Assembly (NCBI GenBank): GCA_037893245.1 | Contig: JBAIAA010000746.1 | Span: forward strand, 668,010 to 732,009 | Length of the DNA: 64,000 nucleotides | Direction: 5' to 3' | From: Crossaster papposus | Lineage: Eukaryota > Echinodermata > Asteroidea > Velatida > Solasteridae | Shown: positions 1 through 64,000 of the stretch, in pieces | How positions within the stretch are numbered: position 1 is the stretch's first letter | Layout: each line of letters begins with the position of its first letter | Position numbers and translations under genes: made by a program | Notes under the pieces: generated by a model | Databases searched by the model: none | What the model saw: only the letters and a program-made list of their open reading frames with translations | Told to the model about the DNA's origin: nothing

Positions 1-690
1 TTGTTTAGATTTGTATACTGCATATTAGTAGTAGTTTTAGAGTGATTTGAAGCCATAAATCGTGGATTTTCTGAGTGAAAGTTTGCTTGTAATAAGTTGT
101 AAGCCACATATTAACGTTTACATGTATATGCACAGTATGCCATTATCATTGTAACTTGCTCAAGATCTTTACGTGCTCGGGCTGTTGAGTTATTGTTAAG
201 AATTTATTAGTCTTGCATAAGTATACATGTAGTTTGATATGATTAGTGTGACATTAGGTACATGTCAGTGCATGTATTTAGAAGTTTTATATTTTCCTTT
301 ATATTTAGTCTAACCACCAAAGCGACACCAAGTGATACCACCAAAGTGACACAAGATAAGAGACACCATTGCGACACGCCATTGTGAATTCACCACTAGA
401 ATTCACCACCAGTTTTGACACCATAATTGCCACCTAACTTTACCACAACTTTTCGTCACACTACTCGGTAATCGTCACCCCTACTCTGTCAATTAACCTA
501 TCGTCAATATCGTCAAGTCATCTGTCAAGTATCACAGTCGGAACTCTGTCATCAAATTCTTTAAGTCACATCATTCAGATTGTTTGTTTATACGTTTCAT
601 TAAATAACATTTCTACACGTTCATTGGTGCGTCTCATACGCTGAGTTTTTTATTGATAACACAAAGCGACGATCTGTAGCATTACAGGCT
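1..690. other. Intergenic sequence, no gene seen
   Basis: AT-rich DNA without a coding signal. From about 305 to 500 it is enriched in short CACCA, GACAC and GTCAC words, giving a loose low-complexity strip with no clear unit length. Homology to the other TRIM blocks starts only near 695, so this stretch is unique within the window. Confidence 0.5.
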
Positions 691-994
691 ACACCCCCTT
701 TTCCCCCAGAAATAGCCATAGAAAATGACAAAACCCCTAAGAAATTTTGGAAACATATAAATCAGTGAAATGGAACCACCAAGCATTCCAAAACTGTTTT
801 CAGATCGCTTCTCGGTTTTAGAAAACACCTGAGCCGATTTTTGGACATAAGAACCACTACTAATATTGAAATTAAAATCAGTGGAAGTAGCCGGTGTCAT
901 TAAAATAAGACTCCTATGAAAATCGGACCCTTTTTCCTATTATTGGTTAAACCCTCTCACGTGATAGGTCACGCTCCTAATTATCTCCACTTAA

Positions 995-1712
995 AGATGG
1001 ACTACAACGGAATAATGATAAAGGCTGTGTTGCTGTTTTTTGTTCGAGAATTGTATAATGATTACTAATATATCATTAGTATTCAATAAATCTTGTTCCT
1101 TCATGCAAAAAACAACAAAAATGATCGGCGTTCTACGACCCAGAAAAACTCAGTTTCAGCAAAAGCCCTTAACTCATGAATAATTCATACTTTGTGTGTG
1201 ACGTACTACCCATGAAAACGCATACATATGGTGGCCCTGAAGGGATTCCGCAGATCGCGAATATTGACTTCAAATTTGACGTCAATATTCGCGACTTTTG
1301 GGGAAAGTCGTGAATATCGACGTCAAATTTGACGTCAATATTCGCGACTTTTTTGGAAAGTCGTGAACTAATATTGACGTCAAATTTGACGTCGATATTC
1401 GCGATCTGCGGAGTCCCTTCAGGGCCACCATGTATGCGTTTTCATGGGTAGTACGTCATCACTTTTCGCTGGTTTACAAGTCCGCTGGTACTATATCGTG
1501 GATTTCATTGTGGTTTTCAGTGGATCTTTGCCGGGAACCAGTACAGGGCGGGAAATTTTAAAATCAAAGAATCGAGGTCTAATTTTGTCGGTCAAATTGC
1601 AACAAAATTATTTAGAGAAAAACATGACCGTAACAATAAAGTGTTACCTGAACACAACATAAACAAGGTCCGATAATAAATTTAATGTGTGAGTTTTCGT
1701 TGTAGTCCATCT
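995..1712. mobile_element. Non-autonomous TTAA-target DNA transposon
   Basis: A 718-bp insertion flanked by TTAA (991-994 and 1713-1716), with perfect 15-bp TIRs starting AGATGGACTACAACG. The paralogous sites at 19670-19673 and 47964-47967 read CAC-TTAA-GCATGCGC without the insert, which proves the boundaries. TTAA duplication is typical of piggyBac and Kolobok superfamilies. No transposase is encoded, so the superfamily is inferred from the TSD only. It contains the palindrome at 1199-1458. Confidence 0.85.
1199..1458. repeat. 260-bp palindrome with internal repeats
   Basis: The arm beginning TGACGTACTACCCATGAAAA is mirrored by its reverse complement ending at 1458. Inside are about four short units of the pattern TTTGACGTCAATATTCGCGA separated by GGAAAGTCG, themselves near-palindromic around TGACGTCA. 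It may be a second MITE nested in the TTAA element or its subterminal repeat region. Confidence 0.75.
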
Positions 1713-1716
1713 TTAA

Positions 1717-2459
1717 GCATGCGCAATACTACCAATGAGTCCGGATTTCATGGGGTCTGAAATTCACGCTACATCAGTCTACTTAAGGCTAGTAAAGTCA
1801 TCAGTGGTGAGGTTTGTTGCCTACACAATTATGTCTTAGAGATTTTAGACAGGGCAGTATATGCTTGCATGCGTGTTTTGTTTTCTTTATTTATTCGCGA
1901 TTGGAACATAGCAGAACAAAACAGTGGTCCCAAAACAAAGACGCAGTCTACCAAATTATATTATATAACGCCAAGATGGCTTTAAAAAAATATAGGTCAA
2001 CTCGACAAGGTTAATCGTTGTATTAGGTAATCACACCGGCAGTTAACTATCAACCTTAAATTCTAAAGAAACTAATAGTAATATTCACACTCGCACCAAA
2101 CGTCTCTTACAAATTATACTTCCTTCACGTAAAAAAGAAATATGTAAATGTCAAATAGTGAAAGTTGCCACCAAAATGGCTCTTTTACAAGAGTGAGTTT
2201 AATTCACGCTTTTCCAGTGGTTTGTTTCCCACTCTGTTAGAGCGACTCTGAAATGTTCATTTTTGGATTGGATTCTTCTTTATCAAATATGCAAATAAGA
2301 TATTTACAAGCTGGTAATAATCTTACGCCGTATTTCAAGTTATCACTTGTTTTATTGGTATTTGTGACTTTTTATTCGATTGTCGAACGAAGTTCTACAT
2401 GTTTGTTTGTGTTTTTTTTCCATCAACGATAAATTGGAATGTTTGCTTGCAATGTCGCA
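1717..2459. other. 3' flank of TRIM copy A
   Basis: Non-coding sequence shared with the corresponding positions downstream of copies B and C, including the phrase AAAATGGCTCTTTTACAAGAG. No TE insertion was recognised within it. It probably contains the 3' UTR of copy A at its high-coordinate end. Confidence 0.5.
2371..2376 (-). other. Putative polyadenylation signal, TRIM copy A
   Basis: AATAAA on the minus strand about 85 nt after the stop codon. The same hexamer stands at the same distance after copies B and C. A second AATAAA lies at 2351-2356. Confidence 0.5.
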
Positions 2460-5232
2460 TCACACCTGGTGATACATCTTGACTGAGAAGTAGTCAGCCA
2501 CTGCCAGCTGCCCATCCGATGTGAATGTGATTCCTTGGGGATAGTACAAACCCTGTGCAATGCACTTAAGAAATCCACCTTGAGAGTCATAGTGGTGGAT
2601 ATGACCTGTGTCATCATAATCATTATGCATTGCAACATAGATACCTGACCTATCAGTGTACACACCGGTGCAGTACCGTACTGGTTGACCATTGATGGTG
2701 GGTTTGATGATGCGCTGTGTAGTACCATTGCCATCAGCAACATTTACTGTCTGTGGCCATGAACTAATGACAATTTTATCATTGATGTCCACAGCCAGAT
2801 AGTGAGGTTTAACCTCGACTGGTATGGTACGTAGGAGCTGACCATCAGTGGGGCTGTGTTCAGTCAACACCAGCCTCTGGACATCACCTACTAAGATGGT
2901 ACCATTATTCTTGACAGCTACACCCTGGAGGTCAACTGCGGTCTTACCGTCCTCACTCGGTGGCACCGTTAGGAACTCGTAGGCCAGCGTGTTGTCGCTG
3001 TTGAACACCTTCACATGGGATGCGCCATCCTGGACGACCACCAAACGATTGTTGGTGCGTGTAGCTGCGATGCCGCGTGGACCTGTAGGAGTCATGATGT
3101 CAAAACAAACAAACAAACGTATGTAGTTATTGAACAATCTTTTCAACACAGACATTCTTGAAAGAGTGAAAACTGCAGTAAAAGAACTGTCTGTCAAAAA
3201 ATACATTGTCAAGGTTTGGTATACACGCTTCAGAAATCAACGCGTCTTATAATTCACCTGGCATAATCTGTTATGTTTGGTGTTTATTTATGCATCAGAT
3301 TGTGGGACATTTTCTGTGTGGATAATATAAATAAAAAATACACTGCAAAAAATGTGTTTAGCAAGTAAACAATTTTCCAAACACTTTCTTGCTCTCAGTT
3401 TGTAAACGTGTTTAGCATGAATATGAATAGTGTTTATTCATTGAACATTGATGTTTAGAAATTGGACACGGGTGTTTAGCTGCTAAATATGTTGTTAGCA
3501 ACAAAAATGTTTAAACCTGCGTATATCGATGTTTTATACATATGCGAAAATATTTCTTTAATCAAATTCACAGTATTAATGTTTTTTCTCTGTAACTATC
3601 AGATGTTTTTTTTCTTAGACTTTTGATCTTTTGCAAAGAGCTTCAGGAATAAAGCAAATCGAATTACTGAGGTCAAATATTCATTTTTAGTTTGTCCCCT
3701 TTCGAAATTTTGTTTTCATGAAACAAACATTGAGGTTGAAAAACGTTCCTATGCCATGAATACCAACTATTTAATAGATCATTATTCTGTTTCAAATTTA
3801 CAGTTTCAATGGAGTTTTATTTACTTATTTTTAAAACGTATTTGTGAACAATTTAAATACAGAGAATATTAGTGAAGAGCGAAAGCAAATTGTTTAAGTG
3901 CATAATTTCGCAGATGGCAGGTAATTTCAACTTACATCCTTGCATCGGGATTGTGCTTTTCTGGTTGCCATCGATGCTGCAGATCACAACTCGGTGGTTG
4001 TAGCAATCAGTCACTGCAATCTCATCAGGGTGACGAGCAGCAATGTCCCAAGCCACATCAAACTCTCCTGGACCGCTTCCCTGTCTACCAAACTCACCAC
4101 ACAGCTCCCACTTGCCTTCCGTCACTACCACCTCACCCAGACTGATGTCACCAACACCCTCACTCTGCTTGAACTTCAGAAATACCAGCCTGTCGTCAAC
4201 TCTAGGAATAGCCTGACCAGCCAACAGTTTCAAGTCTTTGCTGATTGTAGGATAGAGTGACAGGAAGTCACTATCTGATGCAGTCCTTGTCACCTCTCTA
4301 GCCGTATCTAGTGAAAACTGAAACCTCTCCACAGCCAAGCTTGCAGTTTTCTCACATTCTTCCAGTTTTTTTTCATGATTCGTTTGGATGTTTTTGATTT
4401 CGCCAAGGATGCGATTTTCTTGGGCCGTGATCTCATCTCGTATCTTAGCTGCTCTGTCTCGCACTTCTGTCTTGACCTTCTGAATTCGGAGATTTAAATG
4501 TCCTTTCAGTCTTAAGACGTTTTCTCGTGATTCCTGGATTGCCTTCATTAAGTTTTCAAGTGGAGACATCAATTCAGCCAACGATTGCTTGTAAGTCGAT
4601 GCTGCTTCATCTTCCTCAATGTACAAGTGTTCTGGTTTGCAGTGGTTTACGACAGTACAGTCTCGGCAGATGAGTATTTCACACGTGGTACAAAAGAACC
4701 TTGCTGCTTCGCCCTCGTGGATCGGACATTGTGGATGCTGTTTCAAATGTTTCTTTGTCAGTGTAACCTTCCCCTCACGAATATCCTTTAGTGAAGTCAC
4801 CTTGTGAGTAGAAGAGTTAGCAAATCGAAGATGCATTTTGCTACAGGCTGAGCACACATTCTGGTCGCAGTCCAGACATCGATGCGTTGCCTCGTTTTCC
4901 CCCTCACAAATATCACAGGAAAGACCAGCATCACCCAAGCCCACTACCTTCTCTTGAAGTTCAATCTCCTCAACTAGACCGATTAGATGAAAGTTGGTTT
5001 TCAGACCCTGCACCCCCACCTCTGGAAGTTTCGTCTCCTGTCGACACACGGGGCAAGGAATCTCCGTACAGCCCTGGTGCTTCGTGCTGTAGTATTTCAG
5101 CAGACATTGTTCGCAGAAGTTGTGCAGGCATTCTAGTATCTTAGGCCGTGTGTATCTCTCCTGGCAAATGCAGCACTCAAGATGTCTGCCGATTGTCTCT
5201 AGAGCTGAACTTACTGCAGGTCCAGTCGCCAT
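2460..5232 (-). CDS. TRIM-NHL E3 ubiquitin ligase-like protein, copy A (two exons)
   Basis: Predicted RING-type E3 ubiquitin ligase of the tripartite-motif family with an NHL propeller. Exon 1 is 5232-3936 and exon 2 is 3082-2460, giving 1920 nt and 639 aa. The donor is GAT|GTAAGT and the acceptor CTACAG|GTCC; a split Cys codon (T+GT) keeps the frame. RING: C20, C23, C35, H37, C40, C43, C60, C63. B-box 1: C106, C109, C119, C122, C127, C130, H134, H143. B-box 2: C169, H172, C181, C184, C189, C192, H197, H202. A coiled coil follows at about 205-330. The first NHL repeat is about 378-425 (FGRQGSGPGEF, then IAVTDCYNHRVVI) and exon 2 supplies the rest of the propeller. There is no filamin domain, so the layout resembles TRIM32 or TRIM56-like invertebrate proteins. 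The start ATG has a good Kozak context (ACAAAATGGCG) conserved in all five copies. The substrate is unknown; invertebrate TRIM expansions are often linked to immunity, which is inference here. Confidence 0.9.
3340..3530. promoter_or_regulatory. Intronic TGTTTA/TAAACA cluster, copy A
   Basis: Within the 853-bp intron (3083-3935) the hexamer TGTTTA or its complement recurs at least six times, as in GTGTTTAGC, GTAAACA and TGTTTAT. The cluster is conserved in the introns of copies B and C. TGTTTA/TAAACA is the core of forkhead-type binding sites; a regulatory role is inference. Confidence 0.35.
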
Positions 5233-5270
5233 TTTGTTTTGTCTGAGAAAAAGAAGAAGAATGTGTTCAT

Positions 5271-5504
5271 GTATGTATGTATGTGTTCAGCCCATCATCT
5301 CCATCGATGGAAAATGAAAGACAGCCCTGCATGTGACTGCGGGAACCCAGACCAGACAGTGCAGCATGTGGTAAATGACTGCCTTCTCCGATGTTCCCCT
5401 GATAGTTTTGAGGGGATCCATCCGACAACAGATGCTGCTCTGACCTGGCTGAGAAACTTAGACTTGAATTTATAGAATGTGCATATATGTCATACGAAAC
5501 AAAC
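5271..5504 (+). mobile_element. 5'-truncated LINE, 3' end only
   Basis: Encodes the tail of a non-LTR retrotransposon ORF2: a C-terminal zinc-knuckle of the CDCG...QTVQHVV..C type (codons about 5326-5400), ending at TAG 5473-5475. It is absent from copies B and C, which read TTCATGTATTTATTAAT or similar across this point. A short ATGTAT repeat at both sides is a possible TSD. A (GTAT)n run precedes it. Confidence 0.65.
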
Positions 5505-5518
5505 AATGTATTTATTAA

Positions 5519-5600
5519 CCCTAACTCCCTCACCATTGTTATTGAACAATACAATTCCTCCAAAATCCTCCAACTTCCTTTGTTGTGTAGGGAGTTAGGG
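5519..5600. mobile_element. 82-bp piggyBac-like MITE
   Basis: TTAA at 5515-5518 and 5601-5604 flank perfect 12-bp TIRs CCCTAACTCCCT / AGGGAGTTAGGG. Copy B has the empty site TATTTATTAATAGGG near 23160. TTAACCC termini are the signature of piggyBac-type elements. It abuts the 3' end of the LINE fragment. Confidence 0.85.
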
Positions 5601-5604
5601 TTAA

Positions 5605-6660
5605 TAGGGATCGACAGAGAGCTCTAGATGTACGTGAATTTGAAAGAAGGGGAAAATCACACTCTTACCGAAACTGCACATTCTCTTCAAACTGCACTGT
5701 CATCACTTTCATTTTATATGTGATTTGTTTTTACATTGCTATTTGCCAATCCAATCTGTTAATGAGAAGGCTGATAATTTTAGAAATAACTTAATTACAT
5801 CCCATCTTGACACCAACAGCCATGCAAGTTGTTACAAAAATATTAAACTGAATTCTATACATAATATTCAGGGAATTAAGATGTGGTTCGAGGTCATGTA
5901 TCATGCATCTTTGACCTTTGATTTTCTCCACTGGTGTTATAGTCCACAGCGGGCATCAATGGGAAGACAGTCTAGATATACAATTATTGTTTGGCGAAAA
6001 TTAATTGAGCACGTGTGTTACTCAAGATGCAGTAGCGACAAGCTACATCACAAAATGTGCAGATATGCAATAAACCATGGAGAAATAAGGAATACATCTA
6101 CACACTGGCAAAAGTATTAAAGATTATACTTAGTAAAGTGCTGTCCAGATGTACAATTAAAATAAGCGCTTGTTAATGTTATGTTTTGAGCATTTGGCAT
6201 TGTACATGTCATGATCATGGAGGAATAAGAAGGAATTCCTCCATGATGTCATGTAGCTGCATGGTCATCGATTATGAAAAAAAACAGCGTCAAGCTGCAA
6301 CATATTCTTTGCCATTTTTCAATTGATCGATATGCTTACTCACATTTTTAAAAAGTTGTCAGTTTGGATGCGAGTTAAAATAAGCAAATCCTTTCAGTTT
6401 CACTCAGTTGTCCTCGACTAAGCGGTAACGCGAAGTACTACAACAAGTACAATAAAGTCGACATGAAATGCAACATGAATAGCGCCCCCAAGAAACGACA
6501 CGCCCAGCGTTCTAACTCTGGTCGTTTTCCAAACCCCAGCTCTAACTTAGGATCTATCGGGCTTCTTCCCAGCACCATTGACGAATTACTGCATGACGAA
6601 GCCAGAACGTAGACGAAGCTGGGGCTTGGACAACGGCTCACATATTCCGGATCCAATGAT
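5605..6660. other. 5' flank of TRIM copy A, no second gene seen
   Basis: Conserved non-coding block shared with all or most copies, including CAGCGTCAAGCTGCAACATATTC near 6290 and a roughly 60-bp block near 6476 containing GCGCCCCCAAGA and CGACACGCCCAGCG. A 131-codon open frame at 5725-6120 is broken in copy B and is not treated as a gene. The region probably holds the TRIM promoter, but no TATA or initiator was assigned. Confidence 0.5.
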
Positions 6661-6661
6661 C

Positions 6662-6975
6662 ACTAGACTGTAGGAGATGGGTAGGAGAGGGGATGGGGTA
6701 CTGGCGGATGGGGAGGGGATGGGAAGAGGATAGAGGTGGGATGAATGGAATGTGGGATGGATGGGACGGGGGATGGAATGGATTTGGGGTGGAATGGAAT
6801 GGCGATGGGATGCGGGGATGAAATGGGGGTGGGATGGGGGATGAAATGGGGGTGGGATGGGTTCAGATGAGGGATGGAATGAGAGATGGGATGTGGAATG
6901 TGATGGAATGGGATGGTGTTTGGATGGGGGATGGGATTGAATGGAAAGGGGGATGGGATGGAATGGTGGTGGCAT
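6662..6975. repeat. GGGATGG-rich degenerate minisatellite, block A
   Basis: Irregular runs of GGGATGG, GGGATGGAATGG and GGGGATGGG. Equivalent tracts occur at 25515-25640, 56990-57100 and 38750-38950. Long open frames on both strands here are compositional artefacts. Confidence 0.85.
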
Positions 6976-7260
6976 GGAATGCCTGCATATTCATTACAAT
7001 ACAGCACTGTATTAGCATCGATTGTAAAATCAATGTAATATTCGTGCATTTCGAATATTTCCACTTCAGTCTTCTTAATTCTGATTTGGTTGTTTCAAGA
7101 TGTCTTTTCAAGAACGTTATTGTTATATGCCTTATAACTTGTGCATGTTTACATTTAATGGAATTTAAATTGCCACAAATCGTACAGATTCGCCTTTGAT
7201 GCCCCAGAGTATCTGCTTTTTAATTGATCAAATTAAATGTGAACATGTGAACCACAATTT
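6976..7260. other. Conserved run before the 16-bp satellite
   Basis: Non-coding sequence containing ACAAATCGTACAGATTCGCC, also present at about 26275 and 57413. No coding feature seen. Confidence 0.5.
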
Positions 7261-7569
7261 TGGCCCGCGTACGGGCTGGCCCGCGTACGGGCTGGCCCGC
7301 GTACGGGCTGGCCCGCGTACGGGCTGGCCCGCGTACGGGCTGGCCCGCGTACGGGCTGGCCCGCGTACGGGCTGGCCCGCGTACGGGCTGGCCCGCGTAC
7401 GGGCTGGCCCGCGTACGGGCTGGCCCGCGTACGGGCTGGCCCGCGTACGGGCTGGCCCGCGTACGGGCTGGCCCGCGTACGGGCTGGCCCGCGTACGGGC
7501 TGGCCCGCGTACGGGCTGGCCCGCGTACGGGCTGGCCCGCGTACGGGCTGGCCCGCGTACGGGCTGGCC
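7261..7569. repeat. 16-bp satellite array (CCCGCGTACGGGCTGG)n
   Basis: About 19 nearly identical head-to-tail copies of a GC-rich 16-mer containing the palindrome CGTACG. As 16 is not a multiple of 3 and has no stop in any frame, all six frames stay open and give 16-residue pseudo-repeats; these are not genes. A diverged array with unit GCTCGCGTACGGGCTG sits at the same place in block B. Confidence 0.95.
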
Positions 7570-7631
7570 TGAGTTATCTGGTAAAACGCGCAACGTCAAC
7601 GTCAAACGTCACGTCGACGTTTTTAAATCCT

Positions 7632-7799
7632 AATTATATTTCGCTAATTACGGAGACTCACTCAGATTGTATTATGTCTCATGATAACGCAGTCAGTCCA
7701 CCCTTTGAAGTAATGGTATGACCCTATACAAATTCAAATCTTTAGTCAGTAGCCCAGGTACCGGTCGATGTACCAAGACTCCACCATGTAACCTTGTCT
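7632..7799. repeat. DIRS left inverted terminal repeat
   Basis: Starts AATTATATTTCGC and ends ...ACCTTGTCT. It matches the reverse complement of 12406-12565 except for a 10-bp gap (an extra AAAGACCACC-like run on the right side). Confidence 0.85.
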
Positions 7800-7874
7800 T
7801 TGTTTCTTGTGGCGCAGTCGGATAAAGTCGTGTTTTTTCGATTTCTCCACGCGTTAAACATTTTCAACAATAAT

Positions 7875-9320
7875 ATGGATCGTAAAAGTAATCGCCTACG
7901 TTCGACGTCGTCAACTGCGTCGGCCACGGTGTCTCGACCACCGGACAATGATGAGTCGATGAATATTCTTGCTAAGGCAACTAAGGAAATTCTTCCTGAC
8001 CGGGAGGATGACGGCATGGCATTTCCCGCAGGTCCGGCCTCGCCACGGGTCGTTCCTACGGCTAAAGGCAGCTCGCAGGTGTCTACCTCGCCATGGGTGG
8101 CACCTAATATCGAGCGTGGAACCGGGCCGCCATACCCGGTACCACTTTTACCGCCAAGCCAGGGCAGTACTTCTGGGCCGCCACACCCAGCTGTACAATA
8201 CGCCCAACCTGCCTTTCAACCCTACATCGGCCGACAAGCTCCCACGGCTCAACCGCCATTCAATCCATTTGGATGGAATGTGCCTTTGTATGCAGCTCAA
8301 GGACCCGGCATGCAGCAGACAGGGGGTGCTCAGCCAACCATGACACCAACAATGGCTCCACCGTACGGCATGCTTCCTTACGGTATGTCTGTTCCTTGGA
8401 TGATGCCCATGCAGCAACAAGATTTGCCAGCTCCTGCAGCTCATCAGGTTCGTAATCAGGACAATATCGAGACGAATATTGAATCGCCTGAGGCTGAAGT
8501 CGTCAGTGGTGAGGATGATTTTACTTCCACGATTTCTACGCCTTCCTCTGCATCAGTGGGCACCAAGGATACTTTTCGTAACCCTCACCGCAATGATTCA
8601 GGCACGCCATTATCTGCTAAAGTTCTCGACTGGTGGAAAGAACTCAGAACTAACAAACTTTCACCTGAAGACCTGAAGGAGGAACTTCAGTCGCTATTTG
8701 TTTCTACGGAACAGACCGGCCATTTTGACCCTCCGGAGCTGCCAGCTGGGATCAAGAAGGTATTTAAACAAGCTAATTCATCCCTTGTTTCTGGTGATGA
8801 TCGTTTGAAGTCGGCTCACGGGCATGCTTTAAAGTCAGCCTTGCCACTCCTTCATTTGTTTGATGCTATGGTGGATGCCGAGTGCCCTGACACCGTGAGT
8901 AAAGATCTCGTTGTTGAGCACCTGACTTCAGCATTAATCTTGCTGGGATCTGCATCTCAAAGTTTTGCAACAGCACGTCAACATCTTTTTGATGACATTG
9001 TGGATAAGCGCTTTGAGGTTCTTCGTAAGAATTCACCATCTATGAATAAACTGTTTGGATCTTCAATTATGAAAGACATTGAAGAAACTGAGAAGGCTAA
9101 CAAGATAGCAGCGAAGGTAACTAAAGGTTTTTCCTCCACCCTGAAGGAGAAACGCTTCACTCCATATCGTCGTTTCGCCACGGCACGATCACATACCAGA
9201 GGTCGTCGTGGTGGCCCCAGCCGTAATTCCTTTCGCACCTTCAGACGTAATGTGCAACCGTTCAAAGAGAATGAAGGCAAAAAACAGCGGAGTGTTCGGT
9301 CATTCGACCAGCAGAGTTAA
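7875..9320 (+). CDS. DIRS gag-like ORF1 protein
   Basis: 481-aa product if started at ATG 7875, the first ATG after the left terminal repeat (an upstream in-frame TTG-type opening at 7794 lies within the repeat and is disregarded). The N-terminal 160 residues are rich in Pro, Gln and Met. The middle is a helical region around VLDWWKEL to SSTLKEKRF, as in DIRS gag proteins. The C-terminus is strongly basic (clusters such as RGRRGG and FRTFRRN), suited to nucleic-acid binding. This is the only intact ORF of the element. It ends just before ORF2. Confidence 0.75.
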   Translation: MDRKSNRLRSTSSTASATVSRPPDNDESMNILAKATKEILPDREDDGMAFPAGPASPRVVPTAKGSSQVSTSPWVAPNIERGTGPPYPVPLLPPSQGSTSGPPHPAVQYAQPAFQPYIGRQAPTAQPPFNPFGWNVPLYAAQGPGMQQTGGAQPTMTPTMAPPYGMLPYGMSVPWMMPMQQQDLPAPAAHQVRNQDNIETNIESPEAEVVSGEDDFTSTISTPSSASVGTKDTFRNPHRNDSGTPLSAKVLDWWKELRTNKLSPEDLKEELQSLFVSTEQTGHFDPPELPAGIKKVFKQANSSLVSGDDRLKSAHGHALKSALPLLHLFDAMVDAECPDTVSKDLVVEHLTSALILLGSASQSFATARQHLFDDIVDKRFEVLRKNSPSMNKLFGSSIMKDIEETEKANKIAAKVTKGFSSTLKEKRFTPYRRFATARSHTRGRRGGPSRNSFRTFRRNVQPFKENEGKKQRSVRSFDQQS

Positions 9321-9337
9321 ACAAACTAGTCATCGAT

Positions 9338-11377
9338 TTGTTGCACCATCGTCCGCAAGCAGGACGCCTTCAGTATTTCATTCATCATTGGATTTCCATA
9401 ACCAAGGACCCATGGGTATTAGAAACCATCCCGGCAAGGTTATCATCTCGAGCTTCAACAAACACCGGTACAGTATCATGTTCCAGTGACAATAATAATT
9501 CAAAGCGACACCCACAAATCGGCACTTTCTGCAGCAGTTCAGACAATGCTAGAGAAAGGGGCAATCTCCAGAGTAGAACATATGACAGATCAGTTCATCT
9601 CATCAGTGTTCCTCATTCCCAAGAAAACTGGGGATATCAGGCCAATTTTCAATTTGCGCCCCCTAAACAAGTTTATTCGGTATCATCACTTCAAGATGGA
9701 AGGTCTCACCAGTGTAAAAAACCTGTTACAACCGAACGATTTCTTGGTTTCAATAGATCTCAAGGACGCTTATTTTTCAGTTCCGATACATCCGCCTCAT
9801 CGAAAATTTCTCCGGTTCATTTGGCTAGAGCAAGTTTACCAATTTACATGCCTGCCATTCGGCCTGTCCAGCTCTCCACGGACATTCACAAAGTTTTTAA
9901 AGCCTGTGGCGGCCTTTCTTCGCCAGGAAGGGATCCGTTGTGTGTTTTACCTGGACGATATCCTAGTGTTAGGAGCCACACACAAGGAATGCAGAAGCAA
10001 CGTTCAACAAACATTACTGCTTTTGCAAGATCTGGGATTTGTGGTAAATTTCGCCAAGTCTCAACTAGAGCCGACAAGAGAACTCGTTTATTTGGGATTT
10101 ATCATAAACACCATGAACATGACACTGTCACTGACAAGGGAAAAGTTGGAGAAGATCGTGTCTCACTTTCGACAGGTTCGACAGTCCAACAACCTGACGG
10201 TTCGCGACATGGCGAGTCTAATCGGCCGAATGTCGGCAACTATTCAAGCGGTCCTGCCTTCTCCTCTGTTTTATCGTTGCCTACAAAACGACCAGAACTG
10301 TGCTCTGCAAAGAGGCAAGTCCTACGAGTCACCAGTAACTCTGTCGAAGGACTCGAAAGAGGAACTTCAATGGTGGATAGCCTCCATACAGGCCTGGAAT
10401 GGTCACCAACTTGTTCAAGACAACCCCAATCTTCATCTCTATACAGATGCATCGTTGATGGATGGGGTGCTCATCTCGACGGGACTCGAACGGGAGGCCG
10501 TTGACACAACAAGAACAGTCCAATCCCATCAATTATTTGGAACTGCTTGCAGTATGGTATGCGCTCAAGTCACTTCTAACCAGTCACACGAACAAGCACA
10601 TTCGCGTTATAACAGACAGCACTTCAACAGTGGCTTACATCTCCCACAAAGGTTGGAACACACAGCCAACAGTTGTCACGACTGGCGGTGCAAATTTGGG
10701 TCTGGTGTCTGCAACGGGGTTTGATAATTTCAGCAGAACACCTTCCGGGGTCGCAACATGTCATAGCGGACAGTATGTCTAGGATGTTCAACGACAGATC
10801 CGAGTGGTTTCTTCTTCCGCAAATTTTCGAGAAGATCATGGACAGGTTTGCATTCCAGCCAGAAGTCGACCTGTTTGCAACCAGGTTGAATACCCAACTT
10901 CAGAGATTCGTGTCGTGGAACCCAGACCCATGGGCTTGGGCCGTGGATGCGTTGCTAATGACCTGGACCGACATACAGGGCTACGCGTTTCCTCCATTTG
11001 CACTCTTGGACAGATGCCTCCAGAAAGTGAGCAGAGACAAAGCAGATTTGGTTTTGATCGCTCCCGTATGGAAGACGCAACCATGGTATCCACTACTGCT
11101 GCAGCTGACGGTTTGCAACCCTCTCCTTCTCCCGCAGCGTTCAGATCTTCTTCGACTACCACACAACCTCGAACACCATCCACTCGCACACAAGATGCAG
11201 CTAGCCGCGTGGAGGTTGTCCGGCAAACCATGGCAACGGAAGGAGTTCCACCGAATTTGTCAGACACCATATTGTCATCCTGGAGACAGAACACTCACAA
11301 ACAGTTTGAATCTTCATGGAGACGCTGATATAGCTGGTGTTCTAAATGGAAAATTGATCCAATTCAGGCCACTGTAG
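9338..11377 (+). pseudogene. DIRS ORF2: RT, RNase H and methyltransferase-like region, frameshifted
   Basis: The reverse transcriptase core lies in the frame open at 9423-10724, with conserved blocks such as VSIDLKDAYF, LPFGLSSSPRTF and the catalytic FYLDDILVLG. The N-terminal part (motif HHWISITKDPW) is in another frame, so a shift lies at about 9420-9440. RNase H motifs (LYTDASL, YLELLAVWYALK, VITDST) alternate between frames at about 10460-10500 and again near 10660. The distal part, with EVDLFATRLN and PVWKTQPWYPLL, matches the conserved domain after RNase H in DIRS elements. Several indels mean no full protein is made. Confidence 0.85.
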
Positions 11378-12184
11378 CAAATGTTCTAACCTTCTTACAG
11401 GAACTGTTGGAAGATGGTCTTCAGTACAGAACACTTAATGTTTATAGATCGGCTATTTCATCTGCACATCGTTTTGTTGAGGGAAAACCCATTGGTCAGC
11501 ACCATCTAGTCACCAGATTTTTCAAAGCAGTCTTTAATTTACGACCACCTAGACCAAGATACAACTCAACTTGGGATGTTTTAAAATATTTTAATAGTCT
11601 TCCGGACAACCGACGTTTAAGCATTAAGCAGCTTTCACTCAAACTGGCTATGTTAATAGCCCTTGTGACAGCAGGTAGATGTTCGTCTTTAATAGCCTTG
11701 GACATCTCCTCCTTTAGAAGAGAGCAAAATGGCAATTGTGTGTTCTGCCTAAAACAGTTAACCAAGTGTGCCTCGGCCCGGAATCCTTACAGAGAGGTGA
11801 CTCTACATAAATACTCTGTGAACAGAAAGTTATGTGTTGTTAGAACTTTAGATGAATACCTGGATCGTACTAGTTCTCTTCGGAGCTTCGAGAGTACTAA
11901 TATCACACAGCTATTCATCTCCTATGGGAAACCACATCACCCAGGGGTGTCATCAACAATTGCGCGCTGGTTGAAAACCACCATGGCTGAAGTTGGTATC
12001 GACACTGCATGCTTCAAGGCGCACTCTACTAGAAGTGCATCTTCTTCAGCGGCGAAGCGAGCAGGTGTTGCTATGAGTGACATTTTGAAGACAGCAGATT
12101 GGTTCATCAAGGACGTTTGCAGCATTTTACTGCAGAAATCCTGAAAAGGCAGATTATAACCAAGGGGTGCTGGCATCGGCTTAG
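10804..12184 (+). pseudogene. DIRS tyrosine recombinase ORF, with a TGA and a frameshift
   Basis: Overlaps the end of ORF2 in another frame, as usual for DIRS. Characteristic blocks are YRTLNVYRSAISSAH near the start of the core, VTAGRCSSLIALD carrying the first catalytic Arg, and KAHSTRSASSSAAKRAG carrying the HxxR pair. A TGA at 11326-11328 interrupts the N-terminal part. An extra T near 12100 (after the codons for TADW) shifts the frame, so the catalytic Tyr region at about 12118-12150 is only in the +1 frame. The protein is therefore dead in this copy. Confidence 0.85.
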
Positions 12185-12202
12185 ATGGGCTTTAAAGTCT
12201 AC

Positions 12203-12317
12203 AATCTGAGTGAGTCTATCCGTAATTAGCGAAATATAATTCCCTAATTATGTAAAGGTTACTTACCTGCAATATAATTAGAATTATATGAGATAATGGA
12301 GGAGAGACTCAGTCTCC
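12203..12317. repeat. DIRS internal complementary region
   Basis: The first part is complementary to the left terminus (TAATTAGCGAAATATAATT), directly followed by sequence complementary to the right terminus (AATTCCCTAATTATG). In the DIRS model this region templates circular joining of the ends. Confidence 0.85.
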
Positions 12318-12405
12318 CTCCCTTAGTGTTTCTTTTGTTTTTAACAGAATGATCCCTCCCAAGTATCAATCTAAGCCGTAACCAACAGCGAACTAAGCTT
12401 CAAAA

Positions 12406-12628
12406 AGACAAGGTTACATGGTGGTCTTTGGTGGAGTCTTGGTACATCGACCGGTACCTGGGCTACTGACTAAAGATTTGAATTTGTATAGGGTCATACC
12501 ATTACTTCAAAGGGTGGACTGACTGCGTTATCATGAGACATAATACAATCTGAGTGAGTCTCTCCTCCATTATCTCATATAATTCTAATTATATTGCAGG
12601 TAAGTAACCTTTACATAATTAGGGAATT
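12406..12628. repeat. DIRS right inverted terminal repeat plus extension
   Basis: Complement of the left repeat, followed by about 65 bp unique to the right end, ending ATTAGGGAATT at 12628. Confidence 0.85.
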
Positions 12629-12860
12629 GTAAGGGGTTACCCTTGCATTTTTATTAAAATTTGCTGAAATGTAACTTAAAGCATTTCAAATAAAAATAAT
12701 TCGGCGGGGGAAGGACTAATAAACACAACACAACAAAACGTCTTAGTAACATGTGGGCTTGGATTCCTCAGTATCGGTTTGACTGTTCTTCTTGGTGGCT
12801 CCTAATAAATAAAAAATAAAACAAATTAACAAAACCAAGAAAAGGCAAATACGGTCTGAA
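12629..12860 (-). mobile_element. LINE fragment, region upstream of RT
   Basis: Matches the high-coordinate ends of the LINE copies at 27575-27740, 28530-28740 and 59500-59765 (shared CGGCGGGGGAAGGACTA and GGTCTGAAAGACGTATGCAA). Only this portion is present; the rest is missing on the DIRS side. Confidence 0.75.
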
Positions 12861-13536
12861 AGACGTATGCAATGAAGACGCATGCACGTACTCGAATTTT
12901 CACGTAAGTAGAAAAAGTACTTGGTTGGTGGTGGTTAATGGCACTTCTGGCAATCTTAGTGCCCTTTGTGTCAGTTACTGTAGTCTTGCTATCCAGTTGA
13001 GAACTACGTTGGTTTTTTTCGTTGTTTTTTTCTTTCTTCTTTCTTCTTTTTGTTTGTTTGTTTTAATTATTGTTTTGGTTATATTTAGATCGAAGACTTT
13101 GCTTGAGCTCCAGAGTTAGAATGGGAAGAAAAGAAAAAACAAAATATCAAAACAACCTGCTACTAGGAGTTAGCTATCCAATGATGTCTTGAGGGGAAAT
13201 GACTATAGGAAAATATTAGAGAAAAGAAAATACATGCGACTCAAAAATCTTGTATGTGAACTGTAAAAGCAAAACATGCAAAGAAAGCAGCGATGAGACC
13301 AGTGTAAGCAAGGGATATGTATGTAGGATGAGACAAGAAAATATGATATGATTTGTATTTGTGGGTGTGGATGTGAACATAATTATAAGGAAATGTACAT
13401 GGTCAGTTGGTGGTGTTGGTGAATGAGAGAATTAGGTTAAATGTCACTATTAGTTTCTTTAATGAAATTTGATGTATGAAGGATGCTGTGTTTTGAGTTT
13501 AACAAATTTGGTCAGAATTAAATTTAAGTGATTTTT
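12861..13536. other. Intergenic, no gene seen
   Basis: AT-rich with a T-rich strip at 13010-13080. No coding feature, TIR or satellite recognised. Confidence 0.4.
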
Positions 13537-13565
13537 AGCTGTTTCGGTTTTTCACCGAAACAGCT
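13537..13565. repeat. Perfect 12-bp-stem hairpin
   Basis: AGCTGTTTCGGT, 5-nt loop TTTTC, ACCGAAACAGCT. It is followed by CTTGTAATCG and a long T run, so it may be the end of an interspersed repeat, but no second copy is present in the window. Confidence 0.6.
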
Positions 13566-15239
13566 CTTGTAATCGTTAAAGTTTTTTTTTTTCTTTTTTT
13601 TTTACTCCTTTTTCAGACTTTTCTTCATAGGATTTGTACACGTTTGTTCAGACAGGTCACTTAGGTACTTTGGTAAATCCGATCGACTTGAGACTTGGCA
13701 TACATTTGGACAACCACACAAGGACGGTCCTAGAAGAAATTCGCCGCGATTACGTCACTCAAGGTCACGTGACTTCGCGTTAAAGGTGAAATTTCCCCCA
13801 AGTTTTTATTCCGCACTCAATCGCAATCATTCGGCTTGATTCGGTCTGATTCGGCTACTAATTCATACCTATAGTTCTTGATTATTATTGTTCTTAAGTT
13901 ATTATTCTTAAGTTATACTAAATCATATACAAACAGCGAATAGGGGCTAATTTATCCTGATGCCATCAATAATTTTTATTCGGGATAGATCGGGGGATTC
14001 AGGGCAATCATTCAGGAATGATGTCGACTGCAATCGGTGACGTTTTGGGTAGTACGAATCCCCTTCGTCAGACTTAAAAACGATAACAAAATAACCGAAA
14101 AAGAACATTATACTCGGACGACAATTGATTGAACCAATAGAGAGCCAATGTATGCATTTATGCCACAGCTATTTTGTATTCAGTCACCAATGTAAATGTT
14201 GTGCTGGATACCAAATAAACGGGCAAACCAGACACAATGAACAAACAAGTGGGGCACACCAGACCCCCAATATGGGTACTCAGACCCAACCACTGCTAGG
14301 TTCCCAGACCTAACCATAGACATAACCACTGCTAGGTTCCCAGACCCAGCATCCCAATAATATCAACAGCAAAATCACAGCATTACAACCGATGTAACAC
14401 TCGGTCAACTTGGCTTGATCATAGCCTCATGAAACTTGCGAGCGCTATGTCAAGTGTGTAAAGTTAATTACCTAATTGAAACAGGAGATTTACTTTATTA
14501 CAAAATATAATGCCAAAAAGAGTTGTAAAGGCTGACTGATCCGGTGAAAAAACCGCAATCCCCCAAGCTATCGGGCTAAATCCCTTTTGTTTGTTTGTTT
14601 GTTTTTTGTTTGTTTTTTAACTCAACCGTATTAATTACAGCACAACGGTGTGGGTTACACTTGCACTATGCTATGCCCACGAACATAAGTGACATAACAT
14701 AATTGTAAAAGGGGGTACCACCCTACCCGCCTGCCTGATAGTTACTAGATATTAATTATGCCAAGTCATCACCTCATGAAACATGCGAGCGCCATGACTG
14801 CCTTATAGATCACGAGAACTGACATTTGTAACAATGCCTTTTATTACCTGACAAAAAGCAGGTAGAGTAGAATAACAAATATGATTCTAAGGTGGAATGT
14901 CTGGGGTGGAGGAGGGGCAAATATTGTACAGAGTGTAAAAATTCAACGCCTCCGGTCGATCGCTGTGACAAAGTGACACGTACGGGCGTAAACAAACTTT
15001 GAGCACGTACGTACGTCGCATGCATGTGAAGGCTTCCTATTGGTCGGAAGTTTCATATTTGCATATTAAAATTTACATATCAATTTCATTACCTTGTTTG
15101 GTCATAAGCTGATGACAGCCTTGTCTTGCCCTGTGTTTGCACTTTCAGCAAAAGAACACGCGTATCTGACCCACGGTGTCGTGAATGAAAGGTACGCGCT
15201 ACATACATTATTACATGTACATGACAACGTATTGTTTTA
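13566..15239. other. Intergenic with short repeats, no gene seen
   Basis: Contains a T tract at 13581-13605, a direct duplication of about 27 bp near 14290 and 14325 (ACCACTGCTAGGTTCCCAGA), a (GTTT)n run at about 14590, and two copies of a roughly 30-bp phrase CCTCATGAAAC.TGCGAGCGC at about 14427 and 14772. No coding gene was recognised. Confidence 0.45.
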
Positions 15240-15242
15240 CTA

Positions 15243-17470
15243 GGTCGATTGCAAAACTATTACGGACGGATACGTAAATGACCTACAGAACTACGTATCC
15301 TCCCAAAATCACTGTAATGAATAATTATTAGCTATCGGTAGCGTATCCGAGTATGCAATTGGCCAGTGATGGTCCAGCCTTTGACAAGTAGGAGCGCTTG
15401 GCAATTACCATAATGAGACAAAAGAAAAAAATAAAGATAGAGAGGCCCCCAACTCTCGCTAGCCACCTGGAAATTTCCATAATAATACCCTTGTGATAGT
15501 GTACGGTAGGATAGCTTCATCATTGTTATCACTGGAAATGGTTTTCACCGCGTCTATTCCTTTTAATCTTTTACAAGCCAGATGTGATTGAGTATCGCCA
15601 AGTACAGTAAGCTTTGAGTGTATCGCCACGATGGCAGACAGAGCAGTTGCAAGGGGTCGCTTTGTAATGAGTGACCAAGAAAAGAGAGTAATTCGTAGAG
15701 GATGGCTGGTACACATCCGTTTGTTGGCTTATGTTAGGGACAGACTTTGTTATCCTCAACGCGGTGCTTAGACCACAGGGCACGGCTGCAAAATGTGCTC
15801 AGAAATCAATTTCCTTGGCGCACCTCTTGAATCTAAGTGGAATCACTGCAGTCTGTTAGTTGGGATCATGTGGATCACGAAAAACCAAAATCCCAATAAA
15901 ATGTTCACCAGTTAATTAAATATTTGCATTTTAATCACCTGTGTATAACGGGCGCCCTCTATTGACCAGGATTGGAAATGGGAAAAGATTGCTTATTGCA
16001 GTTGCTTGCTCAAAAGGGAATCTACAGAGACAGAATTCGATTAAAGAGGAATTAGGATGTGTTTTAATGTCTTAATACAAGCAGACTGTGTGATACAATG
16101 TTTCTGTGGTGACAAGATCCTTCCCTTCGATCTGTGAGAGCAGCCACTGATCTTTTTTCCTCGCTGCTTCCAGAAGCTTTCCTGCAGTTAGCGTCTGGCA
16201 TTGTGAATGTTTGTCAAGGACAGTTGTTCGGGTCTTTTTGTCCAAACTCCACCTCTGTTCTCTTTTTTTAACGGCATATACTCAACTACATCACGTACTG
16301 TTGACAATGCGGATTCCTGCGGTACATCAACCAGTGCGTGTACGATTGGAATGCCAATATGATCATCTCCGCTTTTTCGGCGATTTTTGCTTGGATACAT
16401 TTTTCCACCTACCGGCACAAGCGTGGAATTTTTTTAAACTCTTTTCAGAGAACAACAAAACCCTGGAATCTGCATCTGAACCGTGCATAATATAATTTTT
16501 CTTGTTCAAATCGCTATCATCTGAGCAGCTCGTGTCAACAGCGCCTACGCTCGCTCTATTTTACAACGCCCGCTATTGGTCCATTTTCCCACTATTCGCA
16601 CAAACGTGCCGCACCACGACAGAAGGGCCTCGTTGATTGGTCGTTGGAAAACATGAATGTTAAATTTAGATTTTATCGAGTACTGGTTTGCAGACCGTTT
16701 GGGGATTTTATTTGTGAGTTTCCCAACAACTTTCTAAGTAGTTTAAAGTAAAATTTATATAGATTCACGATATGCGTCAAGAAGGTGCAAGATAATCGGC
16801 CATGCCCTGTGGTCTAGCTCTCACTGACATCAAACAAAACCGAAAGCGAATTAAAGTCCGGATATTTACGGAGCCAGATTAATGTCATTAGTAGTCGGTT
16901 CTGTTCATCTAGTAATGGGTTCCTTCCATTGCCCTCCCCCTCCTGAAGGTAAGTTCGTATGAACTCTAACAGCTGGCTAAAAGAGGATATACGGTCTCCC
17001 CATGCAGTCTCTCGCCAAAAAGATCTAGGATGGTCCTGCAGAGTGCTGAAAACGTCCCTTCCTCGAAATTCAATTGTTGGCTGCAGTTCGTTAAACCTTG
17101 GCGGTACAATGGGCACCATGGGTAAGCCCACTCCCAAGATTGAGTATAATTCAACGATTTCAGTTACGAATTGTCCACAATATGGCGGCGGCAAAGTACT
17201 CACTTCGGCCGTACAAACAGCAGCAACTTTTCGCAGCATGTCCATTTTGCAACAAATGCAGTCAACAGCAGTGGTTAATTGTCGGAGGACGTTGTTTGTA
17301 ATGCTGTTGAATGGAAAGGGCGTTAAACAAGTAAGACACACCCACACACGCACCCAATCATATAAACCCTTTGTTAGAGCCCAGTAAGCGCCATCCAATC
17401 AGCATGCACATTGTGATACCTTATCGGGTACGTAACCTACGTATCCATCCGTAGTAGTTTTGCAATCTCC
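15243..17470 (-). mobile_element. PIF/Harbinger-like DNA transposon, degenerate
   Basis: TIRs of about 30 bp match with a few differences: left GATTGCAAAACTATTACGGA from 15247, right the complement of GATTGCAAAACTACTACGGA ending near 17467. CTA stands at both flanks (15240-15242 and 17471-17473), fitting a 3-bp TSD. A transposase-like N-terminal fragment lies near the right end. The Harbinger assignment rests on the TSD length and the helix-turn-helix-like segment. Confidence 0.6.
16814..17398 (-). pseudogene. Truncated transposase-like ORF (HTH region)
   Basis: 194 aa ending in LLDEQNRLLMTLIWLRKYPD followed by FNSLSVLFDVSES and a stop. This resembles the helix-turn-helix that precedes the DDE domain in PIF/Harbinger and IS5-like transposases, where the same helix normally runs on into a STVSRI-type motif. 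Here a TAG ends it and no catalytic DDE region was found in the remaining 1.5 kb. The upstream 110 residues are not recognised. It lies inside the TIR element, supporting a decayed transposase. Confidence 0.5.
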
Positions 17471-17473
17471 CTA

Positions 17474-17790
17474 CTATGACGGTTGCCAGCACCGTCAACA
17501 CGTTACTCAAGCGCTACTATAGACAAATCCTTATGTATTATTATCGCCGCGTATAAGATATTTTGTCATGTAAAATGATAAAAGTAATTATTTGAGAAAG
17601 GGCAAAAGATAGAGGTCTCTATAATTTATGTCGATATAGGTCTCGTAAACATATTATATAAAATAAATATACCCACAGATTTTTGTAGGATGTGGTCACA
17701 ATATTGTGGGGGTCGTGACGACGTCGTCACTACCTTGTGGGAGGTTGTATCGATGTCGTGGAATGTCGTAGCAAAGTCGTAGGGGTACCT
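17474..17790. other. Intergenic, no gene seen
   Basis: AT-rich; from 17700 enriched in GTCGT words. No coding feature. Confidence 0.4.
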
Positions 17791-18367
17791 TAAGCCCCGG
17801 TCACAACGCGCACGGATCGTACGAAATTGTGTCGTGGTAGACCCATAAAACATTTGTCTAGCCAGATCTTGCAACATGCCCGAAATCTATTTCGAGTGGT
17901 AACAAGGGCTAGACACATTAAAGATGGTTTGGCGATAGGGACGCGTCAGAAAAAATAGACATGTCGTGGTTATGTCGCAAGTCAGTCGTTCAACAGTCGT
18001 GACTATGTAATGAGGCCTATTCTGTTGCCTGCCATTTGCTCTTGGGATTTTTCAGGGGAAACAGTTCTGCCCGAATTTAATATAAGTTTATATCCAGGAT
18101 GCCTCTCAAAAAAAAAAAAAAAAAAGAGAAAGGTGGTAACAGTGGCTGATGTGCGCGACAGTCACAAGACTGTCGCAAGACTGTCGCAAGACTGTCGTAG
18201 GACAGACTCACGACAGCCACAAGACATAAATAAAACAAAATAGTCGAACAAAAAAGGTGCATGTCCAATTTTGCCTTACGACGGCAAGTCGATGCTCGAC
18301 ATTTCGTAGGACTGTCTTGCGACGGCCCCACAATTTGCGTCGTGGGTTCGTTGTGAGCAGGCTTCTA
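17791..18367. mobile_element. GTCG-rich putative TIR element
   Basis: Left end AAGCCCCGGTCACAACG and right end CGTTGTGAGCAGGCTT are imperfect inverted repeats about 575 bp apart. The interior is full of GTCG/CGAC words, with three direct AGACTGTCGCA-type repeats at about 18165-18200 and an A18 tract at 18108. No TSD was resolved, so the boundaries are tentative. Confidence 0.4.
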
Positions 18368-18540
18368 GGGGCACCGTGTTGGTATCTTGCCGTCGACGTG
18401 GCTGTATCGTGCCTTGCCAATTCGTGGCACGTTCTTGTCGCTTGACCACGACATTCGCCTTCAAATTCGTCAAAGTGGGGAAGGAGTCAAACACCTTTAT
18501 AACAAGGTCCTTTGGGACGGGTACCTTAACCTTGTATTAT

Positions 18541-18789
18541 ATACCCAGCACGATATGTGGCAGAGGGGTAACCTTCTTATCCCTATACCTTATACACACT
18601 CACACATATTGTTACCTAACCCATCTCCCCTTGAAACCTAAAAAGAATTCCTGAGATTCCGGGAACACAATGGGCAACACAAGGGGGGGGGGGGGGGTGG
18701 GGGGGGGGGGGGGGGGTGGGGGGGGGGGGGGGGGTGGGGGGGGGGGGGGGGGGGGGGGGTTTCGCTGCCACATATCGTGCTTTATATGC
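18541..18789. mobile_element. MITE with 8-bp TSD, copy 1
   Basis: Flanked by TGTATTAT at 18533-18540 and 18790-18797. TIR core AGCACGATATGTGGCAG. Half of its interior is a G tract (18683-18760) broken by single T residues. A second copy lies at 46449-46648. The TSD length fits hAT-type transposition. Confidence 0.85.
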
Positions 18790-18797
18790 TGTATTAT

Positions 18798-18904
18798 CAG
18801 TACATGGATCCTCATTGAGTAATAGCTACCATCTTTAATTTACCGCCCAAAGCCATACGTTGGCATTAAAATATTAAGAAAGGCGTATGGGTCAGAGCTA
18901 TCCG
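18798..18904. other. Short spacer
   Basis: No feature seen between the MITE and duplication block B. Confidence 0.4.
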
Positions 18905-18905
18905 T

Positions 18906-20351
18906 TAAGAATTTTTGTTATGAATCATTGTAAATTTTTACCGAATGAAATAAGCTTCTTTTAATCGCAATACATTCATATCATATACTTCTTCTCATAC
19001 ATGTACAAACACGTGTGCTTTTGTATACAGTGCGCGTGCTTTCATATTCAAGGTCAATGGAAAATGTAGAATTTTTCAAAAGCCACACCCACAACTAATT
19101 TATCATTAACATTATGTCAAACGTTTGCAAGGCATTGGTCTAAAAGTTTAAACTGGTTTGCACCCAAAGCTTAGGCACTGACAATCGCAAACAAATGCGT
19201 ACTACATGTACATTTACAATCAACAAACCCCCATAAAAGGGGTGTAGATTGTTAATATAATAATTGATAGTATATACATAAAACATAATTTATTATCATT
19301 TAAAAACATTGTGGATATTTTCTCAGATTCAACTCGTCGTTAGGAACTAAAAATCAGTAATTGGTGTTCATTTTAGCGTGAATATATAGCGGTTTTCATT
19401 TTCCCCTCCTTTTTTATAAAAATGTTGGAAACATATAATTCCGTGAAATTAAACTTCCAAGCATTCTAACACTGTTTTCAGGTCGCTTCTAGGTCTTAGA
19501 AAACACATGAGCCTATGTTTGGAAATAAGAACCACTACTAATATTAAAATTGAAATCAGTGTAAGTAGCCGGCGTCATGAAAATCAGACTCCTATGAAAA
19601 TCGGACCCTTTTTTCCTATTATTGGTTAAACCCTCTCAGGTGACAGGTCACGATCCTAATTATCTCCACTTAAGCATGCGCAATACTACCAATGAGTCCG
19701 GACTTTATGGGGTCTGAAATTCACGCTACACCAGTCTACTTAAGGCTAGTAAAGTCATTAGCGGTGAGGTTTGTTGTGTACACAATTATGTTTTTGAGTT
19801 TTTAGACTGGGTAGTATGCTTACATGCGTGTTTTGTTTTCTATATTTATTTGCGATTTGAAAATAGCAGAACAAAAACTGTGGTCCCAAACAATTTTCGG
19901 AAGACGCAGTAGAAATTATATTATAAAATACCAAGATGGCTCAAAAGAAACTCATCGCACCAAATTTAGTCTTCAAATTAATTCTCATCTTCATATTTTA
20001 CAAATTATGTCTCTTACAAATTATACTTCCTAAAAAATGTGTAAATGTCAAATAGTGAATGTTGATACCAAAATGGCTCTTTTACAAGAGTGAGTTAATT
20101 CACACTTTTTGAGTGGTTTGTTTTCCACTGTTAGAGCAACTCTGAAATTCGCATTTTGGATTGGATTTTTTTTAATTTAAATATTTTAATAAGATATTTA
20201 CAAGCTGGTTATAATCTTACGCCGTATTTCAAGATATCACTTGTTTTATTGGTACTTGTGACTTTTATTCGGTTGTCAAACAAAGCTCTACATGTTTGTT
20301 TTTGTTTGTTCCATCAACGATAAAATCGGCATGTTTGCTTGCAATGTCGCA
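18906..20351. other. Block B 3' flank of the TRIM gene
   Basis: Non-coding. It includes empty sites for the foldback of block C (near 19199, TGCGTACTACATGTAC) and for the TTAA element of block A (19670-19673). No gene recognised. Confidence 0.55.
20264..20269 (-). other. Putative polyadenylation signal, TRIM copy B
   Basis: AATAAA on the minus strand about 83 nt past the stop codon, matching copies A and C. Confidence 0.5.
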
Positions 20352-23116
20352 TCACACCTGGTGATACATCTTGACTGAGTAGAGGTCAGCCACTGCCAGC
20401 TGCCCATCTGATGTGAATGTGATTCCTTGGGGATAGTACAGACCCTGTGCAATGCACTTGAGAAATCCACCTTGAGGGTCATAGTGGTGGATATGACCTG
20501 TGTCATCACCATTACGCATTGCAACATAGATACTTGAGCTATCAGTGTACACACCGCTGCAGCGCTGTACTGGTTGACCATTGATGGTAGGTTTGATGGT
20601 GCGCTGTGTAGTACCATTGCCATCAGCAACATTTACTGTCTGTGACTCTGAACTGATGACAATTCTATCATTGCTGTCTACAGCCAGATAGCGAGGTTTA
20701 ACCTTGACTGGTATGGTACGTAGGAGCTCACCATCAGTGGGGCTGTGTTCAGTCAACACCAGCCTCTTGGCATCACCTACTACGATGGTACAATCATTCC
20801 TGACAGCTACACTACAGTGGGCAACTGCAGTCTTACGGACCTCATTTGGTGGCACTGTTGGGAACTCGTAGGCCAGCGTGTTGTCGCTGTTGAACACCTT
20901 CACATGGGATGCGCCATCCTGGACGACCACCAAACGATTGTTGGTGCGTGTAGCTGCGATGCCGCGTGGACCTGTAGGAGTCATGATGTAAAAACAAACA
21001 AACAAACGTATGCAGTTATTGAACAATCTTTTCAACACAGACATTCTTGAAAGAGTGAAAACTGCAGTAAAAGAACTGTCTGTCAAAAAATACATTGTCA
21101 AGGTTTGGTATACACGCTTCAGAAATCAACGCGTCTTATAATTCACCTGGCATAATCTGTTATATTTGGTGTTTATTTATGCATCAGATTGTGGTACATT
21201 TTCTGTGTGGATAATATAAATAAAAAATACACTGCAAAAACTGTGTTTAGCGAGTAAACAATTTTCCAAACACTTTCTTGCTCTCAGTTTGTAAACGTGT
21301 TTAGCATGAATATGAATAGTGTTTAGTCATTGAACATTGATGTTTAGGAATTGGACACAGGTGTTTAGCTGCTAAACATGTTAACTGTTAGCAACAAAAA
21401 TGTTTAAACCTGCATATATCGATGTTTTATACATATGCGAAAATATTTCTTTAATCAAATTCACAGTATTAATGTTTTTTCTCTGTAACTATCAGATGTT
21501 TTTTTCTTAGACTTTCCATCTTTTGCAAAGAGCTTCAGGAATAAAGCAAATCAAATTACTGAGGTCAAATTTCCATTTTTAGTTTGTACTTGAAATTTTG
21601 TTTTCATGAAACAAACATTGAGGTTGAAAAAGATTCCTATGTCATGAGTACCAACTTATTCAGTAGATCATTATTTTGTTTCAAATGTACAGTTTTTAAG
21701 GAGTTTGATTTACTTTTTTTTTATCTTATTTAAAAAAAAATAATAATACAGAGAATATTAGTGAAGAGCGAAGGCAAATTGTTCAAGTGCATAATTTCGC
21801 AGATTGTGTAATTTCAACTTACATCTTTGCATCGGGATCGTGCTTTTCTGGTTGCCATCGATGCCGCAGATTACAACTCGTTGGTTCCAGTGGTCAGTCA
21901 CTGCAATCTCATTAGGGTGACGAGCAGCAATGTCCCAAGCCCCAATAAACTCCCCTGGACCGCTTCCCTTCCTACCAAACTCACCACACAGCTCCCATTT
22001 GCCTTCCGTCACCACCTTACCCAGATTGATGTCACCAATACCCTCACTCTGCATGAACTTCAGAAATGCCAGCCTGTCATTTACTCTAGGAATAGCCTGA
22101 CCAGCCAACAGTTTCAAGTCTTTGCTGATTGTAGGATAGAGTGACAGGAAGTCACTATCTGATGCAGTCCTTGTCACCTCTCTAGCCGTATCTAGTGAAA
22201 ACTGAAACCTCTCCACAGCCAAGCTAGCGGTTTTCTCACATTCCTCCAGCTTCTGCTCACGATCTGTTTGGATGTGTTTGATATCGTCAAGGATGCGATT
22301 TTCCTGAGCCGTTACCTCTGCTCGTATCTTAGCAGCTCTGTCTTGCACTTCTGTCTTGACCTTCTGAATTGTGAGATTTAAATCTTCTTTCAGTCCTAAG
22401 ACATTTTTTCGTGATTCCTGGATTGCCTTCATTGAGTTTTCAAGTGGAGAAATCAGTTCAGCCAACGATTGCTTGTAAGTCGATGCTGCCTCATCTCCCT
22501 CAATGTACAAGTGTTCTGGCTTACAGTGGCCAACGACGGTACAATCTCGGCAGATCAACACTTCACATGTCGTACAAAAGAACCTTGTTGCTTCGCCCTT
22601 GTGGATCAGACATTTGGGATGTTGTTTTGAATGTTCCTTTGTCAGTGTAACCTTCCCCTCACGAATGTCCTTCAGTGGAGTCACCTTGTGGTTTGAAGAG
22701 GAAGCAAATCGAAGATGTGTTTTGCTACAGGCTGGGCACACATTCTGGTCGCAGTCCAGACATCGATGAGTTGCCTCGTTTTCCCCCTCACAAATATCAC
22801 AGGAAAGACCAGCATCACCCAAGCTCACTACCTTCTCCTGAAGTTCAATCTCCTCAACCAGACCGATTAGATGAAAGTTGGTTTTCAGACCCAGCACCCC
22901 CGCCTCTGGAAGTTTCGTCTCCTGTCGACACACAGGGCAAGGAATCTGTGTACAGCCCTGGTGCTTCGTGCTGCAGTAATTCAGCAGACATTGTTCGCAG
23001 AAGTTGTGCAGGCATTCTAGTAACTTAGGCTGTTTGTATCTCTCCTGGCAAATGCAGCACTCAAGATGTCTGCCGATTGTTTCTAGAGCTAAACTTACTG
23101 CAGGTCCAGTCGCCAT
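20352..23116 (-). CDS. TRIM-NHL E3 ubiquitin ligase-like protein, copy B (two exons)
   Basis: Exon 1 is 23116-21823 and exon 2 is 20971-20352, 1914 nt and 637 aa. The donor AGAT|GTAAGT and acceptor CTACAG|GTCC are as in copy A and the split codon again yields Cys. The RING (C20, C23, C35, H37, C40, C43, C60, C63), both B-boxes, the coiled coil and the first NHL repeat (FGRKGSGPGEF) are intact. One codon is missing relative to copy A in the linker before NHL (GKVVTEG against GEVVVTEG). Exon 2 differs from copy A mainly in propeller loops, for example VAHCSVAVRND. No nonsense codon or frameshift was seen, so this copy looks functional. It is closest to copies A and C; function as for copy A. 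Confidence 0.9.
21240..21412. promoter_or_regulatory. Intronic TGTTTA/TAAACA cluster, copy B
   Basis: Same motif cluster as in copy A, inside the 851-bp intron 20972-21822. Copies include TGTGTTTAGCGAGTAAACA and GTTTAGCTGCTAAACATG. Confidence 0.35.
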
Positions 23117-23702
23117 TTTGTTTTGTCTGAGAAAAACAAGAAGAATGTGTTCATGTATTTATTAATAGGGATCGACAGAGAGCTAGATGTACCGGTACGT
23201 GAATTTGAAAGAAGGGCAAAATCACACTCTAACCAAAACTGCACATCCTCTTCAAACTGCACTGTCATCACTTTCATTTTATCTGTGATTGGTTTTTACA
23301 TTGCTATTTGCCAATCCAATCTGTTAATGAGAAGGCTGATAATTTTAGAAATAACTTAATTACATCCCATCTTGACACCGACAGCCATACAAGTTGTTAC
23401 CAAAATATTAAACTGATGAATTCTATACATAATATTCAGGGAATTAAGATGTGGTTTGAGGTCATGTATCATGCATCTTTGACCTTTCATTTTCTCCACT
23501 GGTGTTCTAGTCCATAGCGGGCATCAATGCAATGGGAAGAGAGTCTAGATATAAAATTACGGTTTGGCGAAATGATTTGAGCACAATCGGTGTGTTACTC
23601 TAGATGATAGATGCAGTAGCGACAAGGTACATCACAAAATGTGCAGATATGCAATAAACCATGGAGGAATAAGAAGAAATACATCTACACACTGGCAAAA
23701 GT
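23117..23702. other. 5' flank of TRIM copy B
   Basis: Conserved with block A but without its LINE fragment and 82-bp MITE; the uninterrupted TATTTATTAATAGGGATCGAC lies at about 23156. It probably carries the promoter. No separate gene. Confidence 0.5.
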
Positions 23703-23711
23703 ATAAAGATT

Positions 23712-24411
23712 TAGACCGAGTTACTGGCCTCTAGTTATCGCTTTTTTAACATTTGGGCATTATCTTGCGCTACTAGAGGCCGAGCCAGGAGAATATTGAA
23801 ATCCGATCAGCTCTAAAAAGTGGTTCAAAATGTCGCCCAAATCCACACAAATACTTAACAAAATACCTCTAAATCGTCTAAATAACCTTCCATATGTGTC
23901 CAAGCTGAGTTAACGAACTTCTAAGGTATTCACGATCAATTCTTGACCTGTGCATGCCGACCGTACCACTATACGCGGGTTGCTCTGCGATGTCACAGGT
24001 TGGAGTATTGCGTTGCGCGCGCGATACACTGACCTGTGACATCGCAGAGCACCTCCGCGTATAGTGGTACGGTCGGCATGCACTTTGGCAGTGACGTCAC
24101 AGGCAATCACAAAAATGGCGGCCATGCAAAAGTTCAGTACGCGCTGGAAAACTGGCGTCGAATTTCCTTGATTTGCAGGTCAAGAATTGATCGTGAATAC
24201 CTTAGAAGTTCGTTAACTCAGCTTGGACACATATGGAAGGTTATTTAGACGATTTACAGGTATTTTGTTAAGTATTTGTGTGGATTTAGGCGACATTTTG
24301 AACCACTTTTTAGAGCTGATCGGATTTCAATATTCTCCTGGCTCGGCCTGTAGCGCAAGATAATGCCCAAATGTTAAAAAAGCGATAACTAGAGGCCAGT
24401 AACTCGGTCTA
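23712..24411. mobile_element. 700-bp foldback DNA transposon with 9-bp TSD (MULE-like)
   Basis: ATAAAGATT is repeated at 23703-23711 and 24412-24420. The arms begin TAGACCGAGTTACTGGCCTC and are complementary for about 230 bp. Nested inside is a second inverted repeat, ACCTGTGACATCGCAGAGCA with its mirror. The block A equivalent reads ATTAAAGATTATAC uninterrupted. Long arms and a 9-bp TSD fit Mutator-like elements. There is no ORF of note. Confidence 0.85.
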
Positions 24412-24420
24412 ATAAAGATT

Positions 24421-24832
24421 ATACTTAGTAAAGTGTTGTCCAGATAATTATGTACAATTAAAATAAGCACAATTAAAATAATTATCTGGCGCTACTAGTA
24501 CTAGATGCATGTGTACTTCCTCGGACTCTATATAGCGCATGTCCAAATGTTAAAAAAGCGATAACTAGAGTCGTACACCTACATTGACATTGATTATGAA
24601 AGAAAACAGCGTCAAGCTGCAACATATTCTTTGCCATTTTTCAATGGATCGATATGTTTACTCACATTTTTTTAAAGTTTTCAGTTTGGATGCGAGTTAA
24701 AATAAGCAAACTTTTCACTCAGTTATAATGCGGAAGTACAAGTACAACTAATAATAAAGTCGACATGGAATGAAACATGAATAGCGCCCCCAAGAGACGA
24801 CACGCCCAGCGTTCTAACTCTGGTCGTTTTCC
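24421..24832. other. Block B flank with a degenerate foldback relic
   Basis: Continues the TRIM 5' flank. At 24485-24575 a short relic repeats the foldback arm words (GGCGCTACTAG, then TTAAAAAAGCGATAACTAG). Confidence 0.5.
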
Positions 24833-24843
24833 AAACCCTAGCT

Positions 24844-25455
24844 TTCTCTATAAGATGGGGAAACATCCAGATGGAAAATGTGACACCTGTAACCTATATG
24901 ACGACGTCGGGCACTTTCTCATTAAGTGCAAAAAATACCAAAAACAAAGGGACAATCTACACAAAAATCTTAGACTTTCAAATGCTCAAATGACCATAGA
25001 GAAATTATTAGGAGAAAATCTAAATGTGCACGAAATAATTAATTTCATCCAAAAATGTAATATCAACATACATGTATAATTTACAGCTCCCTTTTTCCCT
25101 TTCTTTTTTACATATGTTCTGTTTTTCCTTTTGATCTCTGGGATTGTTTGAGTTATTGCCTATCTATTGGGGGGTAGGTAGTGATTCACCAGACATCTTT
25201 GCAACTTAGTCTTCCCCCTGGGGGTGTTGCGGACTCTGCAAATCACCCGGCAGTGCCCGGGCACTGGCACACGATCCGGCCCTCCAGGGTATTCTTCAAA
25301 AGTTACATTGTGTTTGGTGAATCACAGCCTCCTCCCAGCTTGTATACATTGCATCCGTTTGTTTTGTTTTTGTTTCCGTTCGTTCTCTATCAGGCTCTGT
25401 TTGTATTTTTTTGTTGTTTTTTGGAAGTGCCAACCTAACTTACACCAACAACAAC
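24844..25455 (+). mobile_element. 5'-truncated LINE, 3' end with 11-bp TSD
   Basis: Flanked by AAACCCTAGCT at 24833-24843 and 25456-25466. It encodes the end of an ORF2 with a zinc-knuckle of form CDTCNLYDDVGHFLIKC, stopping at 25077-25079. The 3' UTR contains a long-range inverted repeat, GTGATTCACCA with TGGTGAATCAC (about 25182 and 25315), and the insert ends in a (CAA)n-type tail. Block A has the empty site. Confidence 0.85.
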
Positions 25456-25514
25456 AAACCCTAGCTCCTAGGATCTATCGGGCTTCGTCCCATCGCCATT
25501 AACGAATTACTGCA

Positions 25515-25640
25515 TGAAATGGTGGTGGGACGGGATATGGGATGGGGATAGGCCGAGATGTGGGATGTGGGATGAGAGATGGGATGCAATGGGGGATGGG
25601 ATTGAATGGAATGGGGGATGGGTTGGAATGGTGATGGGAT
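25515..25640. repeat. GGGATGG-rich minisatellite, block B
   Basis: Short version of the tract at 6662-6975. Confidence 0.8.
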
Positions 25641-26325
25641 GCATGCCTGCATTCTCATGATAATAGGCTACAGCATTGTATTAGCATCGATTGTAAAATC
25701 AATGTAATATTCGTGCATTTCGATTATTTCCACTTCAGTCTTCTTAATTCTGTTTTGGGCGTTTCAAGATGTCTAGAAACGCATCTGATCATTTTCAAAA
25801 ACACATCTGATCATTTTCAAAAACACATCTGATCATTTTCAAGAACGTTATTGTTTTATTTCTTATAACTTGTGCATGTTACATTTAAAGGTATAAGATA
25901 CACCATTTGCAGATATCGAAAATAATTACTACCGAATTATTAAGAAATATCTTACTCATTTGAAAGTAAATAATGATTCTAGGCATCCAGCAAAATGATT
26001 GCGCTAGATATCCTATAATTATTCTGAAAAATAGAATTTTATAAAGGAAAATTTGCGATCGCAGGTTGAAAATAAACGCTGTTTTTCGTTCCGCTTTTCT
26101 CGGCATCAATGACTGCAAAACTTCAGACAGGTCAGTTAAACGGTATTTACAACCCTCCAAATCTACCCATTCATAATAATTCAAGCAAATACTAACGGTG
26201 TATCCTACCTTTTGTGGAATTAAAATTGTTGACGAAAATGTTAAAGGTTAAAGCCCCAAAAGTTAATAATGCCACAAATCGTACAGATTCGCCTTGGATG
26301 CCCCATGTGAACCACAATGTTGGCT
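25641..26325. other. Block B run before the 16-bp satellite, no gene seen
   Basis: Includes three tandem copies of a 24-bp unit with CACATCTGATCATTTTCAA (25785-25845) and about 350 bp also present in block C near 57095-57360. No gene. Confidence 0.5.
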
Positions 26326-26555
26326 CGCGTACGGGCTGGCTCGCGTACGGGCTGGCTCGCGTACGGGCTGGCTCGCGTACGGGCTGGCTCGCGTACGGGC
26401 TGGCTCGCGTACGGGCTGGCTCGCGTACGGGCTGGCTCGCGTACGGGCTGGCTCGCGTACGGGCTGGCTCGCGTACGGGATGGCTCGCGCCTACGGGATG
26501 GCTCGCGCCTACGGGATGGCTCGCGTACGGGCTGGCTCGCGTACGGGCTGGCTCG
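26326..26555. repeat. 16-bp satellite array (GCTCGCGTACGGGCTG)n
   Basis: About 14 units. Two units are 18 bp long (GCTCGCGCCTACGGGATG) with a GGATG variant. It occupies the same place as the array at 7261 but is fixed for a C-to-T-type variant of the unit. Open frames across it are artefacts. Confidence 0.95.
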
Positions 26556-26605
26556 CGATTTTTTTAGTTGACATTATCGCTTAAGCCAAGTTCATTTTCG
26601 TGTGT

Positions 26606-26742
26606 CAGTCCCCGGTATCTCTACATCAAAATACCATTATTTACCCCGGAAAACGTGGACCTTAATTTTGGTTTTTGTTTGGGGGGAGGGGGGGGGGGGG
26701 GGGGGGGTGCGGGGGGGGGGGGGGGGGGGGGGGTGCGTACGC
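26606..26742 (-). mobile_element. Fragment of the CAGGCC-type G-tract element
   Basis: Contains the inverse of CCGGGGTAAATAATG...GATGTAG plus a G tract ending GTGCGTACGC. The same core is inside the complete element at 62926-63534 and at 57515-57600. It joins directly to LINE sequence. Confidence 0.6.
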
Positions 26743-27745
26743 AGTACTCTCAATTCATCATTCACAGTATTAGCCAGTACCTGCAAATTCTGTCCTGAGG
26801 CAACACGTGTTGTATCATCAGCAAAGAGAACCGGTTTTAACAAGGGGCAACACATGGGCATATCATTAACGTAAATCAAAAACAATAATGGCCCAAGAGT
26901 TGACCAGTGAGGTATTCCACAAGTGATATTACAAATATTAGATTTGACATCATCTAGAATCACATACTGCTTATACGATCATTTAAATAACTTGTAAACC
27001 AGTCAAGTGCAATTCCACGAATTCCGTAATAATACATTTTACGTAATAGAATGTGATAATTGGCAGTATCAAAAGCTTTTTTAATATCTAAAAAAACAGC
27101 AAGAGAAATATCGGACGGTACTTATTTGTAAACAGAATCATACAGATTATTGTAAAACTCTAAAACGGCATGAACAGTGGATCTACCTGCACGAAATCCG
27201 TATTGATTATGAGAAAGTAAGTTTGTGGAATCGAGAAAAAACAATATTCGACTGTGCATAGGTTTTTCCAGAACTTTGGAGCAGGTATTAATTAGTGAGA
27301 TAGGCCGGTAATTGCCTGGATCCTGGGTATTACCCTTTTTTTCAAAAACAGGAACAACTTTAGCTAATTTGTACAAGTTAGGAAAAGTACCTTGTTCAAT
27401 GGAAGTATTAAAAATATTGGATAATGAAGCAGAAATTATGTCAATAACTTCCTTTAAAAGGGAATTACTAACTTCATCTGATCCAGAACTATTTCTGTTT
27501 TTTTAATTTAATTTTTATAATTTCCCCTGGATCAGTAGGGGTAAAAATAAATGAGTTAGGGGAAGAAGTTGCTAAGGTTAACCTCGCATTTTTATTACAA
27601 TTTGCTAAAATGTAACTTAAGTTAAAGCATTTCAAATAAATATAATTCGGCGGGGGAAGGACTATTAAACACAACCCAACAAAACGTCTTAGTAACATGT
27701 GCGCTTGGATTCCTCAGTATCGGTTTGACTGTTCTTCTTGGTGGC
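26743..27745 (-). mobile_element. LINE fragment with RT domain (Jockey/CR1-like)
   Basis: Minus-strand ORF2 pieces: NYRPISLINTCSKVLEK and HNQYGFRAGRSTVHAV (27122-27376), then GIPHWSTLGPLLFLIYVND and a catalytic FADDT (26637-26963). The catalytic block is FADD, typical of non-LTR RTs. In-frame stops and shifts between pieces make it a pseudogene. Its 3' part is cut off at 26743. Confidence 0.85.
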
Positions 27746-28187
27746 ATAAAGATGGTTGTTTCTTCCCTATTCCTATTTACAATTATTGTTTACACCCCAG
27801 CGAATTTGAAATTGACCAAAAATGATGCCAAAATATAGCCGTTTGTTGCATGGGCATATAATTTATTAATATGTTGACTCACAGATCAACACTCACAAAA
27901 AGCCAGACAGCAGTGTACAATTTGAAGTAAATTGGAAAATTGGGCATAAGATTTTAATAAAAATGAACTTACCAGTTAAACAGAATGTATAATAAACTGC
28001 TTTTATTATACAAAAAGTTAGGCTGAAATTATTGTTCCCTTACCTTTTAAATAGACAGTTTAAGGCAGTGGATAAATATCTGTATTATTGTTTATTATTG
28101 TTTTTTGTTATATCTGTTTGATTTAGGGAAGTGGAGTTTTCGTGCCACAGTCAGTGCTGAACCGATGCAACAAGTCTGATTAATTTG
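27745..28187. repeat. Direct repeat, left copy
   Basis: Matches 28872-29410 (shared AAAATATAGCCGTTTGTTGCATGG). Each copy lies on the high-coordinate side of a LINE fragment, so LINE plus flank appears to be tandemly duplicated. Confidence 0.75.
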
Positions 28188-28745
28188 CTCCTTCCAGAGC
28201 ATATTCTTATCAGTAATAAGGCCAAGAAAAGTACAGGAGACGACCTTATACTAGTAACATTTTTTCTAGGCAAAGTGAAACACCAGGTAAAAACCTTTCT
28301 CTCTGCTGCAAAGAATAACAGATATAGTGAGTTTTATTAGGATGAATTTTCAACTTATTGGCTCTAAACCAATCTTGCAGTACTCTCAAATCATCATTCA
28401 CAGTATTAGCCAGTACCTGCAAATTCTGTCCAGAACTATTTTTGTTTTGAAACTTAGTGACGATTTTTATAAATTCCCCTAGATCAGTAGGGGTAAAAAT
28501 AAATGAGTTAGGGGAAGAAGTTGCTAAGGTTAACCTCGCATTTTTATTAAAATTTGCTAAAATGTCAATTAAGTTAAAGCATTTCAAATAAATATAATTC
28601 GGCGGGGGAATAACTATTAAACACAACACAACAAATCGGTTTGACTGTTCTTCTTGGTGGCTCCTAAAAAATAAAAAGAATAACAAAATAACAAAACTAA
28701 GAAAAAGCAAATACGGTCTGAAAGACGTATGCAATTTGAAGACTC
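28188..28745 (-). mobile_element. LINE copy with large internal deletion
   Basis: The region upstream of RT (motifs LTLATSSPNSFIFTPTD) is fused to the distal RT/thumb region (GQNLQVLANTVND, then LKIHPNKTHY). The junction is at about 28432, where TCCAGA and TCCTGA microhomology may have been used. The deletion keeps the frame, leaving a 162-codon ORF, which is presumably meaningless. Confidence 0.8.
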
Positions 28746-30194
28746 ATGCAGCATTTTAGCTTTCAATGTTTTCAGTCACGAAATGTCCCAAATGTAGCCC
28801 AACAAGAATTTTAATATAAAAACAGTCAGCATGATTAAGTTCAAAATTGCTGACCGGAGTTGCAATCCACAAAGATGGTCGTCTCTTCCTTATTCCCATT
28901 TACAATTGTTTGTTACACCCGAGCGAACTTGAAATTGACCAAATGATGCCAAAATATAGCCGTTTGTTGCATGGAAATAGAATTAATTAATAGGTTGACT
29001 CACAGATCAACACTCACAAAAAGCCAGACAGCCATGTACAATTTGAAGTAATCTAAACCATGTCGTAAAACTTTACAAGTGGACAATTGGGCATAAGATT
29101 TGAATACAAATGAACTTACCAGTTAAACAAAATGTATAATAAACTACTTTTATTATAACAAAAGTTAAGCTGAAATTATTGTTCCCTTACCTTTTAAACA
29201 TGCATGCAACTTGTTCTCAGATCCGCCGATTTCCTTGTTTTTTAACTTCTCATGAATGCCATTATACAAATTGAAAATAAGCTGTAATATTTGTATGGAC
29301 AGTTTAAGGTAGTGGATAAATATCTGTATTATTGTTTATTATTGATTTTTGTTCTATCTGTTTGGCTTAGGGAAGTGGAGTCCTCTTGCCACAGTCAGTG
29401 ATAAACCGGTGCAACAAGTCCGATTATAAACGTCTGACACGCGATCTTATGTGTGCACTATAAGAGTATATTGTGGCTAGGAAGTTTTAAACGTCTGGTT
29501 TAAAACTAAGTGAAATCTAGTCACCGATAATGGCATAAGCAGAATCAGCGACCAGGCCCCTACCCAGTTTTATACCAGACATTTTAATACTGCCCAATAA
29601 ACAATTTGTCCCATTCAAAATTACCTTTTTTGTCTTTCTTACCTCTTCAACATGACATGGGCGTCATGGGGGACAGGGGGACACGCCCCCCCCCCCCCCA
29701 TATTTTGAAGGGTAGGGGACACAATATCAAATGTCCCCCCATGTTTTTGAACTCGTGTATCTCATAATAGGGCAATATGTACTGTAGCGGAAACTGTCAA
29801 GAATAGCGGAGCGGTGGCGTAAGTGTGACAGATTTACACAGAGTCCATCCAAGTCTAACAACGGCAGCGGAGCCAACGGATCGCGCTACTCTTATGATGC
29901 TTGCATGGGATGTAACGAATTAGGAATTTATAAAGGCTCAAAAACGGATATTGGACAACTCAAATTCAAACACAGGAAACACAAACTCTGCTCTCAAATA
30001 ATTTAATATGACTACAGAAAATAATTACACAGAACACCATGACGAAGCCAACTGCAACGAACAATGAATACGGGCGTGCTTATATAGCCACACAAGATTA
30101 GGAGGGCATTACAAGAATGTGTAGTACAAGAGCGCCACACCTGAGATTATATAAGAGCGCCACGTCTGGTACGCATTGTATTCAATATTAGAGC
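28746..30194. other. Repeat-derived intergenic sequence, no gene seen
   Basis: 28872-29410 is the right copy of the direct repeat. At 29655-29755 there is a C/G-rich strip with a C15 run and GGGGGACA words. The remainder is unassigned. Confidence 0.5.
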
Positions 30195-30202
30195 ACTACA
30201 AC

Positions 30203-31330
30203 CAGGGGGCATCAGGAAGAAAATTTCTCGATATCGGGTCAGAAAATTCCAACGAAATTTTCGGCGTTGACCCACCCACCCTTACGGATATTTTTTTTTG
30301 AAAATGATATCCGGATGCCATACCCACCCCTTTTACGGAATATTTTTTTTTCATTTCATTAACTGGAGTTCGGACCCACCCCTTTAACGGGAAATATTTT
30401 TTTCATTTCACCAACTCAAGTTCGGACCCACCCCTTTAACGGGATATATTTTTTCATTACACCAACTGAAGTTCGGACCCACCCTTTTCACGGGATATTT
30501 TTTTTTATTTCACCAACTGCAGTTCGGACACACCCCAACTCGCCCCAACTGGAGAAAATAATGCAATCTCTTTCAGACTCGAATTTGCAGACTTCATCTC
30601 CTAAGCACTTGTGAGCATGCATGAGTCAGGAGAATGAATCGAAAGTTGAAGTTGAAAGAAAAATATATTTTAATTAAAATAATCACGACATACACAGCAT
30701 ACGAGGTATACAGCTCGATTTTGACTGCTCGAATCTGTGTCCGTTCACTTTCGCGAACTGCTGCAGCAGTTATTCACTGATAATCATCCCCGGCGCCCGG
30801 CGCCAGTCTCAGTCCGCATCCGGTCCTCAGTTCCTCGGAGTCCAGCGTACTATTATCTTCACTTTCGTTTTCAAAGATTCAATGTTTCCGAGTTGGAAAA
30901 TTCGACAATTACCCGTAAATTACGCCGGTTGTCGCTCTTCATTCAGAATGCGGCGGCCGCATATTAAGAATAGGATCGTCGCCCGACACTGACACCGTGA
31001 GAGCAGTCAAAACGGACTTGAAATTGAGAATGCCCGTAAGTTTTTTATTTTTTCTCGATTGAAAATTCGATCACTGACGCTGTCACTGATCACGAAAATT
31101 TTAACAAAATGCTTGAAAATGGCGAAAAATGGAGTGAAATATTTTTTTGTAGTTCAAGTCAGGTGTTTTGACCCACCTTTTTTGTTGAAATTTTTTTTTT
31201 TCATTCCAAAATCCAGTTAGACCCACCCCTTTTTGCAAAATTTTCTGGCGCCAGAAAAGTCTGCCGCGAGGCCTGTTAGACCACCCCACCCCACACCTGA
31301 TATCGAATTTTTTTTTTACTGATGCCCCTC
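30203..31330. mobile_element. hAT-like non-autonomous element with 8-bp TSD
   Basis: TSD ACTACAAC (30195-30202) and GCTACAAC (31331-31338), 7 of 8 matching. Termini are CAGGGGGCATCAG and its near complement CTGATGCCCCTC, followed by TCGATATC on both sides. The interior has tandem repeats (30340-30530) and related GACCCACCC-plus-T-run phrases near the right end. No transposase. Confidence 0.75.
30340..30530. repeat. Tandem repeat of about 62 bp
   Basis: About three and a half copies of a unit with ACCAACT..AGTTCGGACC, CACCC, TTT.ACGGGATAT and a T run. It lies inside the hAT-like element. Confidence 0.85.
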
Positions 31331-31338
31331 GCTACAAC

Positions 31339-33031
31339 ACTACTATACTGCGGGTTTGGCCGCTCTATAGGCGTATGTGCGTGCGTAAACTTGATCTTTA
31401 CGTGTAGTTCGTGTTTGTACATGACTGTGTTGTTCACGTGAAAACAGGCGTTATCTCGTCCAGACGTAAGTCTCACTTTTGTCCTAAATTTATATTATTT
31501 TTTACTGTAACATAGCCCGTGAAATCAATAATTCGGTAAATGATGTTTTGCAGCCATTTTCATATAACATGTGGGCTGTGTGTGGACTTCGGCTGTGGTC
31601 GAAATCTGGTAAAGTTGTAGCCTAGTTTGGGAAGGTTTTGCGTGAAGTTCAGTGAAGTGCGTGTGCCATTCAAGTTGGCTGCGTTCAACTTTAGCGAACC
31701 TTCGCAAAGCTGACAACCAATCAAATCGCCTACTGCGTGAACTCCAGCCACATGCTGGTGCCTGTTGTGCTTCAGAAACATTCAATCAGTTGATATGAAC
31801 CTATACAAAGTTCGGATATTTAGCAGGCGATCCAAACCTGGAGACGCGAAGCAAAAGTTTAAGTAAGCGTATGGCAGACGACAAAACGCGCGGCGCAGAA
31901 GATCTTTGCACAAACATTTCACTTGCATTTTAATAGTGGTTGTTCATTCATTATATCAACACTAAACATTTTATTCTTCACTTCCATCACACTGACATTT
32001 ATCTTCGTGTAAATCTCTCGTCAACGATTCTTGTAAACACTGAAACATGGTAGACTTTGCATTAAACGATTCGCAAAAAGTATTCACGTCCTTTTCGCAA
32101 CGAATACATTTGTCACATTGCGCTGTGAATTATTCGCGCCCAGTGTACGAATTCGCACAAAAATTCACATCGTATTCGCGCGAAGTATGAACCAGCCTTC
32201 ACTCGGGTTGACAACATATTCTCCTGGGCGCATGAACGCTAGGATCAGCAGTACGTCAGCAAGGGTACACGCTCAAACACCCCATTGAGTCCATCGTCCT
32301 ATTGAAGACTGCTTCATGTTTTTACTCTATGGTTATTCGCTGTAAGTTATCAAAAACAGATTTTAAGCAGCGAGAGAGAGGGATAGCAGGTTTAGCAAGT
32401 TCTTCTTCCTTATGGTTGTGAACTGCATGTACAGCCTATTGTAATTTTTAAAGCATTTTCACCTATGACCGCCTAAACTTAAATAAATACTCAGGCATAC
32501 ATTATACTGTTATTAGTTGGCCGTCTTGGGATGTATTTTTCGAATTGATTCGACGGTGGAATAAAACAAATAACGGCACCTCCGATTGAATCTGGGCTTA
32601 ATACTTTCAAGATATATGATATTCTCCGTAACTTATTCGAAAAATTAAACGGATAAAACCTCATCTCATTATTTTACAAGACACCGACTAAAATACAGAT
32701 GGGAATTATTCCAGGTTTTCTTGTGTTTCTAAACTACATTTAAAATCCTTTGCACCATTTCGTTTGCGGAAATAGTTTTATAATAGTTTCCAAAGATAAC
32801 ATTTTTTTGCGAATTATTTTCACCAGAATTAAAAATTACCAAGCTAGTATTTAATGCACTTTAATTCCTAAAAAAGTTAATCATGTTTAAATTGTTGACT
32901 CGACAAATTGTTATCGAGTAAATAGGTATGTGTTGGAGTCAGGGGACCACTGTAGCCGTACGGGTATGGCGCCCCCAGAAACACGGCATACGTGGTTTTC
33001 TCTTCAAGTTCTCTCTTCAAGTTCTTTCTAA
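31339..33031. other. Intergenic, no gene seen
   Basis: AT-rich and unique in the window. Short open frames near 31525-31790 have no recognisable domain and are not supported. Confidence 0.4.
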
Positions 33032-33033
33032 TA

Positions 33034-33474
33034 TGTGACCGGCTCTACAAAAAGGTGTATTATGTCGCAAAAAAAGAAATCGAGATATAGGATACATGGT
33101 TGGAAAGCCCACAACGTAAGCTTTCGTTTGGTATATAGCTCCATAGCCCCTTCCATTCTGGAGATATGACGTGTTTGCACATTGATTACTTCTTCGGAGT
33201 TTAAATTACACAACTGAGAAAACAGGCTTTGAAATAGCCGGCTCTGTTCTACTACAACAGAATGATGCACACAAAATGGTAGTTTTTTTCCACTTATTCA
33301 TCAAAATCAACATTTCTTTGAATGACAAATTGAAACTGTAGGTATTAAAGATATTATTCATGACAAAAAATGAAAATCACATTTTGATGAAATGTTTACC
33401 CTCTCAACTTTGAGTAGGCCATTACATGATATAGACAGCGCGACTGAATACACCTTTTTGTAGAGCCGGTCACA
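33034..33474. mobile_element. Mariner-like MITE with 28-bp TIRs
   Basis: Perfect 28-bp TIRs starting TGTGACCGGCTCTACAAAAA, flanked by TA (33032-33033 and 33475-33476). A TA target duplication fits the Tc1/mariner group. No transposase ORF. Confidence 0.85.
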
Positions 33475-33476
33475 TA

Positions 33477-34634
33477 TATCGTGTCCGATGTAAACCACAG
33501 GGTTTTCTCGAGAACGATAAAACATGAGGTTGGTTTCCATTCAACCAGACATTTGAAATAGGATAAGTAAACAATCCAAAACATGAGATTTTCGGGGATT
33601 CCAAGAGTGCCCCTTTATGTCTTCGCAGGGAGACGCTCGCCGTCTGGGATGTCATGATTATGCCGGCCGCATAATATGCTGGCCGTGCCAAAATCTCTTG
33701 TGCGCTCGCGCTCGCGTTGACCTTTGTATAATGTGCATGCTAAACCCCTCTAATAATTATTATTGACTTCATCAATGTTGCCCCCCCCCCCCCTCCCACA
33801 ATTAAAATTGGATTGACGCAACACCAATTTGCTAAAAAATAACCCAGTCTTTTGACACTTTCATAATAACTTGACCTGTTCAGTGTGTAGTCATTTTAGG
33901 ATTTACATTTTGATTAAAAGTACGGCAGATCAAAGGTGATGTGCAATGTCTTTGATGATACAGGCATGGCATTCAGCAAACAGTCAGAGTATGTCATGAG
34001 AAAGATATTTGGCTACAGGGCCATCGCAGATCATTTGTCATTTGAAAAAATATAGGTAGAATATAACAAGTAATGGCAGCCATTTTGAAAATTCTGAAAA
34101 TTGCTCCTTATTCTTTCAATGTTTTTGCGATAAAAATCTGTGATGGCCCATGTATATTGCTTTAGACATCCTCTGACTGTGCCAAATGCCGTTTGTTTCA
34201 TCAAAGGCACAATTTCGCCAGATATTTCCCCTATCTGCCCATAAACTGTGTACGTTATTGTAAAAAATAAAACACATTACATATTCATGTACAATGTTAT
34301 ATGTACCTAGTGCCTGTATGCACAAAGCTTGTACCGGTCAGTACTGTCGTACGTTAGCAAATTAAATTTTAGAAGTTTTGACCAGCTTTGAACAAATTGA
34401 AATGTTGGCCGAATGTTCATATGCAAGGTAACTTAATTTTGTCCGAGTTATAATCGCATGGGATAAATGCGAGCATGGTGTGCACGAGCGCCATGGCACG
34501 AGCAGCTCAGACATAAATTACCAACTGTTCTTTTGTATTAATTGAGCCAGGAAATCTCCCCTTGAAGGTAAACACAAAAACTTTTAACAGGTCAGTGTAA
34601 TTATATTTGCTATAAAAAAACCCACCAAAATTCA
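33477..34634. other. Intergenic, no gene seen
   Basis: Contains a C13 run at 33781. No gene or TE boundary recognised. Confidence 0.4.
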
Positions 34635-34635
34635 T

Positions 34636-36207
34636 AAATTTCGGAAGAATACAGCCCAAAAGGTTGTATTTATAAAAACAAATATAAATAAGAACAACAT
34701 CAAGTTATTTACTTTATGAACATTATTATTTGTTCGAACTTTGATTAATATTAGTACCTACTCCGATGAAAATGTTTTAAGTACTGTCCATGTAAAGTAA
34801 TATTTTATGAACAACGATATTTAACGTAAATGTACATAGATATATTTATGTACGAGGGATTGTAAGCCTGCGCCCCTGCCATCATTAAAGAAATGTACAA
34901 TGTAAATGACATGTACATGTATACAGTTCGACTAACTTCCTCCAAAAAAGTGTCCATCCAACAGAGGTATTACCTTTTGGTGGTTTGTTTTATTGGGAAA
35001 ATATACGTTATTCTGCCAAAAGAAATAATGTGGCTTTCAGTGTCATCATGGGTTGTAGAAACACAATGAATTATTAAGCCATCTTCATTTATGATCATTA
35101 GCATCAATCTTTATTTCTTTCTTTAAAGCATGCTGGTTCTCTATGACAGCTAGTACATACATTTTTTTCTGAATAATATGGATAGTATTAAACTCTGTTA
35201 CAATAGATAAATAAGGGCTATTCTTGTTTGTTCTCTCAATGTCTATTAAAAAAAAAAATTTTGTTTAATGTGTTGCTATTGCCTAAAACACGTTATTTTG
35301 AACGTAGTTTTTCACTGCACATCATTAGGTCCTATCTTTCAGTGCACTTACTTGAATGTCAAGTTGTTGATTTTTATTATGTTTTGCCTGAAAATACACC
35401 TCTGCATAAAGCAAAAAAACATTACTTTATTCAGTTTCCACTGGAACCTGCATATTAGATCAATTTTGTTTGTCAGCAAATACTTCCATACTTTAACCCC
35501 AACTCTCTAGGGTGTGTGCAAAATCATATTGATTTTAACAGATTTGGGAGGGTTAGGGGTATTTGCTTTCCACAAACATTCAAAAGCTTTTGTTTTGGCG
35601 ATATAATACTTTCAACACACAGTGTGGTGGTTTTTAATGCAATTCTTTTTATGCATTTTTATTTTAGATCACTGGAATCCCATCCTGGTTCAACCTGAAA
35701 TATAACAACAGTGAGGAAATATACAATTACCAGCTATGAAGGGACTACAATAAAGAGGACCTAAGAATACTCATTCATGGAAATAGGATCCCATTAAACA
35801 CCCTTTATCTAATATTTTGAGCTGCTTTTGATTTGTTATTTTTAGTAATACCCTGCACCATACCCACGGAATAACTAAGGCCGGACATATACCCCTTTAA
35901 TGGACCATGACTTCAACATACTTTAAGATATATAAATTTATAATTTGTAGTATCATTGATTTTCTATTTTGAAGATATTTCCAATGACATCTACCAAGTT
36001 TGTTATATTTGGACCAAGACATAAAAAAATACCTTAATTTATTTCACATTCCGTTGGCGCAGCCTGTTTGATAATAGGAACCATTCGATTTTGATACGCG
36101 TACGGGATACTGATGCGGCTCGAAAAAGTAGCCCATTAGATTATCGTTTTGCGTTGTTATTTCATCAGGTACACTATCGGGAATTTACATCTATTTTAAT
36201 CTCTTAT
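34636..36207. other. Non-coding sequence specific to blocks D and E
   Basis: Replaces the NHL exon and intron found in A-C. Landmarks are AATACAGCCCAAAAGGTTG and TTTGATACGCGTACGGGATA. Homology to A-C begins abruptly at the exon word CTATCC. No gene recognised; a possible plus-strand splice acceptor at 35665 (TTTTAG) has no supported exon. Confidence 0.55.
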
Positions 36208-36312
36208 AGGATAGAGTGACAGGAAGTCACTATTTGACACAGTCCTTGTCACCTCTCTAGCTGTATCTAGTGAAAACTGAATCCTCTCCACAGCCAAGCT
36301 CGCGGTTTTCTC

Positions 36313-37197
36313 TCATTCTTCCAGTCTCTTCTCACGATCCGCCTGGATGCATTTCATGTCGTCAATGAGGCGATTTTCCTGAGCCGTTATCTCTGCTCGT
36401 ATCTTAGCTGCTCTGTCTTGCACTTCTGTCTTGACCTTCTGAATTGTGAGATTTAAATCTTCTTTCATTCTTAAGACTTTTTTTCGTGATTCTTGGATTG
36501 TCTTCATTGAGTTTTCAACTGGAGACATCAGTTCAGCCAACGATTGCTTGTAAGTCGATGCTGCCTCGTCTATCTCAATGTACGAGTGTTCTGGCATACG
36601 GTGGTTTACGACAGTACAGTCTTGGCAGATGAGTATTTCACACGTGGTACAAAAGAACCTTACTGCTTCGCCCGCATGGATCAGACATTTCGGATGTTGT
36701 TTCTGATGTTTCTTTGTCAGTGTAACCTTCCCCTCACGAATGTCCTTCAGTGGAGTCACCTTGTGGTTTGAAGAGGAAGCAAATCGAAGATGCATTTTGC
36801 TACAGGCTGAGCACACATTCTGGTCGCAGTCCAGACATCGATGAGTTGCCTCGTTTCCCCCCTCACAAATATCACAGGAAAGACCAACATCACCCAAGCC
36901 AACTACCTTCTCCTGAGGTTCAATCTTCTCAACCAGACCGATTGGATGAAAGTTGGTTTTCAGACCCAGTACCCCCGCCTCTGGAAGTTTCGTCTCCTGT
37001 TGACACACGGGGCAAGGAATCTCCGTACAGCCCTGGTGCTTCGTGTTGCAGTATTTCAGCAGACATTGCTCGCAGAAACTATGCAGGCATTCTAGTAACT
37101 TAGGCTGTTGATATTGCTCCTGGCAAATGCAGCACTCAAGTAGATGTCTGCTGATCGTCTCTACTAGAGCTGAACTTACTGCAGGTCCAGTCGCCAT
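36313..37197 (-). CDS. Truncated TRIM protein, RING/B-box/coiled coil only, copy D
   Basis: 294 aa, from the same ATG context as the full-length copies. RING C22, C25, C37, H39, C42, C45, C62, C65; two complete B-boxes follow, then about 90 residues of coiled coil ending EKRLEE. Two single-codon insertions (Val12 and an extra Leu before the RING) distinguish D and E from A-C. The stop is a TGA where A-C have TGT (Cys). Beyond it the frame stays homologous and open to about 36208, where similarity ends at SLYP. No NHL exon follows within the block. It could be a functional RBCC-only ligase or dominant partner, or a young pseudogene; the shared intact 294-codon frame in E favours the former slightly. 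Confidence 0.7.
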   Translation of the reverse strand: MATGPAVSSALVETISRHLLECCICQEQYQQPKLLECLHSFCEQCLLKYCNTKHQGCTEIPCPVCQQETKLPEAGVLGLKTNFHPIGLVEKIEPQEKVVGLGDVGLSCDICEGGNEATHRCLDCDQNVCSACSKMHLRFASSSNHKVTPLKDIREGKVTLTKKHQKQHPKCLIHAGEAVRFFCTTCEILICQDCTVVNHRMPEHSYIEIDEAASTYKQSLAELMSPVENSMKTIQESRKKVLRMKEDLNLTIQKVKTEVQDRAAKIRAEITAQENRLIDDMKCIQADREKRLEE

Positions 37198-38080
37198 TTT
37201 GTTTTGTCTGTGAAAAAGAATCAGAATGTGTTTAGATTATTTGATTAATAGGGATCAAAAGCCAGAGCTCTAGATGTACGTGATTTTGAAAGAAGGGCAA
37301 AATCACACTCTTACTAAAACCGCACATCCTCTTCAAACTGTCATCCCTTTCATTTTAGTTTTGTTTATATAATGCTATTTGGCGCAATTATGTGAGCACA
37401 ATCGGTGTGTTACTGTAGATGCAGGGAGGCCAGTCTGAATGTGCAGATATGCAATAAACTAGTAATAACCACAGCTTTATACCGGGTACTGTCAAAAGTA
37501 TTCAATATGAATGAATTTAATACTTAGTTAAGTGCCGTCCAGATAATTATGTATAATGACAATAAGCACTTGTTATTTTTTCAGCATTTTGGCATTGTGC
37601 CTGCATGCTGCATTGTCATTGACATTATATGACAATGACATTGATTTCTATGAAAAAAACAGCGTCACTTGCAGGCGGCAACATATTCTTTCCCATTTCC
37701 CTATTGACTGATAATAATATTATTTGCTCACATTTTTTAAGTTTCCGGTTTGGATGGTAACACCGTTAAAGTTTCCGCCGATGCGAGTTGAAATAAGAAA
37801 ACCTTGCACTTTCAGTCACTTTTTTCATCGAAGCAGTATCACGGAAGTACAACTCGGAATGGAATGCAACATGAAGAGCGCCCCCAATAGACGACACGCC
37901 CAGCGTTCTGACTCTGGCCGTTTTTTAAACCCCAGTTAGGATTCACTGAGCTTCGAGCTTCATCACCATTGACGAATTACTGCATGAACGGATTGGAGAC
38001 GAAGCTGGGGCTTGGAAAACGGCTCACATTTCCTCTATATCCCCATATCGGGTTGGGAAATGATGGGGAATGGGGTGGGA
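37198..38080. other. 5' flank of TRIM copy D
   Basis: Diverged version of the conserved flank, including the ATGAAGAGCGCCCCCAATAG block near 37871. No second gene. Confidence 0.5.
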
Positions 38081-38081
38081 T

Positions 38082-38333
38082 CACTGACCTCTACACGTGG
38101 ACGGATCATTGCTCATTCACGCTTGAAGTCGGCGCGAACATTTGTTACATTTGTTATTTATAAACATTACGTCATTCCTTACCGTACCCACTGACCTCTA
38201 CACCTGGACATTTCATTGGCTCACAGAGTGACGTCGTGGGCCCGCCATGTTGCTCTTCTCGTTCGCGCCGACTTCAGTTCAAGCGTTAGCACGGCAGTAT
38301 GGGCAATGATCCGTCCAGGTGTAGAGGTCAGTG
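38082..38333. mobile_element. 252-bp foldback element
   Basis: Starts CACTGACCTCTACACGTGGA and ends with the complement; the arms extend about 75 bp. An internal third copy of CACTGACCTCTACACCTGG is at about 38190. It sits at the edge of the GGGATGG minisatellite, so the TSD is masked by the repeat. Confidence 0.75.
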
Positions 38334-38752
38334 GATGGGATAGGGGATGGGATAGGGGATGGGATAGGGGATGGGATAGGGGATGGGATAGGGGATGGGA
38401 TAGGGGATGGGATAGGGGATGGGATAGGGGATGGGATAGGGGATGGGATAGGGGATGGGATAGGGGATGGGATAGGGGATGGGATAGGGGATGGGATAGG
38501 GGATGGGATAGGGGATGGGATAGGGGATGGGATAGGGGATGGGATAGGGGATGGGATAGGGGATGGGATAGGGGATGGGATAGGGGATGGGATAGGGGAT
38601 GGGATAGGGGATGGGATAGGGGATGGGATAGGGGATGGGATAGGGGATGGGATAGGGGATGGGATAGGGGATGGGATAGGGGATGGGATAGGGGATGGGA
38701 TAGGGGATGGGATAGGGGATGGGATAGGGGATGGGATAGGGGATGGGATGGG
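38334..38752. repeat. 12-bp minisatellite (GATGGGATAGGG)n
   Basis: About 35 nearly perfect copies. The unit length keeps several frames open on both strands, producing spurious repeat ORFs up to 252 codons. Confidence 0.97.
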
Positions 38753-38960
38753 ATGGTGGGATGGGATGGGATGGGATGGGATGGGGGATGGGGTGTGGTA
38801 TATAATGGGATGGGATGGCGGGATGGGGGATATGGAAAGGGATGAGGTGGGGTGGGATGGAATGGGGGATATGGGATGGGATAAGGGATGAAATGGGATC
38901 GGATTGGGGATGGGGATGGAATAGGACGGGGTGAGATGGGAGTGGGATAGGTGGGGATTG
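38753..38960. repeat. GGGATGG-rich degenerate minisatellite, block D
   Basis: Irregular GGGATGG runs continuing from the 12-bp array, like those at 6662 and 25515. Confidence 0.8.
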
Positions 38961-39851
38961 TGAGTTCTTGCGTTTAGCGATATTATTATGGGGGTACGTG
39001 GGTATGGGGTGAGTATGGGGCTGGTGGACACGAACATCCGCTGGGGGGGACAGTATGTGTAGGTGAACTAAGATAACCAACCAAACAGATTACAAGACTC
39101 ATTTTTATCTTTATTTTGGGCCCCGCATGGTCATAATGACTTTTATTACAGCTGCTTTAATAAATGCAGGAGTGGGCCGAGACGAGATTGTATTTATAAA
39201 AAAAACCACAAATTTTCACCAACCACAATTACCGTGTTCGCTTTTTAATATACTAGTCGTGCAACAATATACACGTACGTACAGAATAAAGATATTGGGA
39301 CGATGGCCTCGGCCTCAGGAAATAGGTCTCCCTTCTGGTCACTGACAGTCCCTCGGGGGAATAGACGTGCTCTAGTGACCTTATTGCCAGTCCATTATGT
39401 GTTTTATGACACACCTCGGTCCAAAATATGAAATAACGGTGATCCGATCCAGACGCAAACCTCGTTCTTGAGGGCGCTGTAACCAGTCAATTTTTTTAAA
39501 AGTCTATTGCCCGCTTCGGGAACTATTTCCCACAAATTCACGGTGGCGCAAATCGCATGCATTAGCCTATATTAGTTAACCCCACGTGACCTTGTTTCAG
39601 CCAGCCAGAATACAGAACTAGAAAGGGGTGTGTTATAATATACACTCACAGGCCCGTGGGGGATATACGTGCTCTAGTGACCGAATCATGCAGTCCATTA
39701 TATGTGTTTTATGACACACATCGGTCCAAAATAGGAAATAATCGTGATGAACTTGTTGGGTTGATTCTGGAACAAATTTCAATTGTTGGTTTGTTCTTCA
39801 ACATTCGTAACTATAGTTCTGTATATTCTTATGCCCCGCTTTCACTTAAGC
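38961..39851. other. Intergenic with an internal direct repeat, no gene seen
   Basis: A roughly 90-bp phrase is duplicated with changes at about 39355-39440 and 39655-39745 (CGTGCTCTAGTGACC, GTGTTTTATGACACAC). No coding feature. Confidence 0.5.
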
Positions 39852-40539
39852 TACGAATATCCCGAATCGTGCCGAATCGGACATTGCCGAAATTCGTGGC
39901 GATTCGGCAACAAATGTAAAGTTTTGTGGAGATTCGGGAGGAGGTACGAAGCTGATACGACTTAATTAAGAAAGATTTATACGATAATTCGTGGCTAATC
40001 GAATAAGGTACGACTCACTTACGAATATGCCGAATTCATGTACGAATCCACAACGACCTCGACGATTAAGTTACGACTACTACGACTTATCTACGAATAG
40101 TTTACGATAATCGGCATTGTTCGTGGCATTTCGGCATATGCTTGGGTCACGAAAGGATTGTTGGTAGTTAATTGATTCGTACTACATTTGGGACAGTTGT
40201 GCCTATTTCGGGATGTTTTCGGCGTGGGTCCACGAATTTGAGGGAGACACGAATGGACAAGAATAGCCCAGAATGCGAAATAGTCGAATACGAAGCTGTT
40301 ACGGTCGATAAGAAAGGGTTACGAAGCTGTTACGATTCATCTACGAAATTGACATTCGTTAACCCTCCCACGAAAGTTTTTGTCAAACAAAAACTTTCGT
40401 GGCGGCTCGACGAACTCACGCGAACTGTACGAATGATTATGAATCCACTATAAGAATCATTTAAGAACTGCAAGAAACCTTTAAGAATTATTTACGAACC
40501 AGACAAATTTCCGATTCGGGACGATTCGGGATATTCGTA
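39852..40539. mobile_element. ACGA-rich TIR element
   Basis: Termini TACGAATATCCCGAATCGTG and its near complement (28 of 30 over the arms). The body is packed with TACGA, ACGAAT and TCGTGG words and contains a perfect 16-bp-stem hairpin at 40368-40402. No TSD or transposase identified. Confidence 0.6.
40368..40402. repeat. Perfect 16-bp hairpin
   Basis: CCACGAAAGTTTTTGT, loop CAA, then the exact complement. Lies inside the ACGA-rich element. Confidence 0.9.
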
Positions 40540-40748
40540 ACAGTTCATAATCATGCCGAACCATTACGAATGTAACAAGAACTGTACGAATATTATAAGA
40601 ATAACTTTTACGAATATACTCTAAGATCCTGTTAAGAATAATAAGAATAATATAAGAATTTAGCAAGTTTGAATCAGAATAATGACGAAGTATCCAGATT
40701 TTTCTAGGAATTAAATATGAATAACCAAGTATCAAGCAGAATTTAATA
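40540..40748. other. Spacer between TIR element and Penelope region
   Basis: AT-rich, still with AAGAATA and ACGAAT words. No gene. Confidence 0.4.
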
Positions 40749-40872
40749 TAGTCAGGGGTGTTAGGGATATTTTGGTTCAGATTCTTCCAAAAGCACCAAA
40801 TTTGGCCCAGATGCTGCCCATGCCATACCTTTCCGATTTTTGCCGGCCGCCAAGATGGGCGCCCTCTGGGGC

Positions 40873-40900
40873 GGCCATATTGGACAAATCCAATATGGCC
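40873..40900. repeat. 12-bp hairpin in left arm
   Basis: GGCCATATTGGA, CAAA, TCCAATATGGCC, perfect stem. The corresponding right-arm site is imperfect. Confidence 0.8.
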
Positions 40901-41154
40901 GACATCTGGGTCAGAGGTCAATCGCAGTGAAGAAATTAAAAGAGCCAGAATCATATATGATACATTTTTTTAGGGGTTTTAGGGGTTGGGGAATCTGATT
41001 CTGACGTTATTTCAATGATTTGAGGGCACGTTGACCCCTCAAAATTACCGAAAATTATATTTTGGGGTCAAATCCAGTGTTTTAGGTGCGCGATCCCAAA
41101 TCCCACCTACAAAATTTATAAACTGTATTGTATCTTATCATTTTGATATGCCTT

Positions 41155-43040
41155 ATGCCTTATGTGAAAAATCTATCAGACGCTCAACTCTCCAACATTG
41201 AACTGGTGGCATTGGGCAGGGGCCTTAACTTCATCCCGACCCCCAAAAAACCAAAAAGGTCGACCATCCTTCGCCATTCCCGATCCTTCTTCAGAAAGAT
41301 GAGATTACGGTTAAGAATGGCAGGGAGAGTCAGACCTATAAGCTCACACCCGTTCAAACTACCTTCAACTTGGACTCCCCAACCTACCTTCAATCTAAAC
41401 CTAGAGTCATATATTGAAGGCACTATGAGGAACTGTCCAGACTGAAAATTCAAAATGTCAAACTAAATATAACAAAAGCAGAACGTGTTGCGCTATCTGG
41501 CCTTAAGAAAAGACAGGATATTATCATCAAACAATTCGACAAAGGCCGCGGTGTGTGCGTCCTTAACAAACAAGACTACATACGTGAAGGGACACGACAA
41601 TTAACAGGCCCCCACTATGAAGAAATTAACAGGGACCTGACCGATGAAACCGCGGAATTAGTCTCTCAAGCCATACGCCAACTCTACGTGGACGGACTCG
41701 TATCGAAAGACATATCTGAGTTTCTTAACCCCCGCAACCACGACATTAAAACACCTTGCCTTTACCTCCTACCGAAAGTTCACACAAAAGTACCAGAAGG
41801 AACACGGTTCGTGGGGAGGCCAATCATTAGTGGTTGCGGAGGACCGACTCAATCCATATCCAAATACATAGACTATTTCTTGCTCCCAATTGTCAAACAG
41901 CAAAGCACATACACACGCGATTCTGGACATGTGCTTGAAAAACTAAATAACCTGACATTGGAGCAAGACAACTTATTGATAACACTGGATATAGTATCCA
42001 TGTACACTAACTGCCCACAAGATGAGGCAATTGAATCAGTTTGTGACGCACTTGCAATGGCCGACGACAGACTATACGCAATACCCAAGCCCACGACAGA
42101 CCACGCGCGACGTCTCCTTGAACTCATTATGCGTCGAAACACGTTTGAATTCAATGGCAAGTTTTTCAGACAAAAAATTGGCGTGGCCATGGGCAGCGAA
42201 TGCAGTCCGGATATTTGTGACATAACCCTATTCAAATACGAACAAGACAAAATCCTCCCTCACAATCCCTCAATTGTGAGCTACATGAGATATGGAGACG
42301 ATGTTCTTATAATCTTTAACGGAAACGAAAAGCAGGCTGCTGACCTAGTGCAATCACTTAATAAAATTCATCCTACTCTGAAATTCACGTCTGAGGTCTC
42401 GCACCGCCAAGTCACTTTTCTCGACCTTATTATCTACAAAGGTGAACGATTCATACATGAAGGGATATTGGATACTCGGGTCGCTACCAAAAAAACTGAT
42501 ACATTTCAGTACCTAGCTCGAGAGTCAGCACACCCTAAGTCGGTATTTGGCGGATTAATCAAGGGCGAAGTGACCAGAGACAAACGTATATGTACCCATT
42601 CAAAAGACTTTGAGGAGAGGGTTGAATTCTTCAAAGACAAACTTCAAAAGCGCGGATACACAAACGAAGACCTAGCCCTCCTTTCTCAAAGGGGCAAGAC
42701 TCCCGCGGACCCTAAGCGTGAAAAAAACAAAAATAATATCCCACTGGTGTTCGTCCTACCATACTACCCACATGTCGCGCACCCAGCCCTGAAACGGGCT
42801 ATCCTCAAACACTGGCCCTTGATTAGCGAAAACGAATATCTGAATAGGCTATTTGATACCCAACCTATCCTGGCATACATACGGCACAAAAACATAAAAG
42901 ATGAACTTGTTCGATCTAGGACTAAAGCATCTCCCCAATCCAACCAAGAGGAACGAAATCTTGATGAGGAGAATCTGCAAATTCTATTGGAACTACTGAA
43001 AGAACAAAACAATGATCAAAGAAATGGATCTCAAGACTAA
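41155..43040 (+). CDS. Penelope-like reverse transcriptase, one frameshift, no GIY-YIG domain seen
   Basis: The N-terminal part, open from ATG 41155, carries GRGLNFIPTP and FRKMRLRLRM, the conserved lead-in of Penelope-like RTs. A frameshift at about 41415-41435 moves the frame to the 495-codon main ORF that ends 43040. RT blocks: KQFDKGRGVCVLNKQDY; LPKVHTKV; TLDIVSMYTNCPQDEA (motif A); GVAMGSECSPD (motif B); YMRYGDDVLIIF (motif C, Y-G-D-D). The distal part (HPALKRAILKHW to LAYIRHKNIKDELVRSR) matches the region that precedes the GIY-YIG endonuclease in other family members, but only about 40 charged residues follow before the stop. It therefore lacks the endonuclease, like the Athena/Coprina type, or is 3'-truncated. 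The start codon is uncertain. Confidence 0.8.
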
Positions 43041-43075
43041 AACAAAATAAATAAGTCAACCCCCCCCCCCCCCAC

Positions 43076-43123
<48 letters not shown>

Positions 43124-44844
43124 ATTGGCGTGTCCAGGGGGGGGGCTTTGGGGGCTGAAGCCCCCCGCACGCGCGGATCCCAAAAAAAAAATGAAAGAGA
43201 AAAAAGAAGGAAAGGAGGAAAAAAAAAACGAAAGAAAAAACGAAAAAAAAAAAAATGATTTGATTCAGCCCCCCGCAGGAAAAAATCCTGCACACGCCTC
43301 TGCGCCCCCCCCTTGTCCTTGCCACGCGTCATATAAACCGACACACAAATAAAAACAAGGAAAGGAAAATGAATTTTATAAGAGGGTGACTGATGACGTG
43401 CATGATATAGCACAGAAAATATGCCCTGCTCCCCTTCCAAAAAAGGGGGAAAAAAGAGGGGACGGCAAATTATCACCGGTAATAATCAATCACTGTGTGA
43501 ACTAAAAACAAAGGGACCACTGTGGCAATACACAAACCAGTCATCGCGTCGCCAAAACCAGAGACAGGGTTTGAAACTCCCGCTTTTAGGGAATGTCTAA
43601 CCCAATTGGCCTGCAGACCTTTGATGTATTTGCCCGTCCACGAACTCCAACCACTGACTGTCATCTAGCAAAGATAATATGGCTAGAGCTGACCCCCCAG
43701 ATGTGTGTCTTACACAAAAAAGGAAAAAAAGAGTTAAGAATTACGCTCTGGAGAGACCAGTCAAACGGCCACTTTCTAGCATACCCACTAGTTAACATAC
43801 AATTACAGATTTATCTCGGCAGTTCAGTCACAAATACAATCCATATGATACTTGTCAGCAGAACCTTTTCCGCGTTTCAAAAAAATAACGAAAAGCACGG
43901 AGGGGTTCTTTTGAAACTTGTAAACGAAACCCCCCCCCAAAAAAAAAATTCCTACAGACTGCAATCTCGCAGAAATAAATGTGGCCTGAACTGACCTCTC
44001 ATGAAGCGTATATCGCTAGAAAAAAAACTTAAATTAAGAATTACGCTCTGGGCGGGATAGTTACGCAACCACACTGCTGGCATACCAGCACATCATGAAT
44101 TATGCAGATTTATCTCTGCAGACCAAGCCACAACCTAAAATCCAATGATACTTCACGCAGCAGAACTGTTTCAGCATCTCCAAAAAAATAACGAAAACGA
44201 TGAGAAAAAGTTCTGACTTGTGACAACTCCCATAAACACCCTCCCCTTCCCACATAGATTGAGTTCTGATTCACTGCAGCTAACTCTAGAATTGATCAAA
44301 AAAAGACAAAACAAATTAACTGATCATTCCTTGAAGTATGCCTGCATAAACCGGTTTCTCTGTGCTATACCTTCTTGCAAAAGCATTCCATTAGAAGTAT
44401 AATTAATAGCCTCACAGAAAAAGAAAGAGAATTCCACAAAACCCAGTATTACACGTCCTTCACATTAATGTCCTTCCCAGGTGACAGAGAATCGTTCTAA
44501 AAATTAAAAAAAACCTTGAGTGACATGTATGATTACGCTGCTTCCCAATAAACATGATAAAGTGAACAGCTGAAACAAATGATGGGAACTACCTACATGT
44601 ATGTAACAATAATGGCCAATACCATTTTTAAGGGGGGGGGGGGGGGGGCAAGTACCATTTTTAAGGGGTGTGTGACCAATTCTTAAAACTTTGTACTGGG
44701 AGGGGCTCTGCATCACCCAACTTACAGCAAATATAAGGGAAAGTGTTTTTTTTAGGGATCTGGGATGATGCGTACCAGAAACAACAGGTTTGACCTCATA
44801 ATGACCTTTACGATGACTTTGTGGGATAAAGTTGACCTCAAATC
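43041..44844. other. Repeat-rich sequence downstream of the Penelope ORF
   Basis: C homopolymer at 43060-43123; then a repeat with GGCGTGTCCAGGGGG, an A/G-rich strip and the hairpin GCAGGA..TCCTGC near 43275; two degenerate copies of a roughly 190-bp unit starting TTAAGAATTACGCTCTGG at 43734 and 44034; G16 at 44631 flanked by a 17-bp direct repeat ACCATTTTTAAGGGG. No gene. Confidence 0.5.
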
Positions 44845-45123
44845 ATTAAAATAACATCAGAATCAGATTCTCCAACCCCGAAAACCCCTAAAAAAATGTA
44901 TCATTTATGATTCTGGCTCTTTTAATTTCTTCACTGCGATTGACCTCTGACCCGGATGTCGGCCATATTGGATTTTGGCCAAAATGACCGCCACGTGGGG
45001 CGCCCGTCTTGGCGGCCGGCAAAAATCGAAAAGGTATGCTATGAACAGCATCTGGGCCAAATTTGGTGCTTTTGGAAGAATTTGAACCAAACAGCCCCTA
45101 TAGGGCCCTAACATCCCTGACTA

Positions 45124-45609
45124 ATACGAATTGATCCAGAATAGGCTAGAAGTAACTGAATAAACCAGAACTGTCAAATATTGATTTGATTATCTACTCT
45201 GCTCGGCAAACTGGAACTGACTGACGATGAGCTCTTGTCTGGATCGTTGTATATATCTTGATCGTCTGGATTCGGCGTCGTTCTGATGATTCTTGCTTGT
45301 TAAGATTGAAATCGGCTTAGCTCGGGATTGTGGTAGTAGTAGTAGGATCGAAGTAGGGCAAATCCGTTTGTAGTACGTCCATCTTGTTTTAGGTACGTTG
45401 TCACTCCGTCTAATTGCAGAACGGGATTGCCGCCAGAAAATGTTGAGTAGACTCAAAGTTTTGGAGCACCCTTTCCGCCTGAGACCGTCCATGAAGTTCG
45501 TAAACAGTTGCTACTCCGTTCGCACACAGTTTGAGCCCGTTCGGCAACATTAACAAGAACGTAATGAGAACTTGTTTGGTGTGATGGGAGCATAAGAACC
45601 GACAAATTA
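45124..45609. other. Intergenic, no recognised gene
   Basis: Two overlapping minus-strand open frames of up to 100 codons (45190-45662) have no recognised domain or partner copy and are not called. Confidence 0.4.
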
Positions 45610-46057
45610 TATGAATCATGCAATTTTTTTAACGAATGAAATGAAGCTCTTTTTTTATTCACAATACATTCATATCATATACAAACACGTGTGCTTTTGT
45701 ATACAGTGCGCGTGCTTTCATATTCAAGGTCAATAGAAAATGTAGGATTTTTCAAAAGCCACACCCACAACTAATTTCTCATTAAAATTGTGTCAAATGT
45801 TTGCAAGGCATTGGTCTACAAGTTCAAACTAGTTTGCACCTAAAACACATGCAACAATAATCGCTGAAAAATGCGTATATACTGCTTAGAATCAGGGAAA
45901 CCCTACAGGGGCGTGGTTTGTTAATTTAAAAGCCACGCCCACAACTAAGTTCTCGTTAAAATGGTGTTAAATGTTTGCAAGGCATAAGTCTAAACGTTCA
46001 AACTGGCTTGAACCCAAAACACATGCACTGATATCTGCTGAAAAATGCGTACTACAT

Positions 46058-47474
46058 TAGTCCAGGGAAAATAAGTTTTGACCTCACACAAATTGCAATA
46101 GAATATTTTTCACCACAGTGCACTTCTACAAGTCCCTAGAATGACATACTAAAAATCTCACAAAATCAAAGCGGTGGAAATATGACTAATTTGCATAAAT
46201 AGTTAATCCCTGCCGCGTAATATATTTATTCCTATATTTGGGTATATTATTATAATATTTTGTTGCGAAAAAGTTTATGTTGGTGATTCTACTTACACAT
46301 CCTTACTTCAATAACATTTTTCAAAGCTTGTAAGTGACTGACAAATTATGAAAATATAGTAATGGTCCAAAATGACTACAATTATACCCTCTAATTTACC
46401 TTGTCTGCAAATATCATCAAGTAGTCAGTAACGGTGAGCTTCAAATTCTATACCCAGCACGATATGTGGCAGAGGGGTACCCCCCTCTTATCCCTATACT
46501 TTATACGCACTCAACACTATTGTAACCTAACCCATCCCCCCCTTGAAACCTAAAAGGAATTCCTGAGATTCCGGGAACACAATGGTCAACACAAAAGAGG
46601 GGGGGGGGGGGGGGGGGGGGTTCTCTGCCACATATGGTGCTTCATATGTCAAATTCGCCAAGTTGCTTACTGGCACAGTTATCATATTAAACCCTTATGG
46701 GAAATCATATAAACAGTGATAACATTGTGATATTTAGCCCAGCAAACAAAAAATGGGGAAAATGGTGTCCATAAATTGGGCGAAAAAGTAGTTAAGGGGT
46801 TGCCTAACATGGGAGACTTGAACAAGTTCAAGAAAATCCACAAAATACATTTTAACGTAGCTGTGATTATTGTGAACAACACAAATCTGGGGTGTTTCTT
46901 TGAACTTATTCAAGTCTCTCACCTAAGGCAACCCTTCACCTATCTTTTAGCCCGATTCATGGACACACCATTTTTCCCCAGTTTTTGTTTGCTGGGCTAA
47001 ATATCACTATGTTATCATTGTTCATGGTTTTAATAGAATTACTGTGCCAGTAAGCAACTTGGTGAATTTCAAGCTCGTCAATACTGATTGCTTGATGATA
47101 TCTGAAGACAAGGTAAATGCGTGCAAATTATAGGGTATTATTGTAGTCATTTTGGACCATTACTATATTTTCATAATTACTCAGTCACTTACAAGCTTTA
47201 GAAAATGTTATTGAAGTAAGGATGTGTAAGTAGAATCACCAAAATAAACTTTTCAAAAAGATATAAATAATAATATACCCAAATATATGAATAAATATAT
47301 TACGCGGCAGGAATTAACGATTTATGCAAATTAGTCATATTTCCACCACTTGGATTTTTTGAGATTTTTAGTATGTTATTCTAGGGACCTTATAGAAGTG
47401 CACTGTGGTAAAAAATATTCAATTCCAATTTGTGTGAGGTCAACAGAACAAAATTAAGTATTTTCCCTGGACTA
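46058..47474. mobile_element. 1.2-kb foldback DNA element (plus inserted MITE)
   Basis: Arms starting TAGTCCAGGGAAAATA are complementary over nearly the whole length (about 600 bp each) around a centre near 46850. Only the left arm carries the 200-bp MITE at 46449-46648. Block B reads TGCGTACTACATGTAC without it (near 19199). The flanks share CTACAT. Confidence 0.8.
46449..46648. mobile_element. MITE with 8-bp TSD, copy 2
   Basis: TSD TCAAATTC at 46441-46448 and 46649-46656. TIR core AGCAC[GC]ATATGTGGCAGAG. It carries a G tract at 46592-46620. The opposite arm of the host foldback preserves the empty site (complement of GAGCTTGAAATTCACC). Same family as 18541-18789. Confidence 0.9.
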
Positions 47475-48711
47475 CATCTACATGTACTTACAATTAGAAA
47501 ACCCCTAAAAGGGGTGTGGCTTGTTAATTTAAAAGATATATTATATACCTAAAACATAATAAATTATCATTTGAAAAAATTGTGGATAATTTCTCAGATT
47601 TAACTCGCCGTGAGGAATTAAAAATCAGTAATTGTTGTTCATGTTTGCGTGAATATACAGCGGTTTTCACTTTTTTCCCAAAATAGCCATAGAAAATGAC
47701 AAAACCCCTAAAAGAAATTTTTGAAACATATAAATCTGTGAAATGGAACCACCAAGCATTCCAAAACTGTTTTCAGGTCGCTTCTTGGTCTTAGAAAACA
47801 CATGAGCCTATTTTTGGACATAAGAACCACTACTAATATTGCAATTGAAATCAGTGGAAGTAGCCGGTGTCATTAAAATAAGACTCCTATGAAAATCAGA
47901 TCCTTTTTCCTATTATTGGTTAAACCCTCTCAGGTGACAGGTCACGCTCCTAATTATCTCCACTTAAGCATGCGCAATACTACCAATGAGTCCAGATTTC
48001 ATGGGGTTTGAAATTCACACTACACCAGTCTACTTAAGGCTAGTAAAGTCATTAGCGGTGAGGTTATTGTCTACACAATTATGTCTTTGAGATTTTAGAC
48101 AGGGTAGTGTAAGCTTGCATGCGTGTTTTGTTTTCTTCATTTATTTGCGATTGGAACATAGCAGAACAAAAACAGTGGTCCCAAAACAAAGACGCAGTCT
48201 ACCAAATTATATTATATAACACCAAAATGGCTTAACAAAAATATAGGGCAACTCGACAAGGTTAATCGTTATATTGATAGGTCATCACACCGGCAGTTAA
48301 CCATCAACCTAAAATTCTAAAGACACTAATAGTAATATTCACACTCGCACTAAACGTCTCTTACAAATTATACTTCCTTCACGTAAACAAGAAATATGTA
48401 AATGTCAAATAGTGAAAGTTGCCACCAAAATGGCTCTTTTACAAGAGTGAGTTAATTCACGCTTTTCGAGTGGTTTGTTTCCCACTCTGTTGGAGTGACT
48501 CTGAAATTTGCATTTTTGGATTGGATTTTTTTTTATCAAAATATGTTGATAAGATATTCAAAAGCTGGTAAAAATCTTACACCGTATTTCAAGGTATCAC
48601 TTGTTTTATTGGTATTTGTGACTTTTATTCGATTGTCAAACGAAGCTCTTCATGTTTGTTTGTGGTTTTTTCATCGACGATACAATCGGCATGTTTGCTC
48701 GCAATGTCGCA
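47475..48711. other. Block C 3' flank of the TRIM gene
   Basis: Shared non-coding sequence, including the empty TTAA site at 47964-47967 for the block A element. No gene. Confidence 0.55.
48624..48629 (-). other. Putative polyadenylation signal, TRIM copy C
   Basis: AATAAA on the minus strand, about 83 nt after the stop codon. Confidence 0.5.
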
Positions 48712-51700
48712 TCACACCTGGTGATACATCTTGACTGAGTAGAGGTCAGCCACTGCCAGCTGCCCATCTGATGTGAATGTGATTCCGAGGGGACAGAGCA
48801 GACCCTGTGCAATGCACTTGAGAAATCCACCTTGAAGGTCATAGTGGTGGATATGTCCCGTGTTATCACCATTTTGCATTGCAACATAGATACCTGAGCT
48901 ATCAGTGTACACACCGCGGCAGCACTCTACTGGTTGACCATTGATGGTGGGTTTGATGGTGCGCTGTGTAGTACCATTGCCATCAGCAACATTTACTGTC
49001 TGTGACCAGGAACTAATGACAATTCTATCATTGCTGTCTACACCCAGATAGTAAGGTGCAACCTTGACTGGTATGGTACGTAGGAGCTCACCATCAGTGG
49101 GGCTGTGTTCAGTCAACACCAGCTTCTTGACATCACCTACTACGATGGTACCATCATTCTTGACAGCTACACTCTGGAGGTCAACTGCGGTCTTACGGAC
49201 CTCACTCGGTGGCACCGTTAGGAACTTGTAGGCCAGTGTGTTGTCGCTGTTGAACACCTTCACATGGGATGCGCCTACCTCAACGACCACTAAACGATTG
49301 TTGGTGCGTGTAGCTGCGATGCTGGATGTACCTGTAGGAGTCATAATGTCAGAACAAACAAACGACCATTATGCAGTTATTGCACAATCCTTTCAACACA
49401 GACATTCTTGAAAGAGCGAAAACTGCGGTAAAAAAAAAATTTGTCAAGGAATACATTATCAAGGTTTGAAATACACGCTTCAGAAATTAACGCATCTTAT
49501 AATTCATCTTGCATAATCTGGTTATGTTTGGTGTTTATCTATTCATGCCCCAGATTGTGGGTCATTTTCTGTGTAAATAATGGGCGATACATATATAAAA
49601 AAGGTCTTTCATGCCAACAAATGATAAACATACACTGCGAAAACTGTGTTTAGCGAGTAAACACTTTTCTAAACACTTTCTTGCTATCAGTTAGTAAACG
49701 TTACATGCTGAACATGTTTAGTTTGAGGATGGATAGTGTTTAGTCATTGAACATTGATGTTTAGGATTTGGATATGGGTGTTTAGCTGCTAAACATGTTA
49801 ACTGTAAGCAAACAAAGTCTGTTTACTTGGTAAACACAGCTTTTGGAGTGTAAACTCGCATACCAATTTTTAAGCTAAAATATTTCTTTAACAAAATTCA
49901 CAGTATTTAATTTTTCTGTAACTATCAGATGTATTGTTCTTGGAGCTTGAAGAATACAAAAAATCAATTTACTGAGGTCAAATTTCCACTTTTGAAATTT
50001 GGTTTTCATGAAATGTACATTGAGATTAAAAAACATTCCCATGTCATGAATACCAACTTATGAAATAGATTATTATTTCCTTTTTAGTTTCAATAGGGTT
50101 TTATTTACTTTTGTTTTTCTTATTTGTTAAACATTTAAATACAGGGAATCTTAGTAAAGAGCGAAGGCAAATTGTTTCAGTGCATAATTTCGCAGATGGC
50201 AGGTAATTTCAACTGACATCCTTGCATCGGGATCGTGCTTTTCTGGTTGCCAAACATTCACAGTATTTAATTTTTCTGTAACTATCGATGTATTTTTCTT
50301 GGACTTCCCATCTTTTGCAACGAGCTTCAGGAATAAGGTCAAATTTCCATTAAGGATAAGGTTTATCCAATTTTGAAATTTGGTTTTTATGGAATATTGC
50401 AGTTAACCAGTTCGTGCCGGATGACGTATACACGGTAAATTTTTTCGAGATTCGAAACGAATAACAAATAAACACGTCCCGAGCAAGGCCCCCAAAAATC
50501 GTTTACTATCCACGGATGACGTGTTAATTCATCAGGCACAGCAGTTTAATTCCGCAGAGGACACGTACGCAAAAAGTTGCGGTTGATGTGTACAACGTAT
50601 TTATGCCAAAAGTTACCCAGTAGCGCTTCGGAGGACGGGTATACACGACTGACATAATGGCATACACGCGGTGGACGTGAATATACGTCAACGTTGCCCA
50701 GCATGCCTTGTTCACATGGTGGACGTGTAAATACACTATATTGTGGTATCACGCTTCAGTGATTAGGCCTATTCAACAAGCTAGCTCCATGGATTATCAG
50801 CTGCGTCCAGTAATTTCTTGACATTCAAATTCACTAACTATTGTTCCTTAGTTTCCTTTGAAATTCTTGAAAGGGTGCTTTTCAGCTGGGCTTGCAAATA
50901 TTTGTATATACATTACCGCGCACAATTGTCTCCGACCCGGTGTGTAGTTCCACGGATGGCGTATGTATACACGCAAGCCTCAAATTTAAAAATTTTCTTC
51001 ACTTACCTACCACTTACCCACCTGTGATTTTCCACTTACCCACTTTCAAGAATGACTTACCCAAAACCGGCTTATCAAATAAAGCATGATTAATCTTCTG
51101 CAAAAGTAATATTTGAGATCTTGCCACAGAATTGCCATGGGAATCACAGATAAGTTTACCCTACTGGTAAAAACCCAAACTTTTAAAGTTGTTTTATTTT
51201 TTATTAAAACACACACAGGAAAATTTGGCAAGATTTGGCAAGATAATTTTCCAGTTGTAATTAGAAAATGGTTTGATGTACAACCACAATAACATTTGTT
51301 CACTTTTGTCCGCACTCCGCAGGATGGCAGATGAACCAAGGAAATTGCATGATTGATCAACACTATATCGTCTGAAATTTGTTGTTGCTTTGCAGGTTTT
51401 GAACAGTTAGGTTTGTTTTTTTAATTTGAAAAAAATGTACACTCTAAACCGCAATTAAAAAACTGAAAACACAATTATGTTTAAAACCAATCCTTTGGTA
51501 CAAATCTGTCGCTTAGAACTTCATAATTTCAAAAATGCCGATAATAAAAAGCAAATGGCTCAAGCATTTTGTTGAAACTGCAAGTACTTTTTGCCTCATT
51601 TTGCTTTTACAGGTTTCACATTTTAAATGAGCGGGGATTTCTTTAGAGTAACCAACAAAACACACATAAAAATGAAATAAAAAAAAAAAAAAAAAAAAAA

Positions 51701-54616
51701 AAAATAAGAGAAAAATCAACCCCCCCCCCCCATCCCCTCCAAAAAGTGTAAAACAAGTTTTAAGACTTTGCAAATTGAACTCCAAAAACTCCCCCCCCCC
51801 CCCCCCCAAGAAAAAAACCCAATTTTTCCTCTGATTTGCATGTGGAAACTCCAGAATAAACGTTGTCGTTATATTCTACTGATACTGCAGTGTAATTCAC
51901 CCATTCATCATTCATGGGGGACACGGGCGCCACCGATCGAAAGACATGAACGTTCATTGATAAAAACAAATCACTTTACCCTGCAAGAAATGGTCTTTTA
52001 AAACAAGATCTCGTCCGATATCATTTACCTACAAGGACCAATGCCTGCTAAAACAATGGGCTCCTTTTAGTGACAAAGACAAACACTGTGAAAGTCACTT
52101 AACACCCACTAAAGTTAAATTTCAAGTACGTTGATGGTTGACATCGTTGATCGGCATGCGCTACAATATTATTGGACATATAGTTCGTGACAAAATGCCA
52201 CTGTAATGATTCTGAAGCAAGGTCGAGTGCAACTAGCAGTACGATCTACACGTACGTGTTCACTCCACGGACTGTTTTATAAATAAACTGGCACCCCAGC
52301 TGTGCAGACATTATGACTAGCACTATTTCAGTCTGGATATCGGACCATACTTGTACTTTATGCGATGCATGTGCTTGCTGTGCGCGCGCTGTACTTCGAC
52401 ACAAGCAGTGCATTTAAATGGGGACAGGGCGTACACCAAATTATAGCTAAGTTGCCTTAGTAAAAGTAGAAAACATTCACACAATTCGATTCTTCGATTA
52501 TAAATCATTTCTTTATCATATTTCATCATGATAATCATACTTTAAAGTCACTTACCCAGCAACTTACCCATTTTAAAAAATCACTTACCGCCGAAAAAAA
52601 TCACTTACCGCCGGTAATTAAGTGGGTAAGCGTTAATTTCGAGGCTTGTTAATACACGTGTCAGATTTTATGGCGGGTAGCAGTTGTAGTACTTGTACAT
52701 GTCATATTATGACGCCCTGCTGCAGAGAGAAAAATGCCCTAAGCGACAGAATATTGGCAAAAATAGGTAAATAACGGTGCTAATAAAGTAAGTGTTGACA
52801 TCTTGTAGTAGTTGCATTATCAAAACAGGAATATTTTACTAAATAAAAAACTAATTTGTTTCCATGAAAAATAATCCCGCCAGTGTTCTCGACAATAAAC
52901 TTGTTCTTGAAATTAAACCCGCCGCGAACTGGTTAACCAGTTCGCGCCAGATGACAAATTTAAAACGGATAACGCATAAACACGCCAAGTTCAAGTTCGG
53001 AAATATCTGTCAGCAGCGAGCAAGGCCGGAAATGCGTGGGTGTGCTTCCCGGCACTATCAGCCTGATGAACCCGCTTCGGATTGAGTTTCGTTAAAAATA
53101 ATCCCGCCCCTCGGCTCGGTAATGTTAAAATAATCCCGGCGCGAACTGGTTAAAAAACATTCCCTTGCTATGAATACTAACTTTGTAGTTTCAAATGATT
53201 TTTATTAACTTTCTTTTTAAAACCTTATTTGTAAAAAAATTAAAAGAGAATATTAGTGAAGAGCGAAGGCAAATTGTTCAAGTGCATAATTTCACAGATG
53301 GCAGGTAATTTCAACTTACATCCTTGCATCGGGATAGTGCTTTTCTGGTTGCCATCGATGCTGCAGATCACAACTCGTTGGTTGTAGATGTCAGTCACTG
53401 CAATTTCATCAGGGTGACGAGCAGCAATGCCCAAAGCCCCATCGAACTCTCCTAGACCGCTTCCCTGTCTACCAAACTCACCACACAGCTCCCACTTGCC
53501 TTCCACCACTACCACCTCACCCAGACTGATGCCACCAACACCCTCACTCTGCTTGAACTTCAGAAATGCCAGCCTGTCATCAACTCTAGGAATAGCCTGA
53601 CCAGCCATCAGTTTCAAGTCTTTGCTGATTGTAGGATAGAGTGACATGAAGTCACTATCTGATGCAGTCCTTGTCACCTCTCTAGCTGTATCTAGTGAAA
53701 ACTGAAACCTCTCCACAGCCAAGCTAGCGGTTTTCTCACATTCCTCCAGCTTCTGCTCACGATCCGTTTGGATGCGTTTGATATCGTCAAGGATGCGATT
53801 TTCCTGAGCCGTTACCTCTGCTCGTATCTTAGCTGCTCTGTCTTGCACTTTTGTCTTCACCTTCTGAATTGCGAGATTTAAATCTTCTTTCAGTCCTAAG
53901 ACATTTTCTCGCGATTCCTGGATTGCCTTCATTGAGTTTTCAAGTGGAGACATAAGTTCAGCCAACGATTGCTTGTAAGTCGATGCTGCCTCATCTCCCT
54001 CAATGTACAAGTGCTCTGGCTTACAGTGGCCTACGACGGTACAATCTCGGCAGATCAACACTTCACATGTAGTACAAAAGAACCTTGCTGCTTCGCCCTC
54101 GTGGATCGGACATTTTGGATGTTGTTTTGAATGTTTCTTTGTCAATGTAACATTCCCCTCACAAATGTCCTTCAGTGGAGTCACCTTGTGGTTTGAAGAG
54201 TTAGCAAACCGAAGATGCATTTTGCTACAGGATGAGCACACATTCTGGTCGCAGTCCAGACATCGATGAGTTGCCTCGTTTCCCCCCTCACAAATATCAC
54301 AGGAAAGACCAGCATCACCCAAGCCCACTACCTTCTCCTGACGTTCAATCTCATCAACCAGACCGATTAGATGGAAGTTGGTTTTGAGACCCTGCACCCC
54401 CGCCTCTGGAAGTTTCGTCCCCTGTCGACACACGGGGCAAGAAATCTTTGTACAGCCCTGGTGCTTCGAGCTGTAGTATTTTAGCAGACATTGTTCGCAG
54501 AAGTTATGCAGGCATTCTAGTATCTTAGGCTGTTGATATTGCTCCTGGCAAATGCAGCACTCAAGATGTCTGCTGATTGTCTCTAGAGCTGAACTTACTG
54601 CAGGTCCAGTCGCCAT
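48712..54616 (-). CDS. TRIM-NHL E3 ubiquitin ligase-like protein, copy C (two exons, long intron)
   Basis: Exon 1 is 54616-53320 and exon 2 is 49331-48712, 1917 nt and 638 aa. The donor GGAT|GTAAGT and acceptor CTACAG|GTAC keep the frame through the same split Cys codon. RING, both B-boxes, the coiled coil and NHL are intact; the first NHL repeat is FGRQGSGLGEF. Exon 2 lacks the ProArgGly found after the junction in A and B (ThrSerSer instead). The intron has grown to 3988 bp by a local duplication and TE insertions, so splicing efficiency is open to question, although all coding parts and splice sites are preserved. Role as for copy A. Confidence 0.85.
49640..49855. promoter_or_regulatory. 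Intronic TGTTTA/TAAACA cluster, copy C
   Basis: About ten TGTTTA or TAAACA hexamers in some 215 bp, including the inverted pair TGTTTACTTGGTAAACA near 49828. Richer than the clusters of A and B. Confidence 0.4.
49890..50253 (-). pseudogene. Duplicated intron segment with remnant of TRIM exon 1 end
   Basis: Repeats the intron sequence and the last roughly 40 nt of exon 1 (about 50213-50251) inside the intron of copy C. The remnant still has a GT at its exon border, but as GTCAGT rather than GTAAGT. The second copy of the same intron segment starts at about 50254 and continues after the TTAA elements at 53154. Confidence 0.75.
50407..52932. mobile_element. TTAA-flanked DNA transposon 1 (2.5 kb)
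   Basis: TTAA at 50403-50406 and 52933-52936. TIRs CCAGTTCGTGCC and the near complement of CCAGTTCGCGGC. Contains the nested element 50974-52648. No transposase recognised. The sibling intron segment near 50016 keeps the empty site ATTAAAAAACATTCCC. Confidence 0.8.
50974..52648. mobile_element. Nested TIR element with CACTTACC repeats
   Basis: Ends CAAGCCTCAAA and the complement of CAAGCCTCGAAATTAACG. Both subterminal regions have direct CACTTACC or GGTAAGTG repeats. TSD candidates TATACACG and AATACACG are offset by 2 nt. Internally it has an A29-type tract and C runs (51680-51810). The termini are hAT-like, a weak call. Confidence 0.55.
52937..53149. mobile_element. TTAA-flanked MITE 2 (213 bp)
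   Basis: Shares TTAA 52933-52936 with element 1 and has TTAA at 53150-53153. TIRs CCAGTTCGCGCC and exact complement. Its left and right ends resemble those of element 1 (ATAAACACG, GAGCAAGGCC, AATAATCCCG), so it is a short member of the same family. Confidence 0.85.
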
Positions 54617-54836
54617 TTTGTTTTGTCTGAAAAAAAGAAGAATGTGTTCATGTATTTAATAATAGGGATCAACAGTCAGAGCTCTAGATGTACGTGGATT
54701 TGAAAGAAGGGCAAAATCACACCCTTACCAATCACTTTCATTTTATCTGCGATTGGTTTTTACATTGCTATTTGCCAATCCAATCTGTTAATGAGAAGGC
54801 TGATCATTTTAGAGGTAACCTAATTACATCCTTGAC
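54617..54836. other. Proximal 5' flank of TRIM copy C
   Basis: Conserved with A and B; uninterrupted up to the hAT-like insertion. Confidence 0.5.
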
Positions 54837-54844
54837 ACCGACAG

Positions 54845-55687
54845 TAGGTATGTGAAATAGCGGCTCAAAGAGGGCGCCCTATTTGGTCCCTTTCAGCGCG
54901 CGCGGTCTCTGAATCAGTCTGGCAACGATGCCTTCAGATCATCGCGTATTGTTAGAGTATGTTAGGGGTGTGGGAAACTAGGTACATGTAGACTTGCATC
55001 GATAAACTAACGATGTATTGCTGTGTAAGCCAATGGTACGTTGATTCTGTGCGACGTTTGGAACTTTGGAAAACCATAATCTGAAAAATGTGCTCGTGAT
55101 TTTCATCGATATTTCACTCGAAGGTAGGATAGCTTAAGAATAAAAGTCTATATTTCGTAAACTAAAGATATTAATCTACATTTGTGGAAATTTTAGGGAA
55201 AATTTATACAATCACAAAAATGTTGTGTGCTCCGCAAAAAAAAAAATGGTAGCCGCAACCATGCCGCGACCGTGCGAGTGAAAATTGCCAGAAGGCCATT
55301 TTTAGTGGAATGTCGCCCTGTTCTTGTAATTAAAATAATTAATTAGTGGTCATAATTATTTTATTTTATTATAAGAACTGCAGGTCCAAATGTGTTTTTG
55401 CTGCTTAATCATCACAAGAAATTTCAACTGAATACTCCAAGTAATAAAAAAGTTATGAAATGATTACACACAAAAAAGTAAAAACCTCAGTTTGGGTCAC
55501 AATCTTTTCTTATAATATACGCGACATTTAGAAAGGCATATTTAATTAGTAAAAACAATCATAACTTCATTAATACTCATCTGACTGAGCTGATTTATGC
55601 ATCATTTTATTGCATTTTACAAGCTCTTTCAAAAGACTACTACTTTATTTCCATTGCTCAAATTAAAAAATTTCATTTCACATACCT
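54845..55687. mobile_element. hAT-like element with exact 8-bp TSD
   Basis: ACCGACAG at 54837-54844 and 55688-55695. Termini TAGGTATGTGAAAT and complement. Block B keeps the empty site GACACCGACAGCCATAC. No ORF of note. Confidence 0.85.
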
Positions 55688-55695
55688 ACCGACAG

Positions 55696-56338
55696 CCATG
55701 CAAATTGTTACCAAAATATTAAACTGAATTCCATACATAATATTCAGGGAATTTAAGATGTGGTTCGAGGTCATGTATCATGCATCTTTGACCATTGATT
55801 TTCTCCGCTGGTGTTCTAGTCCATAGCAGGTATCAATGGGAAGACAGTCTAGATATAAAATCATCGTTTGGCGAAATTATTTGAGCACAATCGATGTACT
55901 GTTACGCAGCAGTACCGACAAGCTACATCATCACACAAGTCAATGTGCAGATATGCAATAAACCATGGAATAATAAGAAGGAATACATATACACACTGGC
56001 AAAAGTATTAAATAGTATTGTTCATAGTAAAGTCAAGTGCTGTCCAGATAATTATGTACAATTAAAATAATAAGCACTTGTCAAATTAATGTTATCTTTT
56101 GAGCATTTTGGCATTGTTGTACTACATGTACCTGCATTCACAGCGATTATGAAAAAAACAGCGTCAAGCTGCAACATTCTTTGCCATTTTTCAATTGATC
56201 GATATGTTTACTCACATTTTTGTCAGTTTTCAGTTTGGATGCTAGTTAAAATAAGCAAACCTTTCACTCAGTTATTTTTCTCTATTGCGGTAATTAACGC
56301 GGAAGTACAAGTTACAAGTACAACTAAAGTCGACATAT
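55696..56338. other. Distal 5' flank of TRIM copy C
   Basis: Conserved with A and B (CAGCGTCAAGCTGCAAC near 56159). No gene. Confidence 0.5.
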
Positions 56339-56777
56339 GGGCTGCGTTCCACTTACGCGAACTGTTTGCGCGAACGTTCGCCTACGTTTTGAGTTTGCGT
56401 TAGTTGAAGTGGAACGATATTTAAAAAACTACGTTTTCAAAATGGCGGCGCCCAGTGACAGTGACATCGTTTGGTTGGCTGCTTTTTGTCCAACTCATTA
56501 TTTTTCTTTAAAAGATCCCTGTGAATGCTCAAAACAACCCGCCGTTTATAACGAAAAGTATGAAACGTAAATCAAAACCGTGAAAAGAAAACCGTCGGCT
56601 GCTAACTTCTCCGCCATCTTTAAAATACGTCACTGGCCAACAGCGAACAGCTCGAAATGTCGTTCGCCGTTTTCGCTAACGTTTGCCAACATAATTGGCG
56701 AACATTGCGTTCCACTCACGCGAACAACGCTAACGTTGGCCAACGTTGGCAACGTTCGCTTGAGCGGAACGCACCCC
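56339..56777. mobile_element. 439-bp TIR element (GGGCTGCGTTCC type)
   Basis: Left end GGGCTGCGTTCCACTTACGC, right end the complement of GGGGTGCGTTCCGCTCAAGC. Blocks A and B read GTCGACATGAAATG or GTCGACATGGAATG across the site. Subterminal GCGAACGTT and CCAACGTTGG repeats. The TSD is short or unresolved. Confidence 0.75.
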
Positions 56778-57456
56778 TGGAATGCAACATGAATAGCGCC
56801 CCCAAGCAAGATACGACACGCCCAGCGTTCTAACTATGATCGTTTCCCAAACCCTAGCTCTAACTTAGGATCATATCGGGCTTCGTCGCGTCCCAGCACC
56901 ATTGACAAATTACTGCATGACGAAGCCAGATCAGAGACGAAGCTGGGGCTTGGACAACGGCTCACAGATACCGGATCCAATGATCACTGTAGGAGATGGG
57001 TATAGGAGAGGGGATGGGGGACTGGTGGATGGGGAGGGGATGGGGAGAGGATAGAAGTGGGATGGATGGAATGGGCTGTGGGATGGATGGGACTATCTTA
57101 AGAAATATCTTACTCATTTAAAAGTAAATAATGATTCTAGGAATCCAGCAAAATGATTGCGCTAGATATCCTGTAATTCTTCTGAAAAATATAATTTTAT
57201 AAAGAAAAATTCGGGATCGCCGGACGGCGATCGCGAAAAAGCAAAAATAACATAAGAATAACTGCTTGACGCAGGTTAAAAACAAACGCTGTTTTTCGTG
57301 CTTTTCTCGGCATCAATGACTGCAAAACTTCAGACAGGTCAGTTAAACGGTATTTAACGTAAATGTACAAGGCTAAAGTTGAATAATGCCCCCATAGTTA
57401 ATAATGCCACAAATCGTACAGATTCGCCTTGGATGCCCCATGTGAACCACAATTTG
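56778..57456. other. End of block C, no gene seen
   Basis: Conserved flank, GGGATGG tract at about 56990-57100, and about 350 bp shared with block B near 25935-26200. Confidence 0.5.
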
Positions 57457-57605
57457 GGAGGGGGGGGGGGGGGGGGGGGGGGGTAAAGATGGGGGGGGGG
57501 GGGGAAATGCGTACTAAAACAAAAACAAAATTACCAAAATTGAGGTCCACGTTTTTCCGGGGTAAATAATGTTATTTTGATGTAGAGATAGCGGGACTGG
57601 CACAA
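57457..57605. mobile_element. G tract and fragment of the CAGGCC-type element
   Basis: G runs at 57457-57502, then AAATGCGTAC and the CCGGGGTAAATAATG core, matching 63310-63422. It stands where the 16-bp satellite is in A and B. Confidence 0.55.
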
Positions 57606-57642
57606 GTCACGTCAAGGTCAACGTCAACGTTTCTAAAACCTT

Positions 57643-59765
57643 ATTGTTTGTTTGTTTGTTTGTTTGTTTGTTTGTTTGGTTTATTTTCATCCGTACATTA
57701 AACTAACGACATAACAACAATTATAATATGTTAACAAATAATGTACAAATGGGGGGTAACATCCAGAGGATGTATGACCCTCCTGTAGTGGAGTAGTACC
57801 CAGACTGCTATTGGTTCATTGTATTAACTTTGAAAAATAATAATACAAGATAATATAATTTCCCTTGGTCAGCAATGAATAAGAAAATAAAGGTGTTTTT
57901 TAAAAGATAAATGAGATATTAATGTCCTGCTGCATTAGAACATGAATGACATGATAAATTAGTGCAAAGAAAACTGTTATACTTGTCCAGATAAAACTCT
58001 TTAAGATGGCTAAGGAAAAGTTTCCTAAATACACTGTTCAATTCATTTCTCAGGCTGTCAGGAAGGGAGTTAACAATTTTAGGTAGAAGTTTACGATAAT
58101 TGGAAGAGACAACATCCACTCTACAAATATCAGTAATACGAATAAGATTATCTTGTCTTGTAGTGAATGGGTGAAAATCCCCATTTAAAGGAAAAATCGA
58201 AGGAGAACCTAAATTATCCGGGAGCAAATTATTAATATAATCAAGGTAATAATGGCAATTTGGACATTCAATATATCTTCCAGCTTCAAAAGTTTATATT
58301 TGAAACAAAGAGGAGTAGTATGTGCATTGTACTGAACATGACACGCATTACAAATACAGTTTTTTGAGAGTAATAAGTCTTTTGTACAAGGAGGGGTACA
58401 CCTTTATCATGCCACCCCAAGCTAAGAGGCCATAATTTAAATAGGGATGAACTAAACTCTTATAAATGGCCAAACTGTCTTTAACTCTCAAAGTATTTTG
58501 CTCCTTCCAGAGCATATTCTTATCAGTAATAAGGCCAAGAAAAGTACAGGAGGAGACCTTTTTAATAGTAACATTTTCTAAGCAAAGTGAGACATCAGGT
58601 AAAAAACGTTCTCTCTGCTGCAAAGAATAACAGATAAAGTGAGTTTTATTAGGATGAATTTTCAACTTATTGGCTCTAAACCAATCTTGCAGTACTCTCA
58701 ATTCATCATTCACAGTATTAGCCAGTACCTGCAAATTCTGTCCTGAGGCAACAAGTGTTGTAGCATCAGCAAAGAAAACCGGTCACAAGGGGCAACACAT
58801 GGGCATATCATTAACGTAAATCAAAAACAATAATGGCCCAAGAGTTGACCCCTGGGGTATTCCACAAGTGATATTACAAAAATTAGATTTGACATCATCT
58901 AGAATCACATACTGCTTACAATCATTTAAATAACTTGTCTAGTGCAATTCCACGAATTCCGTAATAATACATTTTACGTAATAGAATGTGATGATTGACA
59001 GTATCAAAACTGTTTTAATATCTAAAAAAACAGCAAGAGAAATATCGGACGGTACTTTGTAAACAGAATCATACAGATTATTGTAAAAATCTAAAACGGC
59101 ATGAACAGTGGATCTACCTGCACGAAATCCGTATTGATTATGAGAAAGTAAGTTTGTGGAATCGAGAAAAAAACAATATTCGACCGTGCATAAGTTTTTC
59201 TAGAACTTTGGAGCAGGTATTAATTAGTGAGTTAGGCCGGTAATTGCCTGGATCCTGGGAATTATCTTTTTTCAAAAACAGGAACAACTCTAGCTAATTT
59301 GTACAAGTTAGGAAAAGTACCTTGTTCAATGGAAGTATTACAAATATTCGATAATGGAGCAGAAATTATGTCAATAACTTCCTCAAAAAGGAATTACTAA
59401 CTTCATCTGATCCATAACAATTTTTGTTTTGAAACTTAGTGACGATTTTTATAATTTCCCCTGGATCAGTAGGGGTAAAAATAAATGAGTTAGGGGAAGA
59501 AGTTGCTAAGGTTAACCTCGCATTTTTATTAAAATTTGCTAAAATGTAACTTAAGTTAAAACATTTCAAATAAATATAATTCGGCGGGGGGGGGAGGACT
59601 ATTAAACACAACACAACAAAACGTTTTAGTAACATGTGCGCTTGGATTCCTCAGTATCGGTTTGACTGTTCTTCTTGGTAGCTCCTAAAAAAATAAAACA
59701 ATAAACAAATTAACAAAACCAAGAAAAAGCAAATACGGTCTGAAAGACGTATGCAATTTGAAGAC
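57643..59765 (-). mobile_element. Longest LINE copy, 3' end intact, frame-broken (Jockey/CR1-like)
   Basis: 3' end at the low coordinate with a (CAAA)n-type tail seen as (GTTT)n on the plus strand (57643-57680). ORF2 pieces on the minus strand: the C-terminal domain 57919-58227 (KIVNSLPDSLRNELNSVF), the RT thumb 58348-58734 (FRANKLKIHPNKTHFI, SCTFLGLI), a degenerate RT core at about 58740-59330, and the upstream part 59366-59635. Frameshifts separate the pieces. It is abruptly followed by block E sequence at 59766. Confidence 0.85.
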
Positions 59766-59766
59766 A

Positions 59767-61384
59767 ATTTCGAAAGGATACAGCCCAAAAGGTTGTATTT
59801 ATAAAAACAAATATAAATAAGAACAACATCAAGTTATTTACTTTATGAACATTATGATTTTTTCGAACTTTGATTAATATTAGTACCTACACCGATGAAC
59901 ATATTTTAAGTACTGTCCATGTAAAGTAATATTTTATGAACAACGATATTTAACGTAAATGTGCATAGATATATTTATGTACGAGGGATTGTAAGCCTGC
60001 GCCCCTGCCATCATTAAAGAAATGTACAATGTAAATGACATGTATACAGTTTGAAATGTAGTGTTCTATTAAATGACTAACTTCCTCCCAAAAGGTGTCC
60101 ATCCAACAGAGGTATTACCTTTCTGGTGGTTTGTTTTATTGGGAAAATATACGTTATTAAATGCAATTCTGCCAAAACAAATAATGTGGCTTTCAGTGTC
60201 ATCATGGGTTGTAGAAACACAATGAATTATTAAGCCATCTTTATTTATGATCATTAGCATCAATCTTTATTTCTTTCTTTAAAGCATGCTGGTTCTCTAT
60301 GACAGCTAGTACATACATTTTTTTCTGAATAATATGGATACTATTAAACACTGTTACAATAGATAAATAAGGACTATTATGAGTATAATTCTTGTTTGTT
60401 CTCTTAATACAATGTCTATTTAAAAAAAAGATTGTTTAATGTGTTGCTATTGCCTAAAACACGTTGTTTTGAACGTAGTTTTTCACTGCACATCAATATA
60501 TAAATTAGGTCCTATTTTTCAGTGCACTTACTTGCATGTCAAGTTGTTGATTTTTATTATGCTTTGCCTGAAAATACACCTCTGCATAAAGCAAAAAAAA
60601 CATTAATTCATTCAGTTTCCACTGGAACCTGCATATTAGATAAATGTTGTTTGTCAGCGAATACTTCCATACTTTAACCCCAACTCCCTAGGGTGTGTGC
60701 AAAATTATATTGATTTTAACAGATTTGGGAGGGTTAGGGGTAAATATTATGCTTTCCACAACAATTCAAAAGCTTTTGTTTTGGCGATATAATACTTTCA
60801 ACACACAGTGTGGTGGTTTTTAATGCAATATTTCTATGCATTTCTATTTCAGATCACTGGAATCCCCTCCTGGTTCAACCCGAAATATAACGAAATATAA
60901 CGAAAGGATTATCATAAAGAGGACCTACATGTAAGAATACTAATTTATGGAAATAGGATCCCATTAAACACCCTTTCTCTAATATTTTGAGCTGCTTTTG
61001 ATTTGTTATTTTTAGTAATACCCTGCACCAAGCCTGCGGAATAACTAAGGCCGGACATATACCCCTTTAATGGACCATGACTTCAACATACTTTAAGATA
61101 TATAAATTTATAATTTGTAGTATCATTGGTTTTCTATTTTGAAGATCTTTCCATTGACATCTACCAAGTTTGTTATATTTGGACCAAGACATAAAAAACT
61201 ACTTAAATTTATTTCACATTCCGTTGGCGCGGCCTGTTTGATAATAGGAACCTATTCGATTTTGATACGCGTACGGGATACTGATGCGGCTCGAAAAAGT
61301 AGCCCATTAGATTAACGTTTTGCGATGTTATTTCATTACGTACACTATCGGCAATTTACATCTCATTTTAATCTCTTGTAGGAT
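59767..61384. other. Non-coding sequence shared with block D
   Basis: Counterpart of 34636-36207 with small indels. No gene recognised. Confidence 0.55.
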
Positions 61385-61484
61385 AGAGTGCCAGGAAGTC
61401 ACTATTTGATACAGTCCTTGTCAACTCTCTAGCTGTATCTAGTGAAAACTGAATCCTCTCCACAGCCAAGCTCGCAGTTTTCTC

Positions 61485-62369
61485 TCATTCTTCCAGTCTC
61501 TTCTCACGATCCGCCTGGATGCGTTTCATGTCGTCAATGATGCGATTTTCCTGAGCCGTTATCTCTGCTCGTATCTTAGCTGCTCTGTCTTGCACTTCTG
61601 TCTTGACCTTCTGAATTGTGAGATTTAAATCTTCTTTCATTCTTAAGACGTTTTCTCGTGATTCCTGGATTGCCTTCATTGAGTTTTCAAGTGGAGACAT
61701 CAGTTCAGCCAACGATTGCTTGTAAGTTGATGCTGCCTCTTCTATCTTAATGTACGAGTGTTCTGGCATACGGTGGTTTACGACAGTACAGTCTCGGCAG
61801 ATGAGTATTTCACACGTGGTACAAAAGAACCTTACTGCTTCGCCCGCATGGATCGGACATTTCGGATGTTGTTTCTGATGTTTCTTTGTCAGTGTAATCT
61901 TCCCCTCACGAATGTCCTTCAGTGGAGTTACCTTGTGGTTTGAAGAGGAAACAAATCGAAGATGCATTTTGCTACAGGCTGAGCACACATTCTGGTCGCA
62001 GTCCAGACATCGATGCGTTGCCTCGTTTCCCCCCTCACAAATATCACAGGAAAGACCAGCATCACTCAAGCTCACTACCTTCTCCTGAGGTTCAATCTGC
62101 TCAACCAGACCGATTAGGTGAAAGTTGGTTTTCAGACCCGGCACCCCCGCCTCTGGAAGTTTTGTCTCCTGTTGACACACGGGGCAAGGAATCTTTGTAC
62201 AGCCCTGGTGCTTCGTGCTGCAGTATTTCAGCAGACATTGCTCGCAGAAACTATGCAGGCATTCTAATATCTTTGGCTGTTGATATTGCTCCTGGCAAAT
62301 GCAGCACTCGAGAAGATGTCTGCTGATCGTCTCTACTAGAGCTGAACTTACTGCAGGTCCAGTCGCCAT
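61485..62369 (-). CDS. Truncated TRIM protein, RING/B-box/coiled coil only, copy E
   Basis: 294 aa, same length and same two codon insertions as copy D. RING C22, C25, C37, H39, C42, C45, C62, C65, two B-boxes and coiled coil ending EKRLEE are intact. The same TGA replaces the Cys codon of A-C. Downstream, homology continues to about 61385 and stops at the same exon word (CTATCCTACA) as in D. No NHL exon follows. D and E differ by scattered substitutions (for example Asn or Ser in KYCNTKH/KYCSTKH) without breaking either frame. Confidence 0.7.
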   Translation of the reverse strand: MATGPAVSSALVETISRHLLECCICQEQYQQPKILECLHSFCEQCLLKYCSTKHQGCTKIPCPVCQQETKLPEAGVPGLKTNFHLIGLVEQIEPQEKVVSLSDAGLSCDICEGGNEATHRCLDCDQNVCSACSKMHLRFVSSSNHKVTPLKDIREGKITLTKKHQKQHPKCPIHAGEAVRFFCTTCEILICRDCTVVNHRMPEHSYIKIEEAASTYKQSLAELMSPLENSMKAIQESRENVLRMKEDLNLTIQKVKTEVQDRAAKIRAEITAQENRIIDDMKRIQADREKRLEE

Positions 62370-62652
62370 TTTGTTTTGTCTGTGAAAAAGTAGAAGAATG
62401 TGTTTATGGATTTATTAATAGGGATCAAAAGCCAGAGCTCTAGATGTATGTGAATTTAAAAGAAGAAGGGGAAAATCACACTCTTCCTAAAACAGCACAT
62501 CGTCTTCAAACTGTCATCACTTTCATTTTAGTTTTGTTTTTACATTGCTATTTGGCGAAATTATTTGAGCACAATCGGTGTGTTACTGCAGATGCAGGGT
62601 AGGCCAGTAATTGCGACAAGTTGTACGGGGGCCAGGAGCTTCATCACAAAAT
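62370..62652. other. 5' flank of TRIM copy E
   Basis: Related to 37198-37440. No gene. Confidence 0.5.
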
Positions 62653-62810
62653 GTGACCCAGCACGAGTAAATGAAACACTTTGCGACAAAAATAAAAATT
62701 GAGATTTCGATTTCATTCATTTAAAGCTTGTTTAGCTTTAAATGATGAAATCAAAATCTCAATTTTCATTTTTGTTGGCAAAGTGTTCTCATTTACTCGT
62801 GCTGGGTCAC
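62653..62810. mobile_element. 158-bp near-perfect hairpin MITE
   Basis: Arms begin GTGACCCAGCACGAGTAAAT and pair over about 75 bp around AAGCTTGTTTAGCTT. AAAT on both sides is a likely 4-bp TSD; block A reads CACAAAATGTGCAG without the insert. Confidence 0.85.
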
Positions 62811-62925
62811 AAATGTGCAGAAATGCAATAAACTAATAACCACAGCTTCATACCGGGGTACTGTCCAAAGTATTAAATATTAATGTGTTAAATACTTAGT
62901 GCCCGTCCAGATAATTATGTCCAAT

Positions 62926-63320
62926 CAGGCCTGTACGCAGGGGATGGGGGGAGGTGGGAGGGGGGGGGGGGGGGGAGGGGTGAGTTGTAGTCTTGCATAC
63001 GCACTGTGGACCTCCGAACAATATAGGTCCACACGATGCGGGGAAGAGGTTACGGTGTGTGGACTTGCACACGTCCACAATCCGTTTTCAGTTTCCAAAA
63101 AAGAGCGCTAGAGGAAAAACAGGGTTAGGGTTATATAGAAAAAGATAGAAGGGACAGCTGAGAGGCCCATAATCCTAATTTGAGGGTAAATTTGTTTTTG
63201 GGAAGCGAGAAAAATGAGTATTTAGTCAAAGTTTGTTAACCTACACGAATACAAAGGAATGTCCACAGTGCTTATGTAATGTAAAGCCTTGTGGGGTGCT
63301 GACGGGTGCGTACGCACCCC

Positions 63321-63351
<31 letters not shown>

Positions 63352-63534
63352 AAAATTACCAAAAGGTCCAATTTTCCGGGGTAAATAATGTATTTTGATG
63401 TAGAAAATAACGGTACTAGGCACACAAAATTTGTTGGTCCCATTGTTGGTCCAATCAAGTACAAATTCGCACCCCCCCCCCCCCCCGCCCCTCCCCCCCC
63501 ACCCCCCTCGTACAAAAACCTGCGTACGGGCCTG
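62926..63534. mobile_element. CAGGCC-type TIR element with G/C tracts
   Basis: TIRs CAGGCCTGTACGCAGG and the complement of CAGGCCCGTACGCAGG. Flanks are CCAAT and ACAAT, a possible 5-bp TSD; block D reads TATGTATAATGACAATAAG. Interior: G tract 62959-62977, GGGTGCGTACGC, C tract, A21 tract, the CCGGGGTAAATAATG core, and C tract 63468-63486. Fragments of it occur at 26606 and 57457. Confidence 0.75.
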
Positions 63535-64000
63535 ACAATGACAATAAGCACTCGTTATCTTTTCAGCATTTTGGCATTGTCAATGTCATGATTGTACCTG
63601 CAATCTGCATTGCCCATTGTCAATTGTTTATGAAAAAACAGCGTCAGGCTAGTGCAACCTTCCTTTCCCATTTCCCTATTGACTGATAATAATATCTTTG
63701 CTCACATTTGTTAGGTCTCCGGTTTGGATGATAAAACCTTAAAGTTTCTGCCGATGCGAGTTGAAATTAATAAGCAAGTGCCAGTAACACGGAAGTACAC
63801 AAGTCGAAATATAATGCAACATGAAGAGCGCCCCCAATATACGACACACCTAGCGTTCTGACTCTGGCTGTTTTATAAACCCCAGTTAGGGATCCATTGA
63901 GCTTCATCACCATTGCCGAATTACTGCATGAACGAAGCCAAGTCGGGGACGAAGCTGGGTCTTGGAAAACGGCTCACATGTATTTCCCATGACCACTATG
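63535..64000. other. Block E 5' flank to window end
   Basis: Matches the flank of block D (ATGAAGAGCGCCCCCAATA near 63822). No gene. Confidence 0.5.

Follow-up and report, generated by a model that had tools for sequence, protein, structure and literature searches.

The window analysed here, 64,000 nt of the Crossaster papposus contig JBAIAA010000746.1 (C746), sits at the contig's end and carries five TRIM gene copies (A to E), all of which lie on the minus strand where the initial annotation had placed them (Table 1). Coordinates, reading frames and Pfam matches bear out its view of a same-strand duplicated cluster of five genes for receptor-like, putative E3 ligases with two architectures. 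The coding regions of A, B and C are interrupted by introns of 853, 851 and 3,988 bp, respectively, the last of which is enlarged, and encode predicted products of 639, 637 and 638 amino acids. All three introns have GT-AG borders, are in phase 1 and split a cysteine codon (T/GT); the spliced frames are open in all three genes, and the in-frame joining of both exons through an identical Cys codon and identical splice sites could thus be confirmed. The array extends beyond the window; F1 and F2, which lie in that outer part and belong to its eight full-type copies, carry T/AT, encoding tyrosine, at the split codon. A polypyrimidine-CAG acceptor-like site is found 13 bases before the ATG in all 13 copies examined, suggesting that an untranslated exon lies further upstream.

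Table 1. Coding exons, truncated frames, relics and duplicated segments in the window
Feature	Position	Strand	Remarks
Gene A, coding exon 1	3936..5232	-	RING, B-boxes (two), predicted coiled coil, linker, first NHL blade
Gene A, coding exon 2	2460..3082	-	NHL blades 2-6, stop codon included
Gene B, coding exon 1	21823..23116	-	
Gene B, coding exon 2	20352..20971	-	NHL blades 2-6
Gene C, coding exon 1	53320..54616	-	
Gene C, coding exon 2	48712..49331	-	NHL blades 2-6
Copy D, RBCC-only	36313..37197	-	294-aa frame (36316-37197); TGA at codon 295 included
Copy E, RBCC-only	61485..62369	-	294-aa frame (61488-62369); same TGA as D, included
D relic	36204..36312	-	remainder of exon 1 past the nonsense codon
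E relic	61376..61484	-	remainder of exon 1 past the nonsense codon
Duplicated segment around A	1713..5278	-	89% match to 19670-23162
Duplicated segment around D, truncated type	34637..37434	-	92% match to 59766-62608 (E)

Pfam matches above the cut-off were obtained for the zf-C3HC4 RING in all five copies and for the B-box (PF00643) in two stretches of each, and the RING zinc-ligand pattern as well as both B-box ligand patterns are complete in all nine undamaged exon 1s. Pfam coiled-coil matches are weak and below the cut-off; the fraction of hydrophobic a/d positions in this region, taken from the best of seven frames, is 0.48-0.50 compared to 0.27-0.32 elsewhere. Exon 2 matches the NHL family (PF01436) with 35.1, 32.5 and 26.7 bits in A, B and C, respectively (cut-off 20), and hand alignment yields six blades per propeller, one in exon 1 and five in exon 2. 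The matched relatives with solved structures include Thin, TRIM71, TRIM3, TRIM2 and Brat. Up to an E value of 0.1, Pfam matches to B30.2/SPRY, NACHT, WD40 or death domains were not found in A, B and C, and no filamin family was detected in their exon 1, where the linker comprises around 91 amino acids. By sequence, each of A, B and C has two coding exons and combines a RING, B-boxes, a predicted coiled coil and NHL repeats in the manner of TRIM-NHL genes (class VII), with a ubiquitin-ligase role predicted from the domains.

The main duplicated blocks share 81-92% identity across 1-3.6 kb including the non-coding flanks, a likeness in sequence that far exceeds chance, and blocks upstream of A are duplicated as well (5601-6125 matches 23162-23711). 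Flanks and exon 1 form mosaic tracts of divergence between copies. A and B differ at 18 of 646 sites in a long low-divergence tract of the intron, and at 91 of 673 sites in the 3' flank. The low intron divergence is therefore a local tract, and the idea that nonsynonymous divergence of exon 2 as a whole lies far above neutral was rejected.

Copies D and E share a TGT to TGA change at codon 295, past which homology persists as a relic of around 110 bp; beyond this, the sequences diverge. The same nonsense event is present in all four truncated copies of the array, which keep the open 294-aa frame; the loss of the NHL half proposed in the initial annotation is thus borne out and goes back to one shared event. 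In these four copies, dN/dS is 0.45 (dN-dS -0.077 to -0.013), and the dN-dS interval excludes zero only for the RING and the whole RBCC part, while the intervals for the B-boxes or the coiled coil alone include zero. The coiled coils of D and E differ with a dN/dS of 1.58, a value derived from seven changes. Judged by these substitution rates, the 294-aa frame is under purifying selection.

Further copies, for which a search outside the window had been proposed, were found both in the adjoining 150 kb, into which the array extends without a change of strand, and on 45 contigs. The 214 kb read contain 14 units, namely eight full-type, four truncated and two broken copies, and three of the eight full-type copies have a damaged exon 1 (F1, F2 and F3). 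Retroelements are located within the array. In a genome-wide search for exon 2, the best 150 of 1,120 candidate matches were scored; all 150 lack a stop codon, which has a probability below 1e-34 in a neutral simulation, given independent copies. The predicted family comprises at least 150 open exon-2 copies in this one genome. Amino-acid identity outside the blade register described below is 0.901 for same-contig pairs (32) and 0.906 for different-contig pairs (914); copies on the same contig thus show no excess similarity in this sample, which is biased, since C746 supplies 28 of the 32 same-contig pairs and similarity to A guided the choice of the other copies. The ongoing local expansion suggested by the initial annotation holds as far as the tandem duplicated same-strand cluster is concerned, but it is too narrow a description of a 14-unit array and of open copies spread over 45 contigs.

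The five intact copies have a dN/dS of 0.39 in the RBCC part. Blade 1 as a whole does not exceed 1 (0.71, dN-dS -0.193 to 0.054), and the mean dN/dS of exon 2 is about 1. With loop labels and blade register assigned by hand after A to C had been inspected, dN/dS among the eight full-type copies in the C746 array is 2.65 for top loops (dN-dS 0.060 to 0.225) and 0.36 for strands; bottom loops are not constrained in this set (1.24, -0.056 to 0.073), and the interval for the B-C loops alone includes zero. A comparison of three-state sites of A, B and C between top and bottom loops was not significant (p 0.66). Using a home-made likelihood code, model M2a was favoured over M1a in the eight copies with a 2dlnL of 132, or 98.8 and 118.6 when each segment was given its own tree, whereas two sets of 20 simulated nulls, fitted on a fixed tree, reached maxima of 9.5 and, with recombination, 14.0. 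An independent set of 40 copies was drawn from the score list before residues had been seen, of which 36 were left without near-duplicates. Here, dN/dS is 2.63 in top-face loops, 0.30 in bottom loops and 0.49 in strands, and M2a is favoured over M1a with a 2dlnL of 502. An AlphaFold model of exon 2 alone was poor for the three sequences A, B and C (mean pLDDT 48.4), and strand labels taken from this low-confidence model weaken the pattern: dN/dS is then 1.85 for top loops (0.022 to 0.147), 1.33 for their D-A part alone (-0.040 to 0.104), 0.33 for bottom loops and 0.72 for strands (-0.043 to 0.005), and of the 19 HV sites, 11 fall into top loops, none into bottom loops, five into strands and three into no class. 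On these codon comparisons, residues assigned to the top face of the propeller are under strong diversifying selection, and the core and bottom loops are constrained. Exon 2 is thus not free to diversify, as had been assumed, nor is its dN/dS close to 1 throughout: the mean lies near 1 because constrained strands and bottom loops are mixed with positively selected top loops, and the ratio is strongly heterogeneous along the exon.

The selected sites follow the blade repeat. The register x-P-x-G / D-x-x-N, which comprises four positions per blade, two in the loop entering the blade and two in the B-C loop, accommodates 15 of the 19 (p 6e-16); shifted registers hold between zero and six. Four selected sites (436, 555, 589 and 612) lie outside the register, and four of the 19 register positions (452, 483, 542 and 586) were not called selected. 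The variable positions coincide with those used by TRIM71 for RNA contacts: all ten TRIM71/LIN-41 RNA-contact residues, which were tested by mutation in four sets (PMC5908797), fall in the same register. The words formed by the face residues are distinct in 42 of 44 sampled copies. Tyrosine and tryptophan are enriched at register positions (13.2% and 5.0% compared to 3.6% and 0.0%), and the face is chemically mixed, with a net charge between -2 and +6, and not uniformly basic as might be expected of an RNA binder. Two sources of this diversity were considered in addition to point mutation. Adenine-directed mutagenesis, as known from bacterial diversity-generating retroelements, was rejected, as the variable first and second positions of 16 selected codons are nearly even in composition (A 78, C 62, T 58, G 58). 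The exchange of face modules by short-tract recombination was weakened: 57% of site pairs are incompatible, but incompatible sites show no spatial clustering in a PHI-like test (p 0.76).

Natural selection appears to have made the propeller vary mainly on its ligand-binding face, as would be expected of a repertoire for recognition, perhaps in immunity, and we consider it probable that this very large germline family of predicted TRIM-NHL E3 ligases serves as such a repertoire with a diversified ligand-binding face. Each full-type gene couples a constrained half with RING, B-boxes and predicted coiled coil to an NHL propeller, whose top face may bind a different ligand in each copy, i.e., a non-self molecule (RNA or protein, most likely of viral origin) or the RNA of transposons. 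Through its coiled coil the protein would multimerise, and the RING would mark the ligand or trigger signalling through ubiquitination. New face combinations could arise by point mutation under selection, plus some exchange between copies. The RBCC-only copies such as D and E may be retained proteins, which could join full-type members in mixed assemblies and modulate their activity. In a more specific form, which is put forward tentatively and to which we give somewhat less than even credence, the NHL propeller would act as a hypervariable receptor: hundreds of germline TRIM-NHL E3s with different faces on the LIN-41 RNA-contact register would form an anticipatory repertoire that captures and ubiquitinates foreign RNA or ribonucleoprotein, convergent with fungal WD40 receptors and vertebrate TRIM-B30.2 restriction factors.

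Two other functions are unlikely, and about equally so. In an allorecognition or self-marker system, the face would read partner proteins of the same species rather than those of pathogens. The chemically mixed face would suit such a role, and the nearest geometric parallel, the HNWD family of WD40 proteins of Podospora (PMC1805685), comes from this field; however, the size of the family, with every scored copy open, and its many arrays resemble a broad repertoire more closely than a small set of incompatibility loci, and the NACHT and death domains searched for in these frames gave no match up to E 0.1. The proteins might instead be RNA regulators that follow fast-changing self or transposon transcripts, for instance in germline silencing. 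TRIM-NHL proteins such as Mei-P26 (PMC9070667) and C. elegans NHL-2 (PMC6351104) act on RNA, the selected positions are those LIN-41 uses for RNA, and retroelements are present inside the array; but RNA binding is a prediction here, the charge of the face is not uniformly positive, and exon 1 gave no match up to E 0.1 to filamin, the domain N-terminal to NHL in LIN-41. It is very improbable that exon 2 merely decays or is homogenised and that the dN/dS pattern stems from recombination, biased gene conversion or the likelihood code. The exon-2 mean near 1, the mosaic divergence and the three damaged exon 1s would fit this explanation, but each of the two sets has top loops above 1, with an interval that lies above zero, and constrained strands, to which the larger set adds constrained bottom loops; moreover, the 150 scored copies are free of stop codons, selected sites follow the blade register and the nulls with recombination stay far below the observed 2dlnL. 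A recent local expansion with a freely drifting NHL exon, as initially annotated, is equally hard to credit: the shared flanks of tandem same-strand copies and the long low-divergence intron tract between A and B would fit it, but the family is genome-wide, the (biased) sample lacks a within-contig excess of similarity, and it is mainly one face that varies.

The known TRIM-NHL proteins TRIM71/LIN-41, TRIM2/3, TRIM32, Thin/Abba, Brat and Mei-P26, of which few per genome are known, likewise have a RING, two B-boxes and C-terminal NHL repeats, together with a coiled coil, which is predicted for the starfish genes; unlike in the TRIM71/TRIM2/TRIM3 subclass, however, filamin between coiled coil and NHL was not found in the starfish genes. 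The upper RNA-binding surface differs strongly among NHL subfamilies, and the RNA-contact residues of the LIN41 subfamily are described as mostly identical across species (PMC5908797), whereas the same positions diversify among at least 150 copies of one genome here. As in finTRIM and TRIM5-alpha, tandem-expanded TRIM E3s have positively selected recognition loops and a constrained RBCC part, and the proportion of sites above 1 under M2a in the 36-copy NHL set (15.9%) resembles the 15.6% given for B30.2 sites (PMC2657112). The recognition domain, however, is an NHL propeller here and B30.2/SPRY there. The sea urchin Sp185/333 proteins, which we take to be unrelated, have neither TRIM nor NHL domains. 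Their genes, like those described here, are clustered and segmentally duplicated, and are diversified immune genes (PMC5103432). In the Podospora HNWD proteins (HET-D/HET-E), NACHT-WD40 non-self receptors which also contain a beta-propeller, the d-a loop and the b-c turn of each repeat hold, on the top face, a constrained residue flanked by a pair of selected codons; the repeats hardly differ from one another and are swapped both inside a gene and from gene to gene (PMC1805685), whereas no such near-identity exists among the blades of a single gene here, and an NHL propeller with a RING E3 takes the place of WD40 with a NACHT/HET effector. It has been remarked that closely similar TRIM genes of animals have expanded rapidly in tandem, with a suggested link to external aggressions; an NHL family with a diversified face is not named in the consulted parts of that work (PMC3503706). 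The searched parts of PMC12373286 do not mention TRIM genes. In the literature covered by title and start of abstract, with most subscription journals outside this scope, a hypervariable or positively selected NHL family was not found, which leaves its absence unproven.

In the usual view, TRIM-NHL proteins belong to the conserved wing of their family, while rapid evolution and the recognition of viruses are attributed to the SPRY/B30.2 wing, whose fast-evolving group 2 is stated to be absent from invertebrates (PMC2533329). As the selected sites are named and the copies located, the hypothesis of an NHL-based repertoire is directly testable. If true, the same receptor logic would have been invented on a different domain, the NHL propeller, with selection acting on its ligand face, and the many NHL faces of C. 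papposus would provide a natural library from which to learn how this fold reads its ligands.

The five same-strand TRIM copies that the initial annotation had placed in the window (A to E) were confirmed, all on the minus strand. As it had claimed, A, B and C join two coding exons in frame through a split Cys codon, and D and E have lost the NHL half. Splicing (GT-AG, phase 1, T joined to GT) gives proteins of 639, 637 and 638 amino acids for A, B and C, respectively; D and E end at a common TGA at codon 295, past which relic homology continues for about 110 bases. Pfam detects a RING and two B-boxes in A to E and NHL repeats in exon 2 of A to C; the architecture is of the TRIM-NHL type, with no detectable filamin domain. 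The propeller of A matches NHL domains with solved structures (Thin, TRIM71, TRIM3, TRIM2 and Brat), and our own alignment places blade 1 in the last part of exon 1 and blades 2 to 6 in exon 2. The duplication of the A to E units extends into the non-coding flanks, and the units are therefore segmental duplications. Retroelement frames sit between them, and both A and B have one and the same 16-bp tandem repeat upstream, which the segmental duplication probably carried along.

Elements near the TRIM genes (window positions)
Feature	Position	Remark
Retrotransposon	7653-12562	between 134-bp inverted repeats (100% complementarity); we take it to be DIRS-like
Its reverse transcriptase frame	9423-10724	above Pfam cut-off
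Its tyrosine-recombinase-like frame	11329-12144	matches slightly below Pfam cut-offs
Retroelement	40749-45123	between inverted repeats (~84-86%); presumably Penelope-like
Its reverse-transcriptase frame	41418-43040	Pfam RVT_1 slightly below cut-off
16-bp tandem repeat	7197-7638; 26257-26570	upstream of A and B
Frame with C-terminal HTH_Tnp_4 match	16814-17398	below Pfam cut-off; could be the beginning of a DDE transposase
12-bp tandem repeat	38222-38845	yields long but spurious open frames on either strand

The right end of the window is the end of its contig, C746 (732,009 bases). Within the 214 kb formed by the window and the adjoining 150 kb, the array keeps to one strand and comprises eight full-type copies (F1 to F5, A, B, C) and four truncated ones (T1, T2, D, E), plus two exon-1 pieces that are broken. 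Exon 1 is intact in F4, F5, A, B and C, rearranged in F1, frameshifted in F2 and interrupted by about 1.1 kb in F3; exon 2 is open in all eight full-type copies, including F1, F2 and F3. All eight also retain the splice signals (split codon Cys in six, Tyr in two) and two AATAAA/ATTAAA signals 77-108 bases past the frame of exon 2, and an acceptor-like CAG lies 13 bases upstream of the ATG in 13/13 copies. In F1 (L020, C746:530115-531500), a single exon 2 is preceded by the exon-1 end (blade 1) in three repeats, each with a donor site and some of them out of frame. F5 (L017/L018, C746:655778-658986) is chimera-like: its 5' flank and roughly its first 210 residues are of the truncated type and the remainder is of the full type, which suggests exchange between the two classes.

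Copies also exist outside the window, where the initial annotation had proposed to search: a search of the 1.02-Gb genome with the exon-2 protein of A gave 1,120 candidates. Only the best 150 were scored (weakest E 8e-105), and this sample, like the fetched one, is biased towards A-like copies. None of these 150 matches contains a stop; they are spread over 45 contigs, where 99 of the 105 pairs of neighbours on the same contig share a strand. The genome thus holds at least 150 copies, perhaps several hundred; the unphased assembly may include allelic duplicates, and some contigs may hold alleles of others. If copies were independent, 150/150 frames would stay open with P <1e-34 under neutral drift (0.03 to 0.06 changes per site), a value that serves only as a guide because the copies are in fact related and intact ones rank higher by score. 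On contig C375 (1775346-3477026), ten same-strand exon-2 copies spaced 129-303 kb apart score 358.7 bits in nine cases and 359.2 in one; either a tandem amplification on a large scale took place very recently or the assembly produced the effect. Unlike the arrays, a near-identical subgroup (EED-CHVKVFHS type; L028, L030, L031, L035, L037, L038) is dispersed over six contigs (C343, C466, C123, C306, C22, C877); a mobile element may have carried it. A separate open frame of 880 aa (C231:241283-242071; L001-L003, L006, L008) has six NHL matches, is about 24-26% identical to A across the RBCC part and is probably a conserved single TRIM-NHL gene.

The claim that exon 2 is free to diversify did not hold: pairwise dN/dS among A, B and C is 0.32-0.53 for exon 1 versus 0.91-1.24 for exon 2, but the exon-2 mean averages over two regimes. 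Loop labels were taken by hand from NHL alignments once A to C had been inspected; with these labels, residues of A, B and C vary at 34/73 top-loop positions versus 21/178 others (p 7.5e-9, blade 1 included), and synonymous changes in the same comparison are not enriched at top-loop positions. Among the eight array copies, dN/dS is 2.65 in top loops (dN-dS 0.060 to 0.225), 1.24 in bottom loops (-0.056 to 0.073) and 0.36 in strands. In our own GY94 code, M2a exceeds M1a by 2dlnL 132, and top loops hold 14 of the 16 sites with posterior >0.9. The RBCC part of the five intact full-type copies has dN/dS 0.39. That of the truncated copies has 0.45 (dN-dS -0.077 to -0.013, n=4), and the short RBCC-only proteins thus appear to be retained; for the B-boxes or the coiled coil alone, the intervals include zero.

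An independent set comprised 40 further exon 2s from 37 contigs, picked from the list of scored copies before their residues were inspected. All 40 are open; removal of the near-duplicates L030, L037, L048 and L063 (98% identity) left 36. Here, dN/dS is 1.02 for the whole exon, 2.63 in top loops (dN-dS 0.081 to 0.183), 0.30 in bottom loops (-0.117 to -0.017) and 0.49 in strands (-0.066 to -0.014); 2dlnL is 502, and 17 of 19 sites >0.95 lie in top loops. Mean entropy is highest for top loops (0.93), against 0.16 for bottom loops and 0.22 for strands. Alternative labels, in which an AlphaFold model of low confidence supplies the strands and strand order the loop classes, give 1.85 for top loops (0.022 to 0.147; D-A part 1.33, -0.040 to 0.104; B-C part 3.46), 0.33 for bottom loops and 0.72 for strands (-0.043 to 0.005), and distribute the 19 selected sites as 11 top, none bottom, five in strands and three in a stretch without assigned strands.

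In TRIM71/LIN-41, ten residues touch RNA, and alanine changes in four sets relieved repression, according to Kumari et al. (PMC5908797). With one numbering offset on the TRIM71 sequence, all ten map onto four positions per blade, namely the two neighbours of P in x-P-x-G (blade-entry loop) and the two x residues of D-x-x-N (B-C loop). This register has 19 positions in exon 2, of which 15 are selected in the 36-copy set (p 6e-16); it was set by hand after the variation had been seen, with blades lacking P or D placed via the alignment, and the safeguard is a sliding control, in which shifts of 1 to 6 residues captured 0-6 selected sites. In the eight-copy set, 13 of 16 selected sites fall in the register, and the B-C positions of blade 1 vary as well (410 C/H/I/Y, 411 Y/W/S/A/G; dN/dS of blade 1 overall 0.71). 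Tyr, Trp, Arg, Asn, His and Cys are commoner at register positions than in the remaining exon 2, the register word is unique in 42/44 copies, and the average pair of copies differs at 12.3/19 positions. Recombination surely exists among the copies, yet alone it cannot put selected sites into blade register; in the eight-copy set, separate trees for five or two segments leave 2dlnL at 98.8 and 118.6, and simulated nulls reach at most 9.5 without and 14.0 with recombination (n=20 each).

The selection pattern likely reflects a recognition repertoire joined to a RING E3 ligase, in which a constrained scaffold carries a face selected to differ. The proteins would be produced, each copy would bind a different ligand, and the outcome would be ubiquitination or signalling; truncated copies, constrained yet propeller-less, may co-assemble with full-type members. 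RNA or ribonucleoprotein is a serious candidate ligand because the variable positions coincide with the RNA face of LIN-41; protein ligands are equally possible, since the net charge of the face runs from -2 to +6.

NHL members are generally counted in TRIM group 1. The underlying division sets a conserved group 1, present in invertebrates, against a fast SPRY-type group 2, which is absent there (PMC2533329). Variation of NHL upper surfaces between subfamilies (PMC5908797) and tandem TRIM expansions in animals (PMC3503706) have been described before. Two systems are comparable: finTRIM/TRIM5-alpha works similarly but with a different recognition domain (PMC2657112), and the WD40 repeats of Podospora HNWD share the geometry, with selected codon pairs in the d-a loop and b-c turn (PMC1805685). 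The papers listed in literature searches, judged by title and abstract opening, included none on a comparable TRIM-NHL family. If the host is an invertebrate, such a diversified TRIM-NHL family is an exception to the division into group 1 and group 2.
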